Assembly: GCA_947561395.2 (NCBI GenBank)
Contig: OX387185.1
Span: 22,449,866-22,513,865 of the forward strand
Source: Buxus sempervirens
Taxonomy: Eukaryota; Streptophyta; Magnoliopsida; Buxales; Buxaceae
Length of the DNA stretch: 64,000 bases
Reading direction: 5' to 3'
The notes beneath the pieces were generated by a model that had not been told where the DNA came from, ran no database searches, and saw nothing but the letters and a program-made list of their open reading frames with translations. Both the position numbers and the translations under genes were made by a program. Below are positions 1-64,000 of the stretch, piece after piece; position 1 is the first letter of the stretch; every line of letters starts with the position of its first letter.

Positions 1-882
1 CTGCAAGTAACGATCAATCCAGATCCATAGCTCGAATCCACGAACTGCAATACAGCTTGAATCCACAAGCTGCAATTCACGATCAATCCAGATCGTGACA
101 ATCACCTCAGAGTCCACTGAGATGATCCAATGCAATAGGAATCCACCTATGCATCAAACAAGGTCGATCACCAATCCAGGAGATCTCACGATCAAGTGAA
201 GTTCCGAACTGAAGAAGAATCCACTAACTTCAATTCCAGGTGATCTCTCTCAAATCTCCCCTCACTCGATCACTGACTCTCTAAAGATCAATTGAATGAA
301 TCTCGAACACCTCAAGATCCACAACAGATTAATCAAAAGAAAAAAGTCTTTTTGAAAAGAATACATCACGTCTATTTAAAGAAGAAATCTCAGATCGCGT
401 CGAGCGCTGGTGGCGTCGTGGCGCGATCGGGGTAGACGGCTGGAAGCGAACTTAATCCCGCTCAAATCCAAATAGACTCAGGTATGGGCGCGCTGCCAGA
501 GCGCTGCTAGCGGGAGGGAACACGGCATGTGCACAGCTGATTTGTAGATCTTCACTCTTGCTCTGCGCTGCCAGCGGCGTGTCGGCGTCGCCTTACGAAG
601 CCGGTACGCGTGCTTTACTTTCAAAGTGCTATCTCACTTATGCGCTGCCAGCGGAGTGGTAGCGGCGTTCTTCATTGCAAGTGCCTTTACGAAATGTTCT
701 TCTTTTAGAAGTCTTTACATTTCCTTGAGCTACTAGCGGCGTAGTAGCAGTGTGGCAGCCTCACTTTCCTCTTTACTAAATTCATAGAATTTATATTTTG
801 ATTCTGCACATCTTGAAGATTATTAGAGGATATAATTTGTCAAACATTTGCCATATAAGGAGTGTGAGTTTTCACACTTACA
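1..882 (-). repeat. Partial LTR of the TGTAAG family, cut by the window edge
   Basis: This stretch is the reverse complement of the solo LTR at 5832-6856, with moderate divergence. The LTR 5' end (TGTAAGTGTG on the minus strand) lies at 882; the other end is outside the window, so I cannot tell a solo LTR from one end of a full element. It interrupts the leader of element C just after its minisatellite. It contains several copies of a GC-rich motif (around 505-750) with the core CTGCCAGCGG followed by GTAGCGGC-like halves. No coding potential was seen. Confidence 0.8.
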
Positions 883-1107
883 AAAGTCCTTAGACAAACT
901 CGAGACTTGGAATTACGCAAGCTTCCAAGGGCTTATGCTTTGGAATTAAGGCTTCCACAACCTCCTGAAATTACGCAGGCTTTCAGGAACCTATGAATTG
1001 GTTGGTGCGAAAAAGACCGACCAAGGTTGGAATTGAGGCTTCCACAGCCCCCTGAAATTACGCAGGCTTCCAGGTGCCTATGATTTTCTAAATTCAGGCT
1101 TTAGAAG

Positions 1108-1490
1108 GCCTGTAAAGATTTTGAAAAAGATATGGAATTTCAAGCTTCCAGGGATCCTATGAGTTTCTAAATTCAGGCTTTAGAAGGCCTATGAAGATTT
1201 TGAAAAAGATCTGGAATTTCAGGCTTCCAGGGGTCCTATGAGTTTCTAAATTCAGGCTTTAGAAGGCCTATGAAGATTTTGAAAAAGATCTGGAATTTCA
1301 GGCTTCCAGGGATCCTATGAGTTTCTAAATTCAGGCTTTAGAAGGCCTATGAAGATTTTGACAAATTCTGGAATTTCAGGCTTCCAGGGATCCTATGAGT
1401 TTCTAAATTTAGGCTTTAGAAGGCCTATGAAGATTTTGACAAATTCTGGAATTTCAGGCTTCCAGGGATCCTATGATTTGATTTTCTGAA
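1108..1490 (-). repeat. Leader minisatellite, 78-bp period, made of dyads
   Basis: About five copies, with unit starts near 1133, 1211, 1290, 1368 and 1446, so the period is 78-79 bp. Each unit holds two imperfect palindromes: CTGGAA..TTCCAG (6-bp arms, 8-bp centre) and TTCTAAA..TTTAGAA (7-bp arms, 7-bp centre). Looser copies reach back to about 900. It occupies the same place, between the dyad array and gag, as the minisatellite at 45238-46410 in element A. Untranslated as far as can be seen. Confidence 0.8.
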
Positions 1491-2208
1491 ATTCCAAGGC
1501 TTTCAGATGCCTAAAATATTTTTGATTTCCCCCCCTCGGGTGTTTTGAGTTAAAAAGAGACTCAATTTGCCTTTAAGGTGGTGATTTATTTGAAATTTTC
1601 TTTCATTGGATTTTTAAATGATTATTTGCTTGGAATTCAAAGGTTTCCAAGTGACCCAATTACTCTTTGGAAGAAATCTTAAAAGTTTGAACACTTTATG
1701 ATTAAAGACTTCTTATTTACAGATTGGTTGGGTATAGCCCTATTTTAGGAATGAATTAAGCTCTCTTCGCATTGGATTGAGTTTTGAGCTTGAAATATGT
1801 TTTTAAAGCTTATGGTCATTTCCAGATTCAATTCCTAAGATTGAAGCAAGATTTGGTTGGTTATTTGAACCAATTTTCTTTTGATCATTTACTTCACTTA
1901 GAATGGGTTAAGTGGTCAAATTGGGTAAAAAGAGCCCAATGTGCACTTAATCCCCAAATTGAGGTGCCTGACCTGTTTTTTGGTTTGAACCAACTTTTAT
2001 TTTGTATTTTCACCTTTGAGTTGAGTTAATTTGTTCAATTTAGGTGAATATGTTCAAAATGACCTTAATCCTTTGATTTGGGTGCATTTGGAATGGTTTA
2101 TATGCCATTTATCTTATTTGGCACTTCTGCCCAATTGCTTGTATACCTTAGGGACGAAAGGACCCAGAAATGTTTGATTAGCAAGGCTGGAATAGGATTT
2201 CGGCTTAA

Positions 2209-2295
2209 AACCGCGCACTCAGAACGGTTTTCCTCAAACCGCATGATACATGCGGTTGCAGCGAAAATGCAGGCAACCACATACTCAGGACGGTT
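2209..2295. promoter_or_regulatory. Array of three 21-bp dyads upstream of gag (element C)
   Basis: Three 21-bp imperfect palindromes start at 2209, 2237 and 2275. Each has 6-bp arms of the form AACCGC / GCGGTT around 9 bp; the middle copy has 9-bp perfect arms. The first two are 28 bp apart. The same motif recurs in the element's LTR. A regulatory role is inferred from position and repetition. Confidence 0.65.
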
Positions 2296-2299
2296 TTAA

Positions 2300-3879
2300 G
2301 CCAAAAAACATATTTTCGATTTGTTTCCTTTTCCAATTGGTTTTATTAGCTTGGTTACTTGCCCAAACACACTGTTCACCACTGGGTGGCTTTCGGACCA
2401 CCCCAAATTAGGCATTTGACACATCAAATGGTACTAAAAACCCACTTACACCATGAATTTTATGAGATTGCATGGGGGGACCACAAATATGCACAAAAGA
2501 TCCCTTACAATAAAGGAAATATGTTACAATACAAATTGGCCTTCAAGGGCATGAATCAAAATAAAATTACAATTTAGCCTCCTTGGGCTTGAGAATGAGA
2601 ATTTCAAAAAAAAAAGAAAAAGAAAAGACCCTTTGCACTAGTAGCTCCTGGTTGGCCTTCACACACAAATTTCTTGCAAGAAAGAGGATTAGCCATATTT
2701 GTACAAAGGAGGGCCTAGGTTCCCTCCTAAAAATGGACACCTAATGCATGGAATTTGGGACTTTTGGGTGCCTCCTATGGGCATTTGGGTAGAATGACAC
2801 CTAAGAAGAGTGAAAACTCTCTCTAAGGGCTACACCAATCCTAGGCTAACAGCAATTTTCTGGGAAAATAAAATCCCGAACAAATGGACACCATGAGCTT
2901 GATTCTTACAAAGTATAGAGGTTACCACAAATAATAAGCTGAAAATATCTTGTTACCTCATGTTTACCTTCCAAATGGTGTCCATATCATGCCTTGGATT
3001 ACCTGAGCCATGCAAGACGGCCTTCCCTCATTACAAACCCTTTTCCCATCGCCTTTGGTTTATTTTGGCCAAAAGGGTGTTTTTCCACCTTCGCGTAGGG
3101 GTTTTGGGTTTTGGCTTATTGGCAACTTAGAACTCAAGCCTAGTGTATGACCAGAATTCTAGATCCACCATGTCATCACATCATTGGCTCAAAGCTTCTA
3201 AGGTGAATGTTTTCACTTTCTCTTTCCGAAGTAACGACCTTGGTACGCCAAGCTACACACATTCTTGTTCAACTTCCTATAGGTGATGGGTAGGCTGTGT
3301 AAAAAATAAAAAAGTGCTCAAGTGCATTTGAAAAAGTGGGTCACATTCAACACAACGTCCCACCCTTGCCACTCTTTTTTGTAGCCATGCAAGCCATACA
3401 CATTCACCAAGGCATGATATAGAGATCAAATTTGATAAGTAATCACAAGCATATCAAGGAAAAAGAAAAACCTAGCATGCTCAATCTACACATGCATTCA
3501 CATAAATCATGTAAGCATGGAAGCATGTTATCATTTTACCCAAAAGAGCATTCAATCATGGTAAGCATGCTTTTGACATATTCCAAAACATTTCTTTAAA
3601 ATCCTGATCACATGCTTAATGACATTAAAATCTTAGTCAAAATATGCTCATCATATACACATGATAGCCTAGCATGGTATGACTAGCTATGTCTCCTAAC
3701 ATGACTTTGAATATAATCAAAGCATACACACATCACATGGCCTATTGTCTAAGGTCTCAGGTATTCTAAAAACAAAAACACTCAGATCAAACATGTTTAT
3801 CACAAATGGCAAAACAGCAAACAATTCATGGAAATCAATCAATCATGCACAAGCAATCGAAAAATGGCTTAATTCCACT
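2300..3879 (-). other. Non-coding leader of element C
   Basis: No gene is visible in this stretch. Reading from the PBS leftward it is AT-rich and stop-rich. About 3060-3330 aligns well with 50190-50500 of element A, although the LTRs of the two elements have diverged. Tat/Ogre elements are known for long leaders between the 5' LTR and gag. Confidence 0.6.
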
Positions 3880-3898
3880 GTCCCCAGCAGAGTCGCCA
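3880..3898 (-). other. Primer-binding site of element C
   Basis: On the minus strand, two bases after the LTR end (CATGTCTCACA), stands TGGCGACTCTGCTGGGGAC. It is identical to the site at 50915-50933 in element A. It should pair with a tRNA 3' end finishing in CGCCA. I cannot assign the tRNA without a search; Ogre elements are reported to use tRNA-Arg. Confidence 0.85.
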
Positions 3899-5831
3899 GT
3901 TGTGAGACATGGAAATGTCATCTGGGATGACCTCCGATATCATCACACGGGGATCGATAAAAATAAGAGTTGCCACTATTCAAGTAAAGGTGTGAATGGA
4001 CACCAAAGGGTTCATAAAAGCCAAATAGAGCCAAAGTAGCTCTAAATGAAAGGAAAATCCAGAGATCAGGTAAGGGGAATTATTTATGAGCGGGGAAGGT
4101 GTTAGGCACCCTCACTCATCCGTCTAAGACGGTTGCCACATGCTTGCTTATGCTAGAAATTGTTTGCTAATAAAAATGAACGAAGAGGTGCTTATAATAA
4201 GCACAATATGTGTGACCATTCCTCATGAGAAGTCCAATGAACTTAGACTCTCTTTGTGGATTCATCACTTCTAAAACTTCATGAGTGAATGGAAATCAAA
4301 GTAAAAAATGAAGAAAAATCAAGCTAAGGCAAATCTGGAGAAATTAGATCAAAAGAGCTTGAAAGCTTCGATTAACAATAACTCATTCAATTTAAATCCA
4401 AATCCAATGAAACCAAAGCCATTTGAAAACTGACATATAGTAAAGTATATAGTAAAAATTTCAACTTAATCCGATTCAAAATGAGAGAGATATCCACATA
4501 TGAAATCTGCTGTTATAACATGGAGAAAGCATTGAGTAGGCATTTTCAAGGTTCTATTTGTGGAGTTTGGCTTAATAAAAATCCGTGAAAATTTACATGG
4601 ATGGAGTATGTGGTGCCATATTTCCAAGGAAATAAGCCTCATACCAAACTCTTGCCAGGTGTGACTTGTGTGCTCTCTCGAACAGGCCTAAAAGACCACA
4701 GATTAGCTCTGGACTATGCCAGCGAGCATCTCTGGGTCAATTGAGCACCCAAGGCACAAAACAGATCAAAATCTCTTGAAACCAATTGGAAATGAAAATA
4801 GACTTCTCAAGGGAAAACTCAGGAATTGAAATCACTCGAAATGGATTAAAATTGAGCAAACGGTGCACCATCAAAGCGGCAAGTTCAGCAATCTTGGCTG
4901 AACTGACTTACAGACTTTGAACAGATGGTGTCAAAAAATGGCTCCATAAAAATGAATGAAAATTTCCAGATAAGAAGTAGGCTTTCCCATCTATCACATG
5001 TCTTTGGAATCACTCAAAATTCATCCGGAGGATGAAGTTGTAAGCATTCCAAGACAGGCCACAGATCTGCCCTGTTTTGAAGATTTTTGAAGAGAAAGCC
5101 AAAGCCAGTGCATGTGAATTCGACCAAAACACTTAAAAAATCAATCAAAACAATCTCATGAGGTTCTAAAATCCATTCTGAAGCCAATAGATTCAGATTT
5201 CCCGTATTAAACATGGGAATCCGAGATCTAGCTTCTTTGATGAAAATGGTGAAAAGTGTATGAATAGGTGGAAATTAGTTTTCTAGGAGAAATCTGGGAT
5301 CCATTGCTATTGAGAGCAAGGATTCACTTAACTTCTCCATAAGAAAATACATAAACATCAGAAAATTCATCCATAAGCTCAAAATAATCAAACAGCATGC
5401 TCTTCATCATTTATGGGTTCTAAGCCTAGAGGATCCATTCCTACTTCTTTTTCCCAAGGCTCTCTCTTCACGTTTTACGGCTAGAGAGAGGTCCCAGGTA
5501 CTTTGGAAGAGGTTTGGGGCTACAAACAATCACCAGGGCCTTACACTACAGAAAGGTAGAAGATAAGAGATTGCTGGAATGTAAAGAGGAACCAGAAATG
5601 TAAAGAGAACTTTACCTTAGGTAGCTTGAGCTTTGAGTAGACAATCCATCAGAGTTTCTCCTCTTCTTGCAGTGCTTCTATGCTTCAAATTGCCAGCCAT
5701 TTGCAAGAGGAGGACCCCTCTATTTATAGGCCAAGCCAGGGGTATAAGAGTCCCAAGGGTAGGCTTAAAAAGCTTTCTAGATTATTCCAATTCAAGTCAA
5801 TGCCTTGAATTGTTGTAATACTAGAAGTTTC

Positions 5832-6856
5832 TGTAAGTGTGAAAACTCACACTCCTGTTATGGCAAATGATTGACAAATTATGTCTTCTAATGAAGCTTC
5901 AAGATGTGCAGATTAAACAATGAAAATTCAGTGAATTTAGTAAAGAAGAAGAAGTTGATGCCACCACACTGCTACCACGCCGCTGCCACCCCGCTGGCAG
6001 CGCATAAGGGAATTCGTGTTTTGAAAGAAAGATTCGTGCACCTGCCACGTACTCTCCCGCTAGCAGCGCGCTTTTAACTGATTCAACTTACTCTGAGCGG
6101 GACTTGAGTTCGCCACCAGCCGTCTACATCGATCGCTTCACGACGCCACCAGCGCTCGACGCGATCTGAGTTTTTATTCTTTAAATAGACGTGTTGTAAT
6201 TTTTTATCGTGACTTTTTTCTTTGGATCATTTGGATTTCGAATCTTGAGGTGTTTGAGATTCGATCAAATCTTCTTTAGAGAGTCGGCGATCGAGTGAGG
6301 GGGAGATCTGAGATAGATCGCCTGGAATTGAAGACAGAGGATTCTTCTTCAATTCGGAACTTCATCTGATCGTGTGATCGCCTGGACTGGTGATCGACCT
6401 TGATTGATGCGTAGGTGGATTCCTACTGCATTGGATCGTCTCAGTGGATTCTGAGAGGATTGCTGCGATCTGGATTGATCGTATCCTGCAACTTGTGGAT
6501 TCAAGGTGTGTTGCAGTTCGTGGATTCGAACTGTGGATCACTGGTGGGTGATTGTTTGCGATCTGGACTGATCGTGTTCTGCAGCTTGTGGATTCAAGCT
6601 GTGTAGCAGTTCGTGGATTCGAACTGTGGATTGCTGTTGAGTGAGTCAAATTGTAAAGGTTAAGTATGTACTCCTTTGTAATTGTCTTCTTATTCAATAG
6701 TGGATTTTGAAGGGTTAGTCGCCTCATATAGACTCGAGGTTTTTCCTGGATCTGGATCCAGGTTTCCTCGTATAATTCTTTGTGTACTGTTTCCGCATTG
6801 TTCAATTCTGAATTGTTATAGATCGTGGACCTTTAGAGTAGTCCTCTACTCTTTCA
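5832..6856 (+). repeat. Solo LTR (TGTAAG family) inside the LTR of element C
   Basis: 1025 bp, TG..CA termini, flanked by perfect 5-bp target duplications GTTTC (5827-5831 and 6857-6861). The uninterrupted site can be read in the homologous LTR around 13720. The start carries a near-palindrome, AGTGTGAAAACTCACACT. A TATA-like TTTAAATAGA stands near 6181. No internal domain is present, so it is a solo LTR. The superfamily is not proven; the 3' end resembles copia/SIRE-type LTRs. GC-rich dyad-like motifs lie at about 5960-6070. Confidence 0.88.
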
Positions 6857-6959
6857 GTTTCGGAGGGTGAAATAGGGAGTTCAAGTCCTTGAGAGAGAGG
6901 TAATATGCGTAAATAAGGCTCAGAGATCGAGCTATTTCGCAAATCCCTCGAACAGCCAA

Positions 6960-7226
6960 AACCGCATACACAGTGCGGTTTTCACCGAACCGTCACTATA
7001 AGTGCGGTTTCTATGCAAATTTAACCAAACCGCACATACAGGGCGGTTCAATTCAGTTACGCTCGTCATGATTGCTGTCGACGTGGCTCAACGGCCGAAG
7101 CTTCGCGAAGCCACGTGGCAGCTCACACAACAAGCATGAATATCAACCGTGCTATGTGTGCGGTTACAACCGCACATACAGGGCGGTTGAGACCAAAATT
7201 ACAAAAACCGTATACTTAGTGCGGTT
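6960..7226. promoter_or_regulatory. Dyad array in the U3 of the element C LTR
   Basis: Six copies of a 21-22 bp dyad start at about 6960, 6988, 7028, 7145, 7168 and 7206. The consensus arms are AACCGC / GCGGTT around 9 bp. Between the third and fourth copies is a longer inverted repeat containing the G-box-like core CCACGTGG. Located upstream of the LTR TATA box (minus strand), as an enhancer would be. The function is inferred. Confidence 0.65.
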
Positions 7227-7339
7227 AGCATCTTTTTTGAGTGTTTTTGAATGTTTGACCTATGTCAAGGCTCAAACAAGACTTTAAAAGTTCTTTTTGA
7301 AGGTTCTCTTCTATGGAAGTGCAATTTGGGGTGTCTACA

Positions 7340-7699
7340 CTATCCCAGCAGGAATAGCAACTCGAGTCGCCTGGGCCTCTGCCCTACCTCTACGGCGAGC
7401 CCCGCTGCGACCTCGAACCTCGGCAGTAGGCTAGAAATGCAAACAGGATGAGGTCAGGTTAAAGGTTGTAAGGGAAAGGCTTGGTTTTTGAAAAGAGAAG
7501 AGAATACCTCAGGGGTCGGCTCCCGCGAACCCCCAAATGCTCCAGAGTCTGAATCTAAGACCTCCAGACTGCTGGGACAAGAAGGATCAGGGTCCTGCTC
7601 GGCCCTAGAAGAAGATGCCACATCGACCCGGTCCCTCCGAACCCTCGAAGATGAAGGCTCATTTGCGGGACCCCGAGAAGTGCAACGTGTGTGAGCCAT
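7340..7699 (-). pseudogene. Truncated antisense PMD-type gene, exons 1-2 (element B)
   Basis: 5' part of the same gene family as 29854-32677. Exon 1 is 7699-7508: 64 codons starting at an ATG, rich in Ser, Arg and Asp, ending phase 0 at a GAG|GT donor. The intron ends TTTCTAG, and exon 2 starts at 7430 with an Arg/Gly-rich stretch followed by a VAIPAG segment matching the copy in element A. Element C then interrupts the frame at 7340, before the PMD fold. Exon 1 is complete here, whereas the element A copy has lost about 20 codons. The function cannot be judged from this fragment; it is inactive as it stands. Confidence 0.75.
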
Positions 7700-9170
7700 C
7701 TACAAGACCAATTGCAGGGAGAAATTCATTATGTTTTTACATTTGAAGTCATTATATTTGGTTTCATGTTTTCGTTAATTTTGCTTTTCTTTAGTTTAAT
7801 CAAATTTGTTCTGTTTGCAAAAGAAATGGAGATCGGAGGAAACACTTCAAAAGTGTCCGACCGAACCAAGATTTAACATTTTTATTCTTCAAAGTTTTAA
7901 AAGCCTTTAATATTTTCTTCATCTAGATATTCCTGTTATATATAAGAATAATATAAAGGAAAAAAAATTCCTACATATCCTTCTTATATTGCAAAAAAAA
8001 AAAAAAAAGAAAAAAAAAAGAAGAAAAGAAATTCTTGAAGAGAGCTTTTCAGAATTTTCAATTTTTTAGAATTCTGACAATCACTAAAGTTGCCTAAGAG
8101 TGTTTCATTCTTAGACTTGCAGAGGGAGGTGTATCAAGGATTAAAGTCTTGTTATGTGAAATTTATGTTTAATCCTCAATTTTTATGATGCCTAAATATC
8201 CAGTCTATTTTGTTTCAGGTACAAGATCCTTTCGATAAAACATGAGAAATGGTCAACAGTGTTTTATAGAACCAATGGCTAGAGTGGTTGGCAGCATGTC
8301 TTATTCAACAGATAGAGCAGGGCAACTCTTGAGATGAGCATGGAAATTGAACAGTCCACAGATACCACATCATAAGGTGCATTCAGAAGGCCAAGGCACC
8401 CAAACATTCCATGACAAAGCACCAGAATAGGCATTCCAAAATCACTCTATTAGAGAGTTCATGCACACTTTGTGGATAAAGGGGGAACAAGGAGCAACCA
8501 GTTGATACCAATATAGACAGATACATAAATTGCAGTAGTATCAGCACTCAAGTTCAAAAGACCCACTGATTGTCAAAGAAAAAAAATCTGATTGAAACAG
8601 ATAAATAAGCATATCCAGAATTCGGCAGTTTTGTCCGACCAAGGAGCAAATAATCAAGAGCATAAAATCATTTGATCAGGGAATCAAAGTCGTGCATAAA
8701 CTAAGATCATTCAATCATGAAATTGATTTGTCAACTATCAGATTGAAGGATTACAAGAGACATCCAAGTTTCGGCCACCTACTTGTTTCAGTCAAAAACA
8801 AGGCTTTGCAAGAAAGATGGAATTTTTGGCCTCACCGAAACCACAATGGCAATGGATTGAGGAGGTGGTTGAGGAATAGTCCCAGTCGCCCCGAATCTCA
8901 CAGCCCAGACAGTGGTCAAATCATGGCAAAAAGGGGAGATTGTTCGAATTCCTACCGAAGGGTGCAGACGTTCGGAAACGTTGGAGAAGAGCAATGCCGC
9001 TAGGAAACAGAGATCATCGGAGATCAAGTAGTCGGCGCCGGAGAAGAAGAGATCGAAGACCGGAAGAAAACTACGGTCGCAAGAGGAAAAGGAAAGCACC
9101 GGAGTTCCAGGGTTTTGAAAAGGTAAAGTGAGGAGTTGCGGTCGCGGTCGCGATTATATGCAACCTAGAG
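7700..9170 (-). other. 5' flank and untranslated region of the PMD-type gene in element B
   Basis: No intact coding region seen. The stretch matches, in reverse complement, the flank of the PMD gene in element A (about 28550-29850), including a pyrimidine-rich section on the gene strand near 8850-9100. The distance from the start codon (7699) to the dyads (9171) is about 1.5 kb, against 1.3 kb in element A. Confidence 0.55.
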
Positions 9171-9230
9171 AACTGCATAGACAGAGTGGTTGATATTGAA
9201 ATAGCCAAAAACTGCATGTTTAGTACGGTT
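9171..9230. promoter_or_regulatory. Two decayed dyads upstream of the PMD-type gene (element B)
   Basis: Two 21-bp dyads, at 9171-9191 and 9210-9230, begin AACTGC and end GTGGTT or ACGGTT. They fit the B/C family motif (AACCGC-N9-GCGGTT) with C-to-T changes. The position corresponds to the array 28445-28548 in element A. Confidence 0.55.
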
Positions 9231-10499
9231 AGCACCAAAAAATGAATTTTCAAAACTTTTTCCATTCTCTTTCAAGAGATTCATGTCCAAGTGTGCGCGC
9301 GTCGGAAACGCGGCACGTGAGAATTCGGAGTCGCCACCGCCTGATGGGGTGCAGGCGGACACCTGGGTGCCTAATCTTGTCTATTAGGGCTTTTTGGTCT
9401 GCGGCTTTGAGATTCTAAGTAGGGTCTCGGTTGTGGTCCGGGGAAGTCCGTAGACACCCCGGTCCACCCCGTCAGGTGACGGGTCCCATGGGTTCCCTGG
9501 TTTGAGTCTGCTTACATTGGTCTCACCCGATTCCTAATCCGATATGCAGTTTGATTAAGCCTGGCGGGACCACCTGAGTGGTGTGGGTCCCTTTAATTGC
9601 TTTTATCTTGATTAATTAGGTGATCTGGGTCTGATTGGATGGGCCCTGTTGGAAGGCCCACGGTGTCCTTGGTGGGCTTAGTCAAGCCCGTGTGCCCTTG
9701 TGGGCCTCAGCCTATCCTAGGAGGCCCTTTGGGCTTTGGTTGGTGCATTGATTTTACTTTAAGTTCAGATTTGAAGATTAAGTGTTTTTCATGCACAAGT
9801 GGGCCTGGACTGGTTTGTGGGCCCCTGAGGTGGGCTCACATGGTGGCCAAGTATTTTTATTGGATTTATCTTTTTAATTTTGCCAAAGTGAGTTGAACAC
9901 TGGGCTTGGGGCCCGCAGTCCAAATCTGGGCTTGTAAGCCCAAGTTACCGAAAGTTAGGGTTTGCACCCTTCATTGGTTCGGTTGGTGGGCTTTGGCGGG
10001 CCCGGTAGGCCCGTGCCCTTGGTCTCGGCCAAACCACGCATTTCATAATCAATTTCACAAGTCCGGTTCAGGTGGACCGCCTTTGGTTTGGCCCGTCCGG
10101 TTTAATCGGTTAATTTTGCTTATCTTGATTAAGTTGCATGCATACATGTTTATTGGGCCGGGTGGGCCCTGTTGAAAGGCCCACTGGAAATCAAGTTAGA
10201 CCGGGGGTCCAAGTCCCACATTGGGTTTCCGGGTGACCCAGAAACCCTATTGGTTTATCCGGTTCGGTTTGGAAATGGCATTCACATCTAACAATAATCA
10301 CAGAAAAAAAAAACACAAGATGGACACTCTGTCAGAAAAAAACTGGCTCATTGTGCTGGGTCCAAGGGACCAAGGTACGAGTTGGATGCGCAGCGAACAA
10401 AGAGGGTGGGGGGTGCGGGGGGCGAAGCCCCCGCGGTACAGTAAAGGGTATTTTCGGAAATTTTCAAAAATCTAGCAATTCGACATGTTTTAGGGGTAT

Positions 10500-10743
10500 G
10501 CGCTCACTTCCTGAAGTGAGCGCCAGTAGGCGCTAAGAACGGGGCGAAATTTTGACCTGGAGCTCACTCAATACTAAGTGAGCGCGAGCTGGGCGGGAAG
10601 TGGGCGCAAGATGGGCACCAGCTGGGCGCGAGATGGGCGCCAGAATTACGCATAGTTTTAAGTGGGCGCGAGCTGAGCGCCAAGTGGGCGCCAGCTCGGC
10701 GGGTAGTGAGATAAAAGGGGCGCCTACTTCCTAAGTGAGCGCC
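10500..10743. repeat. Palindrome array inside the 3656-bp solo LTR
   Basis: The first palindrome (10500-10523) has 10-bp perfect arms, GCGCTCACTT and its complement, around 4 bp. Related dyads follow near 10561-10590 and 10719-10743. Between them are many copies of short GGGCGC / GCGCC half-sites (AGCTGGGCGC-like). It lies downstream of the TATA-like box in LTR orientation. Confidence 0.6.
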
Positions 10744-12149
10744 AAGTGGGCGGCGACTCACTGCGATTTTCAACTCTCTGTTATTTTGAGATCTCCATCT
10801 CTGGCCGATTTTTTTCGGTCTGTAATGGCTCCACTGGTCTCCTAATATGCCTAGAACACCTCCCAACTAGTTTCGGACTTAATCTAAACACATTTTATTT
10901 CAAGTTTTGAAAACCCAGAAAACTTACAATACAACCATGCATTCAAAATACTTCACGAATAATATGCCCATAACACTTCCCCGGGCTTCGACCACTCCCC
11001 AGAAGGCACTTAAACTTGTATTGAAATTAATCTAAACATGCTTCATGCTTCATCCCACAACCCTAAATCTCTTAAAAGAAAAAAAAACAAACCCGATAAA
11101 AAACCAATAGGTATAGATGCATTAACAGCTTAAAAAAAAGGGGGGGTGGGGTGATGGGAGCATGCTCAAGGGTGCACAAGTAGCAAATAGCATGTTTGCA
11201 AGTCCAGCAACGTAAAAACAACAAAAAACAACATGCAGACATTACATGCACTTTCCTCCACCCGACTGGACCTCGAACATGCACACTAATATCCGAAGAA
11301 GGGAAGGAGGAGGGGGGGGTTTACAGGGGTACATTAGATGGCGGGCACTTGGGGAACATGCTCCCTTCTCGACGTGAACAGCACATGCATCTTCCTCTTC
11401 CTTGCTGGGTGGTATTTATCGGATGGAAGTGAAAAGAAAAAAAACATAGCAAGCTTTCATGGCAGTGGTTTCATACCACTGAATAAGACCGGCTTACAAA
11501 AGAACATCGCATATTCATATATGTGTAACCCAAAGTAACAGGGATCCTCACCTGGTGGTTCTTGAGTTCTGGAGCCGAATGTGGGAGCCTCCTCGAAACC
11601 GGACAGCAGCGGGATCCTCCACTTCACTGCACCAACAGTAGCAAGCTTCCACTTGCTTGGGTGGAAATGGAGAAGAACCAAAGAAGGGTGAGCCTCTTGG
11701 GGTTTTTTTTCTTTTTTTGGGGGGCAAGCAGGGATGAAGAGAGGGGGGCTTCGGGTGAGGGAAGAAGAGAACAAACCAAAAACCCTTCGCACCCTCAAAA
11801 ATCCAGAAAAAAAATGTCCAAACCCTTTGCGCGAAAAGTCGCGCGGCTTATATAAGGGAAAAAACAGGGGGGCGCCCACTTGCTTGCCACCTCGGCTCGA
11901 GCGACCACATGATGAGAAATCATTAAATGCGGCCGCTCGTTTGTCTAAAAAATCGGGAAATTGAGATTTAGTCCCTGGTAATTTTTGGTTTAATCCGATA
12001 TTCTCGGATTTTTACAGATTTAGTCCCTGGGATATTTCGAATGTTTGGATATTTACGGATTTGATCCCTGCGATATTTTCCTGCGCAACTCGCCACGTGT
12101 GCAGCTTTTTGCCACGTGCGCAGATTGCCGGTTTTGCTGCTCGAGAATT

Positions 12150-12860
12150 TTGTCAGCTCATATTTTCTTCATCCGGACCCCGATTCCTGCAAACTCAGTT
12201 TTATTAGAATCGTATCGGAGCCCTCCATCCCATGACCTAGGGGTAGGCCTCTGGATCGGATTTTAGCAAAAAGTCAACTTTTGGCTCTGCTCAGGTTTGA
12301 CCGCCCGCAGAACCTTCATTCGGACCCCGATTCCTGCAAACTCAGTTGCGTTGGAACCGTGTCGAGATTCTCTATCCAATGACCTAGGGGTAGGCCTCTG
12401 GATCGGATTTTAGCAGAAAGTCAACTTTTGGCTCTGCTCAGGTTTGACCGCCCGCAGAACCTTCATCCGGACCCTGATTCCTGCAAACTCAGTTGCGTTG
12501 GAACCGTGTCGAGATTCTCTATCCAATGACCTAGGGGTAGGCCTCTGGATCGGATTTTAGCAGAAAGTCAACTTTTGGCTCTGCTCAGGTTTAACCGCCC
12601 GCAGATCCTTCATTCGGACCCCGATTCCTGCAAACTCAGTTGCGTTGGAACCGTGTCGAGATTCTCTATCCAATGATATAAAGCAAGGTCTCTGGATCGG
12701 ATTTTAGCAGAAAGTCAACTTTTGGCTCTGCTCAAGTTTGACCGTCCGTAGAACCTTTATCCAGACCCCGATTCCTGCAAACTCAGTTGCGTTGGAACCG
12801 TGTCGAGATTCTCTTTCCAATGACATAAAGCGAGGTGGCCAATTTTCACTTGATCAAAAA
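12150..12860 (-). repeat. Tandem repeat with about 147-bp period in the solo LTR
   Basis: About 4.7 copies. The landmark TCGGATTTTAGC recurs at about 12256, 12404, 12550 and 12697, giving spacings of 146-148 bp. Copies differ by a few percent. Located near the 5' end of the LTR on the minus strand, upstream of its TATA-like box. Confidence 0.85.
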
Positions 12861-13220
12861 GTCAACTTTTCACCCCTTAGGGTTTGACTTTCTGTCCAGG
12901 GTTTGCATTTTTGGTTTTTCTGGGAGCGCAAAAATGAGGTGCTTACACCAAGATAGTTGTGAATTGCAAGAACCACCACCCAATCAACTTTTGTTTTAAA
13001 AATTTGCTCAAATCTCACTTCATAGCCGCGAGCGCTCTGTGAGACGCGAGAAGAGGATTTGCTCCTTAAGGTTAAGGACTTTTCAGCAGATCTTCTAAAC
13101 AAATTCTTTTTCCGAAAATCATATTTTGAAGTTCTTGCAAGTCAGGATTGAATAGACATAATCTTGGGAAGCGCAATTCGCGGGTCTTTTTGCTCTCCGC
13201 TGTTAATTGATTCCAATTCC

Positions 13221-13237
13221 GGCGAAGAGGGGGCCGT
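13221..13237 (+). other. Polypurine tract of element B
   Basis: GGCGAAGAGGGGGCCGT stands directly before the LTR start TGTAGACA. With the alignable internal sequence upstream, it shows that the LTR at 13238 is a true 3' LTR rather than a solo LTR. Confidence 0.75.
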
Positions 13238-15670
13238 TGTAGACACCCCAAATTGCACTTCAATGTAAGAGAACAGTCAAAATGAATTTTAAATGTTTTA
13301 TTTGAATTTTGACATGTTTAAAAAATTCAGAAATACTCAAGAGGGGTGCGAACCGCACTGTATATGCAGTTTTTGAGAGTTTGGTCTCAACCGCCCTGTG
13401 TATGCGGTTGCGACCGCATACACAGCACGGTTGAGGTTCATGCTTTTTGCGTGAGCTGCCACGTGGCTTCTAGAAGCTTTGGCCGTTAGGCCACGTTGAC
13501 AGCAATCCTGAGGAGAGTAACTGAATTGTAACCGCCTTGTATGTGCGGTTAAGGTGAATTTGCATGGAAACCGCATATAGAGTGATGGTTTTGTGGAAAC
13601 CGTACTGTGTATGCGGTTTTGCTTGTTTCGTGCATTTGTAAAAAGGCTCGATCTCTGAGCCTTATTTACGCACATTACCTCTCTCTCAGGGACCTAAACT
13701 CCCTATTTCACCCACCGAAACTTCTAGATTTACAACAATTCAATGCTTTAACTTGAATTGGAACAATCTAGAGGGATTTTTGGGCATACCCTTGGGACTT
13801 TAATGCCCTTGGTTGTGCCTATAAATAGAGGGGTCCTCCTCTTGCAAATGGCTAGCAATTTGAAGCATTGAAGCTCTGCAAGAAGGAGTGAAACTCTGCT
13901 GGATTGTCTACTCAAAGCTCAAGCTACCTAAGGTAAAGTCCTCTTTAGATTTCTGGTTACCTTTTACATTCCAGCAACCTCCCAACTTCTACCTTTCTGT
14001 AGTGTAAAGCCTATGGTTGATTGTTTTGTAGCCCCAAACCTCATCTAAAGTACCTGGGAATTCTCTCTAGCCGTAAAACGTGAAGAGAGAGCATTGTGAA
14101 AAAGACGGTGGAATGGATCCTCTAGGCTTAGAACCTACATATGATGAAGAGAATGTTCATTGGTTATTTTGAGCCTATGGTTGCTTTCTCTGATATGTTG
14201 TGTATTTGTCTCTAGAGAAGATATACGAATCCATGCTCTCAATAGCAATGGATTCCAACCTTCTCCTAGAAATATGATCTCCATCACCACCAAACACACT
14301 TTTCACTGTTTTTTTGCAAGGATAAGCTAGATCTTGGATTTTCCATGTTTAATATGGGAAATCTGGGATCATTGGCTTTAGAATGAATTTTAGAACTTCA
14401 TGAGGCTGTTTTTCATGGTTTCCAGTTGTTTTGGTCGAATCCATTTGCACACATACACTGATTTTGGCTTTTTATTCAAAAATCTTCAAAACAGGGCAGC
14501 ATCTGTGGCCTGTCTTGGAATGCCTATAACTTCATCCTCCGGATGAATTTTTGAGTGATTCTAAAGACATGTGATAGATGGGAAAGCCTACTTTGTATCT
14601 GGAAATTTTCATTCATTTTTATGAAGCCAATTTTTTACACAATCTATTCAAAGTTTGCAAGTCAGTTCAGTCCAGATTGCTGAACTTGTCGCTTTGATTG
14701 TGCACCATTTGCTCAATTTTAATTCGTTTTGAGTGATTTCAGTCTCTGTGTTTTTATTGAGGAGTCTATTTTCCATTCCAACTGGTTTCAACAGATTTTG
14801 ATCTGATTTGTGGCTTATGTGCTTGATTGACTCAGAGTGGCTCTGTAACAGAGTTCTGGGTTAATCTGTGATCCTCTAGGCATGTTCAAGAGGACACACA
14901 AGTCACAAATGGATGGAGTTTGGTGTAAGAACTATTTAGTTTGAAATATGGCACCATATACTTCATCCATGCAAGGTTTTACGAATTTATATGAAGCAAA
15001 ACTCCACAAATAGGGTTTCAAAAATGCTTAATCGCCGCTTTTCTCTGAGTAACAACAGCAGATTTTCGTAGTGTGTTACTCTCTTGTTTTAAATCAGAAT
15101 GAGATGATTTTCTTATTAAATATTATATTTCATACCAGCTATCAAATGGCCTTGGTTTCATTTGATTTGGATTTAAATCGAGTGATTTATGGTTGATCGA
15201 AATCTCCAAGTTCTTATAACCTGATTTCTCCAAATTTACCTTAGCTTGATTTTTCTTCATTTTTACTTTGGTTTGGATTCATTCATGAAGTTATAGAAGT
15301 GGTATATCCGTGAGGAGAGTCCAAATTCATTGGACTACTCATATGGAATAATCACACAAATTTTGCTTACTTTTAAGCATCCTTTGTCTGTTTTTGGTTA
15401 GCAAGAAATCCTTAGCATGAGCAAGCATGTGGCAACCGTCTTAGACGGATGAGTGGGGGGTGCCTAACACCTTCCCCTGCTCATAACTAATTCCCCTTAC
15501 CTGATCTTTGGATTTTTCCTTGTATTAGAGCTACTTTGGCTCTATTTGGCATTTATGATCCCTTTGGTGTCCATTCACACCTTAACTTGGATGGTGGCAA
15601 CTATTTATTTTTATCGATCCCCGTGTGATGATATCGGAAGTCATCTTAGGTGACATTTCCATGTCTCACA
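13238..15670 (+). repeat. 3' LTR of element B
   Basis: 2433 bp, starts TGTAGACACCCC and ends CATGTCTCACA. It resembles the uninterrupted parts of 3901-7339 throughout. The TATA box TATAAATA is at 13820-13827. The sequence after it (GCGTT, 15671-15675) should be the target duplication; its partner is off-window. Confidence 0.87.
13351..13618. promoter_or_regulatory. Dyad array in the U3 of the element B LTR
   Basis: Six 21-22 bp dyads with arms close to AACCGC / GCGGTT around 9 bp, the first at 13351 and the last at 13598-13618. The array is upstream of the TATA box at 13820. A CCACGTGG-containing inverted repeat sits in the middle, as in 6960-7226. Confidence 0.65.
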
Positions 15671-15707
15671 GCGTTACAAATTCAACATGTAAATTTTGGA
15701 AATCCTG

Positions 15708-18002
15708 TGTAAAACCCCAGTTTTGAGTAGAAAAAAATATTAATAAAATATAAATATATAGACACATGGATTTATTTGTAGGTTTAATCAAAAATTTATT
15801 TAAAGCTGGAGATTTGTGGTCATTAGTTGGCAAAGAAAATAAGTATAATGTTCTTAAGTAATTAATTGCGAACTTAAAAATTTTGTAGTGAATAGGAACT
15901 TAGCAAATCAATAATCCACGTAACCTCAACCTAAATGAGGGGTAGATATGGAATCCCAAGGGTTAATTTAATGCCGGGGATAAATTAGGTTAAACCTTGC
16001 GACGTCTATAAATAGATGGCTAATATAAAAATTTTCGGAGTTTCGGAGGTTGGGGAAAAGTTGCTGCCTCTAATTAGGGCGTCGGCCGAAAAGCTTGGAT
16101 CTCTAGAGGAGTCCATCAAAAGGGTTGGAAGCTAGAAGAAGATCCTCGATACCAGTGAGTAGCATCGTTTTAAAACTGGGGTTTTGTGTTTATTCGTGAG
16201 TTTATTCTGATGCATGAGTGTTTTCTGGAAGAAGTTCGTCCGAGCATGAGTTTCTTTAGAACTGAAGGATGAAAAATAAAAATGTGTTGGAATAATTTCA
16301 AAAGTAGTTTAAATGTCTTCTGGGGATATTAGGAGACTAGGAAAATTGTTACAGAGAGAAAGTTCGGCCAGAGTTGTAGATCTTGAAACAATAGAGAGTC
16401 GAAAATACATGTTACTATCCACCGAGTTGGCGCTAATTGGCGCCGACTCCAGGTAGTGGGTGCAAGGTTTATTTTTCCTATCCACCGAGCTTGCGCCTAG
16501 TTCGCGCCCAGCTCGCGCAAACCCAAATTTATATCCGCGCATTTCGCGCGAAGCTCACGCTCATCTCGCACCCACTCGATATTAATTAAGCGCATACTAT
16601 TTTTAAACCATGACCTATGCGCCGACCTCGCGCCTAGCGTAGGAGGTCAGCGCATGGTCCTAAAATTTGCCGAATGTAGAATTTTGACCAATTAGGCTGG
16701 TTTTGATGATTTTGAGGGTTCGAGCACTTGAATAATGTTTTGTTTAGGACTTTAGAAACATTATTCCCTATTAAATTTTTCTTTGAGAATGTAAGTGGAA
16801 ATTTTGGAAATTTATAGAAGCAGCCAAGATTATTTCGAAAGGGCAAATGATAGATGATCTGAGTGTACCTAACTCTAAGAGTCCCTGAATTAGATTCCTG
16901 TTATTACATACTATACTTGAATGCGAATTTATTTCATCTGACTTTACTTGATTGCAAGTTTCTGAAATATATTGTAAAGAATTCTTTTGGTGTGAGTAAA
17001 GAGTTTTATTACAAATGAACATGTGTCGTGAATTGTGTTTTACTGCTGGAGATACTTGAGGTACTGTTTTGGTCCAGAGGGACATGAGGTGAGCTGTGTT
17101 GAGTTATACATGATGTGGCATATATTGTTTTATTGTGATGTCGGAATTGAGATTATACGATGGTTTACTGTTTTGGTTTAGCTTGTCCTGGATCCAAAGT
17201 CTAAGCTTAGTAATGTGATGCCTTTGTTTTATTGGGGTAATGGCATGGCCATAGAGTGTTGCCACGACCGGTGTAGAGCAGCCAGAAACCCTAAGTAGGC
17301 CTGGTTGTCAATGTCGAAACCGTGAGTAGGCCGGCATTGGATGACGAAACCCTGAGTAGGCCGTCATTTCAGAGTATCCAAAACCCTGAGTAGGCCGGAA
17401 CTGTGTACATGGAGGTGTGGAGGTCGCTCTGGCGTGTTAATTAACCAATCAAATAATTACATGACATTGACCATTGTGGGATTTTTGTTTATCTAGTTTT
17501 AGATATATTATTGGATTGTGGTAGCATTTGGTTTTTCTCGGAATGTGGACATAATGATATTGTTTCTTGAAACCAATTGGAATTTTTGTTGACAAATGTA
17601 TTCCGATTTTAAATACGTACGGATTTTCATTATCTATATCTTTGTGTCAAATAAATTACTAGGGGTTTCGTCGGTTCCATCGAGTTATTGCCTGCTTACT
17701 CGTGTGATTATTCGACTCATATTTTACAACTGGCAAATTGTATTTGTACATGCATGTGCTGCTCGCTGGTATCTCATTCTTTTGTTTCTGTTTTGTTTTT
17801 CAGATACGTATGGAGAGCCGATACTTGCGGGTTGTTTATTGGGCCATGTGAGTTATTACTTTGGGGTTATTGTAGCGCACTCTGTTTCGTAGTATTATTG
17901 AATTCATGTTTTCTTTACTCTAGTAGTGCGATCCTGCTATTTATAATAACCTCTGGAGACGAGTTACGGGTTTTCCTTGTGACTCGGATCTGGGGCGTTA
18001 CA
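15708..18002 (+). repeat. Solo LTR (TGTAAAACCCC..GGGGCGTTACA family)
   Basis: 2295 bp with perfect 5-bp target duplications TCCTG (15703-15707 and 18003-18007). TATA box TATAAATA at 16007-16014, so plus orientation. A section rich in GCGC / CGCGC half-sites lies at about 16430-16660. Four copies of an AAACCCTGAGTAGGCCG-like motif lie at about 17285-17400. Same family as the solo LTR 47024-50032. No internal domain. Confidence 0.88.
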
Positions 18003-18007
18003 TCCTG

Positions 18008-18480
18008 CCTCTCTATTCAATCTCCACAGCCTATATGGCCTTCGGAACAACGTAAAGAACCTAAAATAAAATGGGTCAAGCTCTCTTTCTTATTGTTAGC
18101 ATTTCCAAATTTGAAATTTCTCTTCCATTACTCACTAGCATGTTCTTGTTCTTATTACAAAAGTGCATAAAAAACCCACAAAATGGTAAGATTATACTTG
18201 ATGCATCAACGAGAATAAGATGTGAGAAATGAGGATCATTGTACTCATTTTTTTCACTATGACATGGACTTCAAATCTATGACATCCTGATGTATTTGGT
18301 TGCTTGATATCATTACAAATAAAATTAATTTCGTTGTACTTGAAGATTGTATGAATATAGGCTTAGAAGAATAAGCCCCATCAAAAATTTCAGTAAGTTC
18401 AAGATAATGGATATTTCTGTCTAAATTAAATGCCTCGTGTTCATTCCTTGGCTGCTTCTTAGTCAATTGTGTGTATAGTT
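18008..18480. other. No feature recognised
   Basis: AT-rich host-like sequence next to the solo LTR. No coding region or repeat boundary could be supported. Confidence 0.5.
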
Positions 18481-18484
18481 TCAT

Positions 18485-19720
18485 GCAAAGATCATTTCAA
18501 TCAACGTGAATTCTAAGATTTTCTTAATTTCATTCAAAAGTTTCTTTCCCCATTCCCCTGTTTTGGGGGAATTGGACATTAAAAAAAATACAAAATTTTC
18601 TTGCATTTCAAACTCCATACCTCCAGGACCTGCATTGAGATCTAGACCCTGTCTTCCCCATTTCCTATTGCACTCAGCACCTCCATTACTAGTAGAATCT
18701 GAAAGACTTATAACGTAAGGCCTTGGGAAATGTGGAGATACTGCACTAGAAGGTGCCACCGATGGTGAAGGAACAGTAGGAAAGCAAAGAGTAGCACCAG
18801 ATGAGGAATCCATATATGAGGAAACACTTGAAAATGAGGTTGATGGCAATGAAAAATTGGGGCTCCGAAAGGGAACCCAGGACATTGAAATGATGTGACA
18901 GGAGTGAAGGGCCCCGAGGGAGAGGAAGACAACACTAATCCCCTGTAAACATCAGGACCAAAGTTGATGCCACCAGTAGGGGTTCCTATGATACTTTGGG
19001 ACCCAGAAGGAGAAACAAATGGATAGGGTTGCTCCCATCTATCTGGCAAGATTGATGGGATTGTGATAGCTGAGTAGGAGTTCCCAGGAGGGAACCATGA
19101 TGAAATATTTCCTAATTCTATATTGGTCATTCTGAGGCCAGCAACAGGTGACAGAAATGACATGCTGTTTTTTTAATGATGATTATGTGGTGCAGATTCA
19201 GTGCTCATTTCATCAAGGACAAGTCCATTATTCAAATCAATGTTCCTCAGGACACTCACCTAACAATTAGAAAATCTAGCAGGTGATGATTTAATTGGCA
19301 GAAGTGGAAATTCTAATCTTTGACTGGGACACGAAGGAATTTGACCAATATCACTACCCTCATCAATTTTGTTCAATTGAACCCTACTACAGATATTTGC
19401 AGCCATATCATCCCCTACTACAGATATTGAAGAAGCATTTCCAATGGACACACATTCCGGGGTCTCATTTGCATTAAGGGCAGTCAATTTCAATTCACTA
19501 GAGTTCACACATTGTTTAGATTCTAGCACGGGTTTTGCAGGTAACTCCTCTTGAGGAGCAGATCTACCACAATGGGACTCAATAACTTCCTTCCCTCCTG
19601 ATTTCTCCTAAAGACCTTCACCACTGTGGTATGAAAGAGTAGGATCTAAACCAGCAATAAGCTGTGTCCACTTCAATAAAAACAATAAAAACACTACAAA
19701 ACAAGGTTCTATTTCGACAG
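18485..19720 (-). pseudogene. SUO-like gene fragment (BAH/TFIIS-domain protein C-terminal region), broken
   Basis: Read on the minus strand, the fragment shows the conserved C-terminal region of the SUO-like family (large plant nuclear proteins with BAH and TFIIS N-terminal domains). Recognisable segments in order are IDLNNG, SPVAGLRM, SSWFPPGNSYSA, IPSILPDRWEQPYP, FGPDVYRG, SSYMDSSSG, HFPRPYVISL and WGRQGLDLNAGPGG. There is an in-frame TAA before the SPVAGLRM segment and a frameshift near 18860. The similarity ends just after LNAGPGG, well before the family's usual end. The part above 19260 is less certain. BAH and TFIIS domains are absent. A dead gene fragment, possibly copied by a transposon. 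Confidence 0.75.
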
Positions 19721-21439
19721 CTTGAACAACATTCCCTGTGGTTACTTGAGTTTAAGGAAAAAGGAAAGAAAAAAAAACTGACAATAATTTGATAGAGTTT
19801 AACATTTTCAAGGTAGTCTTCTGGGGTTTTTAGTATTAATGTGATGTATTTAGTTGGTTGGTGACCCCGAAAATAAAAATGACAGTGATATTTTATGGGG
19901 TTTGTAGTTCATACTCGGATGTATTTGATTGATAGTGTCACTACAAATAAAAATTAATTTCAAAATACTTGAAAATTTGATGAATATGATCTTATAATTC
20001 CAAGAAAAAACCCCTGTCAAGGCAAGGTATAACAGTAAATTGAGATACAACAGTAAATTGAGATGTCTTCACATTTCACAATTTGTTTTGTATTGGGACT
20101 GGAACAAAACCAAGTAGTTGTACTTCCATTTGCTACTTTATTGTATATATAGATTGCCATGTATGAGCCAAAAATATTTTAGTTGACTCAAGATGTAACT
20201 GAGATTTTAATCATGTGTTCAAGTTACCAGACAATAAGGGACAAAGACTAATTTCAGCATTTGCAAGTCAAGATAATTTCAATTTATGCTTGATGGATAA
20301 AGAAGACAAGCAGCAAGCAAAAGATGGTTTTAAATAAGCTGGAATGGAGGAGCAGGTTTCTTATTGCCCATTGTTACTGCTGCTGCAGTAGATATGGCAA
20401 TCCATCCAAAACAGTTAATAGTTCAGTTAAAGACCAAATTATATTGGCAACATGTTGATTCTTGATAGCCATGATGAAAAGGAAATAAAAAAGAAGAGAA
20501 TAACAGAAGGAGAATTCCATCATAGTCCACACATGTGCCAAAACGTGGCATTCCTACATTCTACTGCCAAAAGATAACTCCATCTGAAACCTTGCAAAAG
20601 CCCCAATATGAAACCAATTCTATCAATATAGATTATGCTTGCTCTAGAAAGGGTTAAATCCTTAATAAATCTCAATAAGAAGGTGTTAGTCCTTGAATCT
20701 CACCCCACCCCACCAAAAGCCACGACTCATATATGCAATACAAGTTTTTTTTCTGTTAAAATTGATTGGTCTAATCATTTAAAAAAATTCATTTTCTTTC
20801 TGGTATAATGAATTTTTTACATGAATGAAAGTGGAAGAATGCTGGAGAGTGTTTCTTGCATTTTCAATTTCGAATGCCAGTAGCCTAGCAAGGTTTTTTT
20901 TTTCCTTAAATTTTAAACGAAGTCCATGTTTTTGCAGATTTGAAGGAAGAGAAACAGAGATCAAGTAGGTTATAAGAGAAACAAATATTGAGCAAAAAAT
21001 TTCGTACTTAAGCAGAGATCGAGGAGGTTACCTGTGTGGCAAATGGGGCGAAAAATTTTGAACTTGAGCAGAGATCGAGCAAGTTACCTATGTGCAAAAA
21101 CGAAGTTCATCTTGGAACCCTAGAAATTGGGGTAAAAAATTTCTTATTTGTGTGTGATTGAGCGTATAAGAGAAACAGAGATCAATAAGGTTAATTACCT
21201 GTGTGGTTCTTGTGCTCGGCAGTTATGAGACGTCACTGCCGGAGGTCAGAGGTTGGAGACGATAGCTTCCAATGTCGATGAAAATCTCAGCCGCCGCCAA
21301 CGTTTGGAAGATAATCAATGATCGATTGAGGCTCCAAGATTTTCTCATCAGAAAGATGCGTGCGAAGAAGACGTGATCGCATGGGAAGATTGTGGAAATA
21401 CATTTGCAGCAATTTCTGGCGTTTTTCATGTTTGCTTTC
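19721..21439. other. No gene recognised; degenerate short repeats
   Basis: AT-rich. From about 20950 to 21210 an imperfect unit (AGCAGAGATCGA..GGTTACCTGTGTGG-like) occurs about three times. Short open frames near 21223-21478 resemble no family I know. Confidence 0.4.
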
Positions 21440-21619
21440 AGTAGCGTTCATGGCGAAAATGCTGGAAAAATAACCCATTCACGATACCTTCGGCTCTAAT
21501 GCCAGGAATACCTTATTTGCGGAGGCACTTTCGACCCGCGCAATTTTTAAACCCTTTATTGGCGTTTTTTTACTGAAGTTCCACCATCAAAAGCCGCTAT
21601 AGAGCACCTTTTCGTAGTG
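21440..21619 (-). mobile_element. Terminus of a CACTA-type DNA transposon
   Basis: On the minus strand the sequence begins CACTACGAAAAGGTGCTC at 21619 and continues with a TATAGCGGC motif, typical of plant CACTA termini and subterminal repeats. A possible partner, CACTACAAAACAAGG, starts at 19692 on the plus strand, but the 3-bp flanks (AAA and CAT) do not match, so I call only one terminus. The copia fragment begins directly beside it. Confidence 0.55.
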
Positions 21620-22031
21620 CATGATTGCTTGTTCCAGCATTGAAGCTGAATACCGAACAGTTGCCCATGCCACAGCAAAATCTCTTTGGCTCCAGTCTCT
21701 GTTACGTGAACTCGGGATTTTTCTCTCTCATTGACCAGTCTTCTGGTGTGACAATATAGGGGCGACATATCTCACAGCCAATCCGGTCTTTCATGCTCGC
21801 ACTAAACACGTGGAGATTGATTATCATTTTGTTCGAGAAAAAGTTCAACAAAAATCATTGGAGGTCAAGTTCATTTCTAGCCGAGATCAACTTGCGGATG
21901 GGCTTACAAAGCCACTGATTTCAACCAGATTCTCTTTTCTTCGGACCAAGCTCAACCTCCTTCTAGCACCGTTGAGCTTGCAGGGGCTTATTAAGGAAAT
22001 TACAGCTGACAAAGATGCCAGCAAATCTTGA
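21620..22031 (+). pseudogene. Ty1/copia pol fragment: C-terminal RNase H
   Basis: One frame gives the end of copia polyprotein: the SSIEAEYR motif, then [36 protein letters not shown] and [11 protein letters not shown], ending in TGA near 22031. This is the RNase H region, which degrades RNA in RNA-DNA hybrids. One in-frame TGA stands at 21732-21734. Everything N-terminal (gag, protease, integrase, RT) is missing; the copy is cut at the CACTA terminus. Not functional. Confidence 0.85.
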
Positions 22032-22360
22032 CAGCACATTGCCCTCTCTTAACATGATTTTAGGAGTTTTGTACATGCAGTTATAGAAGTCAATCTCTTG
22101 ATTATATGATCACTATAAATCAGCCCCAATCAGTGATACACACCATGATTCTAGGATATATCTTTCTGTAATTACTTGTATAGTTTTAACTATAAAAGCA
22201 TCCTCTCTAGACTGGAACAACAAGAGAGAGTTTTCCATTTCTATTCAATCTTTTACTCTTCAATCAATTTATTCATTTTCTTATCTGCTCCAGATTTCAT
22301 TATTTTTCTCTACTTTTTTTCCTTTTTCCATCTTTTCTTAAGGAATGCAAATTTAATTGG
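22032..22360 (+). repeat. Probable 3' end or LTR of the copia fragment
   Basis: Downstream of the copia stop is an AT-rich stretch with a TATA-like ACTATAAAAGC (about 22190) and a CTCTCTAGACTGGAACAAC-type sequence, the layout of a small copia LTR. The ends could not be fixed because no second copy is in the window. Confidence 0.4.
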
Positions 22361-22508
22361 TTGCTGACATTTATGTCACCAGCAAGGAAAATAAACCCCA
22401 AAAATTACGATTGTATCACAAGTTCCATCAAGTATTTGAAAGAGTTTCCTAACCTTATAGTTATATTCCTAACGCATATTTCTAGTAAATATATAACAGT
22501 CCATGACT

Positions 22509-25500
22509 TTATGTGCCACAGATCATAGGTTGGCTAACAATCTTTCGAGAAGATCGGCACCATCGATCGAAGGAACTTTGAAGGTTAGGCCAATCTGAAG
22601 TAGAGGAGGTGAAGTCTTGAAGCCAATTGGTGAGGATGATTTCTTGATCCATTGTTGGCAAGCTTGAGATCACTTCCTCCATCACTCTCTCTGTCTCTAC
22701 CTTCTCCAAACTTGTCAAGTTCGGGTATGCTAGACCATTGCTCGCATAGCATAACAATGGTAGCCATAGAACTAACATTCTAAACTTAACTTGTCTTGGA
22801 GCCTCAATCTCTCTTCTAGCAAGCTCTTGGAACAATATAGCTGTAACAAAAACCAGGCTACTTAGAAATTATCATTAAATTATTGGAGTGTCTTGGGGTA
22901 AAGATCTATTGTGCATAATTGTTCAACAACAATTGAACTTAAAAGCTTAAGCTCATAGGTGAATGATTGTGTCATTATATAATATCAAAGAGCCCAATAT
23001 ATCTCTACATTCCATTGCAAGTGTGACTTCGCATAAAAACATAGAAGTGATATTTACAGTTTACTCCTTTAGGTTTCCAACAATCCACTTCCTCCACCCC
23101 CTTGGGTTTTTAAAATACCAATTACTACCTTGGGGTTTTCTTTATGTAACAATCTCCCCCTTTTAAAGGTTTGACCATTAGAATCATAGTTGAGAAATCA
23201 GTAATTGACAAATTTTACCTCTTATTTATATTTAAAATTATAAAAGCTTTATTGATGCCTCATCATAAAAAATGCCCTTACAGTGGAAAAATTGTCAATA
23301 CATTTTTTGTCTCTTGCCACCGCATCAAATTATTAATATTTTAACGGTCAAACTTCTAGAAAAGGAAACTATTACATACAGTGAACCACAAGGTGGTAAA
23401 TGATATTTAAAAAACCTAAAGGAAAACATTGGGATTTCTGAAACCTCAATGAAGTAAATTGTAAATATCCCAAACATAAAAGGGAAGGACAAACACAGGT
23501 CATACACGAGACTGTGTCAGATAGAGCTGCTAGCTATAATATATGCTGGTCTAACGGTAAAGCATGTGCAGCTTGATATATAGGAGCGTACACAAACTTC
23601 ACCGTTGGTTTTATTATATAGGAGTGTACACAAACTTCACCGTTGCAGGTTTTATAGTATGTAGATCTTCCAGCCAATGGTTCAGCTGATTTAACCTCCG
23701 CCATACACATGCACACAGTGGGTAGAATAATAGACAAATAAATGCAAAGACAAACATTCAATAAATCTAAAGATCAAGTTGATAGGTAACCGTCTTACCC
23801 GATATCTTGACAATGAAGCCTTGAACCCTCGGGTTTGCGGTTAGAGATACCGAGGCAAGATCCGAAGCGGAGCTCCACTGTGTCAACGCTTCATCCGCCG
23901 CCGCACACGCCCTGAGCTTGTTCGTGATCCATAATAGCTCATGTGCATGGTTCTCCGCTGCGACGCACTCATTGCTACGTACCCTACCCTCACCACTGGC
24001 TATTCCCAGTTGCGACCTCTTGTGCGACAGGCACGTATCCGACTCACCAGGAGCGAATACAGTTGTCACCAAGCAGAAGAGTCCCTTCAGATACGACATT
24101 GCGTACGAGCCAAATGGGAGCGTGCTTATGACACGTGCTGGCCACGTGGACTTCTCACCCGTCATTTGGCTTTGTTCTCTCCGTAGCGATTCATAGAGAA
24201 GCGCCGAGGTACGCTCGAATGCGTACGAGAGGGCCGTACGGTTGATCTGTAACAGCTCCAAGTGTCCGTCTCTCGCGTTTTCGTCAAGGATCCTGTCAGC
24301 CATCGTAACCGCGAACTGATACTTTGTTGACGTCGCTGGGATTTCATTGATAAGCCCAAATATCTGCGATCAAAAAATGCTAAAATTGAATTCATCTGCT
24401 TGATCAACTGACTTTACATTTGAGCAATTCTTTAGAGTTATTCGTGGGTAGAAAGTCTGGGAAATCTTAACAATTCTTTTGACTTATTTACAGCCTTGTA
24501 TCAAAGATAGCTACGGGGCCCATATAATTTTCATTTGGTGGACCTACGTGCATGTGTAGGAATGAGATGTACAAGAATCCTTACTGCAGCCGTTACAGCC
24601 CAATTTCATACTTTGAAATACTAGTAATGATCGACTGCAACGCAGATTTATTTTAAAGTACGTACAGCAAGAGACCCACAGAATATTCACTTTCTCTTGC
24701 TGATCATCCATGTGATGTATATATTGTGATTGATGTCTCTTGATGTATATATTGTAATTGATGTATATATTGTAAATGGGATCTACGCTGTAGATCCATG
24801 AATAGGGACTCCGTAGTTGCCGACTAGGGCCCACTGCAAACTTGCAAGATGAATAAATGGAACTTGTTATTGCTTGCATGTTACTTGATTTATAGCGTAG
24901 TTTAATTTTACCAGGTGGAAGTTACGAACAACTTGCAATCTAAGGTCTAAATTATTTGTAAGTTTTTCTACCAAAAAACTTAAAATCTAAGGTCTAAATT
25001 AAAAATAATTTTCCACTCGCGCTGCAAAAAATTGGTTGTCTTTTAAACGAATTAATCAAATGTACCCCAAAAAAATGAAAAATTAATCAAATGTTGAAGA
25101 AAACTGTAGAATACATTGTTTTTTTAATTTACGAAAATGACCTTAGAACGTCAACAGTCTAACGACTTACATGTGAGAGGGCTCTACCGATGGCATGAGA
25201 CGACAGAGGGGAAGATGCATCAACACCATCGACAAGTGCTTCGCTCAAAACCAGTTCTAAAGAAGACACCGACGGCGAGGAAGAAGATGATGGTGGTAAC
25301 GACGAGCAAGCATAAGATCCGAAGGACGACGCGATGCCATGAAGAAGATAACGAGGAGATGTGACGACAGAGAAAGCTGGCAAGTAATCCATCAAAACCC
25401 TAAGCACCCACACCGTGAACCATATCGTTAACATGACCATGTAGCGCAAGTGATCGACGGCCCTCCACTTCTCTCCACGGTCAGAGCTCGACGCCAGGGC

Positions 25501-25605
25501 AACCAGCGACTTCGCCGCCGAGTTCACAGTTGACATGAAAATGGAGTTCAATAGGGTTGAAGGTCTGGGTGTATAGCTTTCCTTCAAAGATAGCCTTGCT
25601 TCCAT
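22509..25605 (-). CDS. Conserved plant protein of unknown function, three exons, 443 aa
   Basis: Exons (minus): 25605-25171, 24363-23799, 22840-22509, total 1332 bp. All joins are clean: phase 0 at SH|IFG, phase 1 at ISG|A, with GT..AG borders. The ATG at 25605 opens with MEARLSLKESYTPRPST; an upstream GTG is not needed. Residues about 55-75 (VMLTIWFTVWVLRVLMDYLP) and, in exon 3, a VLWLPLLCYA segment look membrane-embedded. A Ser-rich stretch follows the first segment. Exon 2 carries a helical region (YQFAVTMADRILDENARDGH). I believe this is a plant-specific family without an established role, but I cannot name it. No stop or frameshift was seen, so it is probably a live gene. The intron between exons 2 and 3 (958 bp) contains a 40-bp tandem duplication near 23578-23645. 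Confidence 0.78.
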
Positions 25606-26285
25606 GTTTACCGGTGGTGTTGGTAACACAGTCACACTGCTGCTCTGGGGAAGGAGAGGGCCTGGGGTTATTTATGTTATGTTCAGGTTTTTTGTATTTT
25701 GTGTAACTGCCGTTGGCGGTGATGCTTTCTTCATCGCAGAGACTAAGATGCCCTTCCTCTGTTTGGGTTTGAGCTATGAATAATGTTGGTGTAAGTTTGT
25801 TTGTCTGAAGCAATGTTTAGAAGCTCGGTGACTCGGTAAATTTTGGCTTTGGGAGAATGTAGACTCGTGACTTGACTCATATTCTGATAATTTGGGCTGA
25901 CTCGGTGACGCTGACGTGTTTGTTTAAGTTTTGCTGCAAGGATTGTTTCATGTAATTCTACTGCCTGGCAGACCTAACACTTGTATTCGGTGCCATACCG
26001 TGTCGACTTCGACAGAAACGGTGTTCTGCGAAGACACCTAGGATGCTTTTCCTTGACTCACAACTTCGGTTTGCCATTGTGACAAAAAATGATTTTTTAT
26101 TTTTTTTGAAAGACGGATGAAGAAAAATGACGAGGCCTTTGGTAACCTTTTTTTCTTTTAAAACAACTAGGGGGCCGTGCAGCGACCCCATATCAGCTGG
26201 AGCGAGACGCTGGAATATTGGCTGGAGCGGCTGCCGATTTCTGCCACGCGTCCCGCTCCATTACTTAACTAAAACGGAAAACGAA
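25606..26285 (-). promoter_or_regulatory. 5' flank of the 443-aa gene, up to the element A insertion
   Basis: About 680 bp lie between the start codon (25605) and the CACCC target duplication of element A (26286-26290). No other gene is visible. A TATA-like CATAAATAAC (minus strand) lies near 25675. The giant element therefore landed in what should be the promoter region of this gene. Confidence 0.45.
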
Positions 26286-26290
26286 CACCC

Positions 26291-28092
26291 TGTGAGACAT
26301 GGAAAAAATCAATTTAATGATTTCCTCAATCATCACATGGGATTAAATAAAACAAAGAGTCACCACCATTCAATTTAGGTGTGAATGGACACCAAAATAT
26401 TAAATAAGCACAAAAGGCAAATTTTAGGGCAAAATATCCCTCCTAAAAAAATCAACCAGAGATGGGTAAGGGGATTAAGTTATGAACAGGGGAAGGTGTT
26501 AGGCACCCCTATTCATCCACACAAGGTGGTTGCCAGGTATTGTTCATATTAAAATTAAAGGAAAAAACTTGCTATAAAAATCACACAAAATCACAAAAAA
26601 GGGCAAAAATATATGGTTTTTTCATATGAATAGTCTTATTGATCCAGAACTTTCAAATATGATCATACCATTCCTAGGGTTTCATGATCAAAATAAAATT
26701 AATATAAAATAAAATAAAATCAATTTAATGTGAAAAATCCAAAAATCTAGCTTCAAGCTAAATTCTAGAAATCTAGAAAAATATGATTTTTATAAAATAT
26801 TTCAAAATTGAACTTGAATAGTCCAAGACATAGATAAAGCCCAAATTTCACATTAAATCAGAAAATAAAAACCAAAAATACCCACGTTGACGAAGAACAC
26901 CAAAAGGGGAGAACTTAGACCGTAGGGTCTTCTCTCAATAATGAAAAACGACTCAAAAACAACATCGTGAAACCCTAGAATTTATTTTCAGGCTTCTGGA
27001 TCCAGATCTACCATATTGATCATGATAAATCTAGGATCTTAGCCTAAAACCACAAAAATCACGAAAACAGTGCTGTAGGTGCAAAAGTGGCAAAAATCCA
27101 AATTTTAGCAAAAAGTGATGATCTCATGCTATAAACATCATAGATTCATGTGATTCATTCAGATATATCATAAAAAGCATTAAAACATGATCATGATATC
27201 AAAAGCGGCCACATCTCACAGATTAGAGCACATGGGGGTCTACCCTACGGATCCACCTGTTCCCCTTTCCCCTAGTTCTCTCTTCACGTTTTACGGTTAG
27301 AGAGACTCTTGAGGTACTTAGAGATAGGTTTGGGTATACAAACACAATCACAGGCCTTATTCTATGAAAAAGACAAAAACAGATATGGGGTTCTATTCTA
27401 GGGATCCACCTGTTCCCCTTTCCCCTAGTTCTCTCTTTACGTTTTACGGCTAGAGAGACTCTTGAGGTACTTAGAGACAAGTTTAGGAATACAAAAATAT
27501 ATATGGCCTTATTCTACAGCAATAGAGATGATCCTATTACTTCTAGAATTGAAGACAGAAAATAAAAAGGGATAGGGGACTTACCTGGATTGAGCAGGCA
27601 GAGCAGCAGGGATTCCTTCTCTTGGAGTTCCTTGGACTTCAAAATTTCGTGGCCCTTAGCTAGAGGAGAGAGCCTCTATTTATAGGCAAGCACAGGGGCA
27701 AGGCTGGTCCAGAAGGATATATCCTGATCCTTAGGATAGAGTGAAAATTGGAAATAATGCCCATCCATAGCCAACCAAGGTGGCTTCAGCGAATAAAATA
27801 CTTAATTCGCTCATTTAAAGATATATTGGACTAAAGATAAAGCTCGGAAATCGAGAGAAGGACAAAACTCGCACGTGTCTTTAGTGACCGTAAATGCACT
27901 ACGGTCCAACGGTGACCGTATAGTTTCCACGGGTGCGCCTGACCGTAGATAAGTTTCGGGCGCGATGGGCCCGTGAAGGAAATACGGGCAAAGCCTGTTT
28001 ATTCAATTTTTATGCATTTTTGACCTGTTTTAAGCTCTAATTACATGTTTTTATTATTTTCTCATTTTGTAGTGCAATTTGGGGTGTCTACA
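26291..28092 (-). repeat. 3' LTR of element A
   Basis: 1802 bp, minus strand TGTAGACACCCC ... CATGTCTCACA. TATA box TATAAATA (minus) at 27684-27677. Nearly identical to 50936-52738; the differences are mainly transitions. Two related GTTCTCTCTTCACGTTTTACGG-type segments occur at about 27270 and 27430, a short internal duplication shared by all LTRs of this family here. Confidence 0.95.
27886..27989. promoter_or_regulatory. Four 21-bp dyads in the U3 of the 3' LTR (element A)
   Basis: Dyads start at 27886, 27914, 27941 and 27969 (spacings 28, 27, 28). Arms are GACCGT or GCCCGT against ACGGTC, ACGGGT, TCGGGC or ACGGGC, each around 9 bp. In LTR orientation they lie about 103-206 bp from the LTR start and about 200 bp upstream of the TATA box. 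The other LTR has the same array at 52532-52635. Confidence 0.75.
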
Positions 28093-28108
28093 GCTGCCTC
28101 CTCTTTGC
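28093..28108 (-). other. Polypurine tract of element A
   Basis: Minus strand GCAAAGAGGAGGCAGC directly before the 3' LTR start; primes plus-strand DNA synthesis in LTR elements. The next 300 bp align with 12948-13237 of element B. Confidence 0.75.
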
Positions 28109-28444
28109 TGGTAATTGGAACCAATTACAAGCAGAGAGCAAAAAGACCCACCAATTGCACTTTCTGAGATTTTTGTCTAATCAATTGCACTTTGAAAGGA
28201 TTAAATTGATGATTTTTTGAAAAAAAGAATTGATTGTGGAAGATTTGCTAAGAAGTCCCTCAGCTTAAGGGCCAAATCCTCCTCTCTCCTCTCACTGAGC
28301 ACTTGTGGGCTATGAAGTGAGATTTGAGACAAAATTTTTAAACAAAAGTGGGTAAGGTGGCTATCCTTGCAACTTACAACTAATATGGACATTAATCTTT
28401 TGAAAATTGTGAGAAAATAATAAAAATATGCTATTTTTGGCTTC

Positions 28445-28548
28445 GCCCATATTGTTCTTACGGACTGATGCTGCCCGTAGGTTGTTCACGAGCGAATGGG
28501 ACCGTAATGCTTTCACGGGTGTCTGATGCCCGTACTGATTTTACGGAT
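28445..28548. promoter_or_regulatory. Four 21-bp dyads upstream of the PMD gene (element A)
   Basis: Dyads start at 28445, 28473, 28500 and 28528 (spacings 28, 27, 28, the same phasing as in the LTR). Arms are mostly GCCCGT / ACGGAY or ACGAGC around 9 bp. They lie about 1.3 kb upstream of the PMD start codon. Confidence 0.72.
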
Positions 28549-29853
28549 TTTACTTTTCTTCTTAAGACCGCGATCGCGAATTTCTTCTTCTGCTCGCATT
28601 TTGCCCTAAATCCTTTACGCCCGCACTCTTCTCTCCGGTCCCTGCTTCTTCTTCTCCATCAGTCCGACTTCATCTCCGACGAGCTCCTCATTTTCCGGCG
28701 ACTACTATTATTTCTCCGGCAACGTCGACTATTTCCGGCGACGTCACTTTCTCCAGCAACTTCATTTCGGTCGACGATTCACCTTTTCCAACAAACTTCT
28801 TCTTCTGTCAACCACTTCATTTCAGTCGCCCCTGGCTGTTACGACTGTGCCATTCGTTGCTTCTGATTTCAAGCCATTCATCAGCTGACTTCTTCTTCAA
28901 GTGAGTAGAACCCTTGCTTTTGAGACAAACTCAGAAAAATTTTGACTTTGCACACAGGTATGCCGAAATTGCATTTTTGCTTTGAGCTGTCGAATCTGAA
29001 TTGCTCTGTTTGTATTTTGTTCCAACATGCTGCAATTTGTGAACTCTTTCTGCTTGCATTGAGAATCCCTCCTTCATTTGTGTATTTGCTAATGCCCATG
29101 CTTATATTTTCCTGTATGGACCTTGCTCTGCCTATTTTCCATGTGATTTTCTGCTTGGCTAATCATTGATCAGTTTACTTCTCTGTCTCTAAATAGACAA
29201 ATTTTCTGGATAGATCTCCAAATTTTTAAGCTTACTTATACTGATTTTGTGGCTTTGTATGAATTCATGTTGAACCCATGCCTAGATTTCTGCATTCCCA
29301 ATCCTTGAATTACTGTTTTGATAATTGTTCTATGGATATCTTGAATGCCTATATGATCCTCAATCAAATTCCCAAATTGGTATGCCCTACTGATTTTTCC
29401 TGCAAGTTACCCATGCATGAATTTGCTTGATGAGCTTGCATTTCCCAAAAGTTTTTTTGTTTTTGTAAACTTCCCATGCCTGAACTATATTCTTCTGGAA
29501 CCATTTTCATGGCTGACACCTGGTTGACTTTCAAAAATATCACTGGAACACTCCAAGCCCTTTGCTAACTCCTTGAAATTACACAAAATCAGTAGTTAGG
29601 GAATTAAAGCTTTCTATATACAGATTAGAGTTTTTTAGAAAAACCCAGAACTTTTAAGCATAAATATATCTTCTTAATTAAATCAAAGGCAAATAAAAAG
29701 GTGAACTCCTCCAATTGGTTCCTGATTTGGTCGGGAATTTCTGCCACATTTCTTTTCCTTCTTCCTGCAAACAATTAAGCTTAGTTAAAATAAAATCAAG
29801 CAATAAAGATTTTTTAACAAGCATAATGATCATCTCCCTGATTTGAACCGTAG
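28549..29853 (+). other. 5' flank and probable untranslated exons of the PMD gene
   Basis: No coding region supported. A pyrimidine-rich section (about 28620-28830) with TTCTTCTTC and CTCCGGC runs resembles a plant 5' UTR. AG|GTGAG-like (28899) and CCACAG|GTATG-like sites suggest a 5' UTR intron, which I cannot resolve without transcripts. A matching flank exists in element B. Confidence 0.45.
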
Positions 29854-32677
29854 ATGGCCCGCCTTCAATCAGCTTCTAGGGATCCTGCAGATGAGCCTTC
29901 CTCTCCGAGGGTTAGGCGAGATCCTGCTGATGTGGCCTCGTCTTCGAGGGCCGAGAGGGATTTCGCGCGAGGCGACCCCAGAGGTATACTCTAACCTTTA
30001 TGAAATTTCATATCCTTTCCCAAAATACATCATCCTGATTCTTCAATTATTTTCTTTTAGCCGGCTGTTGAGGCTTCTGGCAGAGATAGGAGCCGTAGCA
30101 GGCGCAGAGCTGGAGGCAGAGATGGAGGCCATGATGAGGGCCATAGAGGAGGCCGTAGAGGGGGCCGTGGCAGAGATGAGGCCAGGACCAGGGTTGAGAT
30201 CCCTGAGGAGGTGGCTGCCCAGATTAGGGATACCGATCTTTTGCATGGCTTGAGGACTCATCCCCCAGCGTGTATTAGGGCGGATATCCCTTTGGAGTTT
30301 GCTATGTCCCACTATAGAGGGAGCTGGGCTAGCTTCACTAGATTCTTGGGAGCCTGCAGTTCAGCCTACCGTCGGGAGTTAGGCTTATATGGATTTGGCA
30401 TGTTTATTACTATTCCGGACGTACGCCTGGATCGGGCCCTCATTGCTGCATTGCTGGAGAGGTTCTTCCCGGAGACATTGAGCTTCCACTTCCCAAATAT
30501 TGAGATTAGGATCCGGCCTTATGATTTCACGCTCATCACCGGGATTAGGATGATAGGTGATGTTATTCCTAAGATGGTGATGCCAGAGGCTGATGAGATT
30601 GCTGGTTATCTTGGATATATTGTGCTGCCTCCTGAGGCATGGGATCGGGGGAGAGCGAGATTGTCTCTGACATGGTTGAGAGAGACTTTCAGTAGGAGGC
30701 AGTTTGGCCAGCTTGCTGCCGGTGATCATGTTTTCTCGTTCGCCTTCCGGTTTCTTTTTATGTATATGATGGGATCCTGCTTCTTTCCAGAGAACACGAC
30801 CTCAGTCAGTCCTCACTTCCTGAGCTTACTGGGAGATCTTCAGCGGGCGAGGAGGTTTGCATGGGGCCCGCTTATTTTTGATACTATTTTGGCCGGCCTT
30901 CGCCGATCAGTGAGCGGCCTCTCTACTTCCAGAGGGGCTGGAGTTGGGTGCAGATTTTTCTGGCCTTTTTTGCAGGTGAGATGTCTATTTCTCTTCTCTT
31001 TCTTTCTCTTTCTCTTTTTCTTATCTCTCCTTTTCTATTCCTCTAACTCTTTTCTTCTTTTTGCAGTTTTTTACTAGGGTTTATATACCCTATATCCGTC
31101 CTACCTCTACGATGCCTGAGGAGACATATCCTATGGCACGTAGATGGTGTCATATAGAGCACGATTCTGAAAAGAGTCATCCCAGGTCTGCCCGGGCCCA
31201 CTTGGACAGGTTGTACCGGTCTGAGGTAATCTTCTTTAATTTCTCTACTTTCTTCTTTTCTTTTCTTCTTGAATCACATATCTGATGTCCTGTTTTGTTT
31301 TTCAGCTATTTGTCCCCAGGATGGAGGACATTCATGAGGTGCTGGCCCTGCAGGCAGCCAGAGATGATGCATTTGTCCCTGACCAGAGACGACAGAGATA
31401 CCAGTTCTTTATTGGTCAGCTGGGCAGCATTTGGTACTACGGCGAGCGCTTCTTCTTTCAGCATGTGGGAGAGCAGCGGATTCTTGCCATCCCGCCAGAT
31501 ACTACTCCTTCCTACCCTCCTATGCCTGTTGATCCTGCCCAGTTCCTAGATTGGACTGAGGCAGAGACATTATTGGAGGAGGGTGACTATGATGCCTGGT
31601 TCAGGCGAGCTTTTGTTGGGTGCCTCATGTCACCTATGCCTATCCGTGGCGGAGTCACTGATATTGGAGGGGTAGTGATTAGGGCCTATGACACTACGGT
31701 ATGTCTTCTTCCTTTTCACCTTTCTATTTTCATTTCATCTGAACTTAGCATTTTTCTGACTTCTTTCTTTTCTATTTCAGGAGGCCCAGTTGGCAGAGAT
31801 CCGGTCTCGATATGCTGATCTAGAGCGCCAGCGAGATGCTGCGATCGCCGAGCGGGATGCCCTCTATATCACCATTTCAGACCTCCGGGGGCAGCTAGCT
31901 AGAGCACAGGGCCAGGAAGGTCCATCTGATGCACAGGACCAGGCGGGTCCATCTTATACTCAGGTTAATTTCTTCTTTTATTTCCATTCCTGCTCTTGCA
32001 TTAGTTTGTCTTGTTCTGACTGAAATTCCTTTTCTTAGTTTCAGGAGGACACAGCCGGCCCTTCTTCACCTGCTTCACCCGTGCCCATGCATTTTCGGGA
32101 CGAGGTATTTTCTGTGGCACGGGTGGAGTTCGTGACGTCTCCCAGTCCAGTAGAGATTCCTGCAGCAGAGCCCGAGGTCGAGGCTGATATTGTACCTGCT
32201 ACTGAGGATGTGCCAGAGTCGGCCCCAGTAGCTGAGACTGCTCCTGCTGCATCTGCTGATGTAGATATGGATTCGGCTATGGACGCCGCTGTGGTAGAGC
32301 CTACCGTGGAGGCTGTGGTGATGGAGGAGGCTACAGCTGATCCTGTAGAGCCCGATCCTGATGCTGATGTACCTGGGACCTCTGCTCCTGCTAGTCCTGC
32401 TATGGAGGATGCCGAGGAGACGCATGCTGCTGTTGATACGTCAGCGGATTCTTCCCGTACTGATTCTGATGTAGATACTTCAGGGTACGTCCCTCCTGAT
32501 CATCCCACTGCTGGCCTTGTGCCTTTATATATGTGGCATGATATTCAGTCTGTTTTGAGCAGGATGACGCGTAGCACAGCCCGCAATGTTGTGCGGCATG
32601 TCTTTGAGCACAGGCGATCTTCAGGCCGTGGTCGAGGCAGAGGACGAGGCCGTGGCCGTAGGGGTGGACCTGCGTAG
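29854..32677 (+). pseudogene. Antisense PMD (plant mobile domain) gene, six exons, exon 1 damaged
   Basis: Exons: 29854-29983, 30061-30975, 31067-31225, 31306-31698, 31781-31963, 32045-32677. Introns are 77-91 bp with GT..AG ends; all joins from exon 2 on are phase 0 and open. Exon 2 opens with an Arg/Gly-rich stretch and then the PMD fold (HYRGSWASFTRFLG, FHFPNIEIRI, SRRQFGQLA, FWPFLQ). Exon 4 continues it (RYQFFIGQLG). Exon 5 is a coiled coil; exon 6 is Pro/Glu/Ala-rich and ends in an RGRGRGRGR tail, possibly nucleic-acid binding. Against the element B copy, exon 1 has lost about 20 codons and its frame, so translation from this ATG would stop early. PMD proteins (Arabidopsis MAIL1/MAIN) act in transposon silencing; extra PMD frames are known in some Tat elements. 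It lies opposite to gag-pol. Confidence 0.8.
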
Positions 32678-32891
32678 ACAGTAGATTAGGATTCTCTTAT
32701 GTATATTTGTACTTTGACAAACTGATGTACTCATTCATATATATATATAAGAAGTTTGATTTGTGTTCATTTGTGTACTCTTCTTCTTTCTTTTCAGTTT
32801 TTATTACATCCTGAATGTTAAAGCAGGAACAAATGAAGCTTAGGAAAACAAAGAAATTAAAAATGCCCCATTTTTTGCATTTTTCGGAAGG
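32678..32891 (+). other. PMD gene 3' end and spacer
   Basis: Short AT-rich spacer after the PMD stop, with a TA-repeat (about 32737-32750) and T-rich sequence that could serve as a 3' UTR/polyadenylation region. No other feature seen. Confidence 0.35.
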
Positions 32892-33023
32892 AACCGTATT
32901 TAACCTACGAGCAAGCCGTGCCCGTAAAGTTACTACAGGCGCACTCTGCCCATGAAGTTTCCACGGTCAAGGGTGTCCGTAGTTCCTATACGGGCGAGTT
33001 TTGCCCGTAGTATAATTACGGAA
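32892..33023. promoter_or_regulatory. Five 21-bp dyads upstream of the DUF7745-type gene (element A)
   Basis: Dyads start at 32892, 32920, 32948, 32975 and 33003 (spacings 28, 28, 27, 28). Arms are variants of RCCCGT / ACGGGC around 9 bp. The array ends 22 bp before a TATA box, a classical proximal-promoter position. Confidence 0.78.
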
Positions 33024-33045
33024 TTTACTGCCTTACGATTTTTTC

Positions 33046-33053
33046 TATATAAA
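33046..33053 (+). promoter_or_regulatory. TATA box of the DUF7745-type gene
   Basis: TATATAAA, 92 bp before the start codon at 33145 and directly after the dyad array, so a short 5' UTR of about 60 bp is expected. The context marks this as a promoter working on the strand opposite to the retrotransposon genes. Confidence 0.65.
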
Positions 33054-33144
33054 CTCATAGGGAACGTCATTGTGACACTTTTATTAGTTGGAAAACTCCC
33101 TGAGCACGTCTTTTCTCGCTTTCCTTGGCTTCTTTGGCGCTTCC

Positions 33145-34949
33145 ATGGCTTCCCCTACGCCGCTTTCTCCTGCCGTTGAATCTCCTCCTGCAAGACAACC
33201 TGTTAGATCAAAATCTCCTAATCTCACCAGGTATAACATTGTGGACTCATTCTATGACAGGTGGGTTAACTCCATGACCCTTGATGAGGAGATTCGCTGG
33301 GGTTCCATCCACTTAGGGCATATCCTACACCTCCCTAAAATTCCCTTTAAGTGGGAAATTATTGAAGCTTTGATTGGACACTGGTTCCTGAACTAAATCT
33401 TTTTCGGTTTGATGATAAAGAGATGACTCCTACCATAGAAGAAATTGAAACCATCCTTGGCCTTAGATTTTCTGAAAAAGTTGTGAACCCACCCCTAAAG
33501 CTTAGTTATAAAAAAGAGGCTTCCACTTTCTTGGGTATAGGGAAGAAGGACCTAGGAAATTCTGATGCACTATTGACCTTGTCCAAGACCTTTTTGACTG
33601 AAAAACTTCTGAGGAGTGAAGACAAGGACTCCAGGTTTAATGCTTTGACTTTGGTAGTGGTCAATCAGCTGCTTTTGCCACGGGGTGATGACCAGGTTGA
33701 CTTGGCTCTCATCTCAGTCATCTGCCAGGTTAGGGAACATGAGAGATTGGCCCCTATGATCCTAGCAGAGATATACCAGGCCCTTACTGACTGCTATTTT
33801 AGGAAGAAGAAGCGCTTCCTTGCCTGCGCCCCTATCCTACAGGTAAAAAATATACATATATTTTTTTTCTTTTCTTCTTCTTTTTTTTTTCTTTCTTCTT
33901 CTTCTCTTTTTCTTTTTCTTCCTCTTCTTTTTTTTTCTTTTCCTTCTCTCTCTTTTTTTTCCTTTTTTTTTCTTTCTTTTTTTCTTTCTTTTTTCTTTTT
34001 TTCTTCTTCTTTTTTTTTTTTTGGAAATAATTTGAAATATTCCCTATTTCTGCAGCTTTGGTTGCTTGACCATCTTAGCCAAGTTGAAGAAATAACTCGC
34101 CGCTTCTTTCCAAGATTGAAAGTTCCTGTTTTAATGAGCAATAGGGGATGTCCTAACATCCAAGGTGGCAAGCAAGGCTGGTTCACTTTCTTGGGTACTC
34201 TCCAGGATGATCAAGTGAGATGGCCCGGCACTTATCAGCCTACTCGAGAGACAGTGATCAGCTTTAGAGATAAAAACTTTCTGGTCCTAGCAGGCTTGAA
34301 ATCTGCTGTTCTCTATCTTCCTTTGAGGGTTCTTCGGCAGTTTAGAGCGATCCAGGGGATTATGATCCCTACTGGATATGAGAAGCTTTTAGGGCCACTT
34401 ACACCAGCCTCCATGGGGCTAACTGCTCAATTAATGAAAGAGTGGTCCTACGTCCGTTTTCTGCAGGGTCCTATCTTTTCAGAGTCCCATGTGAAGGACT
34501 ATCACTTCTGGATCAAAGAACAGGTGCAGAGTCATGCCCTAGTACCAGAGGATCCTCCTGCAGTTCTTCCTCCTACCTATGAAGATATTCTGGAGTCAGA
34601 AAGGGCAACCCATAAGCGGCTTCAACAAATATGGGTACGGGAGGCTCAAGAACTTAGGATAAAAGTTCTTGTTCTGGAGAGGAAGCTTGAAGAGTAGAAG
34701 TTTGGCCGCATTGCCATGGAGAAGAAACTTGAAGAACAAAGGTAGGCTCGTCGCTTTGAAGTCCGAGTGATGCGGAAGAAGTATCAGGATTCCTTGGCCG
34801 ACCTTAGGGCGTTGAAGATCAAGCTTTCTTTTTCAGATGAGGTCATCTCCTTTTTGAGTGATCCTGATGCAGAGGGTGCTTCTGGAATCATTGCAACTCA
34901 GGCAGCTAGGATTAGGGAGCTTGAGGAGCAGTTAGGGAGTAGGGATTAG
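33145..34949 (+). pseudogene. Antisense DUF7745-type gene, two exons, with one frameshift and two stops
   Basis: Starts MASPTPLSPAVES at 33145. The order TRYNIVDSFYDRW, WEIIEALIGHW, FRFDDKEMTPTIEEIE, LLPRGDDQVDLALISV, LWLLDHL and LRQFRAIQG is that of DUF7745 proteins, plant proteins distantly like PMD and common in gypsy elements; their role is unknown. Intron 33843-34055 (213 bp) is very pyrimidine-rich, with CAG|GT and TGCAG borders. The C-terminus (34560-34949) is a Glu/Lys/Arg coiled coil. Damage: a 1-base loss near 33383 and in-frame TAGs at 34695 and 34743, both readable as former CAG codons. Convergent to gag-pol, 950 bp from its end. Same strand as the PMD gene, 470 bp downstream of it, with its own dyads and TATA box. 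Confidence 0.75.
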
Positions 34950-35899
34950 ATTCTTTTATCTCTTTTTTTTTAATTCATTTTTTTTTCATACTTTTATACA
35001 AAAGCAAACTCCATTAGTGGAAAGATATTAGATTTAATTCAAAAATAGGTTTTATATTATTGGCCTCAGAATTCTCAGATGCTTATAAAAACAGAAGTTT
35101 TATGAAAAAGTATTTGATTTCTCATCACTGGCCAAAGTATAGTTTTTTTTTTTTGAAAGCTGATCCAAAACACTTAATCACATATAATTAAAGGAATTAA
35201 AATCATGTTGAATAATGAAAAAGGTAGTCCAAGCAATAGGGAGAGACCAAATCTGTCTACCCCGTGACCTTTAGAATCATCCCCTAATGGTTTTACCTTC
35301 ATGATGGACCCTGCTAATCTGCTCAGTTTCCAGTGCTCATGCTGATTAAATTTAGACCACATGATCAACTCAACCTTTGATTTTTTTTATTTTTTATTTT
35401 TTTCTATTCTTTCTTTTTTTTCTTTTTGCCCTTGTTGTCCCTAGAGCCAATTACGGTTTTCACTAGGGTTGGCCTCTGCATTCCATCATCACCAATCTTA
35501 CTCTGAAAGTTGAATGAATATACTAAAATCACCGAGGTCTTAATAATAGAACGAAACAAAGGCTAGGCTCAGTTTATGAAAGAAAAGGTATTAAAGGCTC
35601 AAAATTTTTTAAGTGTGAAAAATGGGTCAACCGGACTTACAGTCATGGTAAATTCAATCCCATTCCCCTTCTTTTGTATTTGGCTTTCATTTGCCCCTAT
35701 TTTTTTCTTTTCTCTTTTTTTCTCTCATTCTTTTTGCCCCTATTGGCTTTGCCCTTATTGGCTTTGCCCCAGTATAAGACTGTAAGTCCAGTTTAGGTTT
35801 AACAAAAAAAGATGAACAAGCTCAAATTGGCTTGACTAGGGATGCAAATTTTGGGATATAAGGAACAATGGCCTCAGATCATTTCCTAGTAATATTCAT
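34950..35899. other. Spacer between the convergent DUF7745-type gene and pol
   Basis: T-rich and stop-rich; no gene seen. Several long T/C runs (for example about 35380-35430 and 35700-35760) could serve as 3' ends for transcripts from either strand. Confidence 0.5.
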
Positions 35900-36406
35900 T
35901 CATGGAAAATATCTCTTTACTGCATCAGAGTTAATTGGCTCAGGAAAATCCTTCCCATCCATTTCTGTTAAGATGAGAGCTCCCCTTGATAGGACCTTCT
36001 TAACCACATAAGGCCCTTCCCAATTTGGCTTGAATTTTCCACGAGGGTCTTCCAAAAAGGGTAAAATTTTCTTCAATACCAAATTCCCTTCTTGGAAAGT
36101 TCTGGGCTTTACCTTCTTATTGTAAGCCCTGGCCATCCTCTTCCGATACAATTGGCCATGACTAAGCGCCTTCAAACGCTTTTCTTCTATTAAATTGAGT
36201 TGATCATGCCTAGACTGTATCCATTCAGCTTCTTCTAATTCAGCTTCCATTAGCACTCTTAGTGAAGGTATTTCCACTTCCACTGGTAAAACGGCTTCCA
36301 TTCCATATACTAAGGAGTATGGGGTTGCCCCTGTAGAAGTTCGAATTGAGGTTCTGTAAGCATGTAGAGCAAGTGGCAGCATTTCATGCCAATCTTTAAA
36401 AATTAC
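35900..36406 (-). pseudogene. Integrase C-terminal part (element A), separated by a solo LTR
   Basis: Continues the integrase after the nested LTR: DWHEMLPLALHAYRTS, then GATPYSLVYGMEAVLPVEVE, ending with the C-terminal segment GPYVVKKVLSRGALILTEMDG and NSDAVKRYF, stop at 35900. This is the usual end of Tat/Ogre pol. The frame on both sides of the insertion matches once the 5-bp duplication is counted. No stops inside. Confidence 0.88.
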
Positions 36407-38220
36407 TGTGAGACATGGGAAAAAATCAAAATTATGATTTCCTCAATCATCACACGGGATTAATTTAACAAAGAGTCGTCACCATTCAATTTAGGTGTGA
36501 ATGGACACCAAAATATTAAATAAGCACAAAAGGCAATTTTAGGGTAAAAATAACCCTAAAAAAACCAGAGATGGGTAAGGGGATTAAGTTATGAACAGGG
36601 AAAGGTGTTAGGCACCCCTATTCATCCACACAAGGTGGTTGCCAGGCATTGTTCATGTTTTACAAATAAAAAAGGCTTGCTATAAAAATCAGGAAAAATC
36701 ACAAAAAAAGCAAAATTGTATGGTTTTTTCATATGAATAGTCTGATTGATCCAGGACTTTCAAACATGATCATACCATTCCTAGGGTTTCATGATCAAAA
36801 TAAAATTGAGATAAAATCAAACAAAATCAATTTAAAGTGAAAAATCCAAAAATCTGGCTTCAAGTCAAAATTCTAGAAATCTGGAAAAATATGATTTTTA
36901 TAAAATATTTCAAAATTGAACTTGAATAATCCAGGACATAGATAAAGCCCAAATTTCACATTAAATCTGAAAATCAAAACAAAAAATATCCACATTGATG
37001 AAAAACACCAAAAAGGGAGAATTTAGACCGTAAGGTCTTATCTCAAAAGTGAAAAACAATTTAAAAACCATATCATGAAACCCTAGGATTTATTTTTAGG
37101 CTTTTGGATTCAGATCTATCATATTGATCATGATAAATCCAAGATCCTAGCCTAAAATCACAAAAATCACGAAAACAGTGCTGTAGGTGCAAAAGTGGTA
37201 AAAATCCAAATTTTAGCAAAAAGTGGGGATCTCATGCTATAAACATCATAGATTCATGTTATTCATTCAGATATATCATAAAAAGCATTAAAACATGATC
37301 AGAATATTCAAAATAGCCACATCTCACAAATTAGAGCATATGGGGGTCTACCCTACGGATCCACCTGTTCCCCTTTTCCCCTAGTTCTCTCTTCACGTTT
37401 TACGGTTAGAGAGACTCTTGAGGTACTTAGAGATAGGTTTGGGTATACAAACACAATCATAAGCCTTATTCTATGAAAAAAAAAAGAAAAAACAGATATA
37501 GGGTTCTATTCTAGGGATCCACCTGTTCCCCTTTCCCCTAGTTCTCTCTTCACGTTTTACGGCTAGAGAGACTCTTGAGGTACTTAGAGACAAGTTTAGG
37601 AATACAAAAATAGATATGGCCTTATTCTACAGCAATAGAGATGATCCTATTACTTCTAGAATTGAAGACAGAAAATAAAAAGGGATAGGGGACTTACCTG
37701 GATTGAGCAGGCAGGCAGCAGGGATTCTTCTCTTGGAGTTCCTTGGAGTTCTTTGGACTTCAAAATTTCGTGGCCCTTAGCTTGAGGAAAGGCCCTCTAT
37801 TTATAGGCAAACACAAGGGTATGGTTGGTCCAAGGTTTGGCAAGATAGAGTTTCAGTTTGAGTTAAACACAAGATCATGCCAATCCTTTATCCACAAGGA
37901 TAAATGAGATAATTCGAACAGATAAATAAGAGAATTCGCTTATCCAAGAGAGATATTTGGGTGCAGATAAGGCTCAAAAATCAAAAAGGTAAAATTCGCA
38001 CAAAGACCCCCATGCCCGTATATATATTACGGTCGCGCCCTGCCCGTATTATTAATACGGGCACGCCGTAACCGTATATCAACTGCAGGTATGACCGGTC
38101 CGTAAACAAAATACGGTCGTGACCAGTTTGGCCAGATTTTACACTTTTTTGACCTGTTTCAAATCCCAATTAATATTTTCAATTATTTTCTCATTTTTAG
38201 TGCAATTTGGGGTGTCTACA
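36407..38220 (-). repeat. Solo LTR of the same superfamily inside the integrase
   Basis: 1814 bp, same ends as the LTRs of element A (minus TGTAGACACC..CTCACA), but clearly more diverged from them than they are from each other. Flanks ATTAC (36402-36406) and CTTAC (38221-38225) are a 5-bp target duplication with one change. The TATA box is at 37805-37798. Its U3 carries four dyads. It splits the integrase gene in the same orientation as its host. Confidence 0.88.
38014..38118. promoter_or_regulatory. Four 21-bp dyads in the nested solo LTR
   Basis: Starts at 38014, 38042, 38070 and 38098, exactly 28 bp apart. The second has perfect GCCCGTATT-type arms. Same consensus as element A, though the LTR body has diverged, so the motif is conserved beyond its surroundings. 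Confidence 0.72.
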
Positions 38221-38597
38221 CTTACTACCATCTTCTGAATGATCTTCTTTATATTCTTATTTGCTGCTTCTACTACCCCATTCATCTTTGGTCTATAAGG
38301 AGCTAACTTATGATGAGTTATCTGAAATTGTTCACACATCTTCTTCATGTCTTTGTTCTTAAGGTTTGAAGCATTGTCTGTTACTATGGCACTTGGCAAA
38401 CTGTAGCGACAAATGATATTGTGCTTCAAGAACTTAAGAACATGGCTACTCGTAATGTTTGCATAAGAAGCCGCTTCTACCCACTTGGTAAAATAATCGA
38501 TTGCTACGAGTATAAATCTATGTCCATTTGATGCCTTTGGAGAGATCATTCCAATGACATCTATACCCCACATAGAAAAAGGCCACGGAGATGTCAT
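38221..38597 (-). pseudogene. Integrase catalytic core (element A)
   Basis: The D-D-E core is readable: GIDVIG, then FILVAIDYFTKWVEA, VTDNASNL and the GVVEAANKNIKK segment with the catalytic Glu. Integrase inserts element DNA into the chromosome. The frame is broken from the preceding part by a 1-base loss near 38605 and ended downstream by the nested LTR at 38220. Confidence 0.9.
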
Positions 38598-39442
38598 ACT
38601 GTGTAATTCACTTGGGGTGCATTCTTGTTATCCGCGTACACTTGGCATAAATGACACCTTTTAACGTGTATATAGCAATCATGCTCCATAGTCGACCAGT
38701 AATATCCCAATTGCAGAATCTTCTTGGCAAGCATATGCCCATTCATATGGGGTCCACACACTCCTCCATGTACCGTTTCAACTATCCTTTCTGACTCAGT
38801 CTTTGCAACACATCTGAGTAGTATATCATTGTGTGATCTTTTGTACAACTGACCACCACTTAGTAAGAACTGTCCTGCCAGCCTCTGTATCGTTCTTTTC
38901 TCTGTAGAGGTGACATTTTCTGGCAAACTTTGATCATTTAGGAAGTTCTTAATGTCTTGAAACCATGGTACATCTTCTTCTGGGGTTTCTTCTAGAACAA
39001 GGCAGTAAGCTGGTTCATCTCTGACTTCAATTTCCAATGGTCTAATATCAACACCTTCTGGCATACTGACCATTGAAGCTAATGTTGCTAGAGCATCCGC
39101 AAACTGATTTTTGGCCCTTGGCATATAATTAAAGGAAATTCGAGTAAATTTATTGCTTATTTCTTCCAAATACTGGTGATAGGGGATCAATTTATGATCC
39201 TTGGTTTTCCATTCACCAGTTGTTTGGAAGATGATAAGACTCGAATCCCCATATAAGCCAAGTTCCTCCACTTCATGGTCTAAGGCAGCTTGCAACCCAA
39301 TTATGCATGCTTCATACTCTGCTATATTTTTCGTGTATTGGAACCTTAGCTTCACTGCGATCGGGATATGTGCCCCATCTGGCTTGATCAGAACAGCCCC
39401 TATTCCATTTCCATTCATATTGGCGGCCCCATCAAAAAACAT
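38594..39442 (-). pseudogene. Second RNase H (archaeal-type) and H2C2 zinc finger of integrase
   Basis: The first half has the RNase H acidic residues in MFFDGAAN, IAEYEACIIGL, GLYGDSSLII and NQFADALATLAS. This is the additional RNase H (aRNH) characteristic of Tat-lineage elements, separate from the RNase H that directly follows RT. The second half has the integrase H2C2 finger (VHGGVCGPHMNGH ... DCYIHVKRCHLCQ). It joins integrase by a frameshift near 38605. Confidence 0.88.
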
Positions 39443-39769
39443 TTGACATGAGCTTTCACCTTCTTCCTCTTCAGCAAACAGGATTGCCTCATCAGGGAAG
39501 TTGGTCTTTAAGGGTTGGTATTCTGGTAAAGGGTGCGCAGCTAAGTGATCTGCTATGGCTTGACCCTTAATGGCCTTCTATGTGATATAGGTGAGGTCAA
39601 ATTCAGAGAGTAACAACTGCCACTTTGCTGTTCTGCCAGTTAAAGCTGGTTTCTCAAATAGATACTTCAAAGGGTCCATTCGGGATATCAATAAGGTGGA
39701 ATGACTAAGGAAATAATGCCTCAGTCTTTGAGTTGCCCACACTAAGCACAACAAGTCTTTTCTAGAGGG
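39443..39769 (-). pseudogene. First RNase H, C-terminal half, with frameshift and stop
   Basis: After CCA in the RT frame a 1-base loss (near 39744) shifts the frame; the other frame continues LVWATQRLRHYFLS and later a KWQLLLSEFDLTYIT segment, as expected for RNase H next to RT in gypsy elements. A TAG at 39580-39578 interrupts it (probable former CAG). A variable linker to the second RNase H follows, with an acidic EEEEGE stretch. Confidence 0.75.
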
Positions 39770-40896
39770 GAATATTTTGCTTCATATTCTGTAAATTTCT
39801 TACTCAGGTAGTAAATCGCCCTCTCCTTTCTGCCTGTATCGTCATGCTGTCCTAAGACACACCCCATGGACGTCTCTAAAACAGACAAGTATAAAATCAA
39901 TAGTCTTCCTGGAGTGGGTGGTACTAGCACAGGTGGATTCAATAAATACTCCTTTATTGTGTCAAAGGCTTCTTGGCAATCATCATTCCAGACTGTCGGG
40001 TTATTCTTCCTTAGAAGCTTGAAAATTGGTTCATAGATAGCGGTGAGCTGTGCTATGAACCGGCTTATGTATTGAATCCTTCCAAGAAAACCACGAACTT
40101 CCTTCTCCGTTCTAGGTGATGGCATTTCAATGATTGCTCTGGCTTTAGCTGGGTCAATCTCAATTCCCTTCCTGCTTACTATAAAGCCCAATAACTTTCC
40201 TGATGTAGCCCCAAAGACACATTTTGCAGGGTTAAGCCTTAGACTGTATTTTCTGAGCTGGTCAAACACCTTCTTCAAGTTGATTAAGTGGTCTTCTTCT
40301 TTACATGATTTGGCTATCATATCATCCACATAAACCTCCATCTCCTTATGGATCATATCATGGAATAAGGCTGTCATGGCCCTCTGGTAGGTTGCCCCAG
40401 CATTCTTAAGTCCAAATGGCATGACAGAGTAGTGGAATGTACCCCATGGTGTAATGAAGGCTGTTTTCTCTTGATCTTCCTTAGCCATCTTAATTTGATT
40501 GTATCCAGAAAGCCCGTCCATGAATGAGAACAAGCTATGTACAGCGGTGTTATCCACCAAGATGTCTATGTGTGGAAGTGGAAAATCATCCTTTGGACTT
40601 GCCTTATTCAAGTCTCTGTAATCTACGCACATTCTGACCTTTCCATCCTTCTTTGGTGCTGGCACTATATTTGCAAGCCATTCAGGGTACGTAGAGACTG
40701 CTAAGAATCCGGCTTGGAATTGCTTAACCACTTCATCTTTGACCTTTAGAGTCCATTCTGGTTTCAACCTTCTCAGTTTCTGCTTAACTGGCTTGGCATC
40801 TGGTAGAATGGGTAGCCTGTGCACCACCATATCTGTGTCTAACCCCGGCATATCCCGATACGACCATGCAAACACATCATCATAATTAGCCAAGAA
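39742..40896 (-). pseudogene. Reverse transcriptase (element A)
   Basis: Complete RT order: YPEWLANIVPAPKKDGK, MCVDYRDLNKASPKD, FSFMDGLSGYNQI, TPWGTFHYSVMPFGLKNAGA, the catalytic YVDD at about 40335, then LGFIVSRKGIEIDP, the thumb region and the start of RNase H. It makes DNA from the element RNA. It is in the same frame as the protease part and separated from it only by TGA at 40899-40897, probably a former CGA. No intron borders are needed to join the two, unlike typical Ogre elements. Confidence 0.93.
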
Positions 40897-43800
40897 TCAT
40901 ATCATTTCTTCCCGCTGTACCTCAGATAAACATACCCCAATATTCACTATTTTTGGGTCATCTTCGGTCCCTAGGTTTATTGATATGGTCTCTTCAATAT
41001 TGGGTTGGACCCCCTTTTCATGACGCTCTAATTGATATGTGATTTCTTTTGGAACGTCGTCTTCTTCGTCCTCGGTCTCTTCTTCAACCCCCATTAGGTC
41101 AAAGTCGAGCTCAAGGTCGAAGTCGTACTCATCCTGATCCAATTCCGTTAGCTTATATGGTTCATAAATTGTTTGGACCTTTTTGAAAACTTTATCTTTT
41201 CTAGAAAAAATTGAAAAATCTTTTTGTGTTTTTTGAGAGCCTTCTACAAAATCTTTCCCTGAAGACGAAGGCTCATTAAAACCTTCAGGAAAAGGGCATT
41301 CCACTAATGGAGTTTTTTTTTTGGAAGCCATGTCTGTTTGCCAAGCAAACGCGGCTTCAAAAGTAAGAGGAGTTTCCTCCCAATTATTCAGAATAAGAGA
41401 ATCTGGGGCAGGGATACAAGCCTGCTCCTCAAGCTCAGGGTCTGCATCAGAGATCACCAGTACTGGGTGAGTTGCTTCGCCTGCTTCTCTTGTAGGGCTG
41501 GTCCCAGATGGAACTTCTACTGCAGCCCAATCAATAAAGGGTAGCTCCTCTGCTACTTCTTCTTGGTTGCCTTCTGTCATGGCAAAAAATGCTCCAATGT
41601 CCTCTGAAAAGTCCTGCTTTTGTTCTGTATGTGGCCCCGGCCCACCCAATGCTTGTGGAGGTGGAGGTGGAACATATGGTTGCACGGTTGAGGTCTTGGG
41701 TTTCTGGAATGGGTTGACATTGTAGTATGGAGGTTTGGACTGATCCTCAGGAGGAGACAGTTGAATCATGTGAGAAAGCTTTGGAAAAGTTTCCCTGATA
41801 TGAGGGAATTTCATGGTTTCTATTTGCCCCTGTCTTCTCCATTTCCTTGGCTTGGACCCCAATCCTGCTCTGTGAACCATCTTCTTAACCTGTACTGGTT
41901 CTATCCTTCCTTGTAGGTTAACCCCCAGACCTTTTCCAAGGTGAAAATGGTACTTTTCTAGCACATTTTTGACCATTTTTTCAGCACAGGTCAATTTTCC
42001 TTCTTTTTCCTGATACCCCCCAGGTATATAATTCACAGCTTCAAATTGAAAAGAGTGAAATGTCATCTTATCAGCAGTCATTTCCATGTTAATACAGGGT
42101 ACATCAGGGGACCACATGGGGGGAACCAAATTTTCGGCTAGGACAGTAATCACCTTTTGCCCTCTGATATATTTGACTCTTTGGTGGAGGGTAGATGGTA
42201 TGGCCCTAGCTGTATGAATCCACGGCCTTCCTAGGAGTAGGTTGAAGGCTGCAGGTATATCCATCACCTCAAATGTGATGTGAAAAATATACGGTCCAAT
42301 TGTGACCAGCAGTTCAACCTCCCCTGGGGAGTGCGTTTTAGAGCTGTCAAATGCTCTTATGATTCTCCCATTTTGCTTTATTTTGTTTCGCTCCAAATTG
42401 AGCTTAATAAAGGTTACTAATGGGCAGACATTGAGGGCTGACCCATTATCAATCAAGACCCGGGCTATCATGCAACCCTTACTGAGTACAGCTATGTGCA
42501 ATGGGTCTACATGATGGTACCCTGCTGGACTGATTTCAGTCTCAGAAAAAGTTATAACATTGTGGGATAAAATTTGACCAACCATCCGGCCTAGTTGGTC
42601 TGGTTCAATATTTTTAGGCACATGGGCCCCCTGGAGTATCCTTAACAAGGAGTCCCTATGTTTTTCAGAATTTAACAATAGGCCCAGTATTGAGATCTGG
42701 GCAGGGACTTTGTTCAATTGCTCGACAACATTGAACTCACTCTTTTTTATTATCTTCATGAGGTCAGCAGCCTCACTGTTAGTTACCTGAGGGGCATCAT
42801 CCTCTATCTTGGCCTTTCCTTTATTTTTTTCTTCTTCCTTCTCCTTTTCTGTTTCCTTTTGTTTTTCTTCCACCCTTACACATTTTCCTGACCTCATCAT
42901 AAGGTTCACTTCTTCCTTGCTTTCAGCTGTAGGGCATGTAGTGGTAAAAGCTTCACTGTAGTTCCATGGTACAGCCGATTCAAAGTAGGAAGGCTTGGGG
43001 ACATTTATCACCAAAGGAGGAAGTTTAGACTTGGATGCGGAAGTCTGGGTAAATGGAACATTAATAACCAGAGGTGGAAGTTGCTTTGATGGAGGAACAT
43101 TAACAACCAAAGGTGGAAGTTGTTTTGATTGAGGGGTTGTAGAAGTGACTGATGCACTAAGGGGGTCACAGTTTATGCCCAATGGTGGTTTAGCTTGAAT
43201 GGGTGGAGTAAAAGTGGATGGATTGTAATTAATGACCAAAGGTGGCTTAGCGATGTTCATCTGGGCCATGAGGGATGAGACTTGGTCCAAAGATGAGCTA
43301 ATGTTCTTTGCAGCACTATCATTCCCCTTTGAAATCACATTTACTTCTTTGTCTTCATTTCTCCTGTCAAAATATACTTTGACCGTTGTCCCTATGGGAG
43401 CAATTAATTGAGATGGGTCAAAGGTTATTTTGTCAGAAGAGATGACTCCTATGACATTAGATGGGCTTGCCCCGTGATGCTGGGGCAGTGGGTTTTGTCC
43501 AATATCTGTTTTTGGAGGATTGGGAGCCCCTGTATTGAAAGACAGGGTATTCTGGTCTAGTAAATCCTGAATGGCATGTTTCAAAGGCCAGCACTTGTCA
43601 ATAGGGTGCCCAGGTGCACCCATATGGTAATCACAAGTGGTGGAAGGGTCAAAATTTCTCCCCTTGGATGCATTCGGATTAGGTTCTCTTAAGGTGACAT
43701 ACCCTGCTTTCAATAAAGTGGGCAGCAATTGAGAAGGAGTCATTGGAATAGGGGTGAAAACCCTATTTCTCCTTGCTGCAAAATAGGCATCCTTTTCCTC

Positions 43801-44223
43801 CTTAGTAAAAACCCTTTTTTGGTCTGAAGGTGCTGCTGGAACATTAACCCTCATGGGGGCCGGGGTAGATGGAGCAGGTGGAGTAGGAAAATGAGCTGGT
43901 ATGTTGATTTGTATGGGCTTGTTAGGGCCAGATGGTGGCTGTACCATATTTACCTCACGCTCCTTCTTGTTCCCATTCTTTTTTATCCCGCTTCCTTTCT
44001 TCAGATTAGGCTCTTGCTGACTAACCATGGTAGAGTGGTCAATTATCTTACCTGACCTGATCCCGTCTTCTATTCGGTCAGCCACTTGAACCAAGGCAGC
44101 AAAATTAGTGGTGGTCTGACCCACCAGGTGGCTGTAGAATGGTTGACCCAAAGTGCTGATGAAAGTAGAAATCATTTCTATTCTAGCATGGGTTGCCTGA
44201 CCTAGGAGGCCATCTCCCTCCAC
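40897..44223 (-). pseudogene. gag C-terminal part, zinc knuckle, aspartic protease and G-patch-like region
   Basis: An open frame of 1108 codons without a stop. At about residues 196-210 is a variant knuckle, C-x2-H-x5-H-x4-C (CDYHMGAPGHPIDKC). At about 586 is the protease active site VLIDNGSALNVCP, and near 661 LLGRPWIH. Next is a G-patch-like segment (GLGVNLQGRIEP ... GLGSKP), usual in Ogre polyproteins. Between knuckle and protease is a Pro/Lys-rich region with three copies of a PPLVINVP motif. The end is acidic (EEETEDEEDDVP) and leads into RT. The first codons belong to gag, entered by a frameshift. Confidence 0.9.
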
Positions 44224-44450
44224 CTCTTAGCATATTGCCTTACAGTCTCATCCCTTCCTTTGCTCATTCTCATGACGTCGTACCTGTCTGGCACGATCTC
44301 TGAATTGAACCGGTATTGAGCCAGGAAGGCATCGGCTAGGTCCTTCCATCTTTTGATCTTTCCATGGTCGAGAGTGGCGAACCATCTTAATGCGGTTCCA
44401 GTTAGGCTCCTTTGGAAAAGTTGGATCAAGATACCCTCATCCTGCCCGAA
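44202..44450 (-). pseudogene. gag core (Retrotrans_gag domain)
   Basis: IQLFQRSLTGTALRWFATLD, WKDLADAFLAQYRFN and SKGRDETVRQYAKRWREMA form the standard gypsy gag core that packs element RNA into particles. It follows the N-terminal part in frame after a TAG at 44453-44451. It ends at another TAG (44204-44202), followed by a 1-base loss; the next frame picks up EMISTFISTLGQPFY. Confidence 0.9.
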
Positions 44451-44978
44451 CTAGCATAGGGCACCGCAATACAACTTTAGGTGGCTCATGGGGCAACCAG
44501 TGCCATCATACTTGTCCAAGTCTAGGCACTTAAACTTATCCGGCAGGTTAACATTGGGGTATAGGCACAGGTCTTCAAAATTGGTGCCTCCAAAGTTGTT
44601 TACCCCTTTGACTTCCCTTAGTTCATCTTGGATCATTTCTAGCTTATGCATGAACTTTCTTTCAACCTCTTCCCTTATCCTTTCCTTTTCCTTAGCCTTG
44701 TTTGACTCAGCTGTCTCATCCCTGGTCAGTATAGGTTCAGGGGTGGGTTCATAGACGGGTTCAGGAGTTGGTTGCACTGGAGGTGGGATATTGACTGGGG
44801 GTGGAGGTGCAGGGTTGGATGTGGATGCCTGGTTCTGGGCCTGCATTTGTTGGGCATGTACTTGTTGGGCCTGTACTGACAGTATATTCTCTAGCATTCG
44901 GGCTAATCCTACCACTTGTTCTTGGAGTAGAACAACATCTGGATGAGGAGCATCAACTTCATCTTCAATGGGATTCAT
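44451..44978 (-). pseudogene. gag N-terminal part
   Basis: Starts MNPIEDEVDAPHPDVVLLQEQ; then a Gln/Ala-rich stretch, a Pro-rich spacer (PPPPVNIPPPVQPTPEP), a charged helix (KAKEKERIREEVERK), and the segment PDKFKCLDLDKYDGTGCP leading into the gag core. TAG at 44453-44451 stops it. The ATG at 44978 is the first in frame and is preceded by AT-rich leader, so it is probably the true start. Confidence 0.85.
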
Positions 44979-45237
44979 GGCGCGAGCTCTTGATCTGGTT
45001 ACAGGAGCTATGATTGCAAGTGTATTAGTACCTAAAAAAATAAAGAGAAAATATCAGTGCCAATTTAATCTCATTCACATGCCTAGGAATGCCTATGTGC
45101 AAGCTGGGTGAACACGAGTTTGGATTTTTTTTTCTTTATTTGCTTCTTTTTTTCTTTTTTTTATTTCTTTTTTTTTTTGAATTGAATTATTGGAATATTC
45201 TAGGGCTTCCAACAGGTCCCACAAAAGAGAGAAAGAT

Positions 45238-46410
45238 CTGAAATTCAAAGGCTTTCAGAGGCCCGGGGGTTTTTGAAAAAGGTCTGAAATTCAAAGGCTT
45301 TCAGAGGCCCAGGGATGTTTTTGGAAAATGTCTGAAATTCCAAGGCTTTCAGAGGCCCAGGATTTTTGATGAAAGTCTGAAATTCAAAGGCTTTCAGAGG
45401 CCCAGGGATATTTTGATGAAAGTCTGAAATTCAAAGGCTTTCAGAGGCCCAGGGATATTTTGAAAAAAGTCTGAAATTCAAAGGCTTTCAGAGGCCCAAA
45501 GATCTGAAATTCAAAGGCTTTCAGAGGCCCAAAGATCTGAAATTCAAAGGCTTTCAGAGGCCCAAAATGTCTGAAATTCAAAGGCTTTCAGAAGCCCAAA
45601 AGATCTGAAATTCAAAGGCTTTCAGAGGCCCAAGAAAAAGGTCTGAAATTCAAAGGCTTTCAGAGGCCCAAAAGAAAAAGGTCTGAAATTCAAAGGCTTT
45701 CAGAGGCCCAAAAGTTCTGAAATTCAAAGGCTTCAGAGGCCCAAAAGAAAAAGGTCTGAAATTCAAAGGCTTTCAGAGGCCCAAAAGTTCTGAAATTCAA
45801 AGGCTTTCAGAGGCCCAAAAGGAAAAGGTCTGAAATTCAAAGGCTTTCAGAGGCCCGAAGATCTGAAATTCAAAGGCTTTCAAAGGCCCAGGATTTTTGA
45901 AAAATCTGAAATTCAAAGGCTTTCAGAGGCCCAAGAGTTTTTTGAGAGAAAAAGTCTGAAATTCAAAGGCTTTCAGAGGCCCGAGGATTTTTTGAAAAAT
46001 CTGAAATTCAAAGGCTTTCAGAGGCCCAAGAGTTTTTTTGAGAAAAAAGTCTGAAATTCAAAGGCTTTCAGAGGCCCGAGGATTTTTTGAAAAATCTGAA
46101 ATTCAAAGGCTTTCAGAGGCCCAAGAGTTTTTTTGAGAAAAAAGTCTGAAATTCAAAGGCTTTCAGAGGCCCGAGGATTTTTTGAAAAATCTGAAATTCA
46201 AAGGCTTTCAGAGGCCCAAGAGTTTTTTTGAGAAAAAAAGTCTGAAATTCAAAGGCTTTCAGAGGCCCAAGAGTTTTTTTGAGAAAAAAAGTCTAAAATT
46301 CAAAGGCTTTCAGAGGCCTGAGGATTTTTTGAAAAATCTGAAATTCAAAGGCTTTCAGAAGCCCAAGAGTTTTGAAAAAGTCTGAAATTCAAAGGCTTTC
46401 AGAAGCCCAA
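45238..46410 (-). repeat. Leader minisatellite of element A, about 28 dyad copies
   Basis: About 28 copies of a unit containing CTGAAA, nine bases (TTCAAAGGC), then TTTCAG and GGCCC. The arms are perfect complements, so each unit is a 6-9-6 dyad like those in the promoter arrays, though with another half-site. Spacers are A-rich, 11-27 bp, so the period varies from about 34 to 48 bp, with higher-order alternation in the right half. Lies between the dyad array and gag. Open frames through it are by-products. Confidence 0.9.
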
Positions 46411-46562
46411 GGAACCTTTCTCTCACATTTTTTTTAATTATTTTGTTTTTTTTTTGTTTTTTTTTGAAGCATTTCATTCAAACTTTTTTCCTTTTATCAT
46501 TATTTAAAGGTTAAAGGAAGATTTTAGTGGGAAAAACTGATTAAAGTTGAATATTCCGAGAA

Positions 46563-46695
46563 AACCGTATACACAGTACAGTCCAGCCGTGCCCGTATTC
46601 AAATTACGAGCAAGCCGTGACCGTATGCAAAACACGGGCGAGCCTAGCCCGTATAATCAGTACGGGCAAGCCCAGCCCGTATACTAAATGCGGTT
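46563..46695. promoter_or_regulatory. Five 21-bp dyads upstream of gag (element A)
   Basis: Starts at 46563, 46591, 46619, 46647 and 46675: exactly 28 bp apart, with 7-bp spacers of CAGCCGT/AAGCCGT type. Arms are GCCCGT or GACCGT against ACGGGC, ACGAGC and similar around 9 bp; the fourth copy is a perfect 6-bp-arm dyad. Position corresponds to 2209-2295 in element C. Confidence 0.78.
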
Positions 46696-49600
46696 TTACG
46701 GAACCCTGTTATATTTTTCCAGTTTTTACATGGTTTGATCACTTTAATTGCTCATCCAAACATACGGTTCACCCAGTACAGAGCTTCTAAACTGTCCCAA
46801 AGTGGACCTTGGCCTATTTGTAAAAACACCTGCTTGGGAGGGCACATGTACCCTCCAAATTGACACCATACTCAAGAATTTGGTACCCTTTTGTTGACTC
46901 TTACATGAACATTGGGTAGGATTGATTCTAAACAGAGTTAGAAACTCTTCCTATGGGCTGCACCAATTTTAGAAAATATTCATATTTTGGGACCAATTTT
47001 ATCCCGAACCAATGGGCACCATGTGTAAAACCCCGATTTTTCACCTAATAAATAAATAAATAATAAATAAAAGAAAATATGAGTTAAGTCCTAATTAAAA
47101 TAAAAAGTGAAGATTTAGAGGATAATTAATCCCAATAAGTTCTAAGTTGAAAATAAAGAAATAATTTTAATGAAATTAGCCTAAAAGAATAAAAAGGGTA
47201 TTTTGGTAATTTCGAGAAAAAGGGAAATTAGTAAATAGATCATCAAATAATAATTAGAATTAGAAAATAGAAGAAAACAAATTATTTTGACAAGTTGGAA
47301 ATTAAAAGAAATTAATAAAAGCCTAAAAGTGGGAAAAAGGGTAATTAGGAGATTTCACGTTTTAATTTGGAGAAAATAAGGTTTTAAGTGATAGAAATGT
47401 TTAATTTAATATTTTGCACGAAATTAGGTTATTTTCATGAGTTTAGATAATAAGAAACTTAATTAGGATTGTTTAAGTAGAAAATAAAAGGTGGAGAAAA
47501 AGTAGGAATTAAATTAGAAGGATTAGACATTAACTAGACCATGGTTGGGTTAGCCCAAATTTAATTAGCCAATTAGGGTTGGTTTAGGATTTCTAAAGCC
47601 TAGTATAAATAGGAGACTAAGGTTAGAAGAGAGGTAATTTTCGTGGGTTTCTTATGGAGAGAAAAGAGGGAGAGAAAGGAAGGAGGGTTCTAATGGAGGT
47701 GTCTGACCAGCCACCATCGAAATGCGATCGGGGAAAATCCGCACGGTGGATCACCTTCAAATTTGGAGGTTTTGTTCGTGACTGATGGAACTACAATGTG
47801 AACGGTGGAGATTTGAATTGGAAGGGTCTAGCTTGGTGCGGTTGGGAGCAACATTCTGGTCTAGAATTAGAAAGTGCAATGGAAGAAGGATTTAGCGTAT
47901 AAGGCAAGTAGTAACCCTTGGAAAACGTGAGGAATTGCATGATTTGGTTTTCTGTGATTTCATATGGTTGAATGGATTAGTCGAAACAGTATTTACATGG
48001 AATCAAGTTGTTTATATTTTAGAGTTTTGTGTTCTTGAAGAATTTGCTAAAGTAAGGAAGAAACTTGGTTTGATCATGAAATAAATTGTAGGATGGTATT
48101 TAATTAATAAGAATTGATCTAGAAGGCTCTAGGTATGTTTTAGAATGTTATTAGATTAATTTAGACCAAGAAAACATAAAGCAAAAGCATAGGAATCCGA
48201 AATTGTAAAATCTGGAAAATTCTGTTAAAAATTGCACGAGCGCCCAGGATCGCCTAGGATCGCTCAGCCCTGTAGAGGTAGGCGCTCTAAGTAAAATTTG
48301 TAGATTTTGGGGATTTTGTAATTCGAATAAATATCCAATAATTCTTATGATTAGTTAAGCATGTTAGCATCTTTATAAGGGCCTAATTAAGCTATAAAAA
48401 TTATAAAATTAATTTGGAAAGAATAAGCAATAAATTTAAGGTTATAATGAAAGGATTGTTTATAAAAGAGTCAAAGGGTATGGATATTGCTAGAAATAAT
48501 ACTACTGAAATTTATAGCTTATAAAAATCTTTTAAACTTCATTTTAGGTTTGTAGAACATGCTGGAAAAATAAAATACAGAAAATTTTATTAGTAACTAG
48601 CTTAGGTGTTAATATAGGAAATTGGATTCTAATAAAAGGGAATAATCAAAGGAAACTCTAAGTAAGATTTGTTTTACTTTATTTAAGCTTTCAATATGAA
48701 TGTTGAATTCTGGAATTGCATAAACTCTGGTTTCTATCGAATTTATAATACATGAGCTTTATTCGAATATAATTAAGAAATTGCATATGTTATCCTGAAA
48801 AAGGCTTTAATGGAATTCGTAAGGATTGAATCATGGATTTCACATGGAATGGAATACTTTGGTATGGATTGGTATGTGGTATGATGTTGTTCTCTGAATT
48901 TTACGGTTGGGTGATACGGCTTATGTGGTGGAGTTTGATACTATCTTTTACGGCAGAGATGGGTAATCCTCTGTGTAGAGATGTGTAATCCTTTACGGGT
49001 AAAAGTGTGTATGCCTCCTACATTAGCGTGTCCTCCCGTATGTGGTTTTATCGTGGTTTGTGTCAGTGGGCTTAGCTGTATATGGATCCATAGTTTTGGC
49101 TGGTTAGCTAAGTGGTATTTAGTTTGGGTTGATTTACTCCTATATTGCGAGCGCGCTTCCCTTTGCAAGTTAGTTTGCTCTGGGAGGGTCCTATGTCTGG
49201 AGGGACACCCCGGTGAGCCGCTGGTGATTCCCTGTACATGTGGATAAGCGACCACACTCCATGTATTGATTCTGGTGCTGCATGCTGGTGGTACGTCCAA
49301 CTCTGCGGGGTTCGTGCGCAATAAGTCGGTGACTACGGCTCTTGCCTAAGCTGCGCTGCATGGGGCTTGAGTATCATCAAGTAGCACTGCCCCTAAGCCG
49401 CACGGTGGAACAGCATTTAGTCGAGTGTCATCTCAAATACTTATCATCTTTGTGAGTCCTGCAATGGCACGTGTTTTATCGCTTTTGTCGGTTTTACCCC
49501 GTTAATATCAAGCTACTGGTATTTATACATGATCGTCTGTTTAACCGCTTTATTTGGAATTGCCATGAATAACTTGGATTTCTCGTCTTATCGTTGATTA

Positions 49601-50914
49601 ATCGAATACCTCATGACTATTTGCTTATATTGGACTGTTTCAAATTGCATGCACCTGCTACTTGCTGAGATGTAAATCTCACTCCGTTTTCCCCTATATT
49701 TTTCAGGTTGCTTGGAGAGATCGCGAAGATGGGGTTTTAATTTGATGGGTAGAATTATAATTGGTATTAATGTCACATGTTGATGAGATAAACTTAATTG
49801 TAAATTGAATTGAATATATTGATTAAAGAATTGTTTATTTTATTTGGCCACCATAACTCTGATGTAATTGATTTATAAATTTTAAAATTATTGTGAATCT
49901 TGGTATGTATCTGACCCCAGCTTCGTGGTAACATCTCAAGTTTGATTGTTGAATCGGACTTGGGTTGTTACAGTAGCGAACCGGGTTCGGGTTGGGTGCC
50001 GATTTGCACTGACCCGGGTTCGGGGCGTTACACCATGACACCCCTATGATATGAAAATAATGCAAAACAATAGGATTACCTTGTTACCTTGTTTACCTTG
50101 AATATAGCATCCGCATTATGCCCTGGTTTGTAAGCCATGCATACGGCCTTCCCACAATCATACAAACCCATATTCCCACGTAATTGTATACTTTAGCCAA
50201 AAACATGTAACTCCACCTTCAAGCGTAGGGGTTTTGGGTTTTGGCTTAATGACAACTTAGCACTCAAGCCTAGTGATGACCAGAATCCCAGATCCACGTT
50301 ATCATCACATCATTAGCTCAAAGTTCTAAGGTGAATGTTTTCACTTTTGCTTTCCGAAGTATCGACCTCGTTGCGCCAAGCTACACACATTCGGGTTCAA
50401 CTTCCTATAGGTTAAGGGTAGGCTGTGTAAAAGTAAAAGGTGCACAGTGCATTGTAAAAATAGGTTACATTCACAACGTCCCAAACCCTTGCCACTCTTT
50501 TCGCAGCCATGCATAAACAAACCAAGGCATAATAGGAAAGCATATTTAAAATAAACAAGTAAATAAAGCAATCTTATAGCACCCAAAACATGCTCATAAA
50601 AAAATCATCTAATCATGCAAACATATGATCATGTTATACACCCAAAATCGTCATAGAGATCATGCTGAAAATTAAAACATGCTATCATAAAAATATAGCA
50701 AGAAATAAGCATAGTTCATCAAAACGAACCTCCCCTATGCATGTTTGTAGAAACAATCCTATAAATCAAAATTAAGCATGTTTCTACCCCCATGAATTCT
50801 TGAGCAATAATTCAGATTTAAAACATACTCAACATGCTTAAGAACACAAAATAGCAAGCAAATCCAAAAATATCAAAAACATGAACTAAAACACCAAAAG
50901 GCTCAAATCCACAA
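46696..50914 (-). other. Leader of element A, interrupted by a solo LTR
   Basis: 46696-47023 and 50033-50914 are leader sequence without genes. They hold conserved blocks also found in element C (for example 50190-50500 with 3060-3330, including a GTAGGGGTTTTGGGTTTTGG block). The remainder is the solo LTR 47024-50032. I found no extra frame of the kind reported upstream of gag in some Ogre elements. Confidence 0.65.
47024..50032 (+). repeat. Solo LTR (TGTAAAACCCC..GGGGCGTTACA family) in the leader of element A
   Basis: 3009 bp with perfect 5-bp target duplications CCATG (47019-47023 and 50033-50037). TATA box TATAAATA at 47604-47611, so plus orientation, opposite to its host. Related to 15708-18002 by its ends and general layout. 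A dyad-like GAGCGCCCAGGATCG..GATCGCTC segment lies at about 48238-48265. No gag or pol. Confidence 0.88.
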
Positions 50915-50933
50915 GTCCCCAGCAGAGTCGCCA
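50915..50933 (-). other. Primer-binding site of element A
   Basis: Minus strand TGGCGACTCTGCTGGGGAC, two bases after the 5' LTR, identical to element C. The tRNA primer is not identified from memory with certainty. Confidence 0.85.
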
Positions 50934-50935
50934 GT

Positions 50936-52738
50936 TGTGAGACATGGAAAAAATCAATTTAATGATTTCCTCAATCATCACACGGGATTAAATAAAACAA
51001 AGAGTCGCCACCATTCAATTTAGGTGTGAATGGACACCAAAATATTAAATAAGCACAAAAGGCAAATTTTAGGGCAAAATATCCCTCCTAAAAAAATCAA
51101 CCAGAGATGGGTAAGGGGATTAAGTTATGAACAGGGGAAGGTGTTAGGCACCCCTATTTATCCACACAAGGTGGTTGCCAGGTATTGTTCATATTAAAAT
51201 TAAAGGAAAAAGCTTGCTATAAAAATCACACAAAATCACAAAAAAGGGCAAAAATATATGGTTTTTTCATATGAATAGGCTGATTGATCCAGAACTTTCA
51301 AATATGATCATACCATTCCTAGGGTTTCATGATCAAAATAAAATTAATATAAAATCAAATAAAATCAATTTAAAGTGAAAAATCCAAAAATCTGGCTTCA
51401 AGCTAAATTCTAGAAATCTAGAAAAATATGATTTTTATAAAATATTTCAAAATTGAACTTGAATAGTCCAGGACATAGATAAAGCCCAAATTTCACATTA
51501 AATCAGAAAATAAAAACCAAAAATACCCACGTTGATGAAGAACACCAAAAGAGGAGAACTTAGACCGTAGGGTCTTCTCTCAATAATGAAAAACGACTCA
51601 AAAACAACATCGTGAAACCCTAGAATTTATTTTCAGGCTTCTGGATCCAGATCTACCATATTGATCATGATAAATCTAGGATCTTAGCCTAAAACCACAA
51701 AAATCACGAAAACAGTGCTGTAGGTGCAAAAGTGGCAAAAATCCAAATTTTAGCAAAAAGTGGGGATCTCATGCTATAAACATCATAGATTCATGTGATT
51801 CATTCAGATATATCATAAAAAGCATTAAAACATGATCATAATATCAAAAGCGGCCACATCTCACAGATTAGAGCACATGGGGGTCTACCCTACGGATCCG
51901 CCTGTTCCCCTTTCCCCTAGTTCTCTCTTCACGTTTTACGGTTAGAGAGACTCTTGAGGTACTTAGAGATAGGTTTGGGTATACAAACACAATCACAGGC
52001 CTTATTCTATGAAAAAGACAAAAAACAGATATGGGGTTCTATTCTAGGGATCCACCTGTTCCCCTTTCCCCTAGTTCTCTCTTCACGTTTTACGGCTAGA
52101 GAGACTCTTGAGGTACTTAGAGACAAGTTTAGGAATACAAAAATATATATGGCCTTATTCTACAGCAATAGAGATGATCCTATTACTTCTAGAATTAAAG
52201 ACAGAAAATAAAAAGGGATAGGGGACTTACCTGGATTGAGTAGGCAGAGCAGCAGGGATTCCTTCTCTTGGAGTTCCTTGGACTTCAAAATTTCGTGGCC
52301 CTTAGCTAGAGGAGAGAGCCTCTATTTATAGGCAAGCACAGGGGCAAGGCTGGTCCAGAAGGATATATCCTGATCCTCAGGATAGAGTGAAAATTGGAGA
52401 TAATGCCCATCCATAGCCAACCAAGGTGGCTTCAGCGAATAAAATACTTAATTCGCTCATTTAAAGATATATTGGACTAAAGATAAAGCTCGGAAATCGA
52501 GAGAAGGACAAAACTCGCACGTGTCTTTAGTGACCGTAAATGCACTACGGTCCAACGGTGACCGTATAGTTTCCACGGGTGCGCCTGACCGTAGATAAGT
52601 TTCGGGCGCGATGGGCCCGTGAAGGAAATACGGGCAAAGCCTGTTTATTCAATTTTTATGCATTTTTGACCTGTTTTAAGCTCTAATTACATGTTTTTAT
52701 TATTTTCTCATTTTGTAGTGCAATTTGGGGTGTCTACA
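50936..52738 (-). repeat. 5' LTR of element A
   Basis: 1803 bp, about 98.9% identical to 26291-28092 by eye. TATA box (minus) at 52330-52323. Dyad array at 52532-52635. It drives the element RNA leftward through the PBS, gag and pol, and on across the antisense genes. Confidence 0.95.
52532..52635. promoter_or_regulatory. Four 21-bp dyads in the U3 of the 5' LTR (element A)
   Basis: Starts at 52532, 52560, 52587 and 52615; same sequence and phasing as 27886-27989. Upstream of the LTR TATA box. Probable enhancer or operator-like site by position and repetition. Confidence 0.75.
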
Positions 52739-52743
52739 CACCC

Positions 52744-55598
52744 CCCCAATTAACGGTGACGTCTCCGTTAACCCATCTTCTCCAAAAATCGCTTGTTTCC
52801 CGCTCCCGCCCAGCCAAATCTCAAATCCAACGAAAATCAGAACTCTTCAGTGCCATTTCTGCAATGACAGTGCCATTTCTGCAACGACAAACCTCTTGGT
52901 GTCCCGCTGCTACTGCAACGACCGTCATTTGCTTCCTCTATTTCTCGCCGTTGAGGGAGGTAAATCCGAAATCTATTCTCCACCAGGTATGCTCTTTGAT
53001 TCCATTTGGTAAATCTCTTCAATTTCTCTGCTTTTTCATTAATCTTTTTTCTTCTATCACTTCAGTGCCATTTTTTTGGCCTTCTTCTATCATCTGTTTC
53101 TTTTTCTTCTTGTTTTGCATTGTTATGTTCTGGGTTATTCTTCATTCACCATTTGTTTGATAATATGTTGCTTAGAGTGAAACTGAGAGGCACCCACTTC
53201 ACTTTTTTGTTTCTACTTTGCGATCTCGTCTGTTGTATTTGCTGTTTTTGGATAATGTAGTTATTCTTCATTCATCATTTGTTTTTGGATTTCGTTTCTA
53301 TGTCCTCCCCATAACAATACAATGTTACACAACCTTCCTGGTCATTGTTGGTCCTCATGTAAGTTATTTTTTTAACTTCCTCAACTCCTTGGCTCAATTT
53401 ATTTGTTTGCTATGCAATTGATCTCCACACAGGTGGGATTTGGTATTCTCTCTGTGGCTAATATTTGTCGTGAGTTCACTTCAACTTGGGCTCCAAACAT
53501 TGCCGCACCTTTTTTACCCCCAAGCCTTTGGATTTGTCCTTTCTTGACTTTTTGTCAATCTAGATATGACATTTTTTAAAGATTGAAAAAGTAAATTCAT
53601 ATATCTACATGCACATTGTTGCTGACCATTATGAACAGTGATGTTACGTCTCATTTGCAATTTTGCAGCAAGAATATGAAGCGTTAAATAGAAATTTTCT
53701 TGGGAAATGGGTCCTATGCTCCTAATGTGTTTTTTTAGTGCCAGGTTCTTTTAACAAAATTTTTCAACCATATCTTCCCACTTTGCAGGAATATTCTAGA
53801 AAATAGTAGAGGAACACACCATCTAAGTTTATCATATATACGATACACCCTCTTAAGTTATTTACAGATCATGGCTCGCCAAGCTAGTCAGAAGCGGTAC
53901 TGAAACTACTTGGTTTTGGTGTACCTCTAAAGACTCTACTCTTTCAATCGGTATAGGTGAAGTATTGTCTTATGCTTGTCAAAATTGTTAGATTCCGCAT
54001 GGTACATGGTGCACCATTTGGAATCTGTAAAAAGCATAAGGAATCTATAAAAGGCATAAGGAAGGGGGAGAGAGCTAGAGGAGGACGAGGAGCGGCAAAC
54101 CGTTGGCCTCATTTTGGCCCTTTAGAAAAAAATGAAAAAAACAAATAAATGGGAAATAAGAGATGGTTTTTGGTGTTGGGGGGGTGTGTGTGGGTGGGGA
54201 GAACGGGGACCGAGAAGAGAGGGGAAGGGGGTGGTTCATAGCTGGTTGGTGTTGCTATCTTTATTCTTTTGTGTGATTTAAGGCGGGGAGCGGGCGCAGA
54301 GCCTTATGCCCTCAGTCTATAAAAGAAGGGTGGCCACATAATATATAATAATATAATATGTGTGTGTGTATTTATGGAAAAAATTTATATAGTTTAGCCT
54401 TTAATTTACTTTCTTCATATTGCTTGTGTCCTTGGTCTGTTGAAGGTTCATTTTCTTCCCTTAAGTCATTGAATGCCTAATTTATTTTTATGGCCCTGCC
54501 ATTGAGGTTCCTTGGACACATATGTTGTTTCTAAGAATCACAATTTTGCTGGCTGCCTGTAATTTACCACTTGTAGCCTTATGTCGCACTTATCCTGCAT
54601 ATCAAAGCTACACCTATTCAGCCTTTCACATCAGCCCTAATGTGGGGGTCCTATTGATGAGCTTTCACAATTTTGCTAAGACCTTCTGGTTAGAAAAGAA
54701 ATTTAGATTATGATCAGTGTCGCATATTTTGAAATGTTATTGCTATTGAGGCCCCATTTATTTATGGGCATCAACCATCTTTCTTGATTTGCCACGTATT
54801 TGTACGGCTACTTGGAATGTTCTTAGACAACATAGATGAATTTCAAGTGGAGTATCCAAGATCGTCATGTTGTTCAGGCACCAGCCATGTTTGAATTTTG
54901 TTACAATTCCAGAATATTTTGCAGTCATGCTTCTTTTTTAATCTTTTCTGAACAATTTTGGAATTGTAATTTTACATATCTAAAGATATTTTGGAGTCAT
55001 CTTCATATTGGATAGGTGTTGACGTATCATAACATAAGGAAAGAACGTAATTGGGAGTCTCTAGGAGGCATCCACAGTTGGATATTTACATAACTTGTAG
55101 TGAAGATGATTTGGACTTGAAAAAGTATCCTTTTAAGTCTGAGAAATGCTGCATATTGAAGGATCTAAGAAGGTTCCAAATAAGAAAGGCCTCAATGGAG
55201 TTGATTGGTAAAAAATTAAAATGAATACATTTACTAACTGAACTATAATCTATGGATTGGAATGGCAAAACATGATTTGTATTACTGACCTTGACTAATT
55301 GGGATAATTCATTTTTTTGTTGTTATTTCTTTGACTAGTAGTCTAGAAGCTATGCCTAAGATCATGATCTAGTTATGCAGGGGGGCTAGGAACTGTTTCT
55401 GACTTGATCTTCTTTTTCCATTAAAAGTTATATTCTCAATTAGTTCTGATTTTCAGTTATCTGGAATAAGTAGGACCTTGCTCTTTCCCTACATTTGAAC
55501 CAAGAAAAATTTTGCTTGAATGGGCAGAAATATAGCTCTTTTGGGCCTTATCATGAGAGTTACACCTGATTATACTCTATTGTTCGTGAGGTACATTT
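52744..55598. other. Host-like DNA without a clear gene
   Basis: Possible 5' UTR exon at about 52800-52984 (pyrimidine-rich, CACCAG|GTATG donor) and a short exon-like piece at 53872 (MARQASQKR, GCG|GTAC donor) that could belong to the plus-strand gene at 57660, but transcripts are needed. A G-rich low-complexity stretch (54180-54230) and a TATATAATATAATATG microsatellite (about 54340-54360) are visible. Nothing else supported. Confidence 0.4.
54698..54748. repeat. Left arm of a 51-bp perfect inverted repeat
   Basis: Exact reverse complement of 63950-64000, 51 of 51 bases. Similarity stops on the inner side of each arm (after CTATTG), so the repeat probably continues outward: leftward from 54698 and rightward beyond the window. 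The right arm reaches the window edge. Confidence 0.85.
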
Positions 55599-55774
55599 TT
55601 TTTAATGATTAATAAGAAGTCATTAAGTATCAAAAGGTAGAAAGATACAAAAAGCCCATGAGATATGGGTCTAGAAAAGATAAACGGCCACCTAGGAATA
55701 CTGAAAGAAATAGAATGCTACAGAACAGTGAAAGCTACAGAGATACAATTTGACAACCAATTACAAAGCTTCAA
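55599..55774 (-). mobile_element. 5'-truncated LINE fragment
   Basis: A 176-bp insertion between 14-bp direct repeats CGTGAGGTACATTT (55585-55598 and 55775-55788). On the minus strand it ends in CATTAAAAAA after a GGGCTTTTTGTATC-type 3' UTR, as plant LINEs do. Long variable target duplication, A-tail and 5' truncation together indicate target-primed insertion. Confidence 0.75.
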
Positions 55775-55788
55775 CGTGAGGTACATTT

Positions 55789-57600
55789 ACCTTTCTGTTT
55801 GATCCTATTGAATTATGTGCTTCAATGATAGCATGCCACGGTTTTGAACTTTCTAATTAGATATGAGTCATGAGGTTCTGAGGCAGATTTTTTGGGTCAA
55901 AATAGCCTTTGCTTAATCAGGTTCAAAGCAGTTCTAGAAGTATCATTTATCATTTTCTTCTAGTTTTTGAAGTTTGGGCTATCATGTTGGTGTATGTTGT
56001 GTGGTAGGTGTTTCATGGAGCCTTTAGACAAGTGAGGATGGCCGTCGGTTTCCCCCCCTCTTACATGCATGTATCAAGAACTTGCCCTGTGCTTCTGTGT
56101 GGCATTATCATTTGTGACAATTTGTGATGGCAAGGAACATTTTGTTTAAGTGAAGCAGACATGTGTCCTTTTAGAAGAGATTTTTATTTTTAAGTAGAGA
56201 CTAAATGGATATTCCAAGAAATCTCCTTAGTAAGGCCTTAAAGCTAAGGTGTTGAACAAGGGGGGTTATTTATCATTCAGGTTTTGTTTTGGCGGTTCTA
56301 TTCCTCTGTGATTTGATGTCGTAGGTTCCTAATTTATGAAGCATGGAGAGAAGCTGTTCTGATCATGTATGATAATTTTGAGTGATATTGCTATTAAGGA
56401 ATTAATGATATGTGTATTATCCTCAAAAGAAATAAATGGTGGTTATCTTTCGTATAGCTTCATTAGAGGGTTTTGTTAGAGGGTGACCACTAAAATAACC
56501 TGAGGTCTTTGCATGTTTTTATTCTACTTAGTCACCCTTCTCATTTGTGTCTTGCTGACATTTTTTCATGGTATTCATTGACATCATCATTCCCTCGCTT
56601 CATCCTTATGTTTAGTAACATTATTCTTCACAACTCTTATATTATCTGTAAATTTTTTCTGGACTTATCAAAAAGTTCCTACCAAAATTGAATTGCTTCC
56701 TCTATTTCTCCATTAGGTATGGTCATTAGTTATGGTCTTTGTTCTTTATATAATGGCAAAGCCACCTGTCTGAACAAAAGAAATCAGATGTAAAGTGCTT
56801 TTTCATGGGTTTGAGATCGTCACTAACTAGGCTTTCTCGATGTACATTTTGAAAGAAATTTCAAAATGTACATCATAAAATCGAACAACCGAAAGTTACA
56901 CCAAACCAAACTGAATGGATTTGACTAAGTCTGTGTCTTTTGAAGGTTGGTCCAACTAATTGTGTGCATCATTAGGCACCCTTCATTAATGCACCTCTAC
57001 TTTCGTCTCACATGGTTTGCCAATGAACAAGTCACAAAAAACAGGTTTCTACAACCCATTTTACATTTTTAGCTTCTCAAGTACGGGTTTAGTTCTATCC
57101 TACAGCAAAAAAACTGCTTAGACCTAACAGAAATGTCAAGTTGTCAACATCTACCATCAACAAATCCTCTCACTTTTAAGTTTGGGTAGCAATGATGACT
57201 AATCGTGTTCCACTATTCCAATCTATTAGAAACTGTTTCAAAAGTCAGATTTTGCCAATAGGATTGCATAGGTCCTTATCAAAACCCCATGAGCGCACAA
57301 AGGCATGGATAATTGTCAAAAGTAAATAACACTTGGAAGCTCGAGGCCTTTGATTGATTTTGATTTTTAACTTTTTGTTGATTTTCCTTTCTTTTCCCCT
57401 TATTCTATCTATTCATGTCATTGTATTATTCATGAGAACAGATAGTAGCAATCCTTTGACGATAACTCATTTCTTTGCTCTTTGTTTAGTTTATTTGCAT
57501 GAATCAGATAGCAAGCTTGTTGTAGTTTAGCCTATACTTGGATAAAGTTGCTTTTGAACTAGATATTTCTTGTTCAGCTCTCACAAACGTTGACACAATG
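55789..57600. other. Intergenic DNA; no gene recognised
   Basis: AT-rich sequence with one strong hairpin (56839-56874). Short frames here match nothing I know. Confidence 0.45.
56839..56874. repeat. Perfect 16-bp hairpin
   Basis: Arms GATGTACATTTTGAAA and its exact complement around a 4-base GAAA loop. Could be a small MITE core, a hairpin RNA or chance; no flanking duplication is evident. Confidence 0.6.
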
Positions 57601-57659
57601 AGAATCCTTGTTCATTTTTTTGAAGGTTACCATTGACAAATAAAAAAAAGTGAGGCAAA

Positions 57660-58794
57660 AGCGTATTTCCAACAAAGATGAAGAACAAGCAAGAGATGAA
57701 ACAAACGAGGAACGGTAAAGTACCTATTCTTATCCCCTCAAATGCATTATTAGTTTTATGTAAAACTGTCAATTGTGTGTAAATTCACTTTCATAAAGGT
57801 AATTGGTACCTAAAAAAACATAGAATTTATTTACTATGTTGTCATAAACAGAAAATGTATTTTTATGCCTAGCAGAAATGTTCGTCTTAGGTTGGATGAG
57901 GATGCATCCACATCTTCATACTTATCAAAAGCAAGGCCACGCATTCATCCAAGAAATGCATGGCAATTTTTTACGTAAGTATTATTTTTATTTATTTACA
58001 TATACAGAAATATGTAAGAAACTATGTGAATATTTTTTTGCACTTGTTTTATGTACTTACTAAATATGTGAACACAATTTACTGTTTAAATAGAAAGGAA
58101 TATTTTGAAGAGCAAAGGAAGGTGGCACAAACAAATAAGAAGGACAATATAGTTGATAAGCCATTTTCCCTTAGCAAGGTGATCAATTCTGACCTATGTT
58201 CTACGTTTTTATATCATTTGGTTTGTCTTTATCGAAAGTTTATTTGTTATTATTCTCATCTAACTTTGCCTCACAGATGACTGAGAAAGCAAAAGAAGTA
58301 TGGGATATAATGCCGACTGTAGACAAAGAAAAATTTTTCCAATTGGCAAAGGAGGAGAAAGCTAGATGCCAAGCAAATGTTATACCTAAACCATTGAAGA
58401 GTAAAGCAAAGGTTTGGCATTTGTTATTTTTAAGAATAAAAATTATGGTTATTAGACATAGTCAATTATTATTTTTCACCATTAACATGACATTATATTC
58501 TTAATGTAGGTAATTTTTGAAACAAGATGTTCCCCAAAACGATTTTTGAGATATATAAAGGAACTATCAGATGATCAAAAGTTGGAAATTCAAGATATGG
58601 GATTTGGGCATCTCTTACATATGAAATGCTCTATTTTGCGGAGAGAGTTGTGTTTATGGTTGGTTAATAGGGTTGATGTAAACCGTTTATCTCTAGAGTT
58701 GGAGTAAGGTATCATAGCAATGTCCCCACATGATGTTAAAGATGTTTTAGGATTACCATTAGGTGGTCGGGATGTACCAATACATGGGTCGTAG
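57660..58794 (+). pseudogene. Broken multi-exon gene with an HMG-box-like segment and a PMD/Ulp1-associated domain
   Basis: Exons: ?-57714, 57876-57974, 58094-58178, 58277-58411, 58510-58794; phases agree throughout (2, 2, 0, 0) with GT..AG borders. The first part is acidic (DEEQARDETNEE). Exons 2-4 form an HMG-box-like unit (HPRNAWQFFTKEYFEEQRK ... EVWDIMPTVDKEKFFQLAKEEKARC). Exon 5 has TRCSPKRFLRYIKELSDDQK, MGFGHLLHMKC and SPHDVKDVLGLPLGGRDVPI, a domain often found in plant genes and transposons with PMD or Ulp1-like protease parts. Stops TAA at 58705 and TAG at 58792 interrupt exon 5, both one C-to-T step from Gln codons. The start exon is unclear. Probably a dead transposon-associated gene. 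Confidence 0.65.
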
Positions 58795-59420
58795 CACTAT
58801 TTCCTAATAATGTTACATGACCTGTATTACTTGGCTACTTAATGCCATCAATATTACATGAATATGAGAGGGAATTCATTGTTGATATTAATTTTGAACT
58901 TTCTAATTTTCTGTTTCATTGGGATGCATTACCAATTTTTTTATGGTTTACGTAAGGGTGATGTTTGGCTTTTTATTTTTTTAATTGGAGATTTAATTGC
59001 AGGTAATCTTATGTGATACCTAATGTGGGTTCTATTTTTTCCAACTGTTTTGTTTTCATGGACAGAATGAAGTTAATATTTCTAGTTGGGTAGACGTTTT
59101 AATCTCTTTATGGTGTTCTTGTCATACTGGTTTCTATCACTCTATAGCCGTATGTGGCAATGTTTTATTTATCATTTGTGAGCTTGTGTTGTGTTGTTAG
59201 AGAAAAATTTATTTTCTGATATCATCAAGAAATAACTTGAAATCACCTTGGCTTGTATTAATTTACTTTTTGTTATATATCTTTAGTAGTTTAACACCTG
59301 TAAATTTCTGTGCATTTTTATTAGTTTTAGCCTTTTAAGACCTGTATTTGATTGTATTAGGTTCTTTGCTTTGGTATTTAATATCATAACAAGTTCCAGT
59401 AATCAGTTCTTTGGATACTC
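58795..59420. other. No gene recognised downstream of the broken gene
   Basis: AT-rich; remnants such as YLITPVMLP-like frames might continue the pseudogene, but stops are frequent and I cannot support it. Confidence 0.35.
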
Positions 59421-59429
59421 ATGATAGCA

Positions 59430-61480
59430 TGGGGTACAACCCAAGTCAGCATCGGGTACAACACCGCCAACAAACATGGGTACAACCCAAGATGGCATGC
59501 GGTACAACCCTCTTAGCATCGGGTACAATCCAAGTCAGCATCGGGTACAATACCACTAATAGACGTAGGTACAACCCAATGTAGCATGGGGTACAACCCT
59601 CTTAGCATCGGGTACAACCCAAGTCAGCATTGGGTACAACACCGCTAGCAGACATGGGTACAACCCAATGTAGCATGGGGTACAACCCTCTTAGCATCGG
59701 GTACAACCCAAGTCAGCATTGGGTACAACACCGCTAGCAGACATAGGTACAACCCAATGTAGCATGGGGTACAACCCTCTTAGCATCGGGTACAACCCAA
59801 GTCAACATAGGGTATAACACCGCTAACAGACGTGGGTACAACCCAATGTAGCATGGGGTACAACCCTCTTAGCATCGGGTATAACACCGCTAACAAACGT
59901 GGGTACAACCCAATATAGCATGGGGTACAACCCTCTTAGCATCGGGTACAACACCGCTAACAGACGTGGGTACAACCAAATGTAGCATGGGGTACAACCC
60001 AAGTCAGCATTGGGTACAATACCGCTAGCAGACATGGGTACAACCCTCTTAGCATCGGGTACAACCCAAGTCAGCATTGGGTACAACACCGCTAGCAGAC
60101 GTGGGTACAACCCAATGTAGCATGGGGTACAACCCTCTTAGCATCGGGTACAACCCAAGTCAGCATTGGGTACAACACCGCTAGCAGACATAGGTACAAC
60201 CCAATGTAGCATGGGGTACAACCCTCTTAGCATCGGGTACAACCCAAGTCAACATAGGGTATAACACCGCTAACAGACGTGGGTACAACCCAATGTAGCA
60301 TGGGGTACAACCCTCTTAGCATCGGGTATAACACCGCTAACAAACGTGGGTACAACCCAATATAGCATGGGGTACAACCCTCTTAGCATTGGGTACAACA
60401 CCGCTAACAGACGTGGGTACAACCCAATGTAGCATGGGGTACAACCCTCTTAGCATCGGGTACAACCCAATTCAGCATTGGGTACAATACCGCTAGCAGA
60501 CATGGGTACAACCCTCTTAGCATCGGGTACAACCCAAGTCAGCATTGGGTACAACACCGCTAGCAGACGTGGGTACAACCCAATGTAGCATGGGGTACAA
60601 CCATCTTAGCATCGGGTACAACCCAAGTCAACATAGGGTATAACACCGCTAATAGACGTGGGTACAACCCAATGTAGCATGTGGTACAACCCTCTTAGCA
60701 TTGGGTACAACCCAAATCAACATAGGATATAACACCATTAACAGACGTGGGTACAAACCAATGTAGCATGGGGTACAACCCTCTTAGCATTGGGTACAAC
60801 CCAAGTCAGCATAGGGTACAACCCTCTAAACCATGAGTTAGCGGTGTTGTACCCTATGCTGACTGGGTTGTACCCGATTCTAAGAGGGTTGTACCCCATG
60901 CTACATTGGGTTGTACCCACGTCTGCTAGCGGTGTTGTACCTGATGCTGATTTGGGTTGTTTCTGATGCTAAGAGGGTTGTACCCCATGATACATTGGGT
61001 TGTACCCATGTCTGTTAGCGGTGTTGTACCCTATGCTGACTTGGGTTGTATCTGATGCTAAGAGGGTTGTATCCCATGCTACATTGGGTTGTACCCACGT
61101 CTGTTAGCGGTGTTGTACCCTATGCTGACTTGGGTTGTATCCGATGCTAAGAGGGTTGTACCCCATGCTACATTGGGTTGTACCCACGTCTGTTAACGGT
61201 GTTATACCCTATGCTGACTTGGGTTATACCCGTTGTTAAGAGGGTTGTATCCCATGCTATTTTGGGTTGTACCCACGTGTGTTAGCGGTGTTGTACCCTA
61301 TGCTGACTTGGGTTGTACCCGTTGCTAAGAGGGTTGTACCCCATGATATTTTGGGTTGTACCCACGTTTGTTAGCGGTGTTGTACCCTAATGCTGACTTG
61401 GGTTGTAACCATTGCTAAGAGGGTTGAACCCCATGCTATTTTGGGTTGTACCCACGTGTGTTAGCGGTGTTGTACCCATA
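59430..61480. repeat. Inverted minisatellite array built on GGGTACAACCC
   Basis: About 1.4 kb of direct repeats (59430-60830), followed by about 0.65 kb of the same repeats in the opposite direction (60833-61480). The core GGGTACAACCC and its complement GGGTTGTACCC recur every 20-25 bp, in blocks of about 90 bp with landmarks such as CTCTTAGCATCGG, ACCGCTAACAGACGTG and CAATGTAGCATGG. The turning point is near 60831 (CTCTAAACCATGAGTTAGCGG). Long blocks repeat almost exactly within the left arm, so higher-order duplication occurred. Frames inside it are by-products of the repeat. Confidence 0.92.
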
Positions 61481-61489
61481 TTGTCTCCT

Positions 61490-62430
61490 TTCATTCCTTT
61501 CCTTCTTATACGTGCAGTACCTTACGTGCACCCCACTAGATAATATATTGTAAAACCTTTCCATCTTGTTAAATACCGAATTGGTACCAGCAACCTAGAA
61601 TCCCTTCTATAAGTAATGAAATTCATTTATATCAAAAAGGAAGGAGCACCCACATGGAGTCGACATTTCAAAAAATTGAAACAAAATAAAACACAATCCA
61701 AAAACATAAAATATTAAGATATAGTTTTTGGATTTAACCCTATTTATTCACAGTCAGTGATTAAAAAACCAAAACTTAAATAAGGAAGAGAATTTTAACC
61801 CACCCCATTGCCCCATGTGTTAGGCCAGGTTTTGAGGTTTTATATCCGAACATCAACATTTTCTGCTCATACGATTCATAACCCTGCACTACATATCACC
61901 ATGCAAAATTTGAATCCTTTCTCTATTTCCCAAATGTTACAGAATCAAACTTTACAACTGAGACAGAAAAATAAACAGGAGCAATCAGCTTTACAACTGA
62001 GATACCAACTACATTGTCAAATTGATCTTTACCATTCATCCAACCTGCTGTGAAATTAGAAAATCAATTTACAAAGCCTCCTACCTTGTATATTTTTGTG
62101 TTCTTTAACCGATGTCGGCATCTCAAACAATGCCTCAAAAATTGATCACCATCATCCATCTCCTGTCTTTCAAAATTTTTGTTGTCTGCAGATTAAGCTT
62201 TAGATTGAGTTCTAGTCTTTATTTTCTTTACCTATAGCTTGTACATTTCGGTTGACGGTGTTGGTGAAAGAGACCTAACACTGTGTTCAAGAAATTAGTC
62301 AAGACTGATACCCCTTTCTCTTGCCGCCTCCAAGACAGCACTTGTGTTTCCCATATCCTAATGAAGGTTGAAATATAATTTCCACAGCTTAATTGCCTCA
62401 ACAAGTGCTACATTACCCAAAATACTTGCT
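61490..62430. other. No gene recognised
   Basis: AT-rich host-like DNA after the satellite. A short frame at 61808-62053 has no recognisable similarity. Confidence 0.4.
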
Positions 62431-62438
62431 GCTTTCAC

Positions 62439-63074
62439 TCATACATGCACTGGTGCCACAGCAATGTCCCAGCCTTGATCATGTTCAGTATTTACAAATG
62501 GACATAATTCTGAAATCATATGCCTTAGTTTCTTACGCTGCAAAAGTAAATGAAAAAGTAATGATATGTTAGTTTATAGTAAAAATATGATCAAATGTCA
62601 AATAAGAAAGTAATAATGTTACATTACCATGTATTCTAACTCTTTTGCTAACGTTTCTGCATCTCCATTGTCATAACCCCTACGCTCATATAACGTATGT
62701 CGTACACCACGTATAGGATGGATCCTTTTTCTTGTGATTTGATTGAACAAATGTTTAGTTTCATCAGATGTATATCCTTTCACCGGAATCACAAGAAAAA
62801 GGATCGCAATACTTCCACCGGAATCATTAAGCAAGTGGGATTTCATAATCTTCTCATATTCATAATATGAGAAAGATATATGAATCACACTTTGTGCCCT
62901 GTCATATTCATAATATGAGAAAGATATATGAATCACACATTGTGCCCTGTACAACAAAGGAAAGAAATATTGGTTTGTCATAGTTCCATGGCCTAGAATA
63001 AACTGATTTAACAATTTCTGTATTTGAAAGCTTCCACATGGGAGATTAACCACATATGTTATGGTGACAAACAA
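62439..63074 (-). CDS. Possible two-exon gene fragment, unrecognised, with a 16-residue internal duplication
   Basis: Exon 63074-62628 (minus) is open and ends ATG|GTAATG; exon 62537-62439 starts after TTTTGCAG and stops with TGA. The join is phase 0 (ELEYMVM|RKKLRHM). A 48-bp tandem duplication (62854-62901 and 62902-62949) gives two copies of a 16-residue unit (RAQCVIHISFSYYEYD-like). Later parts read VIPVKGYTSDETKHLF and IHPIRGVRHTLYERRGYDNG. I do not recognise the family. The start is not supported, and it may be a fragment. Confidence 0.35.
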
Positions 63075-63949
63075 AATTAGATTTTACTGTGTTATGGGAG
63101 TTGGATTCCAACTCAAATAGTTATTGGTAGGCAGGCTGAAACACCTTGGAGCTTAAAAGCATTGTAGGAAATGTTTTCATTGGTTCTTGTGAGTAGTAAT
63201 AACTTCTGAAAGTTCACAATCAGAGAGGACTCACTACCCCATTATTTCAACCTCAAAACCACTTTTAGTTACAACCCCACTGACCCCCTCATAAAACCCC
63301 ACCCAAGACAGTTCTCTTATCCTTTAAGATTAAGTGCTCAAGCTTTTAAGATTCAAAAACAAGAACCCACCAATCACCAAAGGCTAAAAAAAGAAAAAGA
63401 TAGTAAAAGAACAATGTCTACAAAAGCACACTCGGCTTTAGCTCACTCTATGGTGAGAAATAGAGGAAGCAGAGCATAGATTTGCCAAATGGATGAGCAT
63501 TTCAAAGGCCAAAAACCGTCGGATACTATGAGCATTTCCATGACGTGATTCACAAGACTCTTTCTTACATCTATCTCCAACTAAATGAGCATTTCAAAGG
63601 CCACATCAATATCTATATACACAGCTTGAGCCCAAAAACTTCCTTACAAAATGATTCTAAAAAAATTGCAATAGTTGATTTAGTTCCCACATCAAACTGC
63701 TGTCCCCAACACATCCTACCACTTCTAGTCTGCCACTAACTAAAAGGGAAGGATACAATATACAACCAGATAAGCTAAAATGATACAACCTTGACTATAA
63801 TGTGTGGCACAGAGAATTATTGCTAGAATGTTCTGAGATCACAAAAATACTAAAAAAAAAAAAAAATCTGTTCATAGACCATCACAACAATGCCATGATC
63901 TTATTATAGGCATATAAGAAACATACAAGCAACCACACGGCAGCAGCAA
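63075..63949. other. No gene recognised
   Basis: AT-rich sequence; an AAATGAGCATTTCAAAGGCCA-like segment occurs twice (63490-63510 and 63583-63603), a small duplication. Nothing else supported. Confidence 0.4.
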
Positions 63950-64000
63950 CAATAGCAATAACATTTCAAAATATGCGACACTGATCATAATCTAAATTTC
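63950..64000. repeat. Right arm of the 51-bp perfect inverted repeat (window edge)
   Basis: Exact reverse complement of 54698-54748. The repeat may extend past the window, so its true length is unknown. Confidence 0.85.

Follow-up and report, generated by a model that had tools for sequence, protein, structure and literature searches.

VANDALs are Mutator-type DNA transposons. The target motifs of their VANC proteins differ between related VANDAL families (YAGTATTAY for VANC21, AGTTGTCC/AC for VANC6), and protein and motif evolve together, according to the available parts of the three papers concerned (PMC5735166, PMC10398659, PMC12859917). Like the VANDAL families of those excerpts, the elements described here have short, family-specific motifs arrayed in their non-coding parts. 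However, the VANDAL motifs are arrayed in one orientation, whereas the sites here are dyads spaced by 9 bp, and the elements here are LTR retrotransposons, equipped with LTRs, a primer-binding site and RT, whose reader protein is a candidate.

As far as the accessible text of the Ogre papers goes, PMD occurs in 57% of Ogre elements (PMC6317226), and a primer-binding site of the tRNA-Arg type is a feature of the Ogre lineage (PMC9289625). The Ogre elements with PMD ORFs in these two papers (PMC6317226, PMC9289625) share a second RNase H and extra ORFs with the element studied here, and the same portions of text make no mention of cis-site arrays. The antisense ORFs of Retand and Grande carry other protein domains, with no target sites named in the sections available (PMC11963269, PMC7264820). 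The PMD proteins MAIN and MAIL1 are required for the expression of genes with a common promoter motif (PMC7156037, PMC9899485, available in part); PMD proteins are there tied to a promoter motif, as is proposed here, and direct binding is likewise not shown in the text available. The DOWN motif, which reads CATGCAGTTT in the promoter of MORC1, is unlike the dyads (PMC9899485, in part), and inspection of the full arrays of element A by eye showed it to be absent from them. Among the titles and abstract openings listed and the text passages available, a scope outside which subscription journals and preprints fall, no report of such dyad arrays in Ogre elements was found. The main result, which goes beyond the first-pass annotation of this DNA, is that the arms of the dyads differ between families and are mostly uniform within each element.

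Element A is an Ogre-type retrotransposon with antisense genes

The window, i.e. the whole 64,000-nt stretch of DNA that was analysed, contains an Ogre-type element, element A (Table 1), with CACCC at either end as its 5-bp target duplication and 98.8% identity between its two LTRs. Pfam domains on the minus strand occur in the order RVT_1, RT_RNaseH, RVT_3, Integrase_H2C2 (a match slightly below the Pfam cut-off) and rve. A second RNase H lies between the first RNase H and the integrase, the arrangement by which the Ogre lineage is recognised, and a PMD domain encoded antisense (30061-31077, E=4.9e-17) represents the extra ORF of Ogre elements. In the window, the 5' LTR of A and that of B1, a copy of a sister family, are each followed by the site TGGCGACTCTGCTGGGGAC. 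In this copy of A, the reading frame of the DUF7745 gene shifts close to the gene start.

Table 1 Features of element A and of sister family B in the window
Feature	Position	Strand	Comment
Element A, Ogre-type (Tat clade) Ty3/gypsy LTR retrotransposon	26291..52738	-	gag-pol on minus strand; termini, flanks and domains read
5' LTR of A	50936..52738	-	
3' LTR of A	26291..28092	-	
Primer-binding site of A	50915..50933	-	
Solo LTR, related copy	36407..38220	-	nested inside integrase region of A
Antisense PMD gene of A	29854..32677	+	several exons, approximate limits; Pfam PMD at 30061-31077; candidate binding protein
Antisense DUF7745 gene of A	33088..34949	+	approximate limits; Pfam DUF7745, weaker PMD
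U3 dyad array, 5' LTR of A	52532..52635	.	4 dyads, class RMCCGT; TATA at 52330
U3 dyad array, 3' LTR of A	27886..27989	.	4 dyads, copy of 5' LTR array
Leader dyad array of A	46563..46695	.	5 dyads, between primer-binding site and gag
Dyad array upstream of DUF7745 gene of A	32892..33023	.	5 dyads; 22 bp before TATA at 33046
Dyad array upstream of PMD gene of A	28445..28548	.	4 dyads
U3 dyad array of nested solo LTR	38014..38118	.	4 dyads
B1, 5' LTR of sister family	3901..7339	-	
Primer-binding site of B1	3880-3898		identical to that of A
U3 dyads of B1	6960..7226	.	6 dyads, class AACCGY, one with 10-bp centre
Leader dyads of B1	2209..2295	.	3 dyads, class AACCGY; homologous place to A leader array
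B2, 3' LTR, another sister-family copy	13238..15670	+	
U3 dyads of B2	13351..13618	.	6 dyads, class AACCGY, one with 10-bp centre
Dyads upstream of PMD gene of B2	9171..9230	.	2 dyads, decayed; homologous place to A PMD array (weak alignment)

Dyad arrays of element A share one geometry

Element A holds 22 distinct dyads with 6-bp arms, located in U3, in the leader, on the PMD side, on the DUF7745 side and in the nested solo LTR, and a 9-bp centre fits all of them. The first-pass annotation had listed arrays of 4, 4, 5 and 5 dyads at the LTRs, on the PMD side, on the DUF7745 side and in the leader, all of which were found at the coordinates it gave; it had missed the array of the solo LTR. Successive dyads are 28 bp apart in 14 of 17 steps and 27 bp apart in the other 3. 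The exact dyad pattern gave 4 matches (2 of them the two LTR copies) vs none in 100 shuffles, a pattern with 5-base arms and up to two mismatches gave 30 matches vs 7.4 expected, and the class-neutral core CCG-N11-CGG matched the window 34 times vs 1.8 in Markov shuffles. With the centre length set to any other value between 5 and 14, the same CCG/CGG core had 1-6 matches in the window. The preference for 9 bp is visible in the window only when the core is required, as perfect 6-bp inverted repeats taken without it are equally numerous with centres of 9 and 11 (76 each). A single stray exact-core match was seen between 16 and 26 kb of the window (at 21879) and none between 53 and 64 kb.

The U3 array and the TATA box of the LTR, which lies downstream of it, are approximately 200 bp apart, and the DUF7745 array is the only array of A that a TATA box adjoins. 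No TATA box was found near the leader array, and the PMD array is approximately 1.3 kb from the likely PMD start codon. Not all arrays are thus located at a visible promoter, and the earlier description of them as marking every promoter-like site is not supported.

Arms differ between families and are mostly uniform within each element

The sister Ogre-type family B has arrays at homologous places, mostly with a 9-bp centre, and its arms are AACCGY, unlike the RMCCGT of A. When the 9 arrays of the window were divided in all 126 possible ways, the true A/B division ranked best. One outer arm of the leader array of A (GCGGTT at 46690) is of the B type.

The host genome (676.5 Mb) contains 15,454 matches to RCCCGT-N9-ACGGGY vs 44 for the reversed control, and 32,622 matches to ATCCGG-N9-CCGGAT vs 36. 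The first-pass annotation would have been refuted by other copies lacking the arrays, and was not: clustered N9 dyads are present in 72 of 76 LTR starts, which were picked solely through a 20-bp terminus. This set contains 255 exact-core dyads vs 2.75 in Markov shuffles, and in a tally of centre lengths taken without the core, 9 bp (202) is narrowly commoner than 11 bp (186) and 7 bp (158). There are four main arm classes at LTR starts, RMCCGT, AACCGY, ATCCGG and ATCCGA, and these named classes are mixed in 9 of the 76 LTRs, 8 of these combining ATCCGG with ATCCGA. The 27-28 bp spacing, which holds throughout element A (17/17 steps), is a property of its class and not a general one: dyads of class ATCCGG are stepped at 39 bp and those of class AACCGY irregularly, and the importance that had been given to this phasing was not borne out.

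Where several places of an element could be read, with the class-neutral core as the search pattern, the arrays were of a single class apart from lone odd dyads; A, B1 and B2 are likewise single-class across their places. Leader arrays matched in class in 3/3 ATCCGG elements in which the primer site was seen, as did PMD-side arrays in 8/8 ATCCGG 3' LTRs with homology reaching there and in 2/2 of class AACCGY, and DUF7745-side arrays in one ATCCGG and one AACCGY element (all those read); these samples overlap, L110 and L111 being the same elements as L053 and L086. Among the ATCCGG matches listed, 25 of 33 clusters make up five full sets, each comprising U3, leader, DUF7745-side, PMD-side and again U3 arrays. 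The first of the four leader dyads is AACCGG in each of the 3 ATCCGG elements. Some clustered core matches upstream of the LTR are of another class or classless in L051, L056, L062 and L092, and two nested cases likewise show off-class core clusters upstream of LTRs.

One alternative is that one or more host transcription factors bind the dyads, for example a MYB-like factor at AACCG, with different families using different host paralogues. Such a factor would fit the fact that the classes seen have their CCG core and 9-bp centre in common, and it would also fit the AACCG of B-type arms, which we take to be similar to MYB cores. Arms of the RMCCGT type also reappear in a distant family (L016), in which DUF7745 pieces are 35-47% identical and PMD was not found within the 10 kb read; arm class therefore does not simply track relatedness. 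We nevertheless consider a host factor unlikely, since the arms of an element's arrays switch together within one host, where a fixed factor would need several switches, and since the 16-26 kb and 53-64 kb stretches of the window are nearly empty of exact cores.

The core is conserved without covariation of the arms

Comparison of the A LTR with the solo LTR showed that the core CCGT/ACGG is identical at 30/32 positions, vs 9/16 for the outer two arm bases, 20/36 for the centres and 10/20 for the linkers (Fisher test: core vs centre plus linker p=9e-5; whole arms vs centre plus linker p=0.004). The claim that arms are kept while centres vary is thus confirmed, most clearly for the core, and U3, which changes fast, has no better conserved part than this core. 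Within one subgroup of A, the outer arm bases are as variable as the centres (0.283 vs 0.211). A CpG-protection footprint around the arms gave no significant signal beyond the arms in A or B.

These comparisons bear on whether the arrays are functionless leftovers, kept alike by tandem duplication and exchange between arrays. The regular periods of 28 and 39 bp do suggest an origin by tandem duplication, but neighbouring dyads differ in their centres and keep the core, whereas exchange would make both of them alike. The linkers, although only a few bases away from the arms, have diverged, and 9 is the sole strongly favoured centre length once the core is required. This reading is disfavoured and has a very low probability.

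Each dyad could also form a hairpin with a 6-bp stem and a 9-nt loop, acting in RNA packaging, stability or silencing, and U3 and leader are expected in the genomic RNA transcript. This is disfavoured because the arms do not covary: complementary cells number 100/132 vs 101.0 with shuffled partners in A and 86/102 vs 88.8 in B, i.e. without excess, as expected for arms that vary independently. In addition, the DUF7745 array is upstream of its TATA box, and the window has no Rfam match at gathering scores. RNA hairpins are the least probable of the explanations weighed here.

Recruitment of a host silencing factor, with sites retained since the factor adapts to the element, would account for sites that are short, dense and family-specific. 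An element that lost such sites would however be at an advantage, yet no part of U3 is better conserved than the core, and this explanation is judged very improbable.

Antisense PMD and DUF7745 proteins as candidate readers

For three of the arm classes, elements carrying PMD and DUF7745 genes of their own were seen. Identity between PMD proteins is 65% for A-B, 49% for A-D and 50% for B-D (D being the ATCCGG element of L110), in step with the arms in this set of three elements, one per class, whereas that between DUF7745 proteins (80%, 84% and 78%, respectively) is not. Of the PMD and DUF7745 exons compared with Pfam, none matched a classical DNA-binding domain. The PMD piece had no sequence relative in the PDB and no relative in protein searches, and DUF7745 had one potato protein; the structure models were of too low a quality to be interpreted (mean pLDDT 38.2 for the PMD piece and 45.5 for the DUF7745 piece). 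Viral contigs yielded no relatives via DUF7745 or RT, the exact LTR terminus had no matches in viral and prokaryote contigs, and a triple-dyad pattern matched 11 stretches of viral contigs, none favouring a 9-bp centre.

Discussion

The dyads are probably operator-like sites for a dimeric, sequence-specific protein, which would most likely be encoded by the element, with the fast-diverging PMD as the best candidate reader. The first-pass annotation had also proposed sites for a dimeric protein, and that part of its reading, which as a whole is partly supported, is well supported by the 9-bp centre, the two-fold arms, the retention of the core as centres drift and the occurrence at the same places (U3, leader and both antisense genes) in other elements and families. 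Each half-site has the form NNCCGN: the classes seen share the CCG core and the 9-bp centre, and the outer two and last bases are family-specific. Arrays hold 2-6 such sites and are found before the TATA box of the LTR in U3, within the leader and ahead of both antisense genes. The antisense PMD protein would read the arms, perhaps with DUF7745 as a partner. Much like VANC proteins on VANDAL transposons, it would act in trans on copies of its own family, in LTR control or de-silencing, and feed back on its own genes.

More tentatively, and with somewhat less than even confidence, we propose that this constitutes a self-recognition code of Ogre elements. The PMD protein of each family would bind its own CCG-core dyads in the LTR, the leader and its own promoters, and arms and protein would change together, so that sister families sharing one genome are not cross-activated. 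Such VANC-like anti-silencing or activation would have arisen independently in retrotransposons, and would explain the role of PMD before its adoption by the host as MAIN/MAIL1.

The function of the antisense genes of giant plant retrotransposons (PMC7264820, PMC11963269) and the mode of action of PMD proteins (PMC9899485) are described as open questions in the parts of these papers available. Both become directly testable through a family-specific cis code that has tens of thousands of sites in a single genome, and the several arm classes are ready-made material for swaps. If the proposal is true, LTR retrotransposons would join the VANDAL DNA transposons in possessing sequence-specific self-recognition, and the PMD silencing proteins of the host could descend from regulators of a parasite.

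Dyad arrays in element A and its sister family

The LTR retrotransposon designated element A is flanked on either side by CACCC, has LTRs that are 98.8% identical and encodes reverse transcriptase, integrase and two RNase H domains, together with antisense PMD and DUF7745 genes. It is compatible with the Ogre lineage, for which PMC6317226 reports PMD in 57% of elements. This copy is not intact, because the integrase is broken by a solo LTR insertion and the reading frame of DUF7745 changes near the gene start. All dyad arrays (6-bp inverted arms around a 9-bp centre) that the first-pass annotation had described at the LTRs, the leader and the two antisense genes were re-found in the sequence, and the nested solo LTR carries another (Table). 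Element A has 22 distinct dyads in total, each compatible with a 9-bp centre. The step between dyads is 28 bp in 14 of 17 cases and 27 bp in three; the previously proposed 27-28 bp spacing thus holds within element A, but not as a general rule across arm classes.

Table. Features of the window
Feature	Position	Remarks
Tandem-repeat block, B1	1063-1476	~45-bp and 79-bp units, adjoining leader array gag-ward
B1 LTR	3901-7339	
Extra stretch in B1 LTR	5844-6856	~1 kb; parts match B1-side 22-534 and 735-885, inverted
B2 LTR	13238-15670	
Element A	26291-52738	gag-pol on minus strand
Nested solo LTR	36407-38220	
Nested solo LTR array	38014-38118	4 dyads; overlooked in first-pass annotation
Tandem-repeat block, A	45232-46413	~45-bp and 79-bp units, adjoining leader array gag-ward
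A primer-binding site	50915-50933	
A LTR	50936-52738	
A U3 array		4 dyads
A array upstream of antisense PMD gene		4 dyads
A array upstream of antisense DUF7745 gene		5 dyads
A leader array		5 dyads
89-bp repeat arrays, outside A	59425-61477	long; two opposing orientations forming a large palindrome

Chance is excluded as the origin of the A arrays. A family-neutral core (CCG, 11 bases, CGG), which favours no arm class, has 34 matches in the window versus 1.8 in Markov shuffles and 1-6 for each other centre length from 5 to 14, and 29 of the 34 fall within arrays of A or its sister family. When the core is not required there is no 9-bp preference in the window (76 perfect 6-bp inverted repeats with a 9-bp centre, 76 with an 11-bp centre).

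B1 and B2, copies of the sister family, have the LTR termini of A in common, and B1 also has its primer-binding site. Their dyads read AACCGY-N9-RCGGTT: six in the U3 of each copy (one per six with a 10-bp centre), three in the leader and two decayed ones upstream of PMD. The leader and PMD arrays lie at positions homologous to A's, judging by collinear alignments of B1 2380-2281 with A 46773-46681 (E=0.001) and, weakly, of B2 9289-9235 with A 28386-28440 (E=0.05). The outer arm pair is AA in 1/28 half-sites of A versus 21/22 of B (Fisher 7e-12; exact-core matches only, not chosen by class-specific patterns), and the true A/B partition of nine arrays, which were so chosen, is the best of 126. 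Between B1 and B2, 67/72 arm, 44/55 centre and 209/263 remaining U3 positions are identical.

The core of the dyad is conserved

The earlier proposal that arms are kept while centres vary was borne out for the core when the arrays of the solo LTR and the A LTR were compared (CCGT/ACGG, 30/32 positions identical, versus 20/36 in centres; linkers 10/20) and failed for the two outer arm bases (9/16), so the kept part of the dyad is the core and not its outermost bases. Identity between these LTRs is 76% before the array, ~59% from array to TATA and 93% below the TATA, as if the U3 were faster-evolving or had been exchanged. CpGs are retained at 7/8 A arm sites versus 3/10 other U3 sites (p=0.025), and at 9/14 below the TATA. 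The two arms of one dyad vary independently, which suits two protein-bound half-sites and argues against the rival view of dyads as RNA hairpins, whose stem they would form.

Across the genome, RCCCGT-N9-ACGGGY occurs 15,454 times versus 44 for its reversed control (676.5 Mb), ATCCGG-N9-CCGGAT 32,622 versus 36, and the LTR terminus 9,063 versus 0. We collected 76 LTR starts, namely 71 of 100 places among the matches listed, which all come from a single contig and lie no more than 8.8 Mb from its start, and the five LTRs of the window. Arrays are present in most of these copies, with at least two clustered dyads in 72/76 (first 650 bp, one core mismatch allowed). Exact-core dyads number 255 at centre 9, at most 29 at any other length from 0 to 20, and 2.75 at centre 9 in Markov shuffles; with no core required, perfect 6-bp inverted repeats number 202 (centre 9), 186 (11) and 158 (7). 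By class, 39 starts are ATCCGG (including L042, so scored because an ATCCGG LTR is nested within it), 17 RMCCGT, nine AACCGY, five ATCCGA, two other and four none; a stricter count over the first 300 bp gives 38, 18, 10, 6, 2 and 2. Named classes are mixed in 9/76 LTRs over those 300 bp, eight of them ATCCGG with ATCCGA. Among the matches listed, eight successive LTR termini lie on the minus strand at G000:C1:8464678-8571932 with a ~15.32-kb period, as if a 15.3-kb LTR-bearing unit had been tandemly amplified.

Diversity across copies was measured alignment-free, on arrays selected without regard to outer arm bases. Outer arms were less diverse than centres in ATCCGG (0.038 vs 0.199; U3 flanks 0.072; 24 distinct arrays), in A with 28,27,28 spacing (0.094 vs 0.263; flanks 0.182; six arrays) and in B (0.153 vs 0.243; flanks 0.277; seven arrays); the six A arrays with 28,28,28 spacing showed no outer-base conservation (0.283 vs 0.211; flanks 0.357). 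Core diversity was low in every group, the core being the selection criterion. Neutral homogenisation of the arrays is a rival explanation.

Arrays of one element mostly share an arm class

Among the matches listed, in a list containing the ATCCGG class only, 96 dyads form 33 clusters, 25 of which make up five full sets (U3, leader, DUF7745-side, PMD-side, U3) at matching distances, inner places being assigned in four of the five sets by spacing or, for two of these four, partly by sequence (L107 leader; L044 and L048 PMD side); the other eight form no complete sets. With the family-neutral core, leader arrays were ATCCGG in 3/3 ATCCGG elements with a visible primer site, the first of four dyads being AACCGG; the L108 stretch had neither primer site nor leader array. 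DUF7745-side and PMD-side arrays were both ATCCGG in L110 and both AACCGY in L111, and these scans returned additional clustered, classless core matches in and around genes. The B-type element of L111 has four extra AACCGY-like dyads past the DUF7745 gene, pol-ward (7109-7224, reverse-complement coordinates); no extra array was found at the corresponding place in A.

The PMD-side class equals the LTR class in 8/8 ATCCGG and 2/2 AACCGY 3′ LTRs, a count limited to those whose homology extends to the array place and overlapping the scans (L053 is the element of L110, L086 that of L111); the PMD side of L078 has one half-site of RMCCGT type. Six ATCCGG 3′ LTRs (L051, L064, L083, L097, L100, L103), with homology limited to 350-550 bp, had no own-class array in the 800-900 bp read; dyads lie 1.1 kb distant in L051. 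No PMD-side array was found in the stretch read of L074 (no class) and L080 (ATCCGA), nor in that of the A-type 3′ LTRs L055, L069 and L093, with homology only to -335. Clustered core matches of another class or none, which may lie outside the elements, occur upstream of L051, L056, L062 and L092; at L056 there is partial homology to B2. In L042 and L049, where an ATCCGG LTR has inserted into one of class RMCCGT, the array found upstream is that of the host LTR, and the upstream array adjoining L091 belongs to an inverted neighbour LTR.

A candidate element-encoded reader of the arms

PMD exon pieces are 65% and 65% identical between A and B (L111), 49% and 46% between A and D (the element of L110), and 50% and 49% between B and D; the DUF7745 values are 80% and 70%, 84% and 78%, and 78% and 62%. 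D is thus set apart by PMD, as by its arms, and not by DUF7745. With a single element per class, these sequence comparisons are suggestive of PMD divergence paralleling arm class. Counting against the parallel, L016, of a distant family, has RMCCGT-like arms although its DUF7745 pieces are 35-47% identical; no PMD was found there in 10 kb. L016, L018, L025, L027-L029, L032 and L035 have GCCCGT dyads with fairly uniform centres (ATTTGAAGT/ACTTCAAAT types), in several cases an adjoining TATAAATAGAG box, and a second array ~0.8 kb off; they are perhaps one further, more distant family.

On visual inspection PMD and DUF7745 both have coiled-coil-like stretches, a feature compatible with a dimer; coiled-coil matches in the domain library were all below threshold. 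The best-ranked reading is that the family-specific arms are read by a putative dimeric element-encoded protein, probably PMD; its rivals include binding of the dyads by host factors and host silencing through them. The nearest known logic is that of VANC-VANDAL, although the element with dyads is not itself a VANDAL. The arm-reading protein would control the LTR, the leader and the promoters of its own genes, an effect with which activation and anti-silencing are equally compatible.
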